The notes under the pieces: generated by a model
Database searches by the model: none
What the model was told of the DNA's origin: nothing
What the model saw: the letters and a program-made list of their open reading frames with translations, nothing else
Assembly: GCA_012270065.1 (NCBI GenBank)
Contig: JAAXJB010000032.1
Location: forward strand, 87,559-138,767
From: Rubripirellula sp.
GTDB taxonomy: Bacteria; Planctomycetota; Planctomycetia; Pirellulales; Pirellulaceae
Length of the DNA stretch: 51,209 bases
Direction: 5' to 3'
Position numbers and translations under genes: made by a program
Part shown: positions 1 through 51,209 of the stretch, in pieces
How the letters are laid out: the number at the start of each line of letters is the position of its first letter
Position numbering within the stretch: the first letter of the stretch is position 1

Positions 1-2
1 TC

Positions 3-80
3 GGTGGCAGAGTGTTCGGTGTGCTGGTTGCCGGTTGGAGGAGGACCATGAAGCCATCACGGTTTGCTGAAGACAGCTAA
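3..80 (+). CDS. Possible 3' end of a gene cut by the window edge
   Basis: Reading from base 3, about 25 codons run open to a TAA at 78-80, giving a short tail with a hydrophobic stretch (VFGVLVAGW) followed by RR and charged residues. The other two forward frames also stay open for 16 to 22 codons, so this is weak evidence. No family can be named. It is listed only because a gene upstream of the window probably ends near here. Confidence 0.2.
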   Translation, partial: GGRVFGVLVAGWRRTMKPSRFAEDS

Positions 81-382
81 TTCTTCTTTTGGTCCCAGTA
101 TATCGTGAAAAACTACGCAAGTTTGCTTGCTTAACATTGTTCGAAAACTGTGCGAAAACAATGCAGCACAACGTTTTGGCACAAACCCGCGTTGCTTACC
201 CAAGCGGCATAGTTTCCCAACGGGCGATCTCGTTGCACATGGGAATCCCGTCGGTGCATCAAAACAGAGCAAATTGCTGGAAAGACTTGCCCCAACCAAC
301 TGAGCGCATGCCCAAAACTTTCCGATAGAAAACAGAGAGTTCTTCAGGTCGGAACTCTTTGTTCTTTCTAACGGGCCAAGTC
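81..382. other. Intergenic region, nothing recognised
   Basis: Both strands carry open frames of about 80 codons here, but they overlap each other and show no recognisable motif or signal sequence. No convincing promoter or terminator was found. Confidence 0.4.
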
Positions 383-1450
383 ATGCGAAATTCACTCACC
401 TATTCAGCTGCCATGCTGATCCTTGCCGGCTTCAGCTTGCAAATGCACTCTCCGGTTCATGCACAGAGTCGCGGAACCTCCGCGTACGGAGTCCCCGTAC
501 CAGGTGTCGGTACCAAAATCGATTATGTGGGAGACGATTTTGAAGCTGAAGAGTGGAAGTTTATCCACAATATGCCCAAGAGCTCGCGAGAGCTCAACGA
601 ACGTACTTATGGTCCGATGGCATACTCCGTCAATCGCCGCTGGGCGGAAGGCCCTGAGCGTGGCCAACCCGATGTTCTTAAAGTCATTCCGACACCACCA
701 AATGGTCTGCCAGGTAGCACAAAGGCATTGCAAATCAGTACTTTGCGTTCAGGCATTCCCGGGCGTAATACCAATGATGTCCAGCAGGATGACTTGATTC
801 TCGGAATTGCTACCCGAATCGGATCAACCTTGCAGGTTCGCGAAGTCCCAAGCTGCGTTGTGCGTGTCTATCTTCCAGAGCCATCGTTGTGGGAGAATCG
901 CAGTGGTCCACACTTTGGCATTCGGCTGGGCGCCCGGACGACAGCTCGAAAGCCTCGCGAAGGCCTGTTTGCTGTCGGGACTGAAATGCGGAACGAGCCT
1001 TACTGGCCAGGATTCTGGATCCATTTCCGTAGTGAAACCAGTCGAGGTGTGGAGGCAGATTCGGCATTCCTGAAAATCCGGAGCAATTCACGTGGAGTGG
1101 ACTTCAAAGTAAAAGAGATCCCCGCTGAGCAGTTCGGGTGGTGGACATTTGGCATGTCGATGAGCCCAGATGGTCGGGTGCACTATTTTGCCAAGCCCGG
1201 GGTAGAAGACCTGACGATGGACGATTTTGTGATCAGCCAATTGCCGTACGGCTATCGTGCTGAGCGTCTGAACTCCTTCTTTTTCAATATCTGCAACACC
1301 AACAATGGGCGAACCTGGTCGACTCCTTTCGTAATCGACGATCCAGAGGTGTTCGTTGTCAATTCCTCGCGTGTTGATCAACTGGTGAAACGGAAGATTG
1401 CCTATCAGGAACGCCGTGCACAACGGAAGACATCAAGCAGCCGAAAATGA
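383..1450 (+). CDS. Exported protein of unknown function (355 aa)
   Basis: The product begins MRNSLTYSAAM and continues into a hydrophobic stretch ending near HSPVHAQS, a plausible Sec signal peptide cleaved after about residue 28. I start at ATG 383 because a TTG eight codons upstream only adds residues before the signal peptide. The mature part is rich in W, R and P and reads like a beta-sandwich (segments such as GPHFGIRLG, WPGFWIHF and WWTFGMSM), but no family motif is recognised. The C-terminus is basic (RRAQRKTSSSRK). It stands alone: a strong intrinsic terminator lies 80 bp after the stop. A periplasmic or surface location is inferred from the signal peptide only. Confidence 0.8.
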   Translation: MRNSLTYSAAMLILAGFSLQMHSPVHAQSRGTSAYGVPVPGVGTKIDYVGDDFEAEEWKFIHNMPKSSRELNERTYGPMAYSVNRRWAEGPERGQPDVLKVIPTPPNGLPGSTKALQISTLRSGIPGRNTNDVQQDDLILGIATRIGSTLQVREVPSCVVRVYLPEPSLWENRSGPHFGIRLGARTTARKPREGLFAVGTEMRNEPYWPGFWIHFRSETSRGVEADSAFLKIRSNSRGVDFKVKEIPAEQFGWWTFGMSMSPDGRVHYFAKPGVEDLTMDDFVISQLPYGYRAERLNSFFFNICNTNNGRTWSTPFVIDDPEVFVVNSSRVDQLVKRKIAYQERRAQRKTSSSRK

Positions 1451-1530
1451 TCTTGTGCTGTCCGCTGGATTGCTGGCGGATCTGCCGTACAGGCTCAACG
1501 TTTGGATTTGCAGTTTGAGGAAATTTCATG

Positions 1531-1563
1531 CGTCGCCAGGTTTGACCTGGCGACGTTTTTTTT
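1531..1563 (+). terminator. Strong intrinsic terminator
   Basis: A perfect 10-bp stem (CGTCGCCAGG at 1531-1540 with its complement at 1546-1555) encloses a 5-nt loop and is followed by eight T residues. It ends transcription of the exported-protein gene that stops at 1450. Confidence 0.92.
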
Positions 1564-1795
1564 AACACTCATTGTAGTGACCAGCCATCTTCATGGATCT
1601 TGGTTCATGTGCCGTGTGTAGAATCCTGAGTGATGTCGAGGGTTCTTGCACGGCGTCGGTCCGAGTTTTCAATTTTCTCATGCTCCCCTGTGCTGTTGTG
1701 AGGTGTTTTGGTTGGGGAGGTACTGGTAACCAGGTCCAGCCCCAGTTGAAACTGGGAACAGTGTTCCGCTTCCTCTTCGTTTCCTTGTGAATGTC

Positions 1796-2695
1796 ATGTA
1801 CGAACCACCGCCCGGGCACGAAGTCGTTTTTGAAACAAGTCATCGTGGAGAGGCTACGGAATTGAGGTTTGTTCTGGAGTCGGTGGGAGTCCGTTCGAAG
1901 CTTCAGCAGTTTCGTGGTGGTTGGCTGATCATCGTTTCGAGCCAGAGTGCAGATCAGGCAAGCGAGGAAATCTCAGCTTATCGGAGCGAAATCACTGAGA
2001 GCAGGGAAAGACGGCCCGCCGTCACGCCAGTTTATGGCGGAGCTTTGATGGGAGCATTCTCTTATGCTGGAGTCTTGATGCTGGTTGCTCTGCTGCTGGG
2101 GCGTTCGACTTGGGGACTGGATTGGTGGTCGGCCGGTCGAATGCAGGCTGGCCTTGTGATGGAAGGTCAGTTCTGGCGATGTTTCACAGCGTTGACGCTT
2201 CATCTGGATCCCGGGCACATTGGTTCGAATCTGGTGTTTGGATGTGTGTTCGGTCTGATGGCAGGCAGAATTCTCGGTGGCGGAGTAGCCTGGTTGGTGA
2301 TTGTTTTCTCCGGTGCTCTGGGTAACTGGGTCAATGCATTACTTCAGTCTGCTGATCATGCTTCGATTGGCGCTTCCACGGCCGTCTTCTCAGCCTTGGG
2401 GGTACTGATTTCACATGCTCTCCAACCGCGTTCTGGCCCTCGTGAGAGTTTTCTCAAACGATGGAGTCCATTGATTGGTGGTCTCGTACTTTTCGGGTTA
2501 ACAGGCATCGGGGGAGAAAATACAGATGTGACAGCTCATGCGACAGGTTTGTTGGCGGGATTGGCACTCGGTTGGGCGGGAGCGGCGCTGCCAGCAGATT
2601 GGTTGCGAAGTCGCCGCGTTCAGCTAACTTCTGGTGTGGTGGCCATGACGGTGGTAGCAGTTGCCTGGGGAATTGCACTTGCTTATTCAGGGTGA
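1796..2695 (+). CDS. Rhomboid-family intramembrane serine protease
   Basis: Rhomboids cleave transmembrane substrates within the bilayer. The membrane core runs from about residue 80 to the C-terminus with about six hydrophobic helices. Diagnostic features are the loop/TM2 segment around HLDPGHIGSNLVFG, the catalytic serine in GAST (Ser194 from ATG 1796) and the catalytic histidine in TAHATGLLAG (His248). The first 75 residues are soluble and resemble the small DUF2007-type fold often attached to planctomycete membrane proteins; that is inference from pattern only. The start could be GTG 1787 or ATG 1796. The gene is monocistronic: a terminator lies upstream and about 270 bp separate it from the sulfatase. 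Confidence 0.9.
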   Translation: MYEPPPGHEVVFETSHRGEATELRFVLESVGVRSKLQQFRGGWLIIVSSQSADQASEEISAYRSEITESRERRPAVTPVYGGALMGAFSYAGVLMLVALLLGRSTWGLDWWSAGRMQAGLVMEGQFWRCFTALTLHLDPGHIGSNLVFGCVFGLMAGRILGGGVAWLVIVFSGALGNWVNALLQSADHASIGASTAVFSALGVLISHALQPRSGPRESFLKRWSPLIGGLVLFGLTGIGGENTDVTAHATGLLAGLALGWAGAALPADWLRSRRVQLTSGVVAMTVVAVAWGIALAYSG

Positions 2696-2962
2696 CACCG
2701 TGTGCAGGTGTCGCTGGAAGTGGTGCTGAAACGGAGGTGACGGGCGGCTGTCATTTGGGAGTTTTTCTACGTTGCCCGCTAATGGTGAGCCCGGAGAAAG
2801 TGCCTGAAGTCCTTTTTTGTCCTCTTCGAGGAAAGTGAAGGCCATGCTGACTCACGCGACGTATCTCCTGTCGTCTATCATGGTTGCGTGCCAGTGAATC
2901 GCTGCGTCGTTCACTGGCGATGACGACTGTTGCACCAAGCCAGTTCATTCTTTGGAGTAGTT

Positions 2963-4699
2963 ATGTTTCGATTTTCCATGACTTCATTTCATTGTCGTTT
3001 ATCCATTCAATTATCGCTGATGGTTTTAACGCTATTGCAAGTGCAGCAACTTGTCGTGGCGGCAGAGCAGCCAAATATCGTTCTGATCATGGCGGACGAT
3101 ATGGGATACACGGACATTGGTTGTTACGGTAGCGAAATTGAGACTCCAGTTCTCGATAAGTTGGCAGGTAATGGTCTTCGATTCACGCAGTTTTATAATA
3201 CGTCCCGGTGCTGCCCTACGCGTGCATCGCTGTTGACGGGCCTGTATTCGCATCAGGCGGGGATCGGATTGATGACAGGTGATCGTGGTTATGATGCCTA
3301 CCGGGGTGACTTGAATCGTCGCTGCGTGACGCTCGCAGAATCACTCGCGCCCGCCGGCTATAAAAACTACATGTCAGGAAAGTGGCACGTCACGCGTCAT
3401 ACAGGGCCCGAGGCTGATAAGTCAAATTGGCCGCTGCAGCGAGGGTTTGACCGGTTTTATGGAACAATTACAGGTGCTGGTAGTTTCTATGACCCGGCGA
3501 CGCTTTGTCGTGGCAATCAATACATCACCCCTGTGAATGATCGGGAGTATCAGCCTGATGATTTTTATTACACGGATGCCATTAGCGACAATGCTGCCAG
3601 TTTTGTGGCGGATCATTTGCAGAAACAGGCTGACACTCCGTTCTTTCTTTACGTCGCCTACACCAGCGCACACTGGCCGATGCATGCACCTCAAAAAGAG
3701 ATCGATAAATATCGTGGTGTTTATGATGAAGGTTATGAGCCCATTCGGAGGAAACGCTATGAAAGAGCGATTGAGCAGGGGGTGATCGACAAACGCTGGG
3801 AGATGTCCAATGGAGCAGTCAGTTGGGAAAAATTCCAGCACAAGGCTTGGGATATCCGATGCATGGAAGTTTATGCAGCAATGGTTGACCGAATGGACCA
3901 GGGCATTGGCAGAATCATCAAGGTGCTGGAGGAGAACAGCGCTTTGGAAAATACCCTGGTCGTTTATTTGCAGGACAACGGGGGATGCGCTGAAGGATAT
4001 GGTCGCGCTTCGAACGCGGACAAGAAAGAGAGATTTGACTTCAAGCCTTTTGGTCCGGATGATTTGCAGACCAAGATCTGGCCACCGATGCAGACACGTG
4101 ATGGCCGGTGGGTCAGGACGGGGCCAGAAACCATGCCTGGTGGTGAGGACACCTTCGTAGCCTATGGCCTTGGTTGGGCCAACGCATCCAATACGCCTTT
4201 TCGTGGCTACAAGCATGATGGCTATGAAGGAGGAATCAGTACTCCTTTTATCGTGCACTGGCCGGTTGGAATCCCCGGCGATCAAAGAGGGGGGGTAGTC
4301 CATGAACCCACGCATCTGATCGATGTGATGCCCACTTTTGTTCAAGCTGGCAAAGCCGAGTATCCAGCTGAATTTGCAGGACGAAAGATTCAACCCATGG
4401 AAGGCATCAGTTTGATCCCTGCTTTCACTGGGCAGACGATTCAACGCAAAGAGCCACTTGGATTTGAACATCACGGCAATCTGGCTTTGCGAGATGGACG
4501 CTGGAAAATTGTGTCAGCGTACCGACGAGATCAACCGACACGTTGGGAGTTGTTCGACATGGAATCTGATCGCACGGAGCTGAACGATCTGGCGGATGAA
4601 AATCCTGAACTTCTGAAGCAGATGATTGGCAATTGGCAGGCGTGGGCAGATCGTGTGGGAGTACAGCCATGGCCGTTCAAGAACAAACCGTCCAAATGA
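2963..4699 (+). CDS. Exported S1-family sulfatase (arylsulfatase type)
   Basis: Hydrolyses sulfate esters, in planctomycetes typically on algal polysaccharides. The active-site signature C-x-P-x-R is present as CCPTRAS; Cys83 is the residue expected to be oxidised to formylglycine, with Arg87 next to it. Calcium ligands are Asp45-Asp46 (IMADDMGY) and Asp338-Asn339 (LQDNGG). The GKWH motif (Lys140, His142) and His237 (SAHWP) complete the site. An N-terminal hydrophobic signal (about residues 12-33, ending VVAAEQP) implies export. ATG 2963 is chosen because GGAG at 2954-2957 sits 5 nt upstream. Length of 578 aa is normal. The C-terminal WELFDMESDRTELNDLAD block is typical of S1 sulfatases. No formylglycine-generating enzyme is in the window, and the substrate cannot be told. 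Confidence 0.96.
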   Translation: MFRFSMTSFHCRLSIQLSLMVLTLLQVQQLVVAAEQPNIVLIMADDMGYTDIGCYGSEIETPVLDKLAGNGLRFTQFYNTSRCCPTRASLLTGLYSHQAGIGLMTGDRGYDAYRGDLNRRCVTLAESLAPAGYKNYMSGKWHVTRHTGPEADKSNWPLQRGFDRFYGTITGAGSFYDPATLCRGNQYITPVNDREYQPDDFYYTDAISDNAASFVADHLQKQADTPFFLYVAYTSAHWPMHAPQKEIDKYRGVYDEGYEPIRRKRYERAIEQGVIDKRWEMSNGAVSWEKFQHKAWDIRCMEVYAAMVDRMDQGIGRIIKVLEENSALENTLVVYLQDNGGCAEGYGRASNADKKERFDFKPFGPDDLQTKIWPPMQTRDGRWVRTGPETMPGGEDTFVAYGLGWANASNTPFRGYKHDGYEGGISTPFIVHWPVGIPGDQRGGVVHEPTHLIDVMPTFVQAGKAEYPAEFAGRKIQPMEGISLIPAFTGQTIQRKEPLGFEHHGNLALRDGRWKIVSAYRRDQPTRWELFDMESDRTELNDLADENPELLKQMIGNWQAWADRVGVQPWPFKNKPSK

Positions 4700-5281
4700 A
4701 AGAAAGTAAGTAATCAAGACTCCAGAAACTGTTTTCAGCGGTTGAACGCTTGAGCCTGATACTGTCGTTGCTGCGATGCAGAGATGAAGCTGGTTTGGCC
4801 GAAACTGGATGTGAGCGATATGCGTCGCTGAAATGTCGAAAATTGATGAATCGGGAAAACTTGCATTATTTCGCAGGTTGAGTTCTAGCCGTCGCTGATT
4901 TCCAAATTAGGTTGACAAAGGGTCCGGTTTCAGAGGCGGTTCAATGTTGTTGCGTTGCAGGCTTTGATGGAATGCGCCGTCATGAGGTAATCGGACGCGG
5001 TTTCAGGATTGTGCAGACAGTACGCTGGAATGATCGTTATCCAGATCACGGATTTTCAGGAGTTGCCAAACTTGAAGACTCTTCGAAAATCCGTGGATTG
5101 GCCATTCGCCACGCTTCACGTCAGCTAAACTAATTTCTTGTCCAACGATGACTGCCTTGCAGATGTGTGATTTGTACCTGAGATTCCGTACGAATGGCTT
5201 GCAGGGTATCCAGACTACTAATCATTGACCTTTGCGTGGGTGCCGGCAGGTTTTCAGTGGCATTCCCCCTTCTGTTCTGCG
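4700..5281. other. Long intergenic region without a clear gene
   Basis: About 580 bp between the sulfatase and the acyltransferase. A 73-codon open frame at 4912-5133 lacks a ribosome binding site and any motif. A TTGACA at 4912-4917 has no matching -10 box at a suitable distance. I see no terminator or repeat. Confidence 0.4.
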
Positions 5282-6412
5282 ATGAATCAAGACACCAACA
5301 CTACCGGCCTGAGCAGAAACTCTGCAGTAAGGGAAGTCTGGATCGATTGGATCCGGGCCGTCGGTTCAGTTGGAATTGTCGCTTTGCATGTTGTGACACG
5401 GGAAAAAGTTCGTCGGGTTGGCGAAGTTGACGGCTTTGATTGGTGGTCACTTACCACTTACGAAACAGTGACGCGGATTGCCGTACCACTATTCTTCATG
5501 GTGAGCGGTTACCTCGCTATCGGCCGCTGTGTGAAGCACGGTGATTCAGCGTATGCCTGGAAGCGAGGATTGAGGATCATGGCAATCGCCCTGTTTTGGA
5601 CGGTTGCATTTTCATTTTGGACCATGATCCGGACGAAAGTGGGATTTTCATTTGCTTCGCTGATTGATACCGGACAGGCATCTCCCGTGAAGTTTGTTCT
5701 CGATGTGTTCTATGGCGAGGCCTATTTTCACCTCTGGTTTCTGTGGGCGCTAGCAGGGATTTTCTTCGTGACGCCAATTGTTGCCCAAGGCTTGAGTTCG
5801 CTCACGCAACGTCAAAAGGTCATCATTGGGTGTTTGTTGCCCATTCTGGTAGCGTTTGACTATGGGTTGCATCGTCAGTCGGTTCAGGTTGATTATTTTC
5901 GCTACAGTCTGTTGTCCATGGGCGTACCGTACCTGGCTTACACCTGTTCGGGCTATTTGCTCGGAGTCGGGGTCAAGCGATGTTGGACAGGATTGTCGAT
6001 TGTTGTGTATTGTGCGGCGTTCTCCATTTGCTTGTGGGCGTACAGTTTCCTCGTGGGGCAGAATCCCACGGAAGTTGCAAACGTTGATTTTGCGGACAAA
6101 TGGTTGTTCATGCCATTTTCGATTCCCGTTTGCCTGATGTCGATTGCTGGCTTTCTGATGATCGCCAAATCTTCCCTGGCGTCCTCAAGCAAAATGCCCA
6201 AGGTGGCTTCCCGTCTGGCTCGGGATTCCATGGGGATCTACATCTTGCATCCGTTTGTGCTTGATATTGCCAATTATTTTGACTTGCTTGGAAGACGCCC
6301 CAATGCGTTTGTCGGAACGCTTCTTGTAACGACTGTCGTGGTGCTCGGTGCATGGGGAGCGACTGTTGCTCTTGCCAAAGTTCCCGTGATGAAAAAAACC
6401 ATTTCCCTGTAA
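5282..6412 (+). CDS. Membrane acyltransferase, acyltransferase-3 family (WecH/OafA-like)
   Basis: This family moves acyl groups, usually acetyl or succinyl, onto sugars of surface polysaccharides across the inner membrane. The protein begins with a short hydrophilic tail and then DWIRAVGSVGIVALHVVTR. It shows the R-x10-H motif of the family (Arg25, His36) in the first helix. About ten hydrophobic helices follow, and the last segments include GIYILHPFVLD, the typical late motif of these enzymes. ATG 5282 is preferred over an in-frame upstream start, which would only add about 19 poorly conserved residues. Length (376 aa) fits the family. It stands alone and converges with the isomerase-like gene. 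The acceptor is unknown. Confidence 0.9.
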   Translation: MNQDTNTTGLSRNSAVREVWIDWIRAVGSVGIVALHVVTREKVRRVGEVDGFDWWSLTTYETVTRIAVPLFFMVSGYLAIGRCVKHGDSAYAWKRGLRIMAIALFWTVAFSFWTMIRTKVGFSFASLIDTGQASPVKFVLDVFYGEAYFHLWFLWALAGIFFVTPIVAQGLSSLTQRQKVIIGCLLPILVAFDYGLHRQSVQVDYFRYSLLSMGVPYLAYTCSGYLLGVGVKRCWTGLSIVVYCAAFSICLWAYSFLVGQNPTEVANVDFADKWLFMPFSIPVCLMSIAGFLMIAKSSLASSSKMPKVASRLARDSMGIYILHPFVLDIANYFDLLGRRPNAFVGTLLVTTVVVLGAWGATVALAKVPVMKKTISL

Positions 6413-6652
6413 ACGACTGCCTGGTCGCATCGGCGATGCGCGAGAGGACTGTTTGCTCCAGCTGCATTCGTTGGCCATGTTCCATTCAATGTCCGTCTAC
6501 GTGACATTGATAAATGCGAAGGGAATCGGTCGCTGAAGCTGACTTTTGTGGAAGCGGTTTTCTGGGGTCACACGGATTTATGATGGCCACAGGTGACGCG
6601 GCTAATCAGTTGAGTCGGAATTGAATGTGCGATGACAGAATTAAGATTCTGG

Positions 6653-7624
6653 CTAGGAGTCCGATTGAGTGGATCTGCCCATGGCAGCAGACAATACACG
6701 ATAGCTGTCTCTCAACGCGGTGTCGGCGTCATAGTCTTCTGCTTTCCAAACGTGCGAACTGACCTCCACGCAAAGTGGGCCAGTGAATTGTTCTTCACTC
6801 AGGATCCTGAACAGTTGCTGGTAGTTGATTGTTCCAGCAGCGCCGGGGAGCAGGAACTGGATTTTGCCATTCTTTCGAACGGCATCTTTTACGGCGACTC
6901 CGGCCATGATGGGCAGAGATTCCGTGATCGTCTGCCTCATTGGCATCTCTCGGAAAATGAAGTGGCTGTAGTCGTACCACATGCGAATACGTGGTGGTCG
7001 GTTGAGCTGTTCGATCAGCCATGCGGCTTCGGATGGACGTGAAAGCGCATGACCGCGATGTGGTTTTACAGCGAGTGTGACCTCGTATCGATTGGCAATT
7101 TCGACCCAGTCTGCGATTCTCTCAACACATAGTTGTCTCGATTGCTCCCAGTTACTGCCGCCAAGGACGGTTTGGATAATCGGGGGCGAGTCAGGGGCAA
7201 GATCATGAGCCAGAATACAATCCTGTTTCAACCGCTCCAGATCAGCCGCGTGCTGTTCAGCCGTACCCAGCGGCCGTAGGTGTGACATCAGGGAACCCAG
7301 CAGCAGATCACGGTCCTTCATCCGCAGTCGCGCTTCCCGCCGCTGACCAGGAGACAGTTTTGAGGCTGCCGCACGCGCCGTGGGGGCAACGCAAATCTCA
7401 AGTCCGTCGTATCCACAGTCACCAATGACTTCGATTGCCTCATTCAGAGGATGTTTGGGTAGTCCATACGTGCTGAAGGTAAGTGGAATGCCTTTCCGTT
7501 TATCAACTGTGCGAGCTGCGGCATGTCCCTGATTGCGGAATGGTGAGTCGGAAAGGCCTGAAAAGGCAATCATGGTGCTTGATCCCAAGAGCAGTTCGCG
7601 CCGGGAAAGGTTGAGGTGGTTCAT
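6653..7624 (-). CDS. Tat-exported sugar phosphate isomerase/epimerase-like TIM-barrel protein
   Basis: The N-terminus MNHLNLSRRELLLGSS is a twin-arginine signal, so the folded protein is probably exported. Residues from about 45 on form a xylose-isomerase-like (AP endonuclease 2 fold) TIM barrel: LTFSTYGLP, CGYDGLEICV, an internal VKPHRGH strand, MWYDYSHF and a terminal GPLCVEVSSH strand. These carry the acidic and histidine residues that bind a divalent metal in relatives. Such proteins in planctomycetes are often annotated as sugar isomerases, but exported members have no established substrate. ATG 7624 is chosen because it places the RR motif close to the N-terminus. It is divergent from the small gene at 7853. 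Confidence 0.88.
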   Translation of the reverse strand: MNHLNLSRRELLLGSSTMIAFSGLSDSPFRNQGHAAARTVDKRKGIPLTFSTYGLPKHPLNEAIEVIGDCGYDGLEICVAPTARAAASKLSPGQRREARLRMKDRDLLLGSLMSHLRPLGTAEQHAADLERLKQDCILAHDLAPDSPPIIQTVLGGSNWEQSRQLCVERIADWVEIANRYEVTLAVKPHRGHALSRPSEAAWLIEQLNRPPRIRMWYDYSHFIFREMPMRQTITESLPIMAGVAVKDAVRKNGKIQFLLPGAAGTINYQQLFRILSEEQFTGPLCVEVSSHVWKAEDYDADTALRDSYRVLSAAMGRSTQSDS

Positions 7625-7852
7625 TTGGGATGGCACCGAAATGGAATGGGGGTTTGCGATGGGAAGCGGAGATGATCGTATCACTTTCGATCCACCAGAA
7701 TAATGCATTTTCAGAGATCGCTGCGTCTGGTGTTGCCAATGCTGGCGTTTTCCGGTTTCTGCTGCCGGTGAGGCATGGTGGGCGGACTGCTTTGACTGTG
7801 CTCAGTTCTCATGCCTCGGACGTAGCGTCATGATGGGTGAATCGAGGGTTTT

Positions 7853-8206
7853 ATGGAATTGGATCGCGACTTACAGGCGAGTTCGGTTGCCTCGCTGGAG
7901 CATTTGCATCGTTATGAGTTGCAGGATCTGTACTTGAAGCTGACGCGTGAGGTCTTGCCCGCCGTTGCACGTTTGAAGGGGTGGACGCTCAAAGAAGATC
8001 ATTGCTTCATGCGAGTGATTCTCGACCAGTTGTTTCAGGACTGCTGGTACAACCACCTTGATCGCAGATTGACGGCCTACAAACAACTCAACGACAAGCA
8101 GCTGGTTCAGGCCATCCAGTTGGCGACCGTGATCAGAAGCAGAGAATTTGATACGCTGGAAAAATGGAATCGCGAAAGTTTGGCCTGGCGACGGGCCACT
8201 GACTGA
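7853..8206 (+). CDS. Small conserved-looking protein of unknown function (117 aa)
   Basis: A soluble, mostly helical 117-residue protein with no signal peptide. It has many L, R, W and Y residues and a compact central block (DHCFMRVILDQLFQDCWY, then AYKQLNDKQLVQAIQLA) that looks like a conserved domain. GAGGG at 7844-7848 lies 4 nt before the ATG and supports this start. I cannot name a family. It is divergent from the isomerase-like gene and precedes the FMN split-barrel gene by about 200 bp on the same strand, so cotranscription is possible but unproven. Confidence 0.75.
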   Translation: MELDRDLQASSVASLEHLHRYELQDLYLKLTREVLPAVARLKGWTLKEDHCFMRVILDQLFQDCWYNHLDRRLTAYKQLNDKQLVQAIQLATVIRSREFDTLEKWNRESLAWRRATD

Positions 8207-8403
8207 CAAAATGTTCAATTGCCAGCACCATGGCAGGCGGACACGATGGAAGGTGATCGAATCAACAGCCTGAAGTGATTCTATGTGTGACTGGCAGGCC
8301 TGAAACCAGTTTCGGGAAAGTCGGTCAACGGATGATGGGATATTGCGATATTGAGATCACGGGCAGATCAATTCAGTGAGTTCGGAAGGAAAGGTATCAG
8401 ATC

Positions 8404-9042
8404 ATGGAATTGCAGGCAGCTTTTGATGTACTGCTCACGTCCGACTCCGCATTGGATGGGTTGGATGCTTTGATTTGGCAAAGTTTGGCGGCGGGTGCTA
8501 TTTCTGCAGGGCATCCCTGGGCCAATGGCTGTCTTACGACACTGTCTGTCAGTGCCGCGGGGCGAGTTTGCCCAAGTAGCAGAACGGTTGTCTTGCGGCG
8601 CTGTGACATCGCGGAGCGAAGCATTGACTGTCATACGGACTTGCGTTCCGCCAAGGTTCACGAATTGGCGGCTCAGGGCGGCGAAGTCTGCTGGTTGTTT
8701 TATGACCAGGCGAGCAGAATCCAGTTGCGACTTCAGGGTGTGGCGCATGTGTTGAATGACAGGAGTGTGGACGCCGACTGGGAAAACGTCAGTTCATTGA
8801 GTCGTTCTGCGTATTTATCAGTGGAGACACCTGGTAAAGCGGTTGCAGGGCAGCAACCGCCGAGTACGAAGGACCGGTTTGTTGATCCGCAGGAATCTGA
8901 ACGTGGCAGGGATAATTTTCGTGTTGTACGTACGAAAATTGATGCCGCTGATTGGCTCTATTTGAAAGACGGCGGCCATGTGCGGGCTTCTTTTCGGTAC
9001 GTGGAAGGTGGCGTGACTGAAGCTGCGTGGCTGGTTCCATGA
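8404..9042 (+). CDS. Pyridoxamine 5'-phosphate oxidase-family FMN-binding protein
   Basis: A split-barrel flavoprotein of 212 aa, cytoplasmic. Recognisable family blocks are PSSRTVVLRRCD (strand with the FMN-contacting arginine), the CHTDLRSAKVHELA segment (RS-x-K, FMN phosphate binding) and WLFYDQASRIQLRLQGVAHVL (Q-x-R-x-x-G strand). The C-terminal part ends in FRYVEGGVTEAAWLVP, reminiscent of the PdxH tail but lacking its full substrate-binding set. It is therefore safer to call it a PNPOx-family protein than PdxH itself. A purine-rich GGAAGGAAAGG at 8384-8394 lies 9 nt before the ATG. Its substrate is unknown; heme or flavin cofactor reduction are alternatives in this fold. Confidence 0.85.
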   Translation: MELQAAFDVLLTSDSALDGLDALIWQSLAAGAISAGHPWANGCLTTLSVSAAGRVCPSSRTVVLRRCDIAERSIDCHTDLRSAKVHELAAQGGEVCWLFYDQASRIQLRLQGVAHVLNDRSVDADWENVSSLSRSAYLSVETPGKAVAGQQPPSTKDRFVDPQESERGRDNFRVVRTKIDAADWLYLKDGGHVRASFRYVEGGVTEAAWLVP

Positions 9043-9287
9043 TTTGGACAGCTACCAGCCCGATACCGGTACTGAAACCGGAAATGTTGACACTTTTGAC
9101 GGGGCCACTGATGTGCTTGCGTTGGGATGCCGGGACGCCACCAGTGGATGCTGTCGGTGTTTCGACTTGGTTCGCACCGCGACTTGAACTGAATCTACAG
9201 TACCACGCAGTCCGATCATGCCCTGTTCTTGAAATTCATTGTTGATGTCAACGCAGGCTGATTTTCTTTGCGAGGTCGACAATCTTC

Positions 9288-9689
9288 ATGTCAAAGCAAG
9301 TTGAACAGCGGCACGTGGAAGTGTTTTTCGACGGGGAATGCCCGCTGTGTGTTCGCGAAATACGTTTATTGCGATTGCTGGATCGCAGGCACCGAATACG
9401 TTTCACCGATATCAGCGTAAAAGAGTTTCGCCCGGAGCTGTATCAAAAAAGCTTTTCCGATTTCATGGATGAAATTCACGGGCGGTTGCCGGATGGAAGT
9501 TGGATCACTGGCGTCGAAGTCTTCCGGCGACTTTACTCGGCAGTAGGATTTGGACCGCTTGTTGTGATGACAAGATTGCCTGGTGTATCGCATGCACTTG
9601 ACATTGCCTATCGGGTCTTTGCGAAAAATCGCTTGCGTCTCACCGGTCGATGCAATGCGGCTTGTGGAGTGGAAGCTGTGCGAGAGTGA
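9288..9689 (+). CDS. DCC-family thiol-disulfide oxidoreductase-like protein (DUF393)
   Basis: A 133-aa cytoplasmic protein. The defining motif is near the N-terminus: FFDGECPLC, with Asp15 and the redox-type cysteine pair Cys18 and Cys21 (C-x-x-C), followed by VREIRLL. The rest matches the family's layout, including [14 protein letters not shown] and a tail with two further cysteines (GRCNAACG). The family is predicted to have a thioredoxin-related fold; its partner is not known. No signal peptide is visible. Thirteen-bp tandem repeats follow 62 bp after the stop, in the gap shared with the convergent ThuA gene. Confidence 0.9.
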
Positions 9690-9751
9690 AATTACCGAGA
9701 TAGCTGATCGACGGCAGCTTGGTGGTTGCGCGTTGGATTCTTGCAACGCCT

Positions 9752-9803
9752 TGAACTGGTGCACTGAACTGGTGCACTGAACTGGTGCACTGAACTGGTG
9801 CAC
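9752..9803. repeat. Tandem repeat, 13 bp x 4 perfect copies
   Basis: Four identical head-to-tail copies of TGAACTGGTGCAC (9752-9764, 9765-9777, 9778-9790, 9791-9803). Each copy contains the palindrome GTGCAC. The array lies in the 148-bp gap between two convergent genes and codes for nothing recognisable. Confidence 0.97.
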
Positions 9804-9837
9804 GGCGAGATCTGTTTCGGAGCTGCAATGGGACGTT

Positions 9838-10707
9838 CTAGTTGTTGAGACGGCCCGTCGCCCAAAGGACGCCACGAGAAACAAAGTCGAGATAGCGATT
9901 GTCGGCTACCGTCTCATTCTGGTGACCAAGAGAGGTGCTGAAGATTCGTGTTTTCTTGGGACCGTACTCATTTGTCCATGCGACCACTGCACTGGCCTTG
10001 CGAGGTTTCGCCTCGGGATTTTTTTTCAGTTCCTTCTTGTTGGGTTGCGTGGTTTGGTCGCCTTTGACCAGAACCGAAGTGCCGCTGTAGATTCGGATAT
10101 TGTTGTAAAGTTCTTCGTTCGTGGTTTTCCAGTTTTTCAATCCCTGGGTGATGGGATGCTCCTGGTCTTCAAAAATGATGTCAATCGGTGTCTTGGGGCC
10201 ATGGCCAGTTGATTGAACACCGAGCATTTCATACCAGGCAGCGTTGTCGGCTCCAATTTCTACGGGCGCCCTGAAGTTGCCGTAGCGGTAGCTGTGCATG
10301 GCGCAATGGAGGTTCACTGCTGGTGTTCCATCGCGATGGGCCTTGAGAATTCGATCAATGTACGGCTTGTCCGTGACATTGGCGGAACATTCATCGTGTA
10401 TCACCACGTCGTAACCATCTGCCCAATCATCCGACTCATAGATTTTGAATATCGCTTTGGTGCTGGTGTCTGAACTCAGAACCACAGTTACCTTGGCGTT
10501 GATTCGTTCTTCGAGACCTTGTTTGAGCAATTTGGTTTGCTCGGGGTAGTCGTGGCAGCATCCGCCAGCAACCAGCAGAATTTGAAGTTTCTTGTTGCTT
10601 CCGTCTGCCGCGTTTCCGGTGAGTGGGGCGGTGATCGCGACTAATCCAAGCAGGCCGCAAGCAAGTCGATGGCTGGCTTGGGAACAAAGAAGTTTCAGTG
10701 ATGGCAT
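9838..10707 (-). CDS. Exported ThuA-domain protein
   Basis: The protein starts with a Sec signal peptide (MPSLKLLCSQASHRLACGLLGLVAITAPLTGNAADG, cleavage near residue 34). The mature part is a ThuA fold related to class I glutamine amidotransferases: LQILLVAGGCCHDYPEQTKLL, a central YDVVIHDECSAN strand, PAVNLHCAMHSYR, and a late EHPITQGL followed by NEELYNN. ThuA proteins are linked to trehalose and other disaccharide use in alpha-proteobacteria; the exported planctomycete forms are uncharacterised. The 289-aa length is normal. It faces the DCC gene and is divergent from the FG-GAP gene. Confidence 0.9.
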   Translation of the reverse strand: MPSLKLLCSQASHRLACGLLGLVAITAPLTGNAADGSNKKLQILLVAGGCCHDYPEQTKLLKQGLEERINAKVTVVLSSDTSTKAIFKIYESDDWADGYDVVIHDECSANVTDKPYIDRILKAHRDGTPAVNLHCAMHSYRYGNFRAPVEIGADNAAWYEMLGVQSTGHGPKTPIDIIFEDQEHPITQGLKNWKTTNEELYNNIRIYSGTSVLVKGDQTTQPNKKELKKNPEAKPRKASAVVAWTNEYGPKKTRIFSTSLGHQNETVADNRYLDFVSRGVLWATGRLNN

Positions 10708-11027
10708 GAGTTCGCTGAGGGGAATTCAGGGTGCAGGAAGGAATCAAGTGACGAGTGATGGTGATTCAAATCAGGCGGTGTTGCCGTCTTCATGTTGAGG
10801 ACGGACTTCCCCGCATTATGATCAAAATCCAATGACCGGGGGCGTTTGAAGGCGATAGAAATCAAATCCATCGGTACCCGGAGATACCAGAAAGAACGCT
10901 TGCAGGCTGCCGGGGTTGTAAAAGCTGCTGGAATGTTGGTTGGTTGTCGGTTTGAAACGACGGATATGCTGTACATTCTTTCATTGAAGCTTGGCTTTTA
11001 CAGAATTTTTGAAGGAACCCGATACCA
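10708..11027. other. Divergent intergenic region (320 bp)
   Basis: Lies between the divergent ThuA and FG-GAP genes and must hold both promoters, but I cannot point to convincing -35/-10 pairs. GAAGGA at 11011-11016 is the likely ribosome binding site of the gene at 11028. Confidence 0.4.
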
Positions 11028-12149
11028 ATGAAATTCATAGTTCCAGCTGCAAGTGTCCTTTTGATGTGGGGGATGTCGCTGTCGGCGGCCGCAGAAACTC
11101 GCGAATTCGTTGGTGGTGTCAGAGCTTTGCTTGGCACGCACGAGAATCTCTCTGCCTCAGTGCGGCTCGGTGACATTGATGGGGATGGCGATTTGGATGT
11201 TGCTGTGGCAAACGGACGGCACTGGCCGCAGCAGAACTATCTTCTTTTCAACCAAACGCGTGGACGATTCAATGTCCAGCGGCGTTTGGGGTTGGATCTT
11301 GAGACGACCTATGCCACTGAAATTGCCGACCTGGATGGTGACGGTGATCTTGATATTGCTGTCGGAAACGACATGGCACCCAGTTATGTGTTGTTGAACG
11401 ATGGCGGCGGCAGATTTATTCGTGGCAGCACGTTCGGTGGATTAAGCAGTGTTCGCAGTCTCACATTGGCTGATATCGATGGTGATGGGGATGTCGACAT
11501 TCTTGCTACCAGTCGCGGACGGCCGAATCGTATTTTTATCAACCGTGGTAACGCGATTTTCGATCTTGAGATGACATTCGGTGGTCCCAGTGATTCCACC
11601 ATCGGCGTTGCGGTGGGCGACCTTGATCAGGATGGTCATGATGATCTGGTGTTGGCCAATCGGGATGGTCAGCAAAGTTATGTGTTGCTCAATGATGGCG
11701 AGATGGGTTTCAAGAAAAGGGTTTCATTCGGTTCCAGCAACGATGAGACCCGGTCGATTGCGGTTGCCGATATCAACGGTGATCAGTTCCCGGACTTGAT
11801 TGCAGGGAACATTGGCCAGACGAATGCAATCTATGTTGGGGATGGAACAGGAAATTTTACAAACCGGTATGAGTTTGGGCGTTCTGATGGACCGACGTAT
11901 GCTGTTCGGGTTGCCGACATGAATAATGATCAACTGCCTGATGTCGTCGTTGGTAATGTTGGGCAGAGTAATGCTGTGTACTTCAATCAGGGCAACGGCA
12001 GACAGTTTCAGGAGATGCGTTTCGGGGAACAGTCGTCAGCCACTTACGGCCTCGACATCGGGGATCTGGACGGTGATGGTTTTCTTGATATCGTTACCGC
12101 GAACTCCGGTACCCGAAACGGTGTTTTTTATAACCGCATCAAACGTTAA
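11028..12149 (+). CDS. Exported FG-GAP/VCBS seven-repeat beta-propeller protein
   Basis: A 373-aa protein with a signal peptide (MKFIVPAASVLLMWGMSLSAAAET). The mature part is entirely repeats: seven calcium-binding-loop motifs of the D-x-[DN]-x-D-x-x-x-D type (DIDGDGDLD, DLDGDGDLD, DIDGDGDVD, DLDQDGHDD, DINGDQFPD, DMNNDQLPD, DLDGDGFLD), about 48 residues apart. That is the number expected for a closed seven-bladed propeller like integrin alpha heads. Loops five and six have lost some acidic ligands. Such domains usually bind ligands or partner proteins rather than catalyse. GAAGGA 11 nt upstream supports the start. The next gene begins 13 nt after the stop, so the two are probably one transcript. 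Confidence 0.93.
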   Translation: MKFIVPAASVLLMWGMSLSAAAETREFVGGVRALLGTHENLSASVRLGDIDGDGDLDVAVANGRHWPQQNYLLFNQTRGRFNVQRRLGLDLETTYATEIADLDGDGDLDIAVGNDMAPSYVLLNDGGGRFIRGSTFGGLSSVRSLTLADIDGDGDVDILATSRGRPNRIFINRGNAIFDLEMTFGGPSDSTIGVAVGDLDQDGHDDLVLANRDGQQSYVLLNDGEMGFKKRVSFGSSNDETRSIAVADINGDQFPDLIAGNIGQTNAIYVGDGTGNFTNRYEFGRSDGPTYAVRVADMNNDQLPDVVVGNVGQSNAVYFNQGNGRQFQEMRFGEQSSATYGLDIGDLDGDGFLDIVTANSGTRNGVFYNRIKR

Positions 12150-12162
12150 CCGAGTGAAAGAG

Positions 12163-13629
12163 ATGCAATTCAGGCGATTAAGCTTCCATTTGATCTTTCT
12201 GCTAGCCGTTTGTAGTGTCACCGGTCAGGCCAGCGGTGCCGAGCCGAATACGCGATCCCTGCAAAGCGATTGGCCTTCGTTCCGCGGAGCAGGTGCCAAG
12301 GGAGTCGCAGAGGGTTATCGTTTGCCCGTGTCGTGGAACGCAGATGCTGATCAGGGGGAGATCCACGGTGTGCTGTGGAGCCGGTCAGTTCCTGGACTTG
12401 GGCACTCAAGTCCGGTTGTATCTGGCAATCAGGTCATCATTGCTACGGCAATTGCAGAAGCAGGTGATGCACCGTTGCAGGTTGGACGCGGAGGACGGCC
12501 TGATGCGGCGGATGACAATGGTGTTCAAAGTTGGGTTTTGATTTCCTTTGACAAGAAAACAGGCAACGAATTGTGGCGGTCGGAAGTGTATCGCGGAGTG
12601 CCCCGTGCCACCCGTCACGCGAAAGCAACACACGCAAATACAAGCGTGGCTGTGCAGGGAGATCGAGTCGTTGCTTTCTTTGGATCCGAAGGATTGCACT
12701 GCTTTGATTTGCAGGGCAAGCGTATTTGGAGTCGTGATCTGGGTGTGATCAATATCAGCAAGTACGGAATCGGTTGGGGGTATGCAAGCTCGCCAGCCAT
12801 TCACAATGATCGCATCGCAGTCATTTGTGATGATCCAGGCAATCCATTTGTGGCCGTGCTTCGACTTTCCGATGGCAGTGAAATATGGCGACGGAAACGG
12901 GATGGCGATTGCGAACGCAGTTGGGGAACACCGGCTATCTTTTCCCATCAGAAACGCACTCAGGTTGTGATCAACGGATGGCCATGGATCGTGGCTTACG
13001 ACTTCGAGAACGGCAAAGAGCTTTGGAGAATTCATGGAGGAGGCGATAATCCGGTGCCCACACCATTTGAGGCGCACGGCTCAATTTTCATTACCAACGC
13101 GCACGGTGCCTGGTCGCCCATTTATGTTGTGAAGCCTGATGCAATCGGTGACATCACACCGACGGTCCAGCAGCAAGAAGAAACCGTTGAAGGTCAGCAG
13201 GATGATTCACCACCGACTGGCAAGGGAAAAGAGGGAATCGTCTGGAGTAGGATGAAGGGGGGATCCTACATGTCGACTCCGGTCGTTTATGGTGACTACC
13301 TCTATCTTGGCAGTTCCAATGGCGTATTACGCTGTTTCGAAGCGAAAACCGGTGATGCAGTCTATGAGAAAAGGCTGGGAGCACGAGCTTCGATGATTGC
13401 CTCCCTGGTCGCAGGTGATGGAAAAATATTCTGTGCTTCCGAAAATGGCACCGTTCATGTTGTGGCAGCAGGTCCCGAGTTCAAGGTTTTGTCACGCAAC
13501 CACATGGGGCAACCCTGTTTTGCCAGCCCGGCAATTTCACAGGGTGTGGTTTATTTCAGAACAACCGGTGAACTGATTGCCGTGCAGGCAACTGAGACTG
13601 GCGTCACAACGCCCGACGCGGTTCCTTGA
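12163..13629 (+). CDS. Exported PQQ-like (BamB-type) beta-propeller protein
   Basis: A 488-aa protein with an N-terminal signal (MQFRRLSFHLIFLLAVCSVTGQASGA). The mature region begins with the typical DWPSFRGAGAKGVAEG opening of planctomycete PQQ-like proteins and contains repeated W-rich blades such as GLHCFDLQGKRIWSRDL, VLRLSDGSEIWRR, VAYDFENGKELWRI and LRCFEAKTGDAVYEKRL. There is no quinoprotein dehydrogenase active site that I can see, so a binding or scaffold role is likelier than oxidation. A Q/E/D-rich stretch (about residues 330-360) is probably a disordered loop. ATG 12163 is preferred because it gives a signal peptide and follows the FG-GAP stop directly; the frame stays open farther upstream inside that gene. 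Confidence 0.92.
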   Translation: MQFRRLSFHLIFLLAVCSVTGQASGAEPNTRSLQSDWPSFRGAGAKGVAEGYRLPVSWNADADQGEIHGVLWSRSVPGLGHSSPVVSGNQVIIATAIAEAGDAPLQVGRGGRPDAADDNGVQSWVLISFDKKTGNELWRSEVYRGVPRATRHAKATHANTSVAVQGDRVVAFFGSEGLHCFDLQGKRIWSRDLGVINISKYGIGWGYASSPAIHNDRIAVICDDPGNPFVAVLRLSDGSEIWRRKRDGDCERSWGTPAIFSHQKRTQVVINGWPWIVAYDFENGKELWRIHGGGDNPVPTPFEAHGSIFITNAHGAWSPIYVVKPDAIGDITPTVQQQEETVEGQQDDSPPTGKGKEGIVWSRMKGGSYMSTPVVYGDYLYLGSSNGVLRCFEAKTGDAVYEKRLGARASMIASLVAGDGKIFCASENGTVHVVAAGPEFKVLSRNHMGQPCFASPAISQGVVYFRTTGELIAVQATETGVTTPDAVP

Positions 13630-13886
13630 CGCACGAGATGGTATTTTTGAACGGTTCGGTTGGGACTTGGTCTGCCAGAAAATCCGGCAGATATCCTGAG
13701 TCGGGTGTGTTTGGAAACAAACACCAACCACGGTGCGGCAAGTACCGACATTGTGGCCGCAATTTACCTGGTATCGAAGAATCATTCGTGACGAAAATCC
13801 CCCGTGGAAGCAGCGAAGTCCGTGAAGCTTCGGTATGCTGTGCACTGACCAATCCCCCTGTCACCTGATCAGAAAAGAGGTATCCC

Positions 13887-14876
13887 TTGAATTTACGCTA
13901 TATCATTCACGCGATCAGCGTTTGTGTTTTGTTCGGTTTCACGTCAATGGTCGCGTTGGGCGCCGGCGGTGAGGCATTCACTGATCCAGCGAAAGCTGGT
14001 CCCGATTTCGTTCTTCAGGGTGAATACAAGGGCAGCGTTGAGACTCCCGATGGGGTCAAAACGTACGGCGGGCAGGTCATTGCTTTGGGAGACGGGAAAT
14101 TCCGGATTGTGGGTTTTGAAGGCGGTCTGCCCGGCGACGGTTGGAGCCGCGGAGATGGTCAGACGGTCATCGATGCAAAGTCTGAAAATGGGCAAATCAT
14201 GGCAAAGACCGAAAGAGCTGATCTGGTTGTTGGCAACGGTAAGATTGCTGTGCTGGTGGACGGTCGGGAATTGGGAGCGTTGAAAAAGGTGGAGCGTAAG
14301 AGCGATACGCTGGGCAAGAAACCGCCCAAGGGCGCAGTTGTGCTATTTGATGGAACTTCTGCCGATCAGTTCCAGGATGGCAAGCTTGTCGACGGCAAGT
14401 GGCTTGGAGCCACAAATTGTTTCAGCAAAAAGAAGCTTGGTGATCATCAATTGCACATTGAATTCAGAACACCTTTCATGCCCAAATCCTCGGGTCAGGG
14501 TCGTGGAAACAGTGGTGTCTACATGCAAAGTCGTTATGAACTGCAAGTGCTCGATTCATTTGGGCTCGAGGGCAAGAACAATGAATGCGGTGGTATCTAC
14601 TCGATTTCGGAGCCCAATGTGAACATGTGCCTGCCACCACTCGCCTGGCAAACTTACGACATCGATTTCACCGCTGCAAAATACGATGCCGACGGCAAGA
14701 AAACAACGAACGCACGAGCGACCATCAAGCACAACGGTGTTGTCATTCATGATGACCTTGAATTGACGCACGGTACCCCCGGTCGCCATGGTGAAGGTCC
14801 TGAACCTGATTCGCTTTTTCTGCAGAATCACGGAAACCCGGTCGTGTTCCGGAATATCTGGGTTGTTGAAAAGTAA
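13887..14876 (+). CDS. Exported DUF1080 (3-keto-disaccharide hydrolase-like) protein
   Basis: A 329-aa protein starting at TTG 13887, supported by AGAAAAGAGG at 13871-13880 six nt upstream; the next ATG falls inside the signal peptide. Signal peptide about residues 1-25 (ending VALGAGG). Residues 40-135 form a small N-terminal domain; residues 147-329 are the DUF1080 concanavalin-like domain, opening with GAVVLFDGTSADQF and containing HIEFRTPF, RGNSGVYMQSRYELQVLDSFG, WQTYDIDF and a final PVVFRNIWVVEK. DUF1080 is named for 3-keto-glycoside hydrolase activity in some members; others only bind glycans. An intrinsic terminator follows within 30 bp. Confidence 0.93.
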   Translation: MNLRYIIHAISVCVLFGFTSMVALGAGGEAFTDPAKAGPDFVLQGEYKGSVETPDGVKTYGGQVIALGDGKFRIVGFEGGLPGDGWSRGDGQTVIDAKSENGQIMAKTERADLVVGNGKIAVLVDGRELGALKKVERKSDTLGKKPPKGAVVLFDGTSADQFQDGKLVDGKWLGATNCFSKKKLGDHQLHIEFRTPFMPKSSGQGRGNSGVYMQSRYELQVLDSFGLEGKNNECGGIYSISEPNVNMCLPPLAWQTYDIDFTAAKYDADGKKTTNARATIKHNGVVIHDDLELTHGTPGRHGEGPEPDSLFLQNHGNPVVFRNIWVVEK

Positions 14877-14904
14877 CGAGAGTGAATTCTTCGTTTGCTC
14901 CATT

Positions 14905-14938
14905 AAAAAACGCCGGGGATTGTACCCGGCGTTTTTTT
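14905..14938 (+). terminator. Intrinsic terminator, possibly bidirectional
   Basis: A 7-bp GC stem (CGCCGGG at 14911-14917 with its complement at 14925-14931, 7-nt loop) is flanked by six A on the left and seven or more T on the right. It ends the DUF1080 gene; the A run would also give a U tract on the other strand. Confidence 0.88.
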
Positions 14939-15184
14939 TATCATCTTGCCGGGGAATTCAATCCGGTCTCGTAAGCTGGATCGTCAAAAAGAGAACTTCC
15001 TTGTCGCAATCAGGTGACAGCCTTGCTCCGGGGTTGTCAAAAATTTCAGTTTTTGGAAGTAACGTAACCTAATACGTCATGGATGCTGACGTTTAGTCCG
15101 GTGGAGTTGGGGCTTCAGGTTTCTCCGTGCCTGTTTGCCCAAACTGGAAGAGGTGTCTGTTTTCAACCTGACAGGTGATTTGAT
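14939..15184. other. Intergenic region, nothing recognised beyond a ribosome binding site
   Basis: Together with the terminator this makes a gap of just over 300 bp. Only CAGGTGAT near 15171, about 9 nt before the next ATG, can be interpreted. Confidence 0.35.
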
Positions 15185-15721
15185 ATGTCACGCTATTGGT
15201 GTTCGATATTGGCTTTGGTACTTCTCGTTTGCCCCGGTTGTTCTTCGGGTGAGATAGATCGGATGTTGTCGCAGAGCGTGGTTGATACGGACTCTGCATC
15301 AACTGACGGTTCACCTGGTGCAATGAGCGATGGTACCGGTGCAGACGGCTTGCTCAAGCTCAATGTTGATGTCAGTGGGGGATTTTCTCTTAAGTCCGAT
15401 CCTCTCTCGATCGATGGGCTGGAAATGGAGGGTGACGTGCTGAAGCTGTCTGTCTCTTATGGTGGCGGATGTGAAACGCACCACTTTGTCGTCTGGACTG
15501 ATAGTATCTTCAGTGACAGTTCGCCACCCAGGGTGAAGCTGTTTATCGGTCACGATGGACGTGGTGACGCCTGCGAGGCATTGATCGCACGAGATCTCCG
15601 GGTTGATTTAACGCCGATCAAGTTGGTTTTCGAGACAGCGAACCCGGAACAGAAAGGCGGGGTGGTATCCATCACGGTGGAAGGCAGCGACTTGACTGTT
15701 CCGTATTCGTTTGGCAATTGA
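15185..15721 (+). CDS. Small putative lipoprotein of unknown function (178 aa)
   Basis: The N-terminus MSRYWCSILALVLLVCPGCSSGE has a signal segment ending in a lipobox-like CPGC; Cys19 would be lipidated, although Cys at -3 and Pro at -2 are unusual. A low-complexity S/T/D/G linker (about residues 30-55) follows, then a compact beta-rich domain. That domain has two striking segments: LKLSVSYGGGCETHHFVVW and GRGDACEALIARDLRVDLTPI. The paired cysteines (GGGC and GDAC) and the two histidines look conserved and could bind metal or form a disulfide; that is inference. I do not know a named family. It faces the large PSD gene, with a degenerate duplication beginning at its stop codon. Confidence 0.8.
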   Translation: MSRYWCSILALVLLVCPGCSSGEIDRMLSQSVVDTDSASTDGSPGAMSDGTGADGLLKLNVDVSGGFSLKSDPLSIDGLEMEGDVLKLSVSYGGGCETHHFVVWTDSIFSDSSPPRVKLFIGHDGRGDACEALIARDLRVDLTPIKLVFETANPEQKGGVVSITVEGSDLTVPYSFGN

Positions 15722-15760
15722 ATCCCGGGAGCCAGTTTGTGAATCCGGAAGCCAGTTCGG
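15720..15760. repeat. Imperfect tandem duplication, about 20 bp x 2
   Basis: GAATCCCGGGAGCCAGTTTGT (written as two near-copies starting at 15720 and 15741; core GAATCC..GGAAGCCAGTT). The first copy overlaps the TGA stop of the lipoprotein gene. It sits in a 74-bp convergent gap. Confidence 0.6.
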
Positions 15761-15795
15761 CAATGGTAGCCACCGGTTCATTGGTGACGTCTCCA

Positions 15796-18700
15796 TCAAT
15801 TCGTCAGAAACAAGTCGCTTTTGACAACCTCATGGACCATCCGTCGTAATCGGGCATCTTTGCCGCCGAGAAGTTTGACAATCTTGTCCAATTCACCCCG
15901 GTCGGTAGGATCAAGTCGGCGACCTATGGCATAGGTCAGCATTTTGGTGACGAGGCACTGCACAATTTGAATTCGACGTTGTTTTAGCATCTGTTTGAAT
16001 TCAACAATGTCCGTGATTGACTCGCCAGTCGACAGGGTGGTGGTGGTGTCAATTGGGACTCGCGTTCGTTTGTATTGGTCTCGCCATCGCCCGACGACAT
16101 CAAAGTTCTCGAAGGCGAATCCCATCGGGTCAATTTTCGCATGGCAACTTCTGCACGCCTCGTGTTTCCGGTGCAGTTCCAGTTGTTCGCGAACGGTTTT
16201 GGCTTCGCGAGTGTTGGTTGGAAGTGGTTCAACGTCGGGAGGTGGTGGGTTTGGGGGTGTGCCCAGCACATTTTCAAGCAGCCACGATCCACGGATGACG
16301 GGAGAAGTTTCGACACCATTGGCTGTGGCTGTCATCACACCCGGCAGCGTGAAGATTCCGCCGCGTCTTGGATCGTTCAAGGCGATTCGCTTGAGTTGAT
16401 CACCCCGAATTCCTTCCCTTTTGTAGATCCATTTGGCCAGTGTGCTGTTCATGTAAGTGTGGTCGGAGTCGATGAACTCTTCGATCCGTCCGTCGGCATC
16501 AAGCACATCTGCAAAGAATGTTGTCACCTGTTCCATCAGCATTGGTTCGACTTTCAGATTCTTGTAGAACTGGTAATCGCCGCCAGAAGGAGGCATCTTG
16601 CCAAGTTGATCCATCCGAAGCCAGGTTGATGTGAAGTGGTGAGTGAAGGCAGCAGCCTTCGGGTCTTGCAGCATCCGTTCTACCTGCCGTTCCAGTTCAG
16701 ATGGTGTTGCCAGTTTGCCAGCCCCCGCCAGTTCAAGAAGAACAGTGTCCGGCATGGAGGACCACAGAAAGTAGCTCAAGCGACTTGCGATTTGGTAGTC
16801 ATTCAGCCGTCCGGGTTCTTCTTTCAGATAGAGGAATTGGGGTGAACACAGGATGGCAGCGTAACCATCTTGCATTGCCCTGATCAAACTTGGCTTTCGG
16901 TTACGGCTTTTATCGGATTTTTGGGTGTGGAGACTCTCCTTGGACAGACGCTGATGCCCGAAGCCAGGACCACTCCAGCCCGCGCGGAAACTGTTGGGTT
17001 GGCCGTAGGCGAGGTACTCGATCTGAATCGAATGTTTACCGGCGGGTAAATCGATTTTCTGTTTGCGGTGTGAGGCACCGTGAAGGCCATCGTGTTCCAG
17101 TAGCGTGGTGCCATTGATGATGATCCGTGCTCCGTCATCAGATGCCATCTCAAACAGGTACTGACCTGCATTGTCTGTATGCAGCGATCCAGTGAAGACG
17201 ATCGCGAAATAATCTTCTTTTCTGGAAACAGCAAGATCGACATAGCCCTGATCGAGTTTGCCAATCCGTGCCGGTGTCAGGTTCTTGAAATCCGGAAGCT
17301 TGCCCCATTTGCCCTCGTAAACCTTGTATTCAAGGTCATTGATACCACTTTGCATGTTGACGATTGCATTGGCGTTCTGCTGAAGCACCAGTTGCACGTA
17401 GGGTTCGATTTCAGTGGCGGTCACTGGTCGTCGAAAGGCACGCTGTGCGAATTGCCCCAGTAGTTGCCGGACTTCAGTTTCGGTTCCTGATCCTGTTCCG
17501 TACAACGCAGTGTGGCTTTTCGGAGGCCAAGTGGGGATGATCGGAGTCAACGTCAGTCGATGGACCCTGATATGCGGTCCCTGGTAACCTTCCCGAAACA
17601 GCACGCGGGTCATTTTCTCGGGCCATTGGTCGTGTCCTGCCTTGTCGTCTTTCTTGTCAGGACGCGGGTGGTAGCTTTCCGGGAAGTAGGACTCAACGAT
17701 TTTTTCAGAACGGAAATTGCGGTCATGCTGTCCATTCTCCCAGCCAATCCATGGGATCCATCCTTCATCCATCCATGTCGTTGTGGTGAAAGTGTGGTGT
17801 TTGCCGTCGGCAGGTATTGTCCATAGTGCAAGTGGGGTTGAGGTCGGCCCTTCAATGCCGCGATTGCCAGTGTCGGCCATGTTCAAGCAGAGTTGGAAAG
17901 GCGAATTCGCATCGAGTGAGAACATGTCTTGCCATGGATGGTCACGGTGGTGTGCGGAAACCTCCACGGTGATCCGGTACTCGGCGGAAAAGCCAACCCC
18001 ACGTTTCAGCTCGGACGGAGCCAGCCTGCCATATCTTTCGTACCCCTGGGCAAGCATGTCAAACTCGGGATTGAATTCCCGTGATACTGTTTCAATCAGG
18101 TGCTCACCATTTCTCCTGCCAGTGACCAGGTGTCCTCCAAATTCGAGGGGGGAAGCGTCTGGCCGAGGTTCCAGATGCGTGGCCTGGTCAAGGGCTTCTT
18201 CTGAGGCTTGCAGGATGAGCTTCAGAAGAAAGTCAGACATCACAAGGCGATCGCCAAGGTTGAAAAAGCCATCTTCTTCTTCATCCTCCGGGAAAAAACG
18301 TAGCGGGTCCGTTCCAGTTCGCTCCACACTTCCGTTGCCATTGTTGTCGGTCAGTTTTGAACCGGTAGCACCAGGCCGGTAATCTGCTCCCCGCAGGTAC
18401 AGGAGATCGCGAAGTGTATTTCTCAGTTCGTGGCGGTTGAGTCGTCTGAGAACTGTGTGACCACCAGTGTGGCGGGTATTCTCGTAAGCTTTACCAAGAG
18501 ACGCGGTGATCACTTCAATGGCCTGTTTTGCGTCCTCCACTCCGGGTTGTTGTTGCTCTGCCGGAGGCATGGCGCCGAGATTCAACTGGTCGAGAACGTT
18601 TTGCCAGACTTCAAGAGTCGTTACCTTGCCCAGGTCAATGTCAAGGTTGTCAAGTCTGATATCACCCTCGCGTTCATGTTCACTGTGGCATTCGTAGCAG

Positions 18701-18870
18701 TGTTGCTTCAGAAATGGCTTGATCTTGATGAGGGCAGGTTCTGCATTGGCCGAAATTCCGTGGAACGCAAAGACATTCACCAAGAAGACAATGAACAGGA
18801 CCAGCAGTCTGTTGATTTGCGGGATGTAGCCCAAGGTTGATTCGTTGGCGGAGAATGGGAATGACAACAT
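15796..18870 (-). CDS. Exported planctomycete cytochrome (PSCyt1-PSD3-PSD5-PA14-PSD4-PSCyt3-PSD2)
   Basis: A 1024-aa protein of the DUF1592 type. After a signal/anchor (RLLVLFIVFLVNVFAF, about residues 21-36) comes PSCyt1 with haem motif CYECH (58-62) and NLGAMPP. PSD3/DUF1587 begins near residue 140 (VLRRLNRHELRNTLRDLL). A PSD5/DUF1595-like start (FAQRAFRRPVTATEIEPYV, about 473) is interrupted by a PA14 domain (about 511-640) before LCSPQFLYL resumes. PSD4/DUF1592 follows (ASRLSYFLWSSMPD), then PSCyt3/DUF1588 with TPPNPPPPDVEPLP and the second haem motif CRSCH (906-910), KIDPMGFAFENFD, and PSD2/DUF1585 to the end. Function is unknown; two CxxCH motifs predict covalent haem. PA14 often binds carbohydrate. 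It is last in the run DUF1501-DUF1552-PSD. An upstream ATG at 18921 is an alternative start. Confidence 0.93.
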   Translation of the reverse strand: MLSFPFSANESTLGYIPQINRLLVLFIVFLVNVFAFHGISANAEPALIKIKPFLKQHCYECHSEHEREGDIRLDNLDIDLGKVTTLEVWQNVLDQLNLGAMPPAEQQQPGVEDAKQAIEVITASLGKAYENTRHTGGHTVLRRLNRHELRNTLRDLLYLRGADYRPGATGSKLTDNNGNGSVERTGTDPLRFFPEDEEEDGFFNLGDRLVMSDFLLKLILQASEEALDQATHLEPRPDASPLEFGGHLVTGRRNGEHLIETVSREFNPEFDMLAQGYERYGRLAPSELKRGVGFSAEYRITVEVSAHHRDHPWQDMFSLDANSPFQLCLNMADTGNRGIEGPTSTPLALWTIPADGKHHTFTTTTWMDEGWIPWIGWENGQHDRNFRSEKIVESYFPESYHPRPDKKDDKAGHDQWPEKMTRVLFREGYQGPHIRVHRLTLTPIIPTWPPKSHTALYGTGSGTETEVRQLLGQFAQRAFRRPVTATEIEPYVQLVLQQNANAIVNMQSGINDLEYKVYEGKWGKLPDFKNLTPARIGKLDQGYVDLAVSRKEDYFAIVFTGSLHTDNAGQYLFEMASDDGARIIINGTTLLEHDGLHGASHRKQKIDLPAGKHSIQIEYLAYGQPNSFRAGWSGPGFGHQRLSKESLHTQKSDKSRNRKPSLIRAMQDGYAAILCSPQFLYLKEEPGRLNDYQIASRLSYFLWSSMPDTVLLELAGAGKLATPSELERQVERMLQDPKAAAFTHHFTSTWLRMDQLGKMPPSGGDYQFYKNLKVEPMLMEQVTTFFADVLDADGRIEEFIDSDHTYMNSTLAKWIYKREGIRGDQLKRIALNDPRRGGIFTLPGVMTATANGVETSPVIRGSWLLENVLGTPPNPPPPDVEPLPTNTREAKTVREQLELHRKHEACRSCHAKIDPMGFAFENFDVVGRWRDQYKRTRVPIDTTTTLSTGESITDIVEFKQMLKQRRIQIVQCLVTKMLTYAIGRRLDPTDRGELDKIVKLLGGKDARLRRMVHEVVKSDLFLTN

Positions 18871-18964
18871 GAATCTGTTTTGGTACGTGGCGACAGAACA
18901 GTGCAGACAAGGCAGTGGCATTTTCTGTGGATCATGTCACTGCACCGGGGTAGTGCTTGAAAGA

Positions 18965-20269
18965 CTAGCTGGAAGAAAAATCGAGACCACGAAGACTTCC
19001 ATTGCTGGAGCCGAACTGATCGATCTCGAGCCCACTGTTCTGAAGTATCGATAGCAGCAAGTTGGCTGCTGGTACACGTTCTTGATCCGGCTGAGGATAA
19101 ACTTTGTGTTCGCCGTGTTTGAAACCACCGCCAGCCAGTACAAGAGGCAGGTTGGTAGTGGAGTGCGTGCCGGTTGCCATGCCGCATCCAAACAGAATCG
19201 CTGTGTGATCAAGAAGTGTGCCTCCGTTGAGCACGTCTTCCTGTGCCTTCAGCAGGTCGATCAGGTAAGCCATCATCGAAATCTGGAATCCTTCGATTTT
19301 CTTCAAGGCGGCAACCGGTTCATCACGTTCGCCGTGGTGCGAAAAACCGTGATAGCCACCACTTAAGCCGAAGTCGCCATTCACAAATCCACTTGTCATG
19401 GTGATGCATCTGGTGGAGTCGGTCTGCAATGCCAAAGCGATGATCTCGATCATCGCTTTGAGGTGCTCCTGCGTGCCGTTTCCCGGTTTAGGTTCCTTGG
19501 TGTCTGTTTTGGGCTTGGAGCGATCCAGCCAAGGTTCCAGTTGGGTGATTTTTTGCTCGAGCGTGCGCACCGAGTCAAAGTATTCCGACAGTTTTCGGCG
19601 ATCATTTTTGCTGATCGCACCGTTCATCGCTTTTGCCTGTTCTTTCACAACATCAAGAATGCTGGAATGTCTTTCCAGTTGCTTCTTTTGTTCACTGATT
19701 GCCTCGGCTGAATCTTCGTAAAACATTTTTCGATAGGCGGTGCGCAAATCGATTGATGGAACTTGGACTCCTGTTCTGGTGAAACTGAGCAGATTTCTTT
19801 CGTTGCAGCCGAGCGTCAGAGAGGGGAAGCGGGTGGCAGCGCCATGATGCTCGGCAAGCTTCTGATCCAGGCTGATATTTCCTTCTTTGTAGTTGTGCGC
19901 AAGGATGGGACGAACACCACTCAGCAGAACCGGGACGCCCTGATGTCCACCGGTGAATCCATGGTCCAGATTGGAAAATATCGTCAAGTCCTTGCGATGC
20001 TTTTCCAGTGCCGTCAGGGTTTCCGGCATTTCATAATTGGTCCCGGCTTGATCTGCTTTCGGAAAGAAGGCTTTCTGGTAAACACCGTAGTTGTTTGACA
20101 GGCAGACAAATCGTTTGACTTGGCTGCCTTCATCGGTTTGAGAGGCCTGTGCTGGTCGGGGCACGGCTTCCAGCAGGGGTAATGCCATCACCACGCCACC
20201 GCTACGCAAAAACTTACGACGTCCAAATGATGGCTTCATGAGATTGGCTTTCGGAGGGATTGGCTTCAT
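18965..20269 (-). CDS. Tat-exported DUF1552 protein
   Basis: A 434-aa protein with a twin-arginine signal (FGRRKFLRSGGVVMALPLLEA). DUF1552 features seen are VKRFVCLSNNYGVY near the start of the mature part, LTIFSNLDHGFTGGHQGVPVLLSG, the DYFDSVR-like helix (LSEYFDSVRTLEQKI), ALALQTDSTRCITM, the YHGFSHHGE histidine cluster, and DHTAILFGCGMATGTHSTTNLPLVLAGGG close to the C-terminus. Function is unknown; the family is almost always encoded beside PSD cytochromes, as here (43-94 bp before the PSD gene, depending on its start). ATG 20239 is an alternative start that brings the RR motif nearer to the N-terminus. Confidence 0.95.
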   Translation of the reverse strand: MKPIPPKANLMKPSFGRRKFLRSGGVVMALPLLEAVPRPAQASQTDEGSQVKRFVCLSNNYGVYQKAFFPKADQAGTNYEMPETLTALEKHRKDLTIFSNLDHGFTGGHQGVPVLLSGVRPILAHNYKEGNISLDQKLAEHHGAATRFPSLTLGCNERNLLSFTRTGVQVPSIDLRTAYRKMFYEDSAEAISEQKKQLERHSSILDVVKEQAKAMNGAISKNDRRKLSEYFDSVRTLEQKITQLEPWLDRSKPKTDTKEPKPGNGTQEHLKAMIEIIALALQTDSTRCITMTSGFVNGDFGLSGGYHGFSHHGERDEPVAALKKIEGFQISMMAYLIDLLKAQEDVLNGGTLLDHTAILFGCGMATGTHSTTNLPLVLAGGGFKHGEHKVYPQPDQERVPAANLLLSILQNSGLEIDQFGSSNGSLRGLDFSSS

Positions 20270-20422
20270 CGAAGATCAGAAGGCTTGCCAGTAGCGTTTT
20301 CTGACGACAGTTTCCGGTGCAGTTCGCTTTCCATCATAGCACAAGAGCTTTTTGAGTCCCAACTCGTGGAGCCCATGAGCACGACAGTCCAATCCGGCTG
20401 GTGGCCAGCGTGTGATGACCCA

Positions 20423-21877
20423 TCAGCTGAAGAGTTCTTCGATGATTTTTCCCGAGGTGATTGGGTGTGGTCGGCCTTCACGATCCTGCAAGGCACCCGT
20501 TGTGGGGATGCCCAGAGCATCAATGATGGTTGTGCCAAAGTCACTTGGCGTGACCGGGGCGGATTTGGGGTAGGCGGCATGTGCATCGCTGGTGCCATAG
20601 GTCATCCCACCTCGGATTCCACCGCCGGCCAGCAATCCGGAGTAACAGTAAGGCCAATGTTCTCGGCCGGAGTTTTTCTCACTGATTTGTGGTTTTCGTC
20701 CAAATTCGCCGACCCAGACCACCAGTGTTTCTTCCAGCATGCCACGGTTATTGAGGTCGTCCAGAAGTGCGCTCAATGCCATGTCTGCCGGCGGAATCAA
20801 ATCGTCTTTCAGACGAGTGAAGTTGTTGCCATGGGTATCCCAGAAATTCTTGCCATCGTTGTGCCAGGTTACGGTAACCAGCGGGACACCGTGTTCAACC
20901 AGGCGCCGAGCCATCAGGACGGATTGACCGTGTGTGTTGCGCCCATACCTGTCGCGAACAGCTTCAGGTTCTTTGGCCAAATCAAATGCCCTGCGAACTC
21001 TTGATGAGGTCAACAGTTCAATTGCACGTTCCTGATGTGCTTGCGCATCTGCGATTGAACGCGGCAATGATGTGATCTGCTGCCCGGTGATTGTTTGCCG
21101 GTTGAGGATCTTTAATAGTTCATAACGTGATTCGAGGCGTTCCAGCGTGATGTCCGAAGGTAGACTTAGCGTAGATGGTTTCCAGTCACTGGCGTTCGGG
21201 TCACCAGTCAATAGCATGCCGTCGTGTGCTTTTCCAAGCCAGCCACCATGTTGTCCCGGAGCTTCGCCGCCGGGCGCGGCCGGGTGAAACGCTTTCCAGG
21301 GCAGTGTGACGAAGGAAGGCAAGCCATTGGTACTCGGTCGTACTTTCGAAACCAGCGAGCCAATGTGCGGTGAGTCGCGATCACTGGGCGGGGTTGCATC
21401 GCTGTTGATAACGGGTGCAAGTTGTCCTGTAACCGTCGCGTGTCCACTTGAAAGATGTGCGGGGTCGCTGTGAGAGAGTGAACGGACGATGGCCAGTTTG
21501 TCGACATGTTGCGTGAGTTTTTGGAAGTGCTCACAGATCTGAATTCCGGGAACATTGGTCGAAACCGGCTTGAAGGAACCACGGATCTCCTCGGGTGCGT
21601 CCGGTTTGAGGTCAAAGGTGTCAAGTTGGCTGGGTCCGCCCCACATGAAAAGAAAAATACATGACTTGGCCGCTTTTCGCCCACTGTTGGTTCGAAGTGC
21701 GTTGGGCACCAGGTCGTTTCCGTGCAAACTTTTGGCATTCCAGAATTCAGGCAGACCAAGCCCAAGCGCGGTCAAAGCACCAGCTCTCAGCAAAGCCCGT
21801 CGGTTTCCACGTTGCAAAGATGCAAACTCTCGACAGCTCTGAAGGTGTTTGTGAATTGGTATGGCAGGATTGGCCAT
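20423..21877 (-). CDS. Tat-exported DUF1501 protein
   Basis: A 484-aa protein. The signal region GNRRALLRAGALTALGLGLPEFW is a twin-arginine type. DUF1501 hallmarks follow: SCIFLFMWGGPSQLDTFDLKPDAPEEIRG, ICEHFQKLTQHVDKLAIVRSLSH, GHATVTGQL, LVEHGVPLVTVTWHNDG, ETLVVWVGEFGRKPQI, GREHWPYCYSGLLAGGGIRGG and DFGTTIIDALGI. The family is related to the alkaline phosphatase/sulfatase superfamily; the GGPSQLDTFD and EFGRKP plus GREHW blocks would supply metal ligands. No substrate is known. I use ATG 21877; the frame extends to an ATG at 21952 with no better signal. It is first of a three-gene leftward run and diverges from the PSCyt2/PSD1 gene at 22242. Confidence 0.95.
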   Translation of the reverse strand: MANPAIPIHKHLQSCREFASLQRGNRRALLRAGALTALGLGLPEFWNAKSLHGNDLVPNALRTNSGRKAAKSCIFLFMWGGPSQLDTFDLKPDAPEEIRGSFKPVSTNVPGIQICEHFQKLTQHVDKLAIVRSLSHSDPAHLSSGHATVTGQLAPVINSDATPPSDRDSPHIGSLVSKVRPSTNGLPSFVTLPWKAFHPAAPGGEAPGQHGGWLGKAHDGMLLTGDPNASDWKPSTLSLPSDITLERLESRYELLKILNRQTITGQQITSLPRSIADAQAHQERAIELLTSSRVRRAFDLAKEPEAVRDRYGRNTHGQSVLMARRLVEHGVPLVTVTWHNDGKNFWDTHGNNFTRLKDDLIPPADMALSALLDDLNNRGMLEETLVVWVGEFGRKPQISEKNSGREHWPYCYSGLLAGGGIRGGMTYGTSDAHAAYPKSAPVTPSDFGTTIIDALGIPTTGALQDREGRPHPITSGKIIEELFS

Positions 21878-22142
21878 GGCTTGCGGTTGATGGATTGCTG
21901 TTTTAGGCGGGGGAACGCTGACAGGCCTGTGATGCTGACAGCAAATGGTCATCTGCAGCTCACGGGGAGTTCATTTGCGCTGTCACTTGATGATGATCGT
22001 TGATTCTATGTGATTCAGCCATCGATGTCATGTTCAGGTCAAAGGCGTGCTTCCAGTCACGTTCATGAACGATTTTTTTGGCGGTGTTGTCATCATTTAC
22101 GTTGAATGTTGGGTTTGTCCTGGCAGGAATGACAACGGGATC

Positions 22143-22180
22143 TTGTATACTGAGGCTTTCACGCGATGCACTTGAGTGCA
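22143..22180 (+). promoter_or_regulatory. Candidate -10 box and adjacent inverted repeat
   Basis: TATACT (about 22146-22151) matches the -10 consensus at five of six positions. Sixteen bases on is the inverted repeat TGCACTTGAGTGCA (22167-22180, 6-bp arms). They lie 60-95 bp before the ATG at 22242 in the divergent gap between two cytochrome loci. I found no good -35 box, so this is tentative. The rest of 21878-22241 holds nothing else recognisable. Confidence 0.3.
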
Positions 22181-22241
22181 CTTGCCTTCGGTCGCGGCGT
22201 CCGACCATGAACTTCCCGCCACAAAAATGTTGATGTGATCC

Positions 22242-25200
22242 ATGAACGATGGCTTGCAGCGTCCAAAACCAGCTCTTTCTATTCCCTGTGTGATGTCGGC
22301 GATGCTTTTCGCGGCAGCGTGCCTGTCGATCCGAGTCTCGCAAGCGGATCAACCTCAGAATGATGGCAGGACCAAAGCAGTAATTGCCGCAGATCACGCA
22401 GAAAAATTCCGGAAAGGGACGGTGCTTTTTCAGGAGAATGTCCGTGCAATCCTGACCTCGCATTGCCTGAAATGCCATGGTGGTGAGTCAGTCAAAGCGG
22501 ATTTTGATTTGTCGACGAGGTCAGCGTTGATGGAAAGTGGTCATGTCGCAAAGACCGCGTCAGACAGCCATCTGTTCCATGTCATTAATCATACGGCTGA
22601 ACCTGTCATGCCACTGAAGGCTGCAAAACTATCTGATGATGCGATCGAACTGGTCCGACGTTGGATTGACCTCGGTGCGCCATATGACAAGCCGCTGGTA
22701 AAAGGTGAAAAAACCGATGAACCCATGCGTGTGAAGGAGGCGGATCGCAATTTCTGGTCCTTTCTACCGTTGACTGACGTACCGGTTCCGACGGTTGAGC
22801 ATGAACAATGGTGCCGAACTCCTGTCGACAGGTTCATTCTGGCCCGGCAGGAGGCTTCCGGTTTGTCTCCGAATTCAGATGCTGATGCCAGAACGCTGAT
22901 CCGTCGTGGAGCATTTGACTTGTTGGGTTTGCCGGCGACTCTCGGACAGGTCAAAAAGAATGCTGGCCGCCTGAATGATGAAAGTTGGTCAAGGTATATC
23001 AAGGAATTACTTGATTCACCTCATTATGGTGAACGTTGGGCGCGGCATTGGATGGACGTGGCCAGGTTTGCTGAGTCACACGGTTATGAACAGGATTATG
23101 ATCGGCCAAACGCCTATCATTACCGTGATTTTCTCATTCAGGCGTTCAATGAAGACCTGCCTTACGACCGATTCATTGAGTGGCAGTTGGCTGGAGATGA
23201 ATTGGAACCCGAAAATCCGCAAGCAATGATGGCGACAGGATTTCTTGGGGCGGGGGTATTCCCGACACAACTGACAGAAGCTGAATTTGAATCAGCCAGG
23301 TATGACGAACTGGATGACATGGTGACAACCACTGGCGTTGCTTTTCTGGGGTTGTCTGTTGGTTGCGCTCGTTGCCATGATCACAAATTCGATCCCATCC
23401 CGTCGCGCGACTACTATCGAATGGCTGCAACTTTCACGACAGCGATTCGCAGTGAAGTGTTGTTGGATCTGGACCCCGACGAAAACAGACGGCGTCGGCG
23501 GGAGCAGGCAGGAAAAATCACAAAGCTGGAAAAAAGCATTGCAGATTACGAGCGGCAGAATGCTCAGAAAGCATTTTCAGAATGGATTGAGGGATACGAA
23601 GACGGAAAAGCTGAGCCGTGGCAAGTGTTGAATGTGCTTGAGGTCAGGTCATCAGCCGGGTCGACGTTCAAGTCTCAGGGAGACGGGTCGTGGTTGGCCA
23701 CAGGCAAGGCACCCCAGCAGGATGAATTGACGATCATTGCCGAGTCGGATCTGGATCAGGTTTCCCGTTTGCGCATCGAAGCTTTGACACATGGATCATT
23801 ACCCCGAAAAGGCCCGGGGCGTGCTGACAACGGAAACTTTGCTCTCGGCAATGTTGAACTCAGTTTCGTTGAGATCGATGGGGAAAATGGTCAGAACGAG
23901 CGGAATCCTGAACATGGGAAGGCTGATCGTGAACAGAACATTGTCGGGAAAAGCATTGCTGTCGATTTGACAAAGGCCTCTGCAACGCATCAGCAGAATA
24001 CCAGCAGCCTGTCGGTCATGGCGTCGATTGATGATGATCCGGTTTCCGGTTGGGCCGTGGATCATGGGGGAATCGGCAAGGATCAGGCGGCCGTATTCGA
24101 ATTCGCGGAAACGGTCAATCTGAAAGGCAGAGTCCGCTGGTTGCTTCGCTTGCGGTTTCACCATCCAAACCATCGTCACGCGATGGGGCGGATTCGGATC
24201 TCCCTTTCCAATCGCCCTGACGCGCCGGTGGCAGTCGGGAGTGAAGATGGGATTGCGCACATGCGCACCGCATTAACAGAGGCAAAACTGAATCGCGATC
24301 CTGAATCAAAAGCTTGGAAGGAGTGTTTGAAGTGGTTCGTTACCACTTTGCCCGAATGGCAGAAAAAGAAACAGCAACTGGAAGAGCTTCGCAAGCAAGG
24401 TGATGGTGCCAAACTGACCAAGGTGATGGTGACAAGCGAAGGTCTGCCTCATATGAAACACCACGCTGATGGCAGAGGTTTCCCGCACTTTTATCCAGAA
24501 ACTCATTTTCTCAAGCGTGGTGATGTTCAGCAGAAGCAAGAGGTCGTGAAGGCAGGTTTTCTACAGGCCCTGACACCTGCGGACATCGATGAAACACGAT
24601 GGGTTGCCAGGAGTCCGCGGACTGACCCACGCACAAGTTTTCGCAGAGCAACTTTGGCGAACTGGATGACTGATGTTGATTCAGGGGCCGGAGCTCTTGT
24701 CGCCCGGGTAATCGTCAATCGTGTCTGGCAGCATCACTTTGGAAAAGGACTCGTTGCTACGCCCAATGATTTTGGAACGTCAGGTGATGAACCGACCCAT
24801 CCTGAACTGTTGAACTGGCTCGCCAAGGATTTTGTTGATCACGGTTGGCAGCTCAAGCGTCTGCATCATCTCATCATGACAAGCAGCGTCTATCGACAGT
24901 CTGCAGGTCATGATGAACGAAGGGCAACGCTGGACCGGGAAAATGAACTTCTGTGGCGTTGGCAGCCAAGACGACTGGAAGCAGAGGCCATTCGTGATTC
25001 TTTGCTGGCCGTGTCAGGCATGCTCGACACTCGGATGTACGGTCCAGGAACGCTTGATCCGAAAATGAAACGCCGCAGCATCTATTTCTTCATCAAACGC
25101 AGCAAGTTGATCCCGGAGATGATGCTGTTTGATTGGCCCGAGCATCTGGTCAGTATTGGAAGCAGATCGAATACCACGGTTGCTCCCCAGGCACTGATGT

Positions 25201-25466
25201 TTCTGAATAGCCCCCAAGGACGCCGGTATGCTGCTTCTCTGGTATCGAGATTGACCGGAGAGTCGGTTGAAGAAAACGTGGTTTCTGCCTATCAGCTGGC
25301 ATTTTCACGATCGCCAAGCGAAGTTGAAAAAAAGAACTGTCTGGCCTTTGTCAGTCAGCAGGAAACGGTTTACCGGCAGAAAAATCTCAAAGACCCTCGT
25401 CATGCCGCGCTTGTAGATCTTTGCCAGGCGCTGATGAGTACAAGTGAGTTCATTTACGTCGAGTAG
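22242..25466 (+). CDS. Exported planctomycete cytochrome (PSCyt1-PSCyt2-PSD1; DUF1549/DUF1553)
   Basis: A 1074-aa protein with a signal sequence (about residues 12-36, ending VSQADQ). PSCyt1 carries CLKCHGG (75-79). PSCyt2/DUF1549 (about 190-400) has PVDRFILARQEASGLSP, DLLGLPAT, SPHYGERWARHWMDVARFAES, DLPYDRFIEWQLAGDE and the second haem motif GCARCHDHKFDPI (375-379). A middle region of about 400 residues with a coiled-coil-like start and a beta-rich, probably ligand-binding domain follows. PSD1/DUF1553 closes the protein: RVIVNRVWQHHFGKG, PNDFGTSGDEPTHPELLNWLA, HHLIMTSSVYRQS and AQALMFLNSP-like segments. Haem attachment is expected but function is unknown. A DUF1501 gene follows 78 bp downstream, the usual partner. 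Confidence 0.95.
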   Translation: MNDGLQRPKPALSIPCVMSAMLFAAACLSIRVSQADQPQNDGRTKAVIAADHAEKFRKGTVLFQENVRAILTSHCLKCHGGESVKADFDLSTRSALMESGHVAKTASDSHLFHVINHTAEPVMPLKAAKLSDDAIELVRRWIDLGAPYDKPLVKGEKTDEPMRVKEADRNFWSFLPLTDVPVPTVEHEQWCRTPVDRFILARQEASGLSPNSDADARTLIRRGAFDLLGLPATLGQVKKNAGRLNDESWSRYIKELLDSPHYGERWARHWMDVARFAESHGYEQDYDRPNAYHYRDFLIQAFNEDLPYDRFIEWQLAGDELEPENPQAMMATGFLGAGVFPTQLTEAEFESARYDELDDMVTTTGVAFLGLSVGCARCHDHKFDPIPSRDYYRMAATFTTAIRSEVLLDLDPDENRRRRREQAGKITKLEKSIADYERQNAQKAFSEWIEGYEDGKAEPWQVLNVLEVRSSAGSTFKSQGDGSWLATGKAPQQDELTIIAESDLDQVSRLRIEALTHGSLPRKGPGRADNGNFALGNVELSFVEIDGENGQNERNPEHGKADREQNIVGKSIAVDLTKASATHQQNTSSLSVMASIDDDPVSGWAVDHGGIGKDQAAVFEFAETVNLKGRVRWLLRLRFHHPNHRHAMGRIRISLSNRPDAPVAVGSEDGIAHMRTALTEAKLNRDPESKAWKECLKWFVTTLPEWQKKKQQLEELRKQGDGAKLTKVMVTSEGLPHMKHHADGRGFPHFYPETHFLKRGDVQQKQEVVKAGFLQALTPADIDETRWVARSPRTDPRTSFRRATLANWMTDVDSGAGALVARVIVNRVWQHHFGKGLVATPNDFGTSGDEPTHPELLNWLAKDFVDHGWQLKRLHHLIMTSSVYRQSAGHDERRATLDRENELLWRWQPRRLEAEAIRDSLLAVSGMLDTRMYGPGTLDPKMKRRSIYFFIKRSKLIPEMMLFDWPEHLVSIGSRSNTTVAPQALMFLNSPQGRRYAASLVSRLTGESVEENVVSAYQLAFSRSPSEVEKKNCLAFVSQQETVYRQKNLKDPRHAALVDLCQALMSTSEFIYVE

Positions 25467-25544
25467 AGTGGACTGATCCAGGTTCAAAAACTTCATTGAG
25501 CTTTTTTATCCATATTTGATTTCTCTTTTCAGTGTCATCCATTC

Positions 25545-27050
25545 ATGAATGAGCCAAATTCTCGCGAAGCAAATCAGCCAGAACCAGAAGGTTTATTGAG
25601 TCGCCGCAGTCTGCTCGCCCGGGCCGGTTGCGGTTTCGGGATGCTTGGTCTGACTGGGATGCTGCAGCAGCAGGGAGTGCTGGGACGGGCTGACGCGTCT
25701 GATCTGGGATCGGACCGTTCGCTCAATCCGTTGGCCCCGAGACCTGGGCACTTTCCGGCAAAAGCCAAACATGTGATCTGGATCTTCGTTAATGGTGGGC
25801 CAAGTCATGTTGATACATGGAATTACCGCCCGGAATTGACAAGATGGAACGGAAAATCGATCCGCGAGTTCGATGCCGAGTTCAAGAACACCACCGGATT
25901 TTTCAAAAATTCGGTGGGGAATCTCATGCAGTCGCCGTTCAAGTTCACGCCGCAGGGTGAGTCTGGGAAAATGGTCCCGGAGATTTTTCCGCATCTCGGC
26001 AAGCATGTTGACAAAATGGCGTTTCTGTTGTCGGGGCACACGGAATCCAATAACCATTCCCCTGCCCTGTTTGCCATGAATACGGGAATGCCACGCATGG
26101 GATTTCCCTGCGTTGGTTCATGGGCGACCTACGGACTTGGCAGTGAGAGCAGCAACTTGCCGGGGTTTGTTGTCATGAGTGATCCAAAGGGACGTGGCCT
26201 GCCAAAAGGTCACGCAGCAAACTGGAGTGCAGGGTTTCTTCCCGGGGTGTACCAGGGAACTTATCTTCGCCCCACCGGCGAGCCGATTGACAACCTCGTT
26301 CGCCCTGAAGAGTTGGGTGTCACTGGACAACGCAGGCAACTCGATCTGATCAAACAGCTCAATCAGGAACACCTGGATCGAAATGCTGCCGAAAGTGAAT
26401 TGGCCGCGCGAATCGAGAGTTTTGAATTGGCTTTCCGGATGCAGACGGCGGCCCCCGAAGCTCTGGACCTCGCGGCTGAGCCGAAACATGTGCAGGATCT
26501 TTATGGCATTGGCGATGACCGTTGTGACCACTTTGCAAAGCAGTGCCTGATGTCTCGGCGTTTGGTTGAACGGGGGGTCAGATTTGTACAGATCTATTCA
26601 GGTGGCATGGAGAACCAGAGATCATGGGATGGGCACAACGATATCCAAGGCAACCACCGGCAATTCGCAGGCGAGACCGACCAACCGGTTGCCGGTTTGC
26701 TCGAAGATCTTCACCAACGCGGGTTGTTGGACGAGACGCTTGTCGTTTGGTGTGGCGAATTTGGCCGTTTGCCGATTGCGCAGACCGGTGCCAAGCCTGG
26801 TCGCGATCACAATCCCCATTGTTTCTGTGCGTGGTTGGCCGGGGCGGGTATCAAAGGCGGAATGGACTACGGAGCGTCGGATGAAATTGGATTCAAAGCT
26901 GCTGATGACAAGGTTCATGTGAATGACCTGCACGCGACTCTGCTCCATCTCATGGGGATAGATCATGAGCGTCTGACATACAAGTACAACGGAAGACGTT
27001 TTCGGCTGACGGATGTCGCCGGCCATGTCATCAAGGATATCCTTGCCTGA
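25545..27050 (+). CDS. Tat-exported DUF1501 protein
   Basis: A 501-aa protein with an N-terminal twin-arginine signal (LSRRSLLARAGCGFGMLGLTGML). The mature region shows DUF1501 blocks: HVIWIFVNGGPSHVDTWNYRPEL, FPHLGKHVDKMAFLLSGHTESNNHSPALF, LVERGVRFVQIYSGG, WDGHNDIQGNHR, ETLVVWCGEFGRLPIA, GRDHNPHCFCAWLAGAGIKGG and VNDLHATLLHLMGIDHERLTYKYNGRRFRLTDV. These correspond to metal-site regions of the alkaline-phosphatase-like superfamily. The tail matches the subgroup that pairs with PSCyt2/PSD1 cytochromes, encoded immediately upstream. Fifteen-bp tandem repeats begin 10 bp after the stop. Confidence 0.96.
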   Translation: MNEPNSREANQPEPEGLLSRRSLLARAGCGFGMLGLTGMLQQQGVLGRADASDLGSDRSLNPLAPRPGHFPAKAKHVIWIFVNGGPSHVDTWNYRPELTRWNGKSIREFDAEFKNTTGFFKNSVGNLMQSPFKFTPQGESGKMVPEIFPHLGKHVDKMAFLLSGHTESNNHSPALFAMNTGMPRMGFPCVGSWATYGLGSESSNLPGFVVMSDPKGRGLPKGHAANWSAGFLPGVYQGTYLRPTGEPIDNLVRPEELGVTGQRRQLDLIKQLNQEHLDRNAAESELAARIESFELAFRMQTAAPEALDLAAEPKHVQDLYGIGDDRCDHFAKQCLMSRRLVERGVRFVQIYSGGMENQRSWDGHNDIQGNHRQFAGETDQPVAGLLEDLHQRGLLDETLVVWCGEFGRLPIAQTGAKPGRDHNPHCFCAWLAGAGIKGGMDYGASDEIGFKAADDKVHVNDLHATLLHLMGIDHERLTYKYNGRRFRLTDVAGHVIKDILA

Positions 27051-27060
27051 GGGCAAGCTT

Positions 27061-27120
27061 ACTGGAGACCAGCGAACTGGAGACCAGCAGATTGCTGGCC
27101 AGCGAATAGACGACCAGTGA
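27061..27120. repeat. Degenerate tandem repeat, 15 bp x 4
   Basis: Four 15-bp units: ACTGGAGACCAGCGA, ACTGGAGACCAGCAG, ATTGCTGGCCAGCGA and ATAGACGACCAGTGA. CCAG falls at positions 9-12 of every unit. The first two units contain the small inverted repeat CTGG-AGA-CCAG, and the third contains the palindrome GCTGGCCAGC. The array starts 10 bp after a stop codon, in a convergent gap. Confidence 0.85.
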
Positions 27121-27248
27121 TTTGAAATTCGGCAAATGATGTTGCAGGGCCAATCACGTTGGTTTCCTTCCCCCCGCCCTGCTCGTCACCGGTATGGTTC
27201 TTCCGTTGCGACGATGTTCAAGCGGCTGGATTCGTGGCGGCTTGTGAG

Positions 27249-27662
27249 TCACTCAGGCTTGGGGTCATCTGCCGGTTCCATTTTATCGGCTTCCCCGGGA
27301 AGTTCCGGATCAACACGGGGCGTGTCCTCTGGTTCTGATGCGTTGATTTTGGCTTCCTGTGCGGCTCGTGCATTTGCCAGCTTTCGTGCCGCCCGTTTCG
27401 CGACATGCGCTGCTGCGATTTCTTCCATTGTTTTCACCTCGTCAGGCCGGCTCTTGCCAAACTGTTTCAGGTATTGTGCTTCGATGAACTCAGTCAGTGG
27501 CAGCTTCCACGGTTGGTTCTGTCGATCGGCATACTTGCCAAAACGCTTTGGGCTCAGACCCAATTCCCTTGCCATCTGAATGTGGGCATCAGAGAGACGG
27601 AATTTTTTTCTGGCGTTGATCCATGGATGGAATTTATGTGGGATGCGTTGTTTCTTTGCCAT
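27249..27662 (-). CDS. Small conserved protein of unknown function (137 aa)
   Basis: A soluble basic protein starting MAKKQRIPHKFHPWINARKKFRLSDAHIQMARELGLSPKRFGKYADRQNQPWKLP in consecutive short blocks, a pattern I recognise from small uncharacterised proteins in several bacterial phyla. The N-terminal 75 residues look like a folded helical domain with many K, R and H residues. Residues about 80-105 are an alanine/arginine helix, and the last 30 residues are acidic, proline-rich and probably disordered. No signal peptide. Nucleic-acid binding is possible from the charge but not shown. ATG 27662 is chosen because the recognised block starts there. Confidence 0.8.
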   Translation of the reverse strand: MAKKQRIPHKFHPWINARKKFRLSDAHIQMARELGLSPKRFGKYADRQNQPWKLPLTEFIEAQYLKQFGKSRPDEVKTMEEIAAAHVAKRAARKLANARAAQEAKINASEPEDTPRVDPELPGEADKMEPADDPKPE

Positions 27663-28031
27663 GTTGTCAATCGGCTCCAGCAAGTCCTGTCAATTGACTT
27701 GTTGTGGAAGCGTCTGAAGTGAGGGATTCGGTAATGCAGGACTACCTGCAAAGTAAAGTCGTTGTAGCTGTCAGACAAACATTTTCATCTTTTCTGTGCT
27801 ACCTGAGGCAATTCTGGATGAGCCAAAAAAACAGAAACAATGCCACAGGACTGACGGTCATGGAATTTGAATGGAAGAATCAGGCGGTGCGGCTGAACAG
27901 CATATCAGACTGAACCGATTTGCCAGTGGGATAGTGAGGCGTTACGATTCAGGCTTACCGGGAAAAGCTGGTTTGTATCAGCCGCTCACCTTTCGCCATG
28001 TCTTTTGCGAATCTTTGGGGAATATTGACAG
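27663..28031. other. Divergent intergenic region (about 370 bp)
   Basis: Separates the small conserved protein from the TlpA-like lipoprotein. A 69-codon frame at 27704-27913 has no motif or ribosome binding site. No promoter could be assigned with confidence. Confidence 0.4.
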
Positions 28032-29288
28032 ATGACATTAACAACGAAACGCGGGTCCAAGCTTCAATTACGAGCGATCGCCGGGCAATCCCGACTGCGA
28101 TCGAGTTTTGCTTGCCTGGCATTGGCGGTCGGCTTCTGTACTGTGATTGGTTGCAACAAGGAAAGTGATGACAGTGCCGCTGCTGGATCAAATGTCAGCC
28201 TTTCTCCCGAAGATGTCGCAAACGATGAAACTCTGAACGCCGCAGCTGCTGATTCGTCTGCAGCCCAAGCCGCAGCAGAAGCTGCAGGGGGTTCTGATGC
28301 CTCGCCTTCGGGGCTGTCCATTGGTGATCCGAACCCCGGACTGAAACTTGCCAAGTTTGTCAAAGGTGATGCAGTCACCGCTCCGTTGAAAGACGATGTA
28401 ACCGTGGTCGAGTTCTGGGCGACCTGGTGTGGCCCCTGTCGGGCCGGAATGCCTCATATCAGTGAGCTGCAAAGGGAGTATGGTGACAAAGTACGATTCA
28501 TCGGAGTCACCCGAGAAGATGAAGATGTCGTTACCGATTTTCTTCAGGCAACGGGACCGGGTGGGAAGACTTGGGATGAAGTGATTGATTATCGACTTGC
28601 CCTGGACGATGGAGATTGGACGAACAATGCATACATGAGGGCAGCAAATCAGACCGGTATCCCATGTGCCTTCATTGTCGGACGCGACGGAATTGTTGAG
28701 TGGATTGGTCATCCAGCCGGTATCGATCAGCCATTGAAGCAGATTGTGGATGGGGATTGGGATCGTGAAGCCGCGATCAGTCAGTTCAAGCAGCAAGCCA
28801 TGTTTGCTCAGTATTCCGGCAAGCTCAGCGGGATGCTCCGCAGTGGTAATTTCGATGCTGCGTTGAGCCTGTTGGATGAAATGGAAAAAGCAACAGGTGG
28901 CAAATCCATGCCCTTGTTGAACAACCGGCTGATGATCCTGATGATGGCCGGACGTGGTGAGGATGCATCCAAAGTCAGAAGCGAGTTGATCGAAATGGCT
29001 TGGGATGACGCCTCAACGCTCAATGGCGTTGCTTGGGAAACGGCTACTGCAGATGAAGCAACGGATCTGGAACTTGCTCTGAAAGCAGCACAGCGTGCCA
29101 GTGAACTTCGTGAACACAAGGATGCTGCTATTCTCGATACACTCGCTCGATGCCACTATGAAATGGGTCAATTGGACGAGGCAATTAAAATTCAGCAGAA
29201 GGCTGTGGATCTGAACAGCAATATGCAGGAGGTTACCGATGCCTTGAAGCGATACATGGATGAAAAAGCTGCGGTGGATGCCAACTGA
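28032..29288 (+). CDS. TlpA/ResA-like thioredoxin lipoprotein with C-terminal helical repeats
   Basis: A 418-aa lipoprotein. The signal ends in lipobox VIGC, with Cys41 as the lipid anchor. An A/S/D-rich linker (about 45-92) leads to the thioredoxin domain (about 95-240) with VVEFWATWCGPCRAGMP (Cys133 and Cys136) and the cis-proline segment TGIPCAF (Pro211). Residues 245-418 are helical, with TPR-like repeats (AALSLLDEMEKATGG, LDTLARCHYEMGQLDEAIKIQQKAVDLN). TlpA-type proteins reduce periplasmic disulfides, including apocytochrome cysteines. The neighbourhood encodes five CxxCH proteins, so a maturation role is an attractive inference. The TPR part may recruit partners. A clear terminator follows. 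Confidence 0.93.
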   Translation: MTLTTKRGSKLQLRAIAGQSRLRSSFACLALAVGFCTVIGCNKESDDSAAAGSNVSLSPEDVANDETLNAAAADSSAAQAAAEAAGGSDASPSGLSIGDPNPGLKLAKFVKGDAVTAPLKDDVTVVEFWATWCGPCRAGMPHISELQREYGDKVRFIGVTREDEDVVTDFLQATGPGGKTWDEVIDYRLALDDGDWTNNAYMRAANQTGIPCAFIVGRDGIVEWIGHPAGIDQPLKQIVDGDWDREAAISQFKQQAMFAQYSGKLSGMLRSGNFDAALSLLDEMEKATGGKSMPLLNNRLMILMMAGRGEDASKVRSELIEMAWDDASTLNGVAWETATADEATDLELALKAAQRASELREHKDAAILDTLARCHYEMGQLDEAIKIQQKAVDLNSNMQEVTDALKRYMDEKAAVDAN

Positions 29289-29316
29289 TCCTGCCGGAAT
29301 GTCGAAACAGGATTCC

Positions 29317-29357
29317 AACCGTGTGGTCAGCCATTGGATTGGCCACACGGTTTTTTT
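29317..29357 (+). terminator. Intrinsic terminator
   Basis: CCGTGTGGTC (29319-29328) pairs with GGCCACACGG (29341-29350), with one G-U pair and a 12-nt loop, then seven T. It lies 30 bp after the TlpA-like gene. Confidence 0.9.
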
Positions 29358-29747
29358 GTTCGACTTGTTGCTCGATTGCTCTGGCCAAGATGATCCTATG
29401 AAAAGGGGATCCGATGAAAAGGGGCCCTTACCGCGAACCAGTTCGATGCGACAGGTGTTTGGACATTTGGCGTTGTGTAGCTTTGCTTGCTGTTATCAGC
29501 GACAGGGTTTCCAGCGGTCGTGCCTTTCTGACAAGCGTGGGAAGCTTGGTTGCAATCGGCATCACATCACAACCGCCGTTCTCATCGGCCGCTTCCGAAG
29601 CATCACCGGTCGATATCCACAACTCGAAGTTGTTTCACTTTGGGTGTCGAATCTGCGGAATCCGGCTTGACCAACACGTCATGCCAGAGAGCAGTCCCGG
29701 CTGACCGTCACTTATCAGTCTGGAATGCAGAAGTTTCCAGGATGAGA
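29358..29747. other. Convergent intergenic region (about 390 bp)
   Basis: Between the TlpA-like gene and the DUF1552 gene that ends at 29748. Apart from the short duplication at 29398-29429, it holds a 96-codon frame from 29414 with two C-x-x-C pairs. That frame lies beyond a strong terminator and shows no family resemblance, so I do not call it a gene. Confidence 0.4.
29398..29429. repeat. Imperfect tandem duplication, 16 bp x 2
   Basis: ATGAAAAGGGGATCCG at 29398-29413 is followed directly by ATGAAAAGGGGCCCTT at 29414-29429; the first 11 bases are identical. Confidence 0.65.
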
Positions 29748-31052
29748 TCAGACCTCAGTCAACGGCTGTTTGGCATCACCAAAGCTTCTGCGTTGCACGC
29801 CCATTTTATGCATCATGCTGAGGTACAGCCTGCACATCTGTCTGTCGGATTCACCGCTGTAGTCCAGATTCTGACCACCCTGGATTTGCCCGCCCGCACT
29901 GCCCAGCATGACGACTGGCAACTGAGTTGCATCGTGGTGGCCATTGAGCATGCTCGAGCAGAGCATCAGCATGGAATTGTCCAGCAGTGTGCGATCGCCT
30001 TCCTGGATTGCATCCATGCGGCGGGCAAGGTACGCCATCTGCTCGAGGAAAAACTGATTCACTTTCAGCCAGTCATCCGTATCACTGTGTGAGAGTAAGT
30101 GATGGATCATGTAGTCCACCCCAAGATGCGGGAAACGCAAAGTACCGTGATCATTGTTGAGTTTCAACGTACAGACACGAGTCGTGTCTGTCTGAAAAGC
30201 AAGTACAAGAATGTCGCACATCAGCTTCATGTGTTCGACGATGTCCTGTGGATACCCATCCTGGGGACGCGGGATGTTCGGGCTGCGGAGTGTCGGACGC
30301 CATCCCTGAAGTTCTCCGCGGCGGTTTGCCTGTTCAATCCGTCGCTCTACCTCGCGCACCGAGTTCAGATACTCGTCCAGTTTCTGTTGATCCATCCGGC
30401 TGATACCACGACGAAAATCCCGTGTGTCGGCCAGCACCGCATCAAGTACACTTTGGTCCCCCTGTTGGGCTTTGTCCTTGAACAACTGATCGAATGCCAA
30501 GGCCGGATAGACTTCAAGGGGAGTCGGGGTCGTCGGACTGGTCCAGGAAATGTGTGAGCTGTAAAGCATCGAGTAATTCTTGTGCACAGACGGGTTTGCT
30601 TTTTCGCAACCGAGGACAAGACTTGGCAATTTGGTCTGCTGACCGATTTGCCGGGCGACGATCTGGTCGACGCTTGTCCCGGATCGAATGGTTCCGCCTG
30701 CCGAAAGTGGAGCGCCGGACAGAAGATTGCCCGTCTGGGAACTGTGGATGTTTCCCTTGAGTGCCTCGGCATTGTAAAGGCCCTTGATGAAAGTCATCTG
30801 ATTGCGGAAATCCTTCAGCGGATGAAGAACCTTTCCAAGTTCCATTTCAGAACCCGTGCCTTTGGCCCACCATTCGTGCCGGTGAAATCCGCAACCCGCG
30901 AATAGAATTGCCATCCGGGTTGGAGCATCTGGGGATTGCTTCTTTGCCAACGTTTCCTGACCCCATACAGACATCGACTCCATCCAAGGCAACGCCATGC
31001 TGACGCCGATTCCACGAAGCATGGTACGACGAGAGAGTGTGTTGTTCGTCAT
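29748..31052 (-). CDS. Tat-exported DUF1552 protein
   Basis: A 434-aa protein starting MTNNTLSRRTMLRGIGVSMALPWMES, a twin-arginine signal. ATG 31052 is chosen because GGAGAG lies about 5 nt upstream. Family features are RMAILFAGCGFHRHEWW, MTFIKGLYNAEALKGNIHSSQTGNLLSG, IRSGTSVDQIVARQIG, LPSLVLGCEKANP, LDEYLNSVREVERRI, LVLAFQTDTTRVCTLKLNNDHG and DNSMLMLCSSMLNGHHDATQLPVVMLG. Function unknown. The stop of the upstream PSD gene is only 11 nt before this ATG, so the two are almost certainly cotranscribed and translationally linked. Confidence 0.95.
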   Translation of the reverse strand: MTNNTLSRRTMLRGIGVSMALPWMESMSVWGQETLAKKQSPDAPTRMAILFAGCGFHRHEWWAKGTGSEMELGKVLHPLKDFRNQMTFIKGLYNAEALKGNIHSSQTGNLLSGAPLSAGGTIRSGTSVDQIVARQIGQQTKLPSLVLGCEKANPSVHKNYSMLYSSHISWTSPTTPTPLEVYPALAFDQLFKDKAQQGDQSVLDAVLADTRDFRRGISRMDQQKLDEYLNSVREVERRIEQANRRGELQGWRPTLRSPNIPRPQDGYPQDIVEHMKLMCDILVLAFQTDTTRVCTLKLNNDHGTLRFPHLGVDYMIHHLLSHSDTDDWLKVNQFFLEQMAYLARRMDAIQEGDRTLLDNSMLMLCSSMLNGHHDATQLPVVMLGSAGGQIQGGQNLDYSGESDRQMCRLYLSMMHKMGVQRRSFGDAKQPLTEV

Positions 31053-31063
31053 GATTCTCTCCA

Positions 31064-34000
31064 CTACGGATTCAGAAAATTGCTCGATGCACCACGGATC
31101 TTGCGGAACTGGTCACTCAGGACGATCTCTTCAACTGCAACATGAAATCGATATTCGTTCTCACTCAGTCTCTTGACCATGTTGTCAAGGAATGGCTCGT
31201 CGGAGAGCTGAACTTCCCGCCCCAGCGCGAAGCCCAGCAGCTTCCGGCAAAACTGCCGGACGACATCGTTTCGGCGTTTGTTCAATAAATAATCACGTAA
31301 CCCCTCGATGCCCTCAATTTCGGTCCCGTCCGCCAATTTTGCTTTTCTGTCGACGCTGGCGGGACGCAACCGCCCGATGGCGTCGTATTGTTCCAATGCG
31401 AATCCAAAAGGGTCGATCTTCACGTGACATTTGGCACATCCTGGCGCCGCACTGTGTTGTTCGATCAGTTGTCGGGCGGTCAGGCCTTCGGGAATATTTT
31501 CAGGCAGTTGCGGGACATTTGCGGGCGGGCGAGGGAGCCGTTCGCCGAGCAGCGTTTCGTAGACCCAATTGCCACGCAGAATGGGACTTGTCCGTGACGC
31601 TCCTGATTGACTGGCCAGCAGCGATGCCATGCCGAGCACGCCGCCGCGTGCGTGACTGCGGATCGAATCAATCCGTCGCCAGTGCGGTCCATCAACACCG
31701 TCTATCCCGTAGTGCTTCGCCAAAGTTTCGTTCAGAAACGTGTGATTGGCACCCAGCATGTCGAGAATGGAGCCGTTGTTCCGGAACATGTCTTCAAAGA
31801 AACGAATCGTCTCTTCGTACATGTCGACTCGAAGAACCGCAAATTCAGGATACAGTTTTTCGTTCTTGTTATCGTTCTGGTCAAAATTGCGTAAGTGCAG
31901 CCACTGACATGCAAACTGGATCGCCAGTCGCCGTGTGCGGTGATCTTTCAACATCCGTCTGGTCTGCTTCACAAGCTTTGATGTGTTCGACAAATTGCCA
32001 GATTCGGCGACATGGCGGAGCTGGGAATCTGGTACCGACGACCACAGGAAATAACTCAGCCGGCTGGCAAGTTCGAGATCGGCAACCGGCTGTGGCTGGC
32101 TGCTGTCAGGCTGAACTTCGCGTCGATACAGAAACGCGGGTGAGGTCAGCACGCGGGCCAAAGTCAGACGGATCGCATCTTCGTGTGAAATTTCGCTATG
32201 ACGCAGTTGCTCATACAGGTGCCGCAAACTTTGCTGTTCCGAGGCAGCAAGTGGACGACGCCATGCATCAGTGGCAAACTTCATGACAGAGTCAATGTGA
32301 TTTGGTTCAGCGGCCACGAGTTGGTTTTGAAACTGTTCAGCACGTTGGCGAATTGGTCCTCGGAGCGGTTCAAAGACGCTCGGATCTGCGTCCTGGGTCG
32401 CAAACTGGTAGAGCTGGTCGAAGGCATCCACGAGTTTCAATGGTTCACGACTGACGAATGCCAGTTCTTCCCAAAGTCGATCCAGTTCTGCCGCTTCGTC
32501 ACGACCCAGCATCAACCGGCGGAGATGTTCGTCTTCGCGATGAAACAGGGTCAGCGTGACAACTTCATCGACCGGAACGATTTTGGAGTAACAAATCGCT
32601 GAGGGAAACAACTGTCGAAACGCATCGATGTCGGCTTCGATTCGTCTCCGTGCCTCGCTGTTTTCTGTTACCAGAATTGGAGAATCAGAAGTCACAGGAA
32701 CGCCACCAGCGGGCCATTGCTTTCTGGTGCCGGTTTCCTGCAATGTGCCGGGTGCCAGGTTCTGGGTTTTGTTGAGTTTTGCCAGCGAAGCCCACACCTG
32801 TACACTTCCCTCTTTCCCTTTTTGAGGATGCAGCGTGGCAGTCGCTACAAACTCTGCCCCGGCAACAAGCTGTGATGGGATTGAAAATTCGAGAATGTCC
32901 GGTGCACTCTGTTCTATCTTGGTCGATGATTCGAGATGAGAGAGCCAATGGAAATTTCCTCGCAAGTCAGTTGCCGCCGCTTTCACCGTTGCGTCACCAG
33001 CGGTCAGCGTTTCAGTTCGCAGAAGACTTTGCTGTACTCTTGTCGCGGCACGTTCGATCTCGTCGCCGGGGCCATCACTCGCGACGGCTGCACGCCACTG
33101 TCCCAGCGCTGAATCGTGCGGAATCAGCAGTTCTCTCGTTGCGGTTGATGCTGTCGAATCTGATGAGCAAAAGTGCCAGACGGACGGGTTGCCATGGGAA
33201 TCCTGCACCGGGTTGCTGTCGTGGATTCGATCGATAACATCGCTGGCCAGATTCCAGACTCGACCATCTTTTTTCGTTTCGGTGATGGTCAACTCAACTT
33301 GCGTCGTGTCGCATGCATGACTTTTTTGGTGAGCGTTAACTGCGAATTTTACCACATCGCCTTTGTGAATCATCAGTTCTGCCGATTCATCGAAGACTTT
33401 CCTTCCACCATTTTCCAGCAATCCACCGAGGATCGATTGCAGGCCGTTGGACGTCAGCAATTCAACTCGCCACGCTGTTCCATTGCCACAGACTGGGTCC
33501 GTATCCGCGATGGAGCCTTTGATTTTGACCAGTCCATCAATTGGACTTTGCCAATAGACGATTGCCTCTTTTTCAGGCGATGGATGAACCGTCACTCCAC
33601 GGGCCGGAAGCAGATAGGTTCCAGGTTTGATGTCTTTGTCGGTCGGGTTCACAAACATGACTGGAGTACTTGCCGTTCCCCAGCCTCGCAGCTCGCCGTT
33701 GGTCATCTTTTCGGTGAAATGCCCTTCCACTTTGATGGATCGAGATTTGCCGAGTTGAACGAAGTTGGCCCAACTTGCGGCGATCGCGGGATCCAGTTTG
33801 TATTTCGCAGCCAGGCTCTCGATCGATTGTTTGGACCGGTGCGACTCGGCTACAGCTTGAAGGTAGGTGCTGGTTCGAGGCAACTCGCGTGTTTGCAATT
33901 CCGTTGCCTGTTTTAACAGTTCTTCAAGATGGATCAGCGGGATTGGCGGGCGGTCTGCAAATGCGACTCTCGCATTCTTCCAAATCACCGTGTCATGTTT

Positions 34001-35155
34001 TGTGCCGTCACCAGCGTCTCCTATCGATAGAAATAGCCTGACTTGATCATCGCTGGCTACGTCCGGAAACTTCAGTCGCAGTTCCTGTTGCGTAGTGACG
34101 GGTGTCACTGGCAGTTGCCAGGCTGTTGGACCATCACGTTTCCCGATGTGACCGATGGAGGTGAAGTGCCACAGCGCGTGTTGCCACCGGGCGATCGTTG
34201 CGACAATTGCATCAACATCTCCCTGCCGCCACTGCTGACGTACCTGGTCAAGGATCACTGACGACTGCGTCTCGTTCATTGCCTTCCAAAGCATCGCCAG
34301 GTACTTCTGACTGAGACCATGTTGCCTTGCGGCACGCTCAATCCCTTTTTGACTGTCAGACAGACTTTTCTGTTCGTCCAGCATGACGCGAAAATACTTT
34401 TGCAATGGAATCGCGCCGCCGTCCTGCGTTTTCATCGTGACGCCGGGGATGCTGCGGATAACTTCACGGCTCGGAACGGTGTAACGCGAATAGAAACTCC
34501 GAATGGTATTGAGCCGTTCGTCTGTCCAATCTCGCCGCGTGCGGTGTTGGGAAAAAGCGATCCCGGTCGGTGTCAGTACGGCGTGCTCGGCAATGCCCTT
34601 GGCCGCGTCGAGATATTTCTGAATCAGCGCCGGCGACATCGCCTGTGCGGAACCGGTGTTGATGAAACCTTCTCCTGCAGCACCATCCACTGGAAACTCG
34701 TCAGTTGGATCGAGCGTAGCGATACCGGTCAGGTCACGGATGGCATAGTTGTACTCTGCATTATTAAGCCTCCGCAGAATGACTGGACCAGGGTCGCCAG
34801 CCGTTGTCTCAGCCTCTCGCGCAAGAAACGCCCGTACCCACGATTGCAAGCGTTTCCGTTCGGTGTCGTTCGGCTGTAGTGACGCCTTCGGAGGCATTTG
34901 ATGGCTGTCGAGCATGGTGCGAACTTTTAGCCAGACTCCCAACTGCCGTCGCAAGTCAGCTTGAGTCGCAAATGCACCGAGATCGATGTCCGCTTCCGTG
35001 GTGTCGCCCGAGTGACAATCATTGCAGTATCGTTCGACAATCGGTCGGATCTCCTGCTCAAACGTTGCATCTCCATCAGCGACAGCACTGGCACCTGACA
35101 ACAGAGAGCCGACAATGACTGCCAATGTCACGAGTTGTTTGGTGGAGAAACGCAT
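31064..35155 (-). CDS. Very large exported planctomycete cytochrome (PSCyt1-PSD3-insert-PSD5-PSD4-PSCyt3-PSD2)
   Basis: A 1363-aa protein, about 350-450 residues longer than the other DUF1592-type proteins here. After a signal peptide (MRFSTKQLVTLAVIVGSLLSGASAVA) comes PSCyt1 with CNDCH (44-48) and HQMPP. PSD3/DUF1587 (about 125-190) has ILRRLNNAEYNYAIRDLTG. A region of roughly 760 residues follows. It has beta-rich stretches resembling carbohydrate-binding or adhesive domains (for example YLLPARGVTVHPSP and AIVYWQSPIDGLVKIKG). PSD5 starts near 958 (ATDAWRRPLAASE), then PSD4 (LASRLSYFLWSSVPD), PSCyt3 with CAKCH (1240-1244) in KIDPFGFALEQYD, and PSD2. It is followed 11 nt later by its DUF1552 partner. 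An ATG three codons upstream is an alternative start. Confidence 0.93.
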   Translation of the reverse strand: MRFSTKQLVTLAVIVGSLLSGASAVADGDATFEQEIRPIVERYCNDCHSGDTTEADIDLGAFATQADLRRQLGVWLKVRTMLDSHQMPPKASLQPNDTERKRLQSWVRAFLAREAETTAGDPGPVILRRLNNAEYNYAIRDLTGIATLDPTDEFPVDGAAGEGFINTGSAQAMSPALIQKYLDAAKGIAEHAVLTPTGIAFSQHRTRRDWTDERLNTIRSFYSRYTVPSREVIRSIPGVTMKTQDGGAIPLQKYFRVMLDEQKSLSDSQKGIERAARQHGLSQKYLAMLWKAMNETQSSVILDQVRQQWRQGDVDAIVATIARWQHALWHFTSIGHIGKRDGPTAWQLPVTPVTTQQELRLKFPDVASDDQVRLFLSIGDAGDGTKHDTVIWKNARVAFADRPPIPLIHLEELLKQATELQTRELPRTSTYLQAVAESHRSKQSIESLAAKYKLDPAIAASWANFVQLGKSRSIKVEGHFTEKMTNGELRGWGTASTPVMFVNPTDKDIKPGTYLLPARGVTVHPSPEKEAIVYWQSPIDGLVKIKGSIADTDPVCGNGTAWRVELLTSNGLQSILGGLLENGGRKVFDESAELMIHKGDVVKFAVNAHQKSHACDTTQVELTITETKKDGRVWNLASDVIDRIHDSNPVQDSHGNPSVWHFCSSDSTASTATRELLIPHDSALGQWRAAVASDGPGDEIERAATRVQQSLLRTETLTAGDATVKAAATDLRGNFHWLSHLESSTKIEQSAPDILEFSIPSQLVAGAEFVATATLHPQKGKEGSVQVWASLAKLNKTQNLAPGTLQETGTRKQWPAGGVPVTSDSPILVTENSEARRRIEADIDAFRQLFPSAICYSKIVPVDEVVTLTLFHREDEHLRRLMLGRDEAAELDRLWEELAFVSREPLKLVDAFDQLYQFATQDADPSVFEPLRGPIRQRAEQFQNQLVAAEPNHIDSVMKFATDAWRRPLAASEQQSLRHLYEQLRHSEISHEDAIRLTLARVLTSPAFLYRREVQPDSSQPQPVADLELASRLSYFLWSSVPDSQLRHVAESGNLSNTSKLVKQTRRMLKDHRTRRLAIQFACQWLHLRNFDQNDNKNEKLYPEFAVLRVDMYEETIRFFEDMFRNNGSILDMLGANHTFLNETLAKHYGIDGVDGPHWRRIDSIRSHARGGVLGMASLLASQSGASRTSPILRGNWVYETLLGERLPRPPANVPQLPENIPEGLTARQLIEQHSAAPGCAKCHVKIDPFGFALEQYDAIGRLRPASVDRKAKLADGTEIEGIEGLRDYLLNKRRNDVVRQFCRKLLGFALGREVQLSDEPFLDNMVKRLSENEYRFHVAVEEIVLSDQFRKIRGASSNFLNP

Positions 35156-35498
35156 CTGGTCCATTTGCTTGTCTGACGTGTACTCGAAGCAGTGCGGTTG
35201 AGTGTGCGGTGTGGAGTTGTGCAGCATGCCCCATGTGCTCGGATACAGGATGATGCTTCCTGTAATGTACTTGAACAGCATTCAAGCCGGGTTCGCTCAA
35301 TATGAACGGATTCGATCTTCCACGAACAGCAGTTCGCTGCTCGGTTGCATGTCGAAGATAGCCGACTCCACTTCAAGACGGGGGCGGAAGGAGAAACATG
35401 GGAGGATGCAAATTCTGGAGTGGCACGAACACCCCGCAAGATTGGTAATTGAGCCGCTCCATTACCAATCTGCAAATCTGCCAAAACATGATGGAAGG
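35156..35498. other. Intergenic region between a PSD gene and a tRNA gene
   Basis: About 340 bp upstream of the leftward PSD gene. The reverse frame stays open to 35281 but has no signal-like sequence. No clear promoter was identified. Confidence 0.4.
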
Positions 35499-35572
35499 CA
35501 TCCCCGACAGGATTCGAACCTGTAACCTTCGGCTCCGGAGGCCGACGCGCTATCCAATTGTGCCACGGGGAC
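35499..35572 (-). tRNA. tRNA-Arg (anticodon CCG)
   Basis: Read on the minus strand, the 74-nt sequence folds as a tRNA. The acceptor stem GTCCCCG pairs with CGGGGAT (terminal G-U). The anticodon stem is TCGGC/GCCGA around loop CTCCGGA (anticodon CCG at 35536-35538, reading CGG). The T arm is ACAGG-TTCGAAT-CCTGT and the discriminator is G. The 3' CCA is not encoded (CCT follows). The D stem GCAC/GCGC has one A-C mismatch. Confidence 0.95.
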
Positions 35573-35934
35573 GGCTGTGCTTGTCCAAAGGAGTCACGGA
35601 CTCACACCGTTGAATTTTGACATGATGACGGCCTTCTGTGTGCTTGCAACCGTAATATTCCGTCTTGCCATGGACTTTGTTCGAGGCAGTTTCGAATCCG
35701 ATGAAGGAGTGAATTGGCGAAGTTGCTGCCCAGCATTTGGACTTCGGGAATGCCTGAGGCACGGTCATTTCAGGGGTGCGCGGCACTGGATCCGGCGATT
35801 TCTGCCAAAAAACCTGTTGGTTTTCATGCAGAAACAGCCCTTTAGGGGGGGGTGTTTTGCGGTGTTTTTGATTCACTCGTTGTGATTTGCGTGCTATCTT
35901 ACGTAGAGAAAAGCCTGAAACCGCAGATAGACGC
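35573..35934. other. Intergenic region upstream of the DUF1559 gene
   Basis: About 360 bp containing a G7 run near 35845 and T-rich stretches but no convincing gene or terminator. The promoters of the tRNA and of the DUF1559 gene should lie here. Confidence 0.4.
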
Positions 35935-36993
35935 ATGCAGATTCACCACCAAAACAGGGATATGCTTCCTGACTGGCCCCCGACCCGGGCCCGGTCAGGT
36001 TTTACTTTGGTTGAGCTTCTGGTGGTCATCGGAATCATCGGGTTGTTGATTTCAATGCTCATGCCTGCAGTGCAGGCTGCTCGTGAGGCTTCGCGGCGTA
36101 CGGACTGCTCGAATCGTGTGCGACAATTGGCACTCGCGACGCACATGCACCACAACGCCGTGCGGTACTTCCCGCCCGCCCGCTATGAATCTCGTCCTGA
36201 TGCTGCCGCTTACGAACAGTGCGGGCTGGAGACACCAACTTGGTTGGTCCGCGTGATGCCGTTCATAGAACAGGTTTCTCTGTCCGAAAAATGGGACCTG
36301 TCGAAACCGTGGCACGAGCATGGAGAAGAAGTCCGAACGGTTGTTCCTGATATTTTTCTGTGCCCTTCACGTCGCAGCGGAACCAGTCCAGTTGGGATGC
36401 GTCGCTTGAGAACAACTGTCAGTGGTGAGGGAGGCCGATTGCCCTGCGGTTGTCCGATTCCCGCCCGTCCAAGATCGGTTTCGATGAATGTGAAAGGAGC
36501 CTTGTGTGATTACGCCGGGAATCATGGTGATTTGACTCCCGGAGCAATCGGCAAGCCCACTGACTTTTACTTCGGAGGCAATGGTACGGGCGTGATCATC
36601 AGTGTTCGTCCAAATTGCAAAAATGGAGAAGCGATCAGTCCGCGAGACCGCATCCGGATGGCTTCGGTAAGCGATGGCACATCAAGCACATTTCTTTTTG
36701 GTGAAAAATTCGTTCCCTACAAACAACTGGAACAGTTCCCGTTCGATTCGCCCGCCTACGATGGCGATCACTTGCCGGCTTCGTGTCGCTTGGCCGGACC
36801 GGGACTGCGATTGGCCAATGGCCCGCGTGATGTCCTGGCAGACATGTTTTCGTTCGGAAGCTGGCATCCTGGCGGCGCTCATTTTGCTTTGGTGGATGGC
36901 AGTGTGCGTTTTTACAGTTCGCATACGGATACTAAAGTTTTGGGGTCTTTGGCGAATCGACGCGATTCACGTGTCGTTGAGTTGGTGCCGTGA
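35935..36993 (+). CDS. DUF1559 protein with type IV pilin-like N-terminus
   Basis: A 352-aa protein. The prepilin/pseudopilin signature is RSGFTLVELLVVIGIIGLL, with predicted peptidase cleavage after Gly22 and a helix continuing to MLMPAVQAAREASRR, the standard DUF1559 opening. The C-terminus has the family's H-x9-DG motif (HPGGAHFALVDGS). Planctomycetes encode many such proteins; roles in pseudopilus, secretion or surface structures are proposed but unproven. The start is uncertain: ATG 35935 or ATG 35962, with neither having a clear ribosome binding site. The stop overlaps the GTG of the next gene by four bases. Confidence 0.93.
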   Translation: MQIHHQNRDMLPDWPPTRARSGFTLVELLVVIGIIGLLISMLMPAVQAAREASRRTDCSNRVRQLALATHMHHNAVRYFPPARYESRPDAAAYEQCGLETPTWLVRVMPFIEQVSLSEKWDLSKPWHEHGEEVRTVVPDIFLCPSRRSGTSPVGMRRLRTTVSGEGGRLPCGCPIPARPRSVSMNVKGALCDYAGNHGDLTPGAIGKPTDFYFGGNGTGVIISVRPNCKNGEAISPRDRIRMASVSDGTSSTFLFGEKFVPYKQLEQFPFDSPAYDGDHLPASCRLAGPGLRLANGPRDVLADMFSFGSWHPGGAHFALVDGSVRFYSSHTDTKVLGSLANRRDSRVVELVP

Positions 36994-37433
36994 TCAATTA
37001 CCCGGGACGAACATCGTTCCTGATTTTTGAAACTGCTTTGCTGCTATTGCTTGCAGGTTGTGGTACATCAGTTGGGCCGACAGCAGGAGTGGTTCGATTT
37101 GAGGATGGGACGCCGGTCACATCTGGCAGCATTGAGTTTCGCCGGCGAAGTGACAAATCGCGCTTCGCCAGTCGCATCAGTGCACAGGGCATGTTCCAGC
37201 CAGCTACACCGGAAGGTGACGTGGGGTTGCCAGCCGGCGCTTATGATGTCGTTGTTGTGCAGATTGTTCTGACCGAGGATCTTGCCTTGGAAGCACACAC
37301 GCATGGTCATACGGTTCCCCGTCGTTACGCAGACTATTACACAACGGATCTTGAATACAACGTTGCGCCCAATGAGGTTGCTCGTATTGAGATCGTTGTG
37401 CAAGCTGATGGGGATGGATCACAAACAGAGTGA
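36990..37433 (+). CDS. Small lipoprotein with Ig/transthyretin-like domain, partner of DUF1559 protein
   Basis: A 147-aa protein whose signal ends in lipobox LLAGC (Cys24). The mature domain begins VGPTAGVVRFEDGTPVTSGSIEFRR and continues through GDVGLPAGAYDVVVV, then VPRRYADYYTTDLEYNV and a terminal RIEIVVQ strand. This is the pattern of the carboxypeptidase-regulatory/transthyretin-like lipoproteins often found directly after DUF1559 genes in planctomycetes. It starts at GTG 36990, and GTGA overlaps the upstream TGA, indicating translational coupling. Function is unknown. Confidence 0.9.
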   Translation: MINYPGRTSFLIFETALLLLLAGCGTSVGPTAGVVRFEDGTPVTSGSIEFRRRSDKSRFASRISAQGMFQPATPEGDVGLPAGAYDVVVVQIVLTEDLALEAHTHGHTVPRRYADYYTTDLEYNVAPNEVARIEIVVQADGDGSQTE

Positions 37434-37526
37434 ATCCCTGTTCTGTCTTCCCTGATGAAAACCTGTGGATTTGATTGGGGATAGACTCACACGCGAGATG
37501 AATCAGGGATTTTGTGACAACATCAT

Positions 37527-38825
37527 TCAGATTCCTGTTCGGCTCTTCCCCCAGAGATTCGTTAGTTGCTGGGATTGATCCACACCGAGAGGAAACAGCT
37601 GACTATAGGGATGGTCGGCGATTCCAGCAAATTTTCGTAACGCCGAATGGATGTGCTCAGGGCGTACGCGAATTCCAATTTTGTCATTTGTCGTCAATTT
37701 GTCAGGATCCAGAGGCAAGGCAAACTGCTTCTCATCGGTGTGGCCGATGACACGATTGCCCTCGATTCCCGGCCCCAGAAACATGACTGAGCCGATTGAC
37801 CAGTGGTCTTTGCCATTGCCCTGGTTGTAGCCAGGTGTGCGTCCCATTTCGCTTTGTGCAATGACAACAAGTTTATCGCGAATATTCAGGTCTTCTGCTC
37901 GATGCAAAGCGTACGCGATTCCTTCCAGGAATTCCGGGATCAGTTTCATTTGATCTGCATCATTGTTTGCATGGCTGTCGAATTGGCCGATGGAGAGATT
38001 GGCTGATACGCATACACCGGCTTTGAATGACGCGAGTGCTATTTCCGCCTGTTGGGCGAGCCGCGTTTTCGGAATCTGCTTGGGGATGTGCGGTGTGACA
38101 CGTTTCAATGCCTTGGAATTGACTTGCGCTGCATAGAGCATGCTTTCTGCATGTTGCCTGCGGGGCAGTTGGTTTTGTTTGAGCCGGTCGCTGTGCTGTT
38201 GTTGCAGCGTTGCTTCAATTCGCTCCAACGCAAAATCATCATGATACGGGGATTTGACATTTCCCTCGATTGAGTCGGCATTGGCAATGCGTCTCAGTGA
38301 TGGCAGGTAAGGAACCCGTGCCTTGGCGACGAGGTTTCCCGTGGCGGAGTAGTTTCCGAAAGTCAGAAAGGACAGGGGGCACGAGCCACCCTGACACGCT
38401 GCAACGAGTGCAGCAAAAGTGGGGTAGGCAAGACTGTCAAGCTTCCCTGTTGCCATGTAGCGGGAACAGGGAGCATGGTTGTTGACAGAGTAATCGAGCC
38501 CGTTAAACACCAGCAATGATTGACCAAATTCTGCGAAAAAATCTTCGTTGCTCAATCCCTGTTTTTTATGTTTGGCTGTCGGGGCAAAAGTGTGATTGCC
38601 GTGTGTGAGAATGTCATCCCTCTTATACAGCCGATTGATTTGTTCTGTGCCTTTTGGGTCCATCAGATAGGTGGTGTCCCATCCGCCGGACGCATTGAAT
38701 ACGAGGTAATGGGGGCCCTCGTATGGCTGCAAATCCTGTTTTTCTTCGGTTGCCGTCAGCGTTCGTGCAGGCATTGCCAGGCCGAGGCCTGTCAATGCAC
38801 AACTCTTCAGGAAACTACGCCTCAT
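37527..38825 (-). CDS. Tat-exported DUF1501 protein (short, divergent form)
   Basis: A 432-aa protein starting MRRSFLKSCALTGLGLAMPART, a minimal twin-arginine signal. ATG 38825 is preferred because GAGGAA lies about 8 nt upstream. DUF1501-like blocks are YLVFNASGGWDTTYLMDPKG, SLLVFNGLDYSVNNHAPCSRYMATG, IALASFKAGVCVSANLSIGQFDSHANND, DKLVVIAQSEMGRTPGYNQGNGKDHWSIGSVMFLGPGIEGN and VRPEHIHSALRKFAGI. It differs from the other two here by lacking GGPSxxDxxD (ASGGWDTT instead) and by its shorter length. It follows the 809-aa cytochrome gene by 77 bp, and they probably form one transcript. Confidence 0.9.
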   Translation of the reverse strand: MRRSFLKSCALTGLGLAMPARTLTATEEKQDLQPYEGPHYLVFNASGGWDTTYLMDPKGTEQINRLYKRDDILTHGNHTFAPTAKHKKQGLSNEDFFAEFGQSLLVFNGLDYSVNNHAPCSRYMATGKLDSLAYPTFAALVAACQGGSCPLSFLTFGNYSATGNLVAKARVPYLPSLRRIANADSIEGNVKSPYHDDFALERIEATLQQQHSDRLKQNQLPRRQHAESMLYAAQVNSKALKRVTPHIPKQIPKTRLAQQAEIALASFKAGVCVSANLSIGQFDSHANNDADQMKLIPEFLEGIAYALHRAEDLNIRDKLVVIAQSEMGRTPGYNQGNGKDHWSIGSVMFLGPGIEGNRVIGHTDEKQFALPLDPDKLTTNDKIGIRVRPEHIHSALRKFAGIADHPYSQLFPLGVDQSQQLTNLWGKSRTGI

Positions 38826-38877
38826 GGTTGAGTTCCTCATGGAAAGAGAGAGGAAGAATAGGCACGATCAAGTTGCA

Positions 38878-38897
38878 GAACCAGGGTGAACCAGGGA
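38878..38897. repeat. Tandem duplication, 10 bp x 2
   Basis: GAACCAGGGT (38878-38887) is followed by GAACCAGGGA (38888-38897). It lies 5 bp past the stop codon of the leftward 809-aa gene. Confidence 0.6.
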
Positions 38898-38902
38898 GTG
38901 GT

Positions 38903-41332
38903 TTACTCATAAAGAAACTCCTGTTGTCGGAGTAGATAGGTCAATACCGCCCGCCAGGCTCGCACGGTGTAATGCGGATCCGGTACTGGTTTCAAAAGCC
39001 CTTGCCGGCAACTCCACGTTTCTCGCTCATCAATGCCACTGGTGTTTCTCGCGTCACTGATGACTCCAGCAAACAGTTCGAAGGTCCGGTTTACTTCGAC
39101 CGAATCTTCGTTGTCGTCACGTCCCAGCACATGCTTGTGCAGGTGCACAATCGCAGCACGTATTTTCATGTCTGCCGAAGGAGATTCTCCCGGAATCGAG
39201 TCTGTTTCAATATCAGGGAAGAGTATGCGGGCACTTTGGTCGCGACTGAAATCAAGTGCAACATTCTTGCAGGCGACATCATTGGCAATCGTTCTTTGGA
39301 TTGCACCCATCGCCCCACTTGGGTCCACTGCACGCTCAGTGACTTCCTTGGAGTCGATTCCTCCGTACAGCATGGCTGTCTGACCCTGCAGGTGACCTGA
39401 TGCCTTGCCGAAGACGGCCTCTATTTTGCGTTCCAGTTGCTCGGGTGAGAGCATGCGCACAACTCCAACGTCTTCCAGAGATGCCACTCTTTCTGCGGAA
39501 GTGATTCTGCTGGACAAACCATCAACACGATAGAAATCACTGAGAATCCAATCCTTGATGGCGGTCTTGAAGTTGTAATTCGACTCTTTGAAGCTTGCCG
39601 CAATCGAGTCGATTTGTTTCTGTTGGGCATGGTATGCCACTGCTCTGGCATCGTAGAGCGGGTCATCAAGGTCTTTGGGTGGCAGCAATGGACGGCGGCC
39701 AGTCAGCAGGTAATAAGCGTGTCCGGTCATTGCGCGTGCGAAACGTGGGTCTGATGCGGTCTGTTTGCCAAGCCACTGCAAAGCACGCCAGCGCTCGCTC
39801 GCAGGAAGGTCCTCGCCTTCGAAGCCGGTGGCGAACATGTCCGTGAACCAGCCCTCTTTTCGTTTCCCGTAAAGTGCGCTGTTTCGATCAAAACGCCAGA
39901 AGTTCTGGAATAGACCGGCAACCGGATCGAGGGTCTTGTGACATACGACGCATTCGGATGCCTGCATGGTTGGATTCTCGAACTTCGAGGTTACCGCCGC
40001 GGCGTCTGAGACCCTGGCTGCCAGTTCCAGAACATCAACTCCCAGAAAATGTTCGTAATACATCCGCGCTCGTAGGCGATTGCGATTGGTTTCAGTGGTT
40101 GGATACCTGCTCAGGTACTGAAGTGTGCTGAGCAGGCCTGCATGGGGATAAAACCCGGTTTTTGAATCCTGATTCTCGCTTTCCCGTCGACCCTGAAGTG
40201 CTTTGAGTCTCACAGGAATGTATTCGAAAGGGTCATCATGATTCTTGAATTGATCTTTTATCGCATCGAAGCAACCGTATCCACGAGCGGTGTACGGTGT
40301 GACCATGATGTAGTCTGCCGTTACTATCTCCGTGAACGGGTGGTCATTTCGCACAATGTGTTCGACAAGACGCATCGGTTCACCCAGAAGAGCAGCACGA
40401 TATTCACGCGCAAGTCTGTATCCGGCTTCACGACGTTCTTTTTCGTCTTGGATGTGGCTCAGATCGAACTTCTGGTACCACCCACGCGTCTTGTCGAAGT
40501 GCTCGTATGACAGCACGGTCTGATCAGGATTGCCGTCTACACCCAACGTCAGAAAAATGTCGTTGAAGCCTTCCCGAAGACGATCGTAAAAGGCGTCCTC
40601 CGTGAGGATGTTGTCCAGCAGAGCGACGAATGCTTTTCGCTGGTTCCCGACCGCCGTTTCGCCTCTCGAAGCAGATGCCCTCGTCCCGGCTTGCGTTGTG
40701 TATTCTGGGATGCTGGCCTTGGCAAGTGACGCAAGTTCCTTGTCGGTGGGAAGGCGTCCAGCAAGTGACAGAGTGACGCGTCTGAGCAGTCGCTCGTGAT
40801 CAAGCATTTCCAATCCATCAAAAAAAGACGCGATGCCACTGGCATCAGGACTTGCGTCTGATGGGATGGGATTTGGATTTTGCACTCGGTGTACGAAAGC
40901 CTGAAGAATCTGATACCCCGCCCCTCCTCGCTTCAAAACCTCGTTTCCGCCGTGATCAAGCCTTCCGGACGCCTTCAGCAGAAGCAGGGATTCATTGTCT
41001 TTCTGCTCAAACGCCATCCGCAGGAATGCATCTCGATTAGCTCGCAGAGCAGATTCATGTTCCTGTCTGGCCAGTCGGCTGAGGTCCTGGAGAACAAAAC
41101 GTGTGTCCTCGGCGTCACCACCGCTCTTGTGGCACTTCACGCATTCTGCACGACCAATTTTTGGCCACAACTCCGTGGTGAAGAAATGGTCCAGCTTCTG
41201 GTTGTTGATCGTTGGGCAGCTGGCGGGATCAGAAGCCAGCGATAATTGAGAAGCAAACGCGGCGATCAAAATGCTTGAGATTGTGAGATACCCTGATTTG
41301 GCCAAGATGGGCGTGCGATGGGGGAGCGACAT
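38903..41332 (-). CDS. Exported cytochrome-like protein, divergent PSD relative (809 aa)
   Basis: The signal sequence (LTISSILIAAFASQLSLASDP) is followed by a haem motif CVKCH (64-68) in a PSCyt1-like setting. A segment HERLLRRVTLSLAGRLPTDKELA (about 179-201) resembles the start of PSCyt2/DUF1549. The second motif CVVCH (461-465) occurs as ECVVCHKTLDPVAGLFQNFWRFD, clearly a variant of the KIDPxGxxFExFDxxGR block of PSCyt3. The end WRAVLTYLLRQQEFLYE resembles the SPEFLY-type ends of related domains. It therefore mixes features of the two PSD classes. Exported haem protein is the best reading; function is unknown. It is encoded just before its DUF1501 partner. Confidence 0.85.
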   Translation of the reverse strand: MSLPHRTPILAKSGYLTISSILIAAFASQLSLASDPASCPTINNQKLDHFFTTELWPKIGRAECVKCHKSGGDAEDTRFVLQDLSRLARQEHESALRANRDAFLRMAFEQKDNESLLLLKASGRLDHGGNEVLKRGGAGYQILQAFVHRVQNPNPIPSDASPDASGIASFFDGLEMLDHERLLRRVTLSLAGRLPTDKELASLAKASIPEYTTQAGTRASASRGETAVGNQRKAFVALLDNILTEDAFYDRLREGFNDIFLTLGVDGNPDQTVLSYEHFDKTRGWYQKFDLSHIQDEKERREAGYRLAREYRAALLGEPMRLVEHIVRNDHPFTEIVTADYIMVTPYTARGYGCFDAIKDQFKNHDDPFEYIPVRLKALQGRRESENQDSKTGFYPHAGLLSTLQYLSRYPTTETNRNRLRARMYYEHFLGVDVLELAARVSDAAAVTSKFENPTMQASECVVCHKTLDPVAGLFQNFWRFDRNSALYGKRKEGWFTDMFATGFEGEDLPASERWRALQWLGKQTASDPRFARAMTGHAYYLLTGRRPLLPPKDLDDPLYDARAVAYHAQQKQIDSIAASFKESNYNFKTAIKDWILSDFYRVDGLSSRITSAERVASLEDVGVVRMLSPEQLERKIEAVFGKASGHLQGQTAMLYGGIDSKEVTERAVDPSGAMGAIQRTIANDVACKNVALDFSRDQSARILFPDIETDSIPGESPSADMKIRAAIVHLHKHVLGRDDNEDSVEVNRTFELFAGVISDARNTSGIDERETWSCRQGLLKPVPDPHYTVRAWRAVLTYLLRQQEFLYE

Positions 41333-41717
41333 GGCAGATTCCGTCGGCGTCTTTGCGATCGATTTCAGTCAACAACGTTCAAAAGAAGTAACGCAGTTGT
41401 GACTTGTCTCTACTCTCACGTCTAGTCTATTCGAATCGTCTTGAATGTGCCTCGCTCTTTTTGACCATCAGTCATGTTTTACCCCATGCTGTTTTGCCAA
41501 GGCTGCATGGCTGTCCAGCGGACATCGCGTGAAACTGGCTGCACGGTGCTTTTGTGCTGGTACCACCAGTCCGGTTTGTGATAACTGAACGAAGTGTTGG
41601 ATCTGCCCCGTTGCTGCACGCTCACCGTATCTCCAACCTGAAGTGCGGGTGTTTCGATTTCGACGAGATCGGTATGGTATCGAGGGTTGAACGTGTTCGA
41701 GCCTGTTGGGCAGAAAG

Positions 41718-41845
41718 CCTGCGTGAAATTGAACAGGCTTGAACTTGATGCTGATTGAAATTGATCCTGAGGGAATTTGAGCATGTTTTAAATTTATCCT
41801 GGGTGAAATTGAGCCTGGGTGAAATTGAGCCTGGGTGAAATTGAG
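41718..41845. repeat. Tandem repeat, 16 bp x 8 with decaying copies
   Basis: Eight consecutive 16-bp units. The last three (41798-41813, 41814-41829, 41830-41845) are identical: CCTGGGTGAAATTGAG. The five before them keep the period exactly but diverge (for example CCTGAGGGAATTTGAG at 41766 and GCTGATTGAAATTGAT at 41750). A ninth, very weak unit may lie at 41702-41717. Confidence 0.93.
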
Positions 41846-41878
41846 CCATGACCATTTTCCTGTCCTCAATCAACTGGC

Positions 41879-41934
41879 TGCTCAATGGGAGTTGCTCAAT
41901 GGGAGTTGCTCAATGGAAGTTGCTCAATGAGAAT
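41879..41934. repeat. Tandem repeat, 14 bp x 4
   Basis: Units TGCTCAATGGGAGT (41879 and 41893, identical), TGCTCAATGGAAGT (41907) and TGCTCAATGAGAAT (41921). It follows the 16-bp array by 33 bp; CTCAAT here is the reverse complement of ATTGAG in the 16-bp unit. It ends 35 bp before the next ATG. Confidence 0.93.
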
Positions 41935-41969
41935 CGAACAGCCCGACTCTTGAAAAGAATGAAGTGGAC

Positions 41970-42509
41970 ATGCAAGACATCTATTCCGATTCGTCCGATG
42001 TAATTCAGGTCGCCCCGACGGCCCAGGACACAAAGTCAATTCCGATTTGGATAAAGTTGCTTGTGCTTTTCCTTTGTCTGGTGGCGTTGGTGTGTGGAGG
42101 TGGAATGCTGACTCTGGTGTATCTCGTGAGTATGGCGCCGGCTACTTATGTTTACCCCGAAGGAAAGATTCCACAGCGTTTTCTGGATGTGGCTGAGGAG
42201 TGCGGAGGTCTGCAGTCCGGAGAGAACGTTGAATTTTTCTACTCCGACGGGTTCGCCGACGTAAAAGAGGGTTTCTGTTACGTAAGTGATCAAAAGGTGG
42301 CCGTGTTCTATCCCGATGACGAACCGCCGTTGATCGTAATTCCCTATCGCGAAATCAAAAGCGTTGAACTTGAACGCAATGAGTCTGATCTGGTCGACAG
42401 TATTATCACGGTCCATTTGGAAAGCGAAGAAGTTTGGATCTTTGTCTCAAGTGAAATGGATCGGGATGTTGATTTTTATGAGGCGATCCGGAGCCGGATT
42501 GATGAGTGA
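41970..42509 (+). CDS. Single-pass membrane protein of unknown function (179 aa)
   Basis: A short N-terminal tail (residues 1-26, acidic and polar) is followed by one strongly hydrophobic helix (WIKLLVLFLCLVALVCGGGMLTLVYLV, written in two parts of that span, about 27-53). A C-terminal domain of about 120 residues with alternating beta strands follows: ENVEFFYSDGFADVKEG, FCYVSDQKVAVFYPD, LIVIPYREIKSVELE and SIITVHLESEEVWIFVS. That strand pattern resembles a bacterial PH-like domain; this is inference. ATG 41970 or GTG 41964 could start it. It lies directly downstream of the compound repeat tract, so its promoter is either in or near the repeats. Confidence 0.75.
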   Translation: MQDIYSDSSDVIQVAPTAQDTKSIPIWIKLLVLFLCLVALVCGGGMLTLVYLVSMAPATYVYPEGKIPQRFLDVAEECGGLQSGENVEFFYSDGFADVKEGFCYVSDQKVAVFYPDDEPPLIVIPYREIKSVELERNESDLVDSIITVHLESEEVWIFVSSEMDRDVDFYEAIRSRIDE

Positions 42510-42627
42510 GGCGTCCGACTTCTGCCTCCGTGTGATCGTGTTCCGTTCGGGCTGCCAGCACATTGGTGTGCAGGTGTCTTGTTGACCGATTTGACGTGAA
42601 TTCTCTTTGCATGACGGACAACATCGC

Positions 42628-42650
42628 AAAAACCAGTTGGAATGGTTTTT
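42628..42650. terminator. Probable bidirectional terminator
   Basis: AAAAACCA (42628-42635) and TGGTTTTT (42643-42650) form an 8-bp A/T-flanked hairpin with a 7-nt loop in a convergent gap. The right arm overlaps the stop codon of the DUF2071 gene. The GC core is small, so strength is uncertain. Confidence 0.45.
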
Positions 42651-43392
42651 AGCAGCGTCTTGCCCACCAGGCTCGAACTTTGATGGGTTCAGCGAAAAGC
42701 AGGTTTGGCGTCCCGGTGAAGTCAAATCCGAACGGATCTCCCATCGTATTCTGCTGGATGTCACATTTGGCGTTTCGCAGTGTCCAAGGGGGATGATCGA
42801 TTTCGCCCCTGAATAGTTGCCCTTTGGTGTTCACGCTGTAAAGGCAATATCTTGCTGTCAGCCAATGTTCCAGAGTTTCCGGTTGGGCATGAAAAGTAGG
42901 ACCGTCCGCGTGGTAGGTGCCACTGAATTGGGCTGGTGGTTCCCCGGCATGGGTCCGGTTTGATTCGTATCGAATTGAGGAGGCGGTTTGATTTCGTGCC
43001 AGCGACATCTTTGCGTCCATGTAGGGCAGATTGAAGGTGGCCCTGGCTGCACGAACCGCGATCATGCTGGATGCATCAAGAGAAAAGAACCAAACGCCCG
43101 GCTTTCCATCTTTTGTAACGTAGGTTCGAACGTTGAGTTCCAGAAACCTGCTCAGGCGTGGTATCGCCGGGCAGGCACGCGGAGCCACATCAGACATCAG
43201 GAATGGCACGACTCCGATCCATGCATCGCCCTCATGGGTGTCCAGTTCCAGCCCTTCCGGTAGGTGTCTTCGCACTGCATCCGGCTCCACACGCCAGTGC
43301 GCAAAGAGCAGTTCTGACCATGTCATTCGCATGATCCAGGGTGCCGCTGGTAGCGGCCATGTCCGGTCTGTTGTTGTTTTTTTGGATTCCAA
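42649..43392 (-). CDS. DUF2071 (YqjF-like) protein
   Basis: A 247-aa cytoplasmic protein. Family blocks are RTWPLPAAPWIMRMTWSELLFAHWRV (in two parts), LPEGLELDTHEGDAWIGVVPF, FLELNVRTYVTKDGKPGVWFFSLDASS, ARATFNLPYMDAKMSL, the HWLTARYCLYS helix and a final PNLLFAEPIKVRAWWA. DUF2071 proteins have an acetoacetate-decarboxylase-like fold; enzymatic activity is not established. The family's N-terminal PWPLP-type block lies before the first ATG (43332), so I use TTG 43392 as the start, though no ribosome binding site is visible. It is convergent with the membrane protein gene. Confidence 0.9.
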   Translation of the reverse strand: MESKKTTTDRTWPLPAAPWIMRMTWSELLFAHWRVEPDAVRRHLPEGLELDTHEGDAWIGVVPFLMSDVAPRACPAIPRLSRFLELNVRTYVTKDGKPGVWFFSLDASSMIAVRAARATFNLPYMDAKMSLARNQTASSIRYESNRTHAGEPPAQFSGTYHADGPTFHAQPETLEHWLTARYCLYSVNTKGQLFRGEIDHPPWTLRNAKCDIQQNTMGDPFGFDFTGTPNLLFAEPIKVRAWWARRC

Positions 43393-43443
43393 AGCTGGGA
43401 TTCAATTTGGGGAACCTGAGTGACCAAACGTGTTCAGGCAGAG

Positions 43444-43465
43444 TGATGCCGGATTGATGCCGGAT
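43444..43465. repeat. Tandem duplication, 11 bp x 2
   Basis: TGATGCCGGAT occurs twice in direct succession (43444-43454 and 43455-43465), 22 bp beyond the stop of the leftward gene ending at 43488. Confidence 0.7.
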
Positions 43466-43487
43466 GAAGCCTGAGTTGGATTCTGTT

Positions 43488-46400
43488 TCATTCGTTACCA
43501 AGGCAGATCAATTCGCCTGTATTGGTGGTCAGGTAAAGGCGTCCTTCTGCAATGGCCAGGCCATCCCACGCCGGTGCCGGTACGGTTGTTTCATCGATCA
43601 CATAGCCTGTTTCTGTGGAAACAACTTTCAGGCGACCATCACGATGAACTACGTAGAGTTTTCCGTTGGATGCAAGTGCCATGGCATGAATTTCATTGTA
43701 AAGCTGGGTGCCGTACTTCGGTTCCTCCTGAACTTCATCTTCTTTGGCAAAAGGATCCTTTGTCCACATCGCATTTTTCGCAATCCGTTGATTACGGTAG
43801 GGTTTACCTCCCGACCTTGCAGTCCTCACCGCCTCCCACCCGGTGATCCACTTGCTGTTGAAGTCATCTTCTTCGGCAAGATTGAATTCGCGACGGAAAA
43901 TGTTCGTGTTGCCATCGAGTGAACTGTAGACATTCTTGTCACGGAACACGGTCAGAGGTCGGCGTTCGGCTTCACCACGGAAACGATCCTGATGCCGAGC
44001 GCCATAAGTCCAACTTCCGCGGGGAATCCAGACTTCCCCTGCTCCTGTATTCAGTTTTGCGAAGGCATTCCATTTGTCGACATCAACTTTTTTGCCATCA
44101 CCTGAAATGACCCAACGGGACATCGCGATCCCGTCCCCTTCCGCGTGCAAAATGTCAAACGGGTCGAACTCAAGTCCCGAGTTTTCATAAAAACCTTTTT
44201 GAGGGACGCTGTCGATCCGTTGCACCCAATGTCTTTCACCAGTCAGGGGATCGACAGCAAACACGAGGATGCCTCCATCGGCAAGCGGTTGGCGTCCAGC
44301 TGCAAAATAGGCGATGTCGTCCGCAATCAGAATGGCTCCGGGGACAGGCCAAGGAGATTCGACCTGTCCGTAGGTTACAATTCGCTCGTCCGAGGGTGCG
44401 GCTCGCATTCGCCAAACCAGTGCGCCATCAGTTGCACGCAGTGCATAGACCCAGCCTGTCGCAGTCCCGAACAGGCACAAGTCGCGGTAGAGGGCTGGTG
44501 GTGTATCGAGCCGGCCATTCGCAGTGAAACGCCAGACGATCTCACCACTTCCGGTATCCATGGCGATCAGTTCATGGGCGTTGGGACGCGTAACGTAAGC
44601 CATTCCACCAGCGATGGTTGGTGCGCTGAGCGGGCCTTTGATCACGGGGTTTTCTGCCCAGTCATGGAGGATCGGACCCGTGATTTCCTGATCTGCAATC
44701 ATCTCGGCCTGAAGTTGGGTCGCCCAGCGTTTTTCCAGGGATTCAGGACCGGCCTCGGCACTGCTTGCGCTCCGCCAACGGTCGTTGCGATACAGAGGCC
44801 AGTCGTCAGGCTGGGTCATCGGGGCATTGGGATCAGACTTGGCCGGACCTTTCTCCAGCGGGAATTCGAGTTCGCTGACGGGAAGATTGGCAACTGCGAC
44901 ACCGTTGACCGGTGTCACTGGCGCGGGGGCCATGGCAACGAATCCACGCAGCATTGGCCAGCAGGTGCAATGCTTCGGGGTGGTGTACACCAATCCATTG
45001 GCCGGAATCCAGCCGCTTTCACGCGAGCAGTTCGCTTTGGTGATTCGATTGGCTACCACTTCACCGGAATTCAGGTCGGTCATGTCCAGTTCGCCTGCAA
45101 AGACGTAGTTGGGGGTACACACTGGAGGAAAACAATGTGCCATCCCCGCTGGGTAGGTTTTGCGCACTTCACCTGTCTGTGGATCAAGAGCCGAAACCTC
45201 GGTGGGACTTCGTTTGAGCTTTTCCTTGTCCGATGTGTTGATCTTGCCGCCATGCAAAATCCAAAGGTCATCCTCAAGAAACATGGCACGCGCCTGGCGA
45301 GCATGATTCATTCCTGGCGGGAACTCCTTGGACCATTGTGGATCTCCTGTCGCAGCGCTGACGACATGAATTGCGTTTCCGGCATCGTGGTCATTGAGCG
45401 TGGAAACTTCAAAGACCAGTTGACCTTTGGCAAGCACTGTTCTGGTGGTGAGTGTCAACCACTCATAGTCATCGCGGCTCCAACGCAGTTTCCCGGTGCC
45501 GGCATCCAGTACCATCGCAACTGCTTTTTCACCTCGCTTGACTCTTCCGGCGATCAGTGCAACCGCGCGCCCATCCGTAACGACATTGCGTGGGTCTGCT
45601 ACTTTGACCTGCCAGAATTCCTGGCCCGTGGTCGGGTTGATGGCCCGGACTGTATTGGCATCCGTCGCGATGACGCGGTCACCAGCGTGTAACAGATTAG
45701 TGACTGATGTCATGTCACTCCACTTCGCAATGACTTCGCCTGTTGCCGCATCCAGAGTAACGGGGCTTCCCTTGAGCAACGCGAAAAGGTGCTGCGATGA
45801 TGCAATGGGGCGCGAGCCATTGGCGGGGATTTTTGGCAATGTGAATTCTGCCGGATTGTTTTCTTCACTTTTTGCCAGATCACGGTGCCAGAGACGCAAA
45901 CCATTGAAGCTGTCACGTGCCAGGATTCCGCCATAGAAATTGCGGCCGCCTGCGGTGACCATTCCCTCCACCTCCGACGTTGCTGCGGCAATCCAACGTA
46001 CTCTTTCAGGAGGTCCCACCAGTGTATCGCTGGAAACCGCGTTTCCATCGGCAGCATGTCGAGGGTGAGACCAGACATCCATCTCGATGGGCCAGCGTTT
46101 CGTAGCAACGACAAGGTCACCCTGAAAGCGGGGTGGTTGTAACGCCGCATGCGACTGCATGGATGCCGGCACCAGTTCAGGGTTGGTGACGACCAGGGCA
46201 CCGCCGGGTACCAATACCCGCAACAGTTCATTCATGGGGATGCTGTAGTCACGGATGATGATCAAGTTGACTACATTTTCCGCATAGGGCAGCCGATTCG
46301 GGTTTGGGGTGTGTTCTGCCCAAGCCAGTCCATAATGTCCCTGTTGATGAATTCTGTTTTGAGCTGCAAGGGTTTTCTCGACGCTGGTGTCAAGCACATG

Positions 46401-46640
46401 AAAGAGATAACGTCCGGTTTTGCTGAGTTCGATCGCGGTTGTGATATCGCTTCCACCCAGTTGAACAACCAGACCACCCTGCAGTCCCGAAGCGGCAACC
46501 GCGTCAGAAATATTGGCGGACGCTTCATGCGTGACTGGCTGCACAGTCGGAGGATTTACTGTGGGCTTCTTTTGCTGGGCAGTGGTGATGTACGGGGTCA
46601 GGACAACGCAGGCAGTCAGCAAAAGACGATGAACGGTCAT
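43488..46640 (-). CDS. Exported fusion of a methyltransferase-like domain and a PQQ-like beta-propeller (1050 aa)
   Basis: After a signal peptide (MTVHRLLLTACVVLTPYITTAQQ), residues about 45-165 look like a class I SAM methyltransferase fold. Blocks are GGLVVQLGGSDITTAIEL (motif I position, with GGSD in place of GxGxG), FHVLDTS (acidic end of strand 2), LPYAENVVNLIII, and LLRVLVPGGALVVTNPE (the R-x-L-x-PGG element). From residue 190 on, W-rich PQQ-like blades repeat (GLRLWHRDL, TGEVIAKWSD, TGQEFWQVKV, TGKLRWSRDDY, TGDPQWSKEF, SGEIVWRF, DGALVWRM). A cysteine cluster (HCFPPVC, NCSRESG, HCTCW) interrupts the blades, then a second propeller section with LYRNDRWRSASS. SAM is not known in the periplasm, so the first domain may bind something else. 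Function unknown. Confidence 0.88.
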   Translation of the reverse strand: MTVHRLLLTACVVLTPYITTAQQKKPTVNPPTVQPVTHEASANISDAVAASGLQGGLVVQLGGSDITTAIELSKTGRYLFHVLDTSVEKTLAAQNRIHQQGHYGLAWAEHTPNPNRLPYAENVVNLIIIRDYSIPMNELLRVLVPGGALVVTNPELVPASMQSHAALQPPRFQGDLVVATKRWPIEMDVWSHPRHAADGNAVSSDTLVGPPERVRWIAAATSEVEGMVTAGGRNFYGGILARDSFNGLRLWHRDLAKSEENNPAEFTLPKIPANGSRPIASSQHLFALLKGSPVTLDAATGEVIAKWSDMTSVTNLLHAGDRVIATDANTVRAINPTTGQEFWQVKVADPRNVVTDGRAVALIAGRVKRGEKAVAMVLDAGTGKLRWSRDDYEWLTLTTRTVLAKGQLVFEVSTLNDHDAGNAIHVVSAATGDPQWSKEFPPGMNHARQARAMFLEDDLWILHGGKINTSDKEKLKRSPTEVSALDPQTGEVRKTYPAGMAHCFPPVCTPNYVFAGELDMTDLNSGEVVANRITKANCSRESGWIPANGLVYTTPKHCTCWPMLRGFVAMAPAPVTPVNGVAVANLPVSELEFPLEKGPAKSDPNAPMTQPDDWPLYRNDRWRSASSAEAGPESLEKRWATQLQAEMIADQEITGPILHDWAENPVIKGPLSAPTIAGGMAYVTRPNAHELIAMDTGSGEIVWRFTANGRLDTPPALYRDLCLFGTATGWVYALRATDGALVWRMRAAPSDERIVTYGQVESPWPVPGAILIADDIAYFAAGRQPLADGGILVFAVDPLTGERHWVQRIDSVPQKGFYENSGLEFDPFDILHAEGDGIAMSRWVISGDGKKVDVDKWNAFAKLNTGAGEVWIPRGSWTYGARHQDRFRGEAERRPLTVFRDKNVYSSLDGNTNIFRREFNLAEEDDFNSKWITGWEAVRTARSGGKPYRNQRIAKNAMWTKDPFAKEDEVQEEPKYGTQLYNEIHAMALASNGKLYVVHRDGRLKVVSTETGYVIDETTVPAPAWDGLAIAEGRLYLTTNTGELICLGNE

Positions 46641-46865
46641 TTCGGATGGACTCCGTCGGTGATGCGGGTATCAATGAACCCTCCCAGTGTACCCGGATGC
46701 GACTCGTTCCAACGCCAGAGCACGTTTTGAGTCGGGCAAAATGTGCTGGAACACTGAAATTTGGGAACGCCAGATATGTTGTGGGAGGTGCTGTCTGTTC
46801 GTGATGTTATACTGGAACCGAAGGATCGTCGTCCCACCTGCTGCCCGTTTCCCACCGTTTTAGAT

Positions 46866-49601
46866 ATGCCAAGATCCAAAATGCGTTTTGGTCTCCTCTT
46901 CAGCATTTTCATGCTGTTGTTGGTCAACCACGTTTTCGTTTCACCTTGGGTTCTTGGTGAAGATGGCGGCACGAGTGAATCGTCGGTGGAAAGTCACAGT
47001 CTTTCCTTTGATGAAATCAAAGCGTCTGGTGCCAAACGTTCTCGTTACGCCTCTGGTGGCTTCAAGCCGTTGACGGGTGAGACACCCAAGCCGGATCTGC
47101 ATCAGTTCAAGCAGGCTGTGTTGCCGAATCTCAGGCGTTTCTGCATGGACTGCCATGATGCAGATGTTCAGGAAGGGAACTTGCGAATAGACACTCTGAA
47201 TCCTGACTTGCAAACGGGAGACGACATCAGTTGGTGGCTGGAGGTGCTTGCTGTATTGACCAATGGTGAAATGCCGCCGCCTGACGCAGAGGAATTGCCG
47301 GATGCCGATCGCGCCAGACTTGTTCAATGGTTATCGTCTGAAATTCAAGTCGCTTCTGTCGTTCGCCGATCCAAACGGGCGTCCTCGTCATTTCGCAGGA
47401 TGACGAAGTACGAGTACAACCATGCGTTGCAGGATTTGCTCGGATTGCCATGGGATTTTGCCAAGGACCTGCCTCCGGAAGCTGTTTCAGATGACGGTTT
47501 CCAGAACAGTTCGGATTTGCTGCATATGACTGGCATGCAATTGGACACGTATCGCGCAAGTGCGCGACGCGCTTTGCAGCGAGCCATGCCCTCAGGTGAC
47601 AGGCCTGAACCCTTGCACTGGTCTGTGTCAATGAAGCAGGCTTCCATGATCGAGTGGCCGAAACATGCAGAACAGATCAAAAAAGCGGAAGAAAAATTTG
47701 CCGATGACCCCAGTAAACTGAAGGTGGAACTGGAGCGTTTGAAAAAAAGCTTCCGTCAACCGCATGGTGGAACGTACTTCCGTGATCAGAGAAGTGGTCA
47801 CACCATTCGTTCAAGCTGGGCCTATTACGGAGCGAAGTACGCGCATTCGCCGGTGGAAAAACTGGAAGCTTTCCCAGCCAACTCTGATCATGATGCCGTG
47901 ATTCCAAGGGGCCAGGGGCTGATTGTAGAATTGGGTGATCAAATTCCTGATCATGGCATGATGCGTGTGAGGGCGCGGGCATCTCGCGGGCCTGACGCCG
48001 GGGAGGCGATCCCGAGTCTGCAGCTTCAGTTCGGCTGGAGAGCAAGTAACGAAGGGCGTGCCCTGCTTCGGGTGAGTGCTGAGGACGTTGAAGTCACAGC
48101 TGACCCGGATCAGCCTGCGATCTATGAATGGACTGTACCGCTTGGCGAAATCTACCCACGCAACTCGGTTCGAAATGTGACCAAAATGGGTGCGATGCCC
48201 AATCCTTCGGAATACATCCGGTTTTATAACAATTCCGTTTCGCAGGGCGATATCCAGATTGACCACGTTCAGGTCTCAACTCCCGTTTACGATACATGGC
48301 CACCAAAATCCTGCACGGACATCCTGCTTGAACGTGATCCAGAAGAAGATGAACGGGACCACGTCAGGAAGGTTCTGGCCACTTTCATGCAAAGGGCATG
48401 GAGACGTCAGATTTCGGCGGATGAAATTGATCTGAAAATTGACTTTTTCAAGACGATACGCCCCGAATGCGAAACGTTTGAGGAGGCTGTTGTTGAAGTT
48501 CTCGCCTCGGTTTTGTCGTCACCGAATTTCCTGTATTTACGACGAGCGGGACTTGGCGGAGCGGCGAGTCAGGATGAGCGGGTGGGGCATCTGACAGACA
48601 TTGATCTGGCAACCCGTTTATCGATGTTCCTGTGGTGCAGTGTTCCTGACGAAGAATTGTTGAGTCTCGCGATCAATCAGAAACTCGGAACGCCCGAAGT
48701 CCTTGAACAGCAAGTCGTTCGTATGTTGAGCGATCGTCGAGCAGATCGATTCGCCAGACAGTTCGTGATGCAATGGTTGGGCATGCAGACATTGGAGTAT
48801 CTGGACATTGATCGAAAGACCAGACCTCAATTCACTCCCGCGTTAAAAGAAGCAATGATGCATGAACCGGTGGCCTTCTTCAGTGAGGTTCTGGGCGGAA
48901 ACCGGAGTGTGCTCGATTTCATTCACTCCGACTTTGCGATGCTCAACGAGGTCCTTGCGCGGCACTATGGGATTCATGGGATCACGGGAAATCGGTTTCA
49001 ACGGGTTTCGCTCAACTTGGAACAGCGTCGTGGTGGTGTTTTGACTCAAGCCGGTCCCTTGACGATGAACTCAGCTGGCAATGATTCACATCCCCTGAAA
49101 CGGGGAATCTGGTTGTTGGAGAACCTTCTAAACGATCCACCGCCACCACCGCCACCAGCCGTTCCGGAGATTGATTTGGCGGATCCGGAAATTGCCAAGT
49201 TGACTTTGAAGGAGCAGCTTGCAAATCACAGGAATCAGGCCGCATGCATGTCTTGCCATGCAAAAATTGATCCTTGGGGGATCGCCTTCGAAAATTTTGA
49301 TGCATTGGGACGCTGGAGAAATCAGATTGAGGGGCAGCCGGTCGATGCGACCAGTCGGCTTTTCAATGACCAGCAATTGGATGGAATGGATGGGTTGAAA
49401 AAATTCATTTTGGCGAATCGTCAGGATCAGTTTGTGCGTGCCCTGACCTACAAACTGTCTGCTTATGCTGTTGGCAGACCTTTGACCTTTGCCGACCATG
49501 CTTCCGTGGACCGGATTGTCGCCGGCGTGCGGCAGCGCAATGATGGACTCGCAGACTTGATCCGATTGATCGTGACGAGTGATCTGTTTCGCGAACCTTG
49601 A
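46866..49601 (+). CDS. Exported planctomycete cytochrome (PSCyt1-PSD3-PSD5-PSD4-PSCyt3-PSD2)
   Basis: A 911-aa DUF1592-type protein. The signal sequence (MRFGLLFSIFMLLLVNHVFV) starts at residue 6, so ATG 46866 or ATG 46881 could be used. PSCyt1 has CMDCH (93-97) and NGEMPPPDAEELPD. PSD3 shows FRRMTKYEYNHALQDLLGLP. A middle region contains a beta-rich domain. PSD5 is contiguous here (FMQRAWRRQISADEIDL to SPNFLYL), then PSD4 (ATRLSMFLWCSVPDEELL, ARHYGIHGITG), PSCyt3 with a run of seven prolines in DPPPPPPPAVPEI and CMSCH (794-798) in KIDPWGIAFENFDALGRWR, and PSD2. Its DUF1552 partner starts 179 bp downstream. It diverges from the methyltransferase-propeller fusion. Confidence 0.95.
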   Translation: MPRSKMRFGLLFSIFMLLLVNHVFVSPWVLGEDGGTSESSVESHSLSFDEIKASGAKRSRYASGGFKPLTGETPKPDLHQFKQAVLPNLRRFCMDCHDADVQEGNLRIDTLNPDLQTGDDISWWLEVLAVLTNGEMPPPDAEELPDADRARLVQWLSSEIQVASVVRRSKRASSSFRRMTKYEYNHALQDLLGLPWDFAKDLPPEAVSDDGFQNSSDLLHMTGMQLDTYRASARRALQRAMPSGDRPEPLHWSVSMKQASMIEWPKHAEQIKKAEEKFADDPSKLKVELERLKKSFRQPHGGTYFRDQRSGHTIRSSWAYYGAKYAHSPVEKLEAFPANSDHDAVIPRGQGLIVELGDQIPDHGMMRVRARASRGPDAGEAIPSLQLQFGWRASNEGRALLRVSAEDVEVTADPDQPAIYEWTVPLGEIYPRNSVRNVTKMGAMPNPSEYIRFYNNSVSQGDIQIDHVQVSTPVYDTWPPKSCTDILLERDPEEDERDHVRKVLATFMQRAWRRQISADEIDLKIDFFKTIRPECETFEEAVVEVLASVLSSPNFLYLRRAGLGGAASQDERVGHLTDIDLATRLSMFLWCSVPDEELLSLAINQKLGTPEVLEQQVVRMLSDRRADRFARQFVMQWLGMQTLEYLDIDRKTRPQFTPALKEAMMHEPVAFFSEVLGGNRSVLDFIHSDFAMLNEVLARHYGIHGITGNRFQRVSLNLEQRRGGVLTQAGPLTMNSAGNDSHPLKRGIWLLENLLNDPPPPPPPAVPEIDLADPEIAKLTLKEQLANHRNQAACMSCHAKIDPWGIAFENFDALGRWRNQIEGQPVDATSRLFNDQQLDGMDGLKKFILANRQDQFVRALTYKLSAYAVGRPLTFADHASVDRIVAGVRQRNDGLADLIRLIVTSDLFREP

Positions 49602-49780
49602 CTGTTGTCTGGATTGGAATGTTCCGAATGAATGAAACAATCATGTTCTACACGAGCCTGTTGAAATTCGCTGAGGCGTTACGAGCACTTGATTCTGACG
49701 CAGGGCTCATGTTGTTTTTTTGCTGTATTGACTGAAGTATTTAGTACCCATCAAAAGGGCAGGTTGTCATCGCTACTCAA

Positions 49781-51163
49781 TTGAACACTCTGGATCGTCG
49801 GCGTTTCCTTCGTGGTGCCGGTATGGCGCTCTCCTTGCCATTGCTCGCTTCGACGGGGGTTGCTGCTGAGCGGACCGGAAATCCGCGTCGTCTCGGATGT
49901 TTCTATTTTCCAGATGGCGTGCCCATGCCGCTGAAGGAAGATCCGGCGTATCAGGATTGGTCCTGGTTCCCACACGGCAACGGCAGGGAGTTCGAGTTTA
50001 CGAAGTGCTTCGAATATCTCGCCCCGTTGCGAAAACAGATGACCGTCTTGTCAGGCTTCTCACACCCACATGGCCGAATCGTACACGGTCACAATAACGC
50101 AGATCAGTTTTTGACTGCAGCGGCTACCGGTGGCGGTGATATGGATTACCGGAATACCATTTCACTGGATCAGGAATATGCGTCCCGGATTGGCAGCCAG
50201 ACCCGGTTTGCTTCGTTGGTGATGTCAACCGATGGTGGCACGGGAACGGCGCGCGGTGCACATACATTGTCTTTCGACCGCAATGGACGGGCGATTCCGG
50301 CGGAACATCGTCCCAAACGTATCTTTGACATGCTTTTTGTCAAAAGTGACGGTGATGCAGCGAAGCGTCTGGCTTTCAGCAAGAGCGCGCTGGATCAGAT
50401 GATGGCTGATGCACGCGCTTTGCGGGCAACCCTGTCAGTTGATGATAAACGACGTCTGGATGAATACCTGGATTCCGTGCGTCAGACCGAGATCAAGGTC
50501 GAAAAGGCAAAGCGTTGGATCAATACGCCACTCCCGACTGTTGAGGTAGACCATCTGAATCTGGATGTTACGCCGAATGATCCGCGTTTGTATCTTCAAA
50601 CAATGTTTGAATTGATCTTTCTTGCCTACAAAACAGATTCCACTCGCGTTGCGACCTATCAGATTGGGCGGGAAAATGGCGTTGGTCAGAGTGATTATCT
50701 GGCCCGTGCTGTTGGCTTCAATCTTTCGCATGCATTGTCCCATGACACCAAAAAAGAAAATGGGTGGAAGAATTTCGGTATCTACTGTCAATTCCTGAAC
50801 GAAGAATTTGGCCGCTTTGCAAGTAAGTTGCGTGATACGCCAGAGCCGGCGGGCGATGGCAGCATGCTGGACAATACGTTGCTACTGTATGGTTCGGCGT
50901 CCAGCGCTTTTCATCTATCACGCAATTACCCTCTGGTGCTCGCTGGTGGAAAGAACATGGGGTTCAAGCACGGACAATACATCAATCATGCGGGCGGGAG
51001 TCCGCAGGGTGGCCATTGGACTGGGGGGCAGGAGCCATGGCAGAAAGAAATTACACGTGAAGATCTGCCGCTCTCGAATGTGTTTGTCACCATGTTGCAG
51101 CAACTTGGCGTAGAAACCGATCGTTTTGCCGATAGCACCGGAACCATCAGTGCATTGATCTGA
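49781..51163 (+). CDS. Tat-exported DUF1552 protein
   Basis: A 460-aa protein with the twin-arginine signal LDRRRFLRGAGMALSLPLLAS. Family blocks are RRLGCFYFPDGVPMPL, MTVLSGFSHPHGRIVHGHNNADQFLT, TISLDQEYASRIGSQTRFASLVMSTDGG, LDEYLDSVRQTEIKVEKAKRW, LIFLAYKTDSTRVATYQIG, DNTLLLYGSASSAFHLSRNYPLVLAGG and DLPLSNVFVTMLQQLGVETDRFADSTG. I place the start at TTG 49781; the only good Shine-Dalgarno (AAAAGGGCAGG, 49753-49763) lies 17 nt upstream of it and 5 nt before an in-frame ATC at 49769. The partner PSD gene is directly upstream. The window ends 46 bp after the stop. Confidence 0.94.
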   Translation: MNTLDRRRFLRGAGMALSLPLLASTGVAAERTGNPRRLGCFYFPDGVPMPLKEDPAYQDWSWFPHGNGREFEFTKCFEYLAPLRKQMTVLSGFSHPHGRIVHGHNNADQFLTAAATGGGDMDYRNTISLDQEYASRIGSQTRFASLVMSTDGGTGTARGAHTLSFDRNGRAIPAEHRPKRIFDMLFVKSDGDAAKRLAFSKSALDQMMADARALRATLSVDDKRRLDEYLDSVRQTEIKVEKAKRWINTPLPTVEVDHLNLDVTPNDPRLYLQTMFELIFLAYKTDSTRVATYQIGRENGVGQSDYLARAVGFNLSHALSHDTKKENGWKNFGIYCQFLNEEFGRFASKLRDTPEPAGDGSMLDNTLLLYGSASSAFHLSRNYPLVLAGGKNMGFKHGQYINHAGGSPQGGHWTGGQEPWQKEITREDLPLSNVFVTMLQQLGVETDRFADSTGTISALI

Positions 51164-51209
51164 TCATTTGCTGAGCACGGTAGTTTGGGGAGTGCGGCTG
51201 GCCGCAGAG

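Follow-up and report, generated by a model that had tools for sequence, protein, structure and literature searches.

Exported pairs of PSCyt/PSD and DUF1501/DUF1552 proteins in Rubripirellula sp.: partner rule, predicted fold and candidate site of the small partner

What is the function of a large exported protein with haem-binding motifs that is repeatedly encoded next to a protein with a twin-arginine signal? The question is raised by the window, a stretch of 51,209 nucleotides from Rubripirellula sp., which carries five such modules, denoted here A to E (Table 1). For DUF1552 or DUF1501, the families of the small partners, no biochemistry was found in the open-licence literature.

Table 1. 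Genes of the five modules (A to E) in the window
Feature	Coordinates	Strand	Assignment	CxxCH or site residues	Basis
A large partner, 1041 aa	15796..18921	-	PSCyt1 haem, PSD3, PSD5, PA14, PSD4, PSCyt3 haem, PSD2	CxxCH at C75, C923	Pfam; motif scan
A small partner	18965..20269	-	DUF1552 + Tat signal	H109, D135, H307, H311, H369	Pfam
Additional protein, upstream of A pair	20423..21952	-	DUF1501 + Tat signal	H166, D372, H374, E416, R419, H432	Pfam
B large partner, 1074 aa	22242..25466	+	PSCyt1, PSCyt2, PSD1	CxxCH at C75, C375	Pfam
B small partner	25545..27050	+	DUF1501 + Tat signal	H171, D362, H364, E405, R408, H422	
C small partner	29748..31064	-	DUF1552 + Tat signal	H107, D133, H322, H326, H377	
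C large partner, 1405 aa	31064..35281	-	PSD4 type	CxxCH at C86, C1282	
D small partner	37527..38840	-	divergent DUF1501 (68 bits) + Tat signal	H122, D288, H290, E331, R334, H346	Pfam
D large partner, 809 aa	38903..41332	-	divergent; weak matches to PSD4, PSCyt3, PSCyt2, PSD1	CxxCH at C64, C461	Pfam
E large partner	46761..49601 (likely start 46866)	+	PSCyt1, PSD3, PSD5, PSD4, PSCyt3, PSD2; CBM-like beta-sandwich between PSD3 and PSD5	CxxCH at C128, C829	Pfam; structure model (beta-sandwich)
E small partner	49781..51163	+	DUF1552 + Tat signal; alkaline-phosphatase-superfamily fold	H104, D130, H317, H321, H378	structure model, pLDDT 83 (fold)

An earlier note on this DNA had described five large proteins with two CxxCH motifs each; all five are present with exactly two motifs per protein, and the later ATG starts that it used (18870, 35155 and 46866) all exist in the DNA. 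Pfam agrees with its three DUF1501 and three DUF1552 neighbors, all six of which score above the curated cut-off and have a twin-arginine N-terminus, and the shortest spacing, 11 nt, is that of the C pair, in which the large gene ends at 31064 and the likely ATG of the small gene is at 31052. The description as five copies of one module holds for the number of modules, but not for their type: A, C and E combine a PSD4-type protein with DUF1552, B combines a PSD1-type protein with DUF1501, and D consists of a divergent large protein and a divergent DUF1501. The large proteins of A, B, C and E contain several PSCyt/PSD domains above the Pfam cut-off; in the D protein, PSD4 alone exceeds it (23.4 vs 23.3 bits) and PSCyt3 falls below. 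The D protein shares about 30% identity with the C-terminal portion of frames of about 2300 aa that adjoin DUF1501 on two Vibrionaceae plasmids. An NCBIfam search with ten of the eleven module proteins (all except the E DUF1552) yielded no match. With 61 PSD4 and 79 PSD1 proteins in the genome, 0.7 large proteins are expected per 35 kb; the window cluster has five, the largest number observed, a count reached from three start points, of which this cluster has two and contig C62 has one.

In the source genome, which encodes 58 DUF1552 and 86 DUF1501 genes above the cut-off, the pairing follows class: 128 of the 140 large proteins have a partner of the respective class within 4 kb, with PSD4 near 57/58 DUF1552 and DUF1501 near 73/79 PSD1. 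Cross pairs are at or below chance (PSD4 with DUF1501, 7/61; PSD1 with DUF1552, 3/79), so that the partner of the additional DUF1501 protein next to A is uncertain. The same class pairing is found in other Planctomycetota and in Verrucomicrobiota. Neighbor conservation, the lack of which the earlier note had named as a point against itself, is pronounced: DUF1552 lies on the same strand within 2 kb in 77 of the 80 relatives that the E large protein has in other genomes, across two phyla. Furthermore, DUF1552 and PSCyt3 are both present in 41 of 99 genomes of the phylum and both missing in 57, with a single discordant genome, and the partner distances correlate in a mirror-tree comparison (r 0.45 for 54 pairs and r 0.86 for 71 pairs, out of 56 and 74 after repeat uses of one small partner were removed; 0/2000 permutations each). 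Class pairing, co-occurrence and co-divergence back the proposal that each pair is one device, although the co-divergence could stem from co-duplication alone. The neighbor pairing itself is already published: PSCyt2/PSD1 and PSCyt3/PSD4 genes with two neighbor families are described in Verrucomicrobia in the relevant part of He et al. 2017 (PMC5615132).

By a sequence rule (twin arginine followed by a hydrophobic stretch), a Tat-like signal is present in 82/86 DUF1501 and 58/58 DUF1552 proteins, nearly absent from the large partners (1/58 and 2/63 in the two sets), and found in 2/34 sulfatases from stretches of the source genome. This distribution favors the small part as the Tat substrate, as previously suggested. 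Separately, Sec targeting is suggested in PMC4452313 for proteins that DUF1501 gene clusters encode, a point against the reading preferred below.

Comparison of the DUF1552 and DUF1501 profiles using hhalign gives a probability of 98.7% (E 2.7e-16). The Foldseek search started with the DUF1552 model identifies sulfatases, a phosphonate hydrolase and YejM as the top matches (best E 3.3e-6, prob 1.00), with low TM-scores of 0.3–0.5. For DUF1501, the fold is predicted from sequence: the match to the sulfatase profile has a probability of 96.3% (E 1.5e-9) over 44 columns; for DUF1552, the corresponding match taken by itself is weak (83.8%, 30 columns). A sequence search against solved structures detected no match for DUF1552 and, for DUF1501, weak matches to the sulfatase family only (best E 0.02). 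These results suggest that DUF1552 and DUF1501 belong to a single superfamily, which has the fold of alkaline phosphatases and sulfatases, a relationship that is new here.

In the alkaline-phosphatase superfamily, the nucleophile is derived from Ser, Thr or Cys. In the profile alignments, this position, occupied by Cys in 70 of 72 sulfatases (71 of 77 matches that passed the length limit, 34 from source-genome stretches and 37 from loci L001–L088, and the one in the window), is taken by His in 85/86 DUF1501 and 58/58 DUF1552, so that no Ser/Thr/Cys-derived nucleophile is found at the aligned position in these proteins. All three alignment settings for each family place His on the nucleophile Cys, with the extension forced beyond the confident 44 (DUF1501) and 30 (DUF1552) columns. 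The formylglycine motif C/S-x-P-S/T-R is not conserved in the 86 DUF1501 proteins: Cys is replaced by His, position +2 is P in 36/86, and position +4 is mostly L, I, Q, V or T. Both families further contain a conserved pair, D-x-H in DUF1501 and HxxxH in DUF1552, and a later His. In DUF1501 (B numbering), H171 is conserved in 85/86 and D362, H364 and H422 in 86/86 proteins; in DUF1552 (E numbering), H104, H317 and H321 are conserved in 58/58 each, and H378 is His in only 50/58. The metal-binding Asp-Asn/His pair that follows the TLVV strand in sulfatases corresponds to Glu-Phe in most DUF1501 (E405, 84/86; F406, 80/86). Judging from the alignments, the conserved His/Asp set is a candidate metal site, and together with the predicted fold it lends support to the earlier suggestion that the small partner might contain metal.

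CxxCH pairs are commoner in the large partners than by chance: exactly two motifs are present in 56/58 PSD4-type and 46/79 PSD1-type frames from the modules of the source genome (28/79 PSD1-type frames have one and 3/79 none), whereas CxxCH occurs at all in 9/171 of the remaining open frames (450 aa or longer) from those genome stretches. These sets, and that of DUF1501, are what passed the length limits (58/60 PSD4, 79/89 PSD1 and 86/88 DUF1501 frames). The PSCyt1 domain of the PSD1-type proteins is similar in sequence to FoxE and cytochrome c-552 (E 2.8e-5 and 6.8e-5). In hhalign comparisons of whole PSD4 and PSD1 proteins, the common region is PSCyt1 only; with PSCyt1 removed, the best probability is 50.9% (E 1.5e-4). 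A sequence search of a PSD4 protein against solved structures gave chance-level matches only. In the model of the E large protein, a beta-sandwich resembles CBM22, and CBM22 chains alone reached E 0.001 among the 50 Foldseek matches listed. Pfam detects carbohydrate-binding-type domains in a minority of the large proteins (53 and 48 searched, out of 57 and 72 frames free of ambiguous bases).

DUF1501 also occurs without cytochromes. Bacterial DUF1800–DUF1501 operons are described in PMC5122149, and CxxCH is present in 0/30 DUF1800 proteins that adjoin DUF1501 (the 30 best-scoring loci, each from a different genome, where 65 genomes had a match). The site residues are kept in 33–35 of 35 further DUF1501 proteins, 33 of which adjoin DUF1800. 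Thus, the chemistry probably resides in the small partner, haem would be an addition, and not all pairs can have a redox step that depends on haem. Of the haem-loaded large protein proposed earlier as part of the device, the CxxCH pairs stand, but haem appears inessential. An hhalign search with the DUF1800 profile, in which the first four sequences were too thin and 30 more were added, gives a probability of 74% (E 2.8e-5) with PSD4 and 51% (E 1.5e-4) with PSD1, over 66 columns each, and Pfam DUF1800 has sub-threshold matches in two PSD1 proteins of the source genome (best E 1.4e-5). These sequence similarities are no more than suggestive of homology between DUF1800 and PSD1/PSD4. The order of segments hints at a circular permutation between DUF1800 and the PSD proteins, with scores too weak for such a claim.

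Gene adjacency in the source genome does not bear out the proposed role in polysaccharide processing. With 150 of 251 candidate sulfatases analyzed (122 of the 150 on module contigs), sulfatases are located within 5 kb of 10/58 DUF1552 (random mean 10.0) and 14/87 DUF1501 genes (15.1), and within 10 kb of 24/58 (16.7; reached in 25/1000 simulations) and 29/87 (25.0; 201/1000), respectively. For 3-keto hydrolases (41 of 45 matches entered, 32 of the 41 on module contigs), the counts are 0/58 (3.2) and 4/87 (4.8) within 5 kb, and 4/58 (5.8) and 9/87 (8.9) within 10 kb. Given the lack of enrichment within 5 kb, these neighborhoods were rejected as substrate evidence, and the polysaccharide link is weak. 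A weak sulfatase association might still exist because sulfatases recur among the clustered neighbors (38 frames, 16 of them on the same strand within 400 bp, counted without a control). The other recurrent neighbors comprise 10 PQQ propellers, 9 DUF7133 cytochrome fusions and 6 members of a family that matches PPC weakly. Carbohydrate-binding domains and a sulfatase neighborhood are noted for PSCyt/PSD genes in part of the same Verrucomicrobia study (PMC5615132). Overall, three things suggest a weak link to glycans: the minority of large proteins with carbohydrate-binding-type domains, the single model that shows a CBM-like fold, and a small number of plasmid loci, considered without a control. 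On a Saccharobesus plasmid, genes for a cytochrome c and a cytochrome b come after the pair.

The reading that we tentatively prefer, as a possibility, is that the two exported parts make up a metalloenzyme that binds carbohydrate and hands electrons to respiration through its haem partner. Each module would be one extracytoplasmic enzyme of two parts in physical contact. The small partner, putatively an offshoot of the alkaline-phosphatase superfamily with the near-invariant His in place of the catalytic nucleophile, beside D-x-H or HxxxH and the later His, would fold in the cytoplasm, probably load metal there, exit by Tat and perform the chemistry. The large partner would exit by Sec and be loaded with two haems of the c type, and many large partners would present the substrate via carbohydrate-binding-type domains; in planctomycetes and their relatives, the haems gained by this partner would feed electrons into the respiratory chain of the periplasm. 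A bolder version, which we consider unlikely, is that DUF1501/DUF1552 is a redox branch in which the nucleophile became the fourth ligand of a mononuclear metal centre (3-His/1-Asp in DUF1501, 4-His in DUF1552) for the oxidation of glycans or of some other substrate outside the cytoplasm, and that one ancestral two-part device gave rise to the haem-free DUF1800–DUF1501 and the di-haem PSD1–DUF1501 and PSD4–DUF1552 pairs, about 130 of them in the source genome.

Among the alternatives, the strongest, although somewhat unlikely, is that the small partner is an alkaline-phosphatase-type hydrolase or transferase, with the His as a covalent nucleophile (phospho- or sulfo-histidine) or a metal ligand only, and the large partner as a substrate scaffold with non-catalytic haems. 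The sulfatase-like fold, the match at the nucleophile position, the existence of haem-free DUF1800 partners and the conservation of the site with or without haem in the partner all speak for this possibility; however, most DUF1501 have Glu-Phe in place of the sulfatase Asp-Asn/His pair, the use of Tat suggests a cofactor loaded in the cytoplasm, and the two haem motifs kept in nearly all PSD4-type partners would need another reason. That the small partner is a non-catalytic alkaline-phosphatase fold, a ligand binder or a membrane holder of the large partner similar to YejM/PbgA, with the haem protein as electron carrier or enzyme, appears improbable: the Foldseek matches include periplasmic domains of YejM and the usual nucleophile is absent, but the replaced position is conserved, the D, H, E, R, H set is kept in 84–86/86 proteins, as in a working site, and haem is dispensable in the DUF1800 pairs. 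Finally, the di-haem protein could be a maturase that modifies the small partner, both its substrate and the final enzyme, in the way MauG oxidatively modifies its substrate protein, which would fit an exported protein that carries a pair of haem motifs and has its own partner, but is very unlikely given the same small-protein site beside haem-free partners and, as a weak test, no di-haem peroxidase among the 50 Foldseek matches listed for the E large protein.

The fold, the candidate site residues, the partner rule and the cytochrome-free sister system make the question of function accessible to mutation of single residues and to metal measurements. Should the redox reading hold, a hydrolase superfamily has yielded an oxidase or dehydrogenase.

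Among known systems, the S1 sulfatases (PF00884) share with the small partner the fold and a local profile match, and differ from it in that the small partner has His for Cys, Glu-Phe for Asp-Asn/His in most DUF1501, and a Tat-like signal. The periplasmic domain of YejM/PbgA is similar in its alkaline-phosphatase fold and belongs to a membrane lipid-related protein that is not known to have a haem partner. FoxE and cytochrome c-552 match PSCyt1 in sequence, without the fusion to PSD domains. The DUF1800–DUF1501 system has the same DUF1501 family, the same residues, the twin-arginine signal and a dedicated large partner, which differs in the lack of CxxCH. With the system described by He et al. 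(PMC5615132), there is likeness in the domains of the large proteins and in the two-class neighbor pairing; relative to the relevant part of that paper, the names of the neighbors, the fold, the Tat routing, the residue conservation and the link to DUF1800 are added here.

Pfam domains and motif counts bear out the earlier note: its five large proteins and its six proteins with a Tat signal lie where it placed them, and each large protein has two CxxCH motifs. All five modules (A to E) are indeed paired, but by Pfam class they are of three kinds and not copies of one module. A D-like arrangement is found on a Vibrio maritimus plasmid and a Photobacterium plasmid: there, the closest DUF1501 relatives, each 30.6% identical, are encoded behind open frames some 2300 aa long, the C-terminal part of which matches the D large protein (E 4.8e-53 and 3.7e-55). 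Because relatives of the D pair are present on these two Vibrionaceae plasmids, this pair is not a local oddity.

Modules of the window, by Pfam class, and other features observed among them
Feature	Position	Strand	Assignment and remarks
A, C, E			PSD4-type large partner + DUF1552 (Pfam)
B			PSD1-type large partner + DUF1501 (Pfam)
D			Divergent pair; large protein matches PSD4/PSCyt3, sub-threshold PSCyt2/PSD1 (Pfam)
Propeller protein	11926-13629		Second PQQ_2 propeller
Hydrolase	13887-14876	+	3-keto-disaccharide hydrolase gene near A pair; such genes not enriched near modules genome-wide
Thioredoxin-like protein	28032-29288	+	AhpC-TSA with TPR, adjoins B pair; a protein type that can act in cytochrome c maturation
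tRNA-Arg	35497-35572	-	Anticodon CCG; directly upstream of C operon, mid module cluster
DUF1559 protein	35887-36993	+	Prokaryotic N-terminal methylation motif
Propeller protein	43488-46640	-	PQQ-type beta-propeller, signal-like N-terminus; first 313 aa with weak SAM methyltransferase likeness (UbiE, E 0.011, below cut-off)

The genome (6.99 Mb) contains 58 DUF1552 matches, 87 DUF1501 matches (86 above the cut-off), 61 PSD4 proteins and 79 PSD1 proteins (pieces merged). At a distance threshold of 4 kb, 57/58 DUF1552 genes have a PSD4 partner and 55/61 PSD4 genes a DUF1552; likewise, DUF1501 accompanies 73/79 PSD1 genes and PSD1 accompanies 75/87 DUF1501 genes. Cross pairs number 7/61 and 3/79, with chance values of about 11% and 7%. 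For the 12 DUF1501 genes that have no PSD1 in this range, extending it to 6 kb finds one for five; three are near PSD4 and four near neither. One of these four, C77:35163, has the only above-cut-off DUF1800 match of the genome just upstream. The one DUF1552 gene that lacks a PSD4 match at 4 kb, G000:C48:50098-51030, is also the top-scoring DUF1552 of the genome.

Gene-neighbour conservation, the absence of which the earlier note counted as part of a refutation, is present: in other genomes, whose titles name Planctomycetota, Verrucomicrobiota and further groups, 80 relatives of the E large protein were compared, and 77 of them have a same-strand DUF1552 gene no more than 2 kb away. Of the three misses, two end at a contig edge; the third, locus L026, is the only relative with room downstream (2.9 kb) that lacks DUF1552, and an opposite-strand DUF1501 lies about 1.2 kb downstream of it. 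In a sample of 99 genomes of the phylum, 41 contain DUF1552 and 42 contain PSCyt3, with G059 the sole discordant genome (Fisher p 3.5e-27, a guide only, the genomes being related). One or two DUF1552 are present in 30 of the 41 carriers, and four, including this genome, have at least 20 scored candidates. The partner distance matrices of the paralogues in this genome correlate (r 0.447 for 54 pairs and r 0.859 for 71 pairs; 0/2000 permutations in each set), which shows that the pairs duplicate and diverge together; contact between the partners is not proven by that alone.

The alignment between the two small-partner families covers most of their length (hhalign 97.7%; 98.7%, E 2.7e-16, for own-genome sets). 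A Foldseek search with the E DUF1552 structure predicted by AlphaFold2 (pLDDT 83.3) identifies sulfatases, a phosphonate monoester hydrolase and YejM (best E 3.3e-6, TM 0.3-0.5). A local alignment links DUF1501 to the sulfatase family that has a member in the window (hhalign 96.3%, E 1.5e-9, 44 columns), and DUF1552 aligns weakly with that family (83.8%, 30 columns). When these alignments are extended, H171 of the B DUF1501 and H104 of the E DUF1552, the latter near the start of helix 103-107 in the model, both fall on sulfatase Cys94, the first Cys of CCPTR, in all three settings used per family; this position is Cys in 70/72 sulfatases. In this genome, D362, H364, R408 and H422 are conserved in 86/86 DUF1501 proteins, H171 in 85/86 and E405 in 84/86, and H104, D130, H317 and H321 in 58/58 DUF1552 proteins (H378 in 50/58); the residue set is kept in 6/6 small proteins of the window. 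The D362-E405-H422 spacing resembles the metal-ligand spacing of phosphoglycerate mutase, which is a lead only, and DUF1501 may already stand in Pfam's alkaline-phosphatase clan.

The RR-type signal noted on the small partners holds genome-wide: a twin arginine plus hydrophobic stretch within residues 1-110 of frames read from stop to stop is found in 82/86 DUF1501 and 58/58 DUF1552 proteins, and in 1/58 PSD4, 2/63 PSD1 and 17/356 other frames. Because these counts are high in DUF1501/DUF1552 and low in sulfatases (2/34 of those in the stretches retrieved from this genome, whose total is at least 150), predicted Tat export is a property of this branch, not of the fold, and would fit cytoplasmic cofactor loading. 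The available text of PMC4452313 suggests that proteins encoded in DUF1501 gene clusters are targeted to Sec, as would fit the large partners.

In the model of the E large protein (pLDDT 84.7), a segment to which Pfam assigns no domain forms a series of strands. The model's only Foldseek matches at E <=0.001 are two CBM22 chains (E 7e-4, listed without aligned ranges); CBM16 and other beta-sandwich proteins come next, and nothing matches the helical remainder well. PSCyt1 of PSD1-type proteins matches FoxE and cytochrome c-552. Pfam identifies LamG (4), PA14 (3), CBM60, F5/8 and golvesin (1 each) in 53 PSD4-type proteins, and LamG (4), F5/8 types (3 each), NPCBM (2) and golvesin (2) in 48 PSD1-type proteins.

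The link to polysaccharides proposed earlier is weak. Among all five plasmid records matched by the B DUF1501, the PSD1-DUF1501 pair of Saccharobesus lies close to GH88, pectate lyase and TonB receptor genes and is followed by genes for cytochrome c and cytochrome b; that of Catenovulum is next to fucP, with GH115, GH98 and GH43 within the 25-kb locus; that of Haliscomenobacter is accompanied by TonB/SusD genes; Singulisphaera also carries a pair. These loci point to glycan use, although plasmids of this kind may in any case be rich in glycan genes; in this genome, sulfatases and 3-keto hydrolases within 5 kb of the modules are at or below chance.

DUF1501 also adjoins DUF1800 in 29 of the 30 best-scoring DUF1800 loci (one per genome, 30 phylum genomes), and CxxCH is present in 0/30 of these DUF1800 proteins. 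In 35 further DUF1501 proteins (these 29, that of C77, those of Miltoncostaea, Rhizobium and Vibrio campbellii, and the two D-type Vibrionaceae, all but the last two adjoining DUF1800), H171 is kept in 33/35, D362, H364, R408 and H422 in 35/35, and position 405 is E or D in 35/35. DUF1501 and DUF1800 occur in the same two of 14 control genomes, Caulobacter and Deinobacterium. Alignments of DUF1800 with PSD proteins (hhalign 74%, E 2.8e-5; 51%, E 1.5e-4; 66 columns each) are suggestive of a relationship. From these sequence comparisons, the haem is probably a later addition to the device.

According to the available text of He et al. 2017 (PMC5615132), two different unknown families are the usual neighbours of the PSCyt2 and PSCyt3 genes, and carbohydrate roles are suggested; that of PMC5122149 describes DUF1800-DUF1501 operons with a twin-arginine motif, and that of PMC2754498 cites Studholme 2004. 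A literature search found, in the text available, no description of the nucleophile change or of the DUF1552-DUF1501 relation. The pair is real and conserved and, as a gene organisation, already described; what is new is a testable mechanism, the redox and glycan steps of which we infer, with a remodelled alkaline-phosphatase site in the small partner and haem that would have been added to the device as later wiring.
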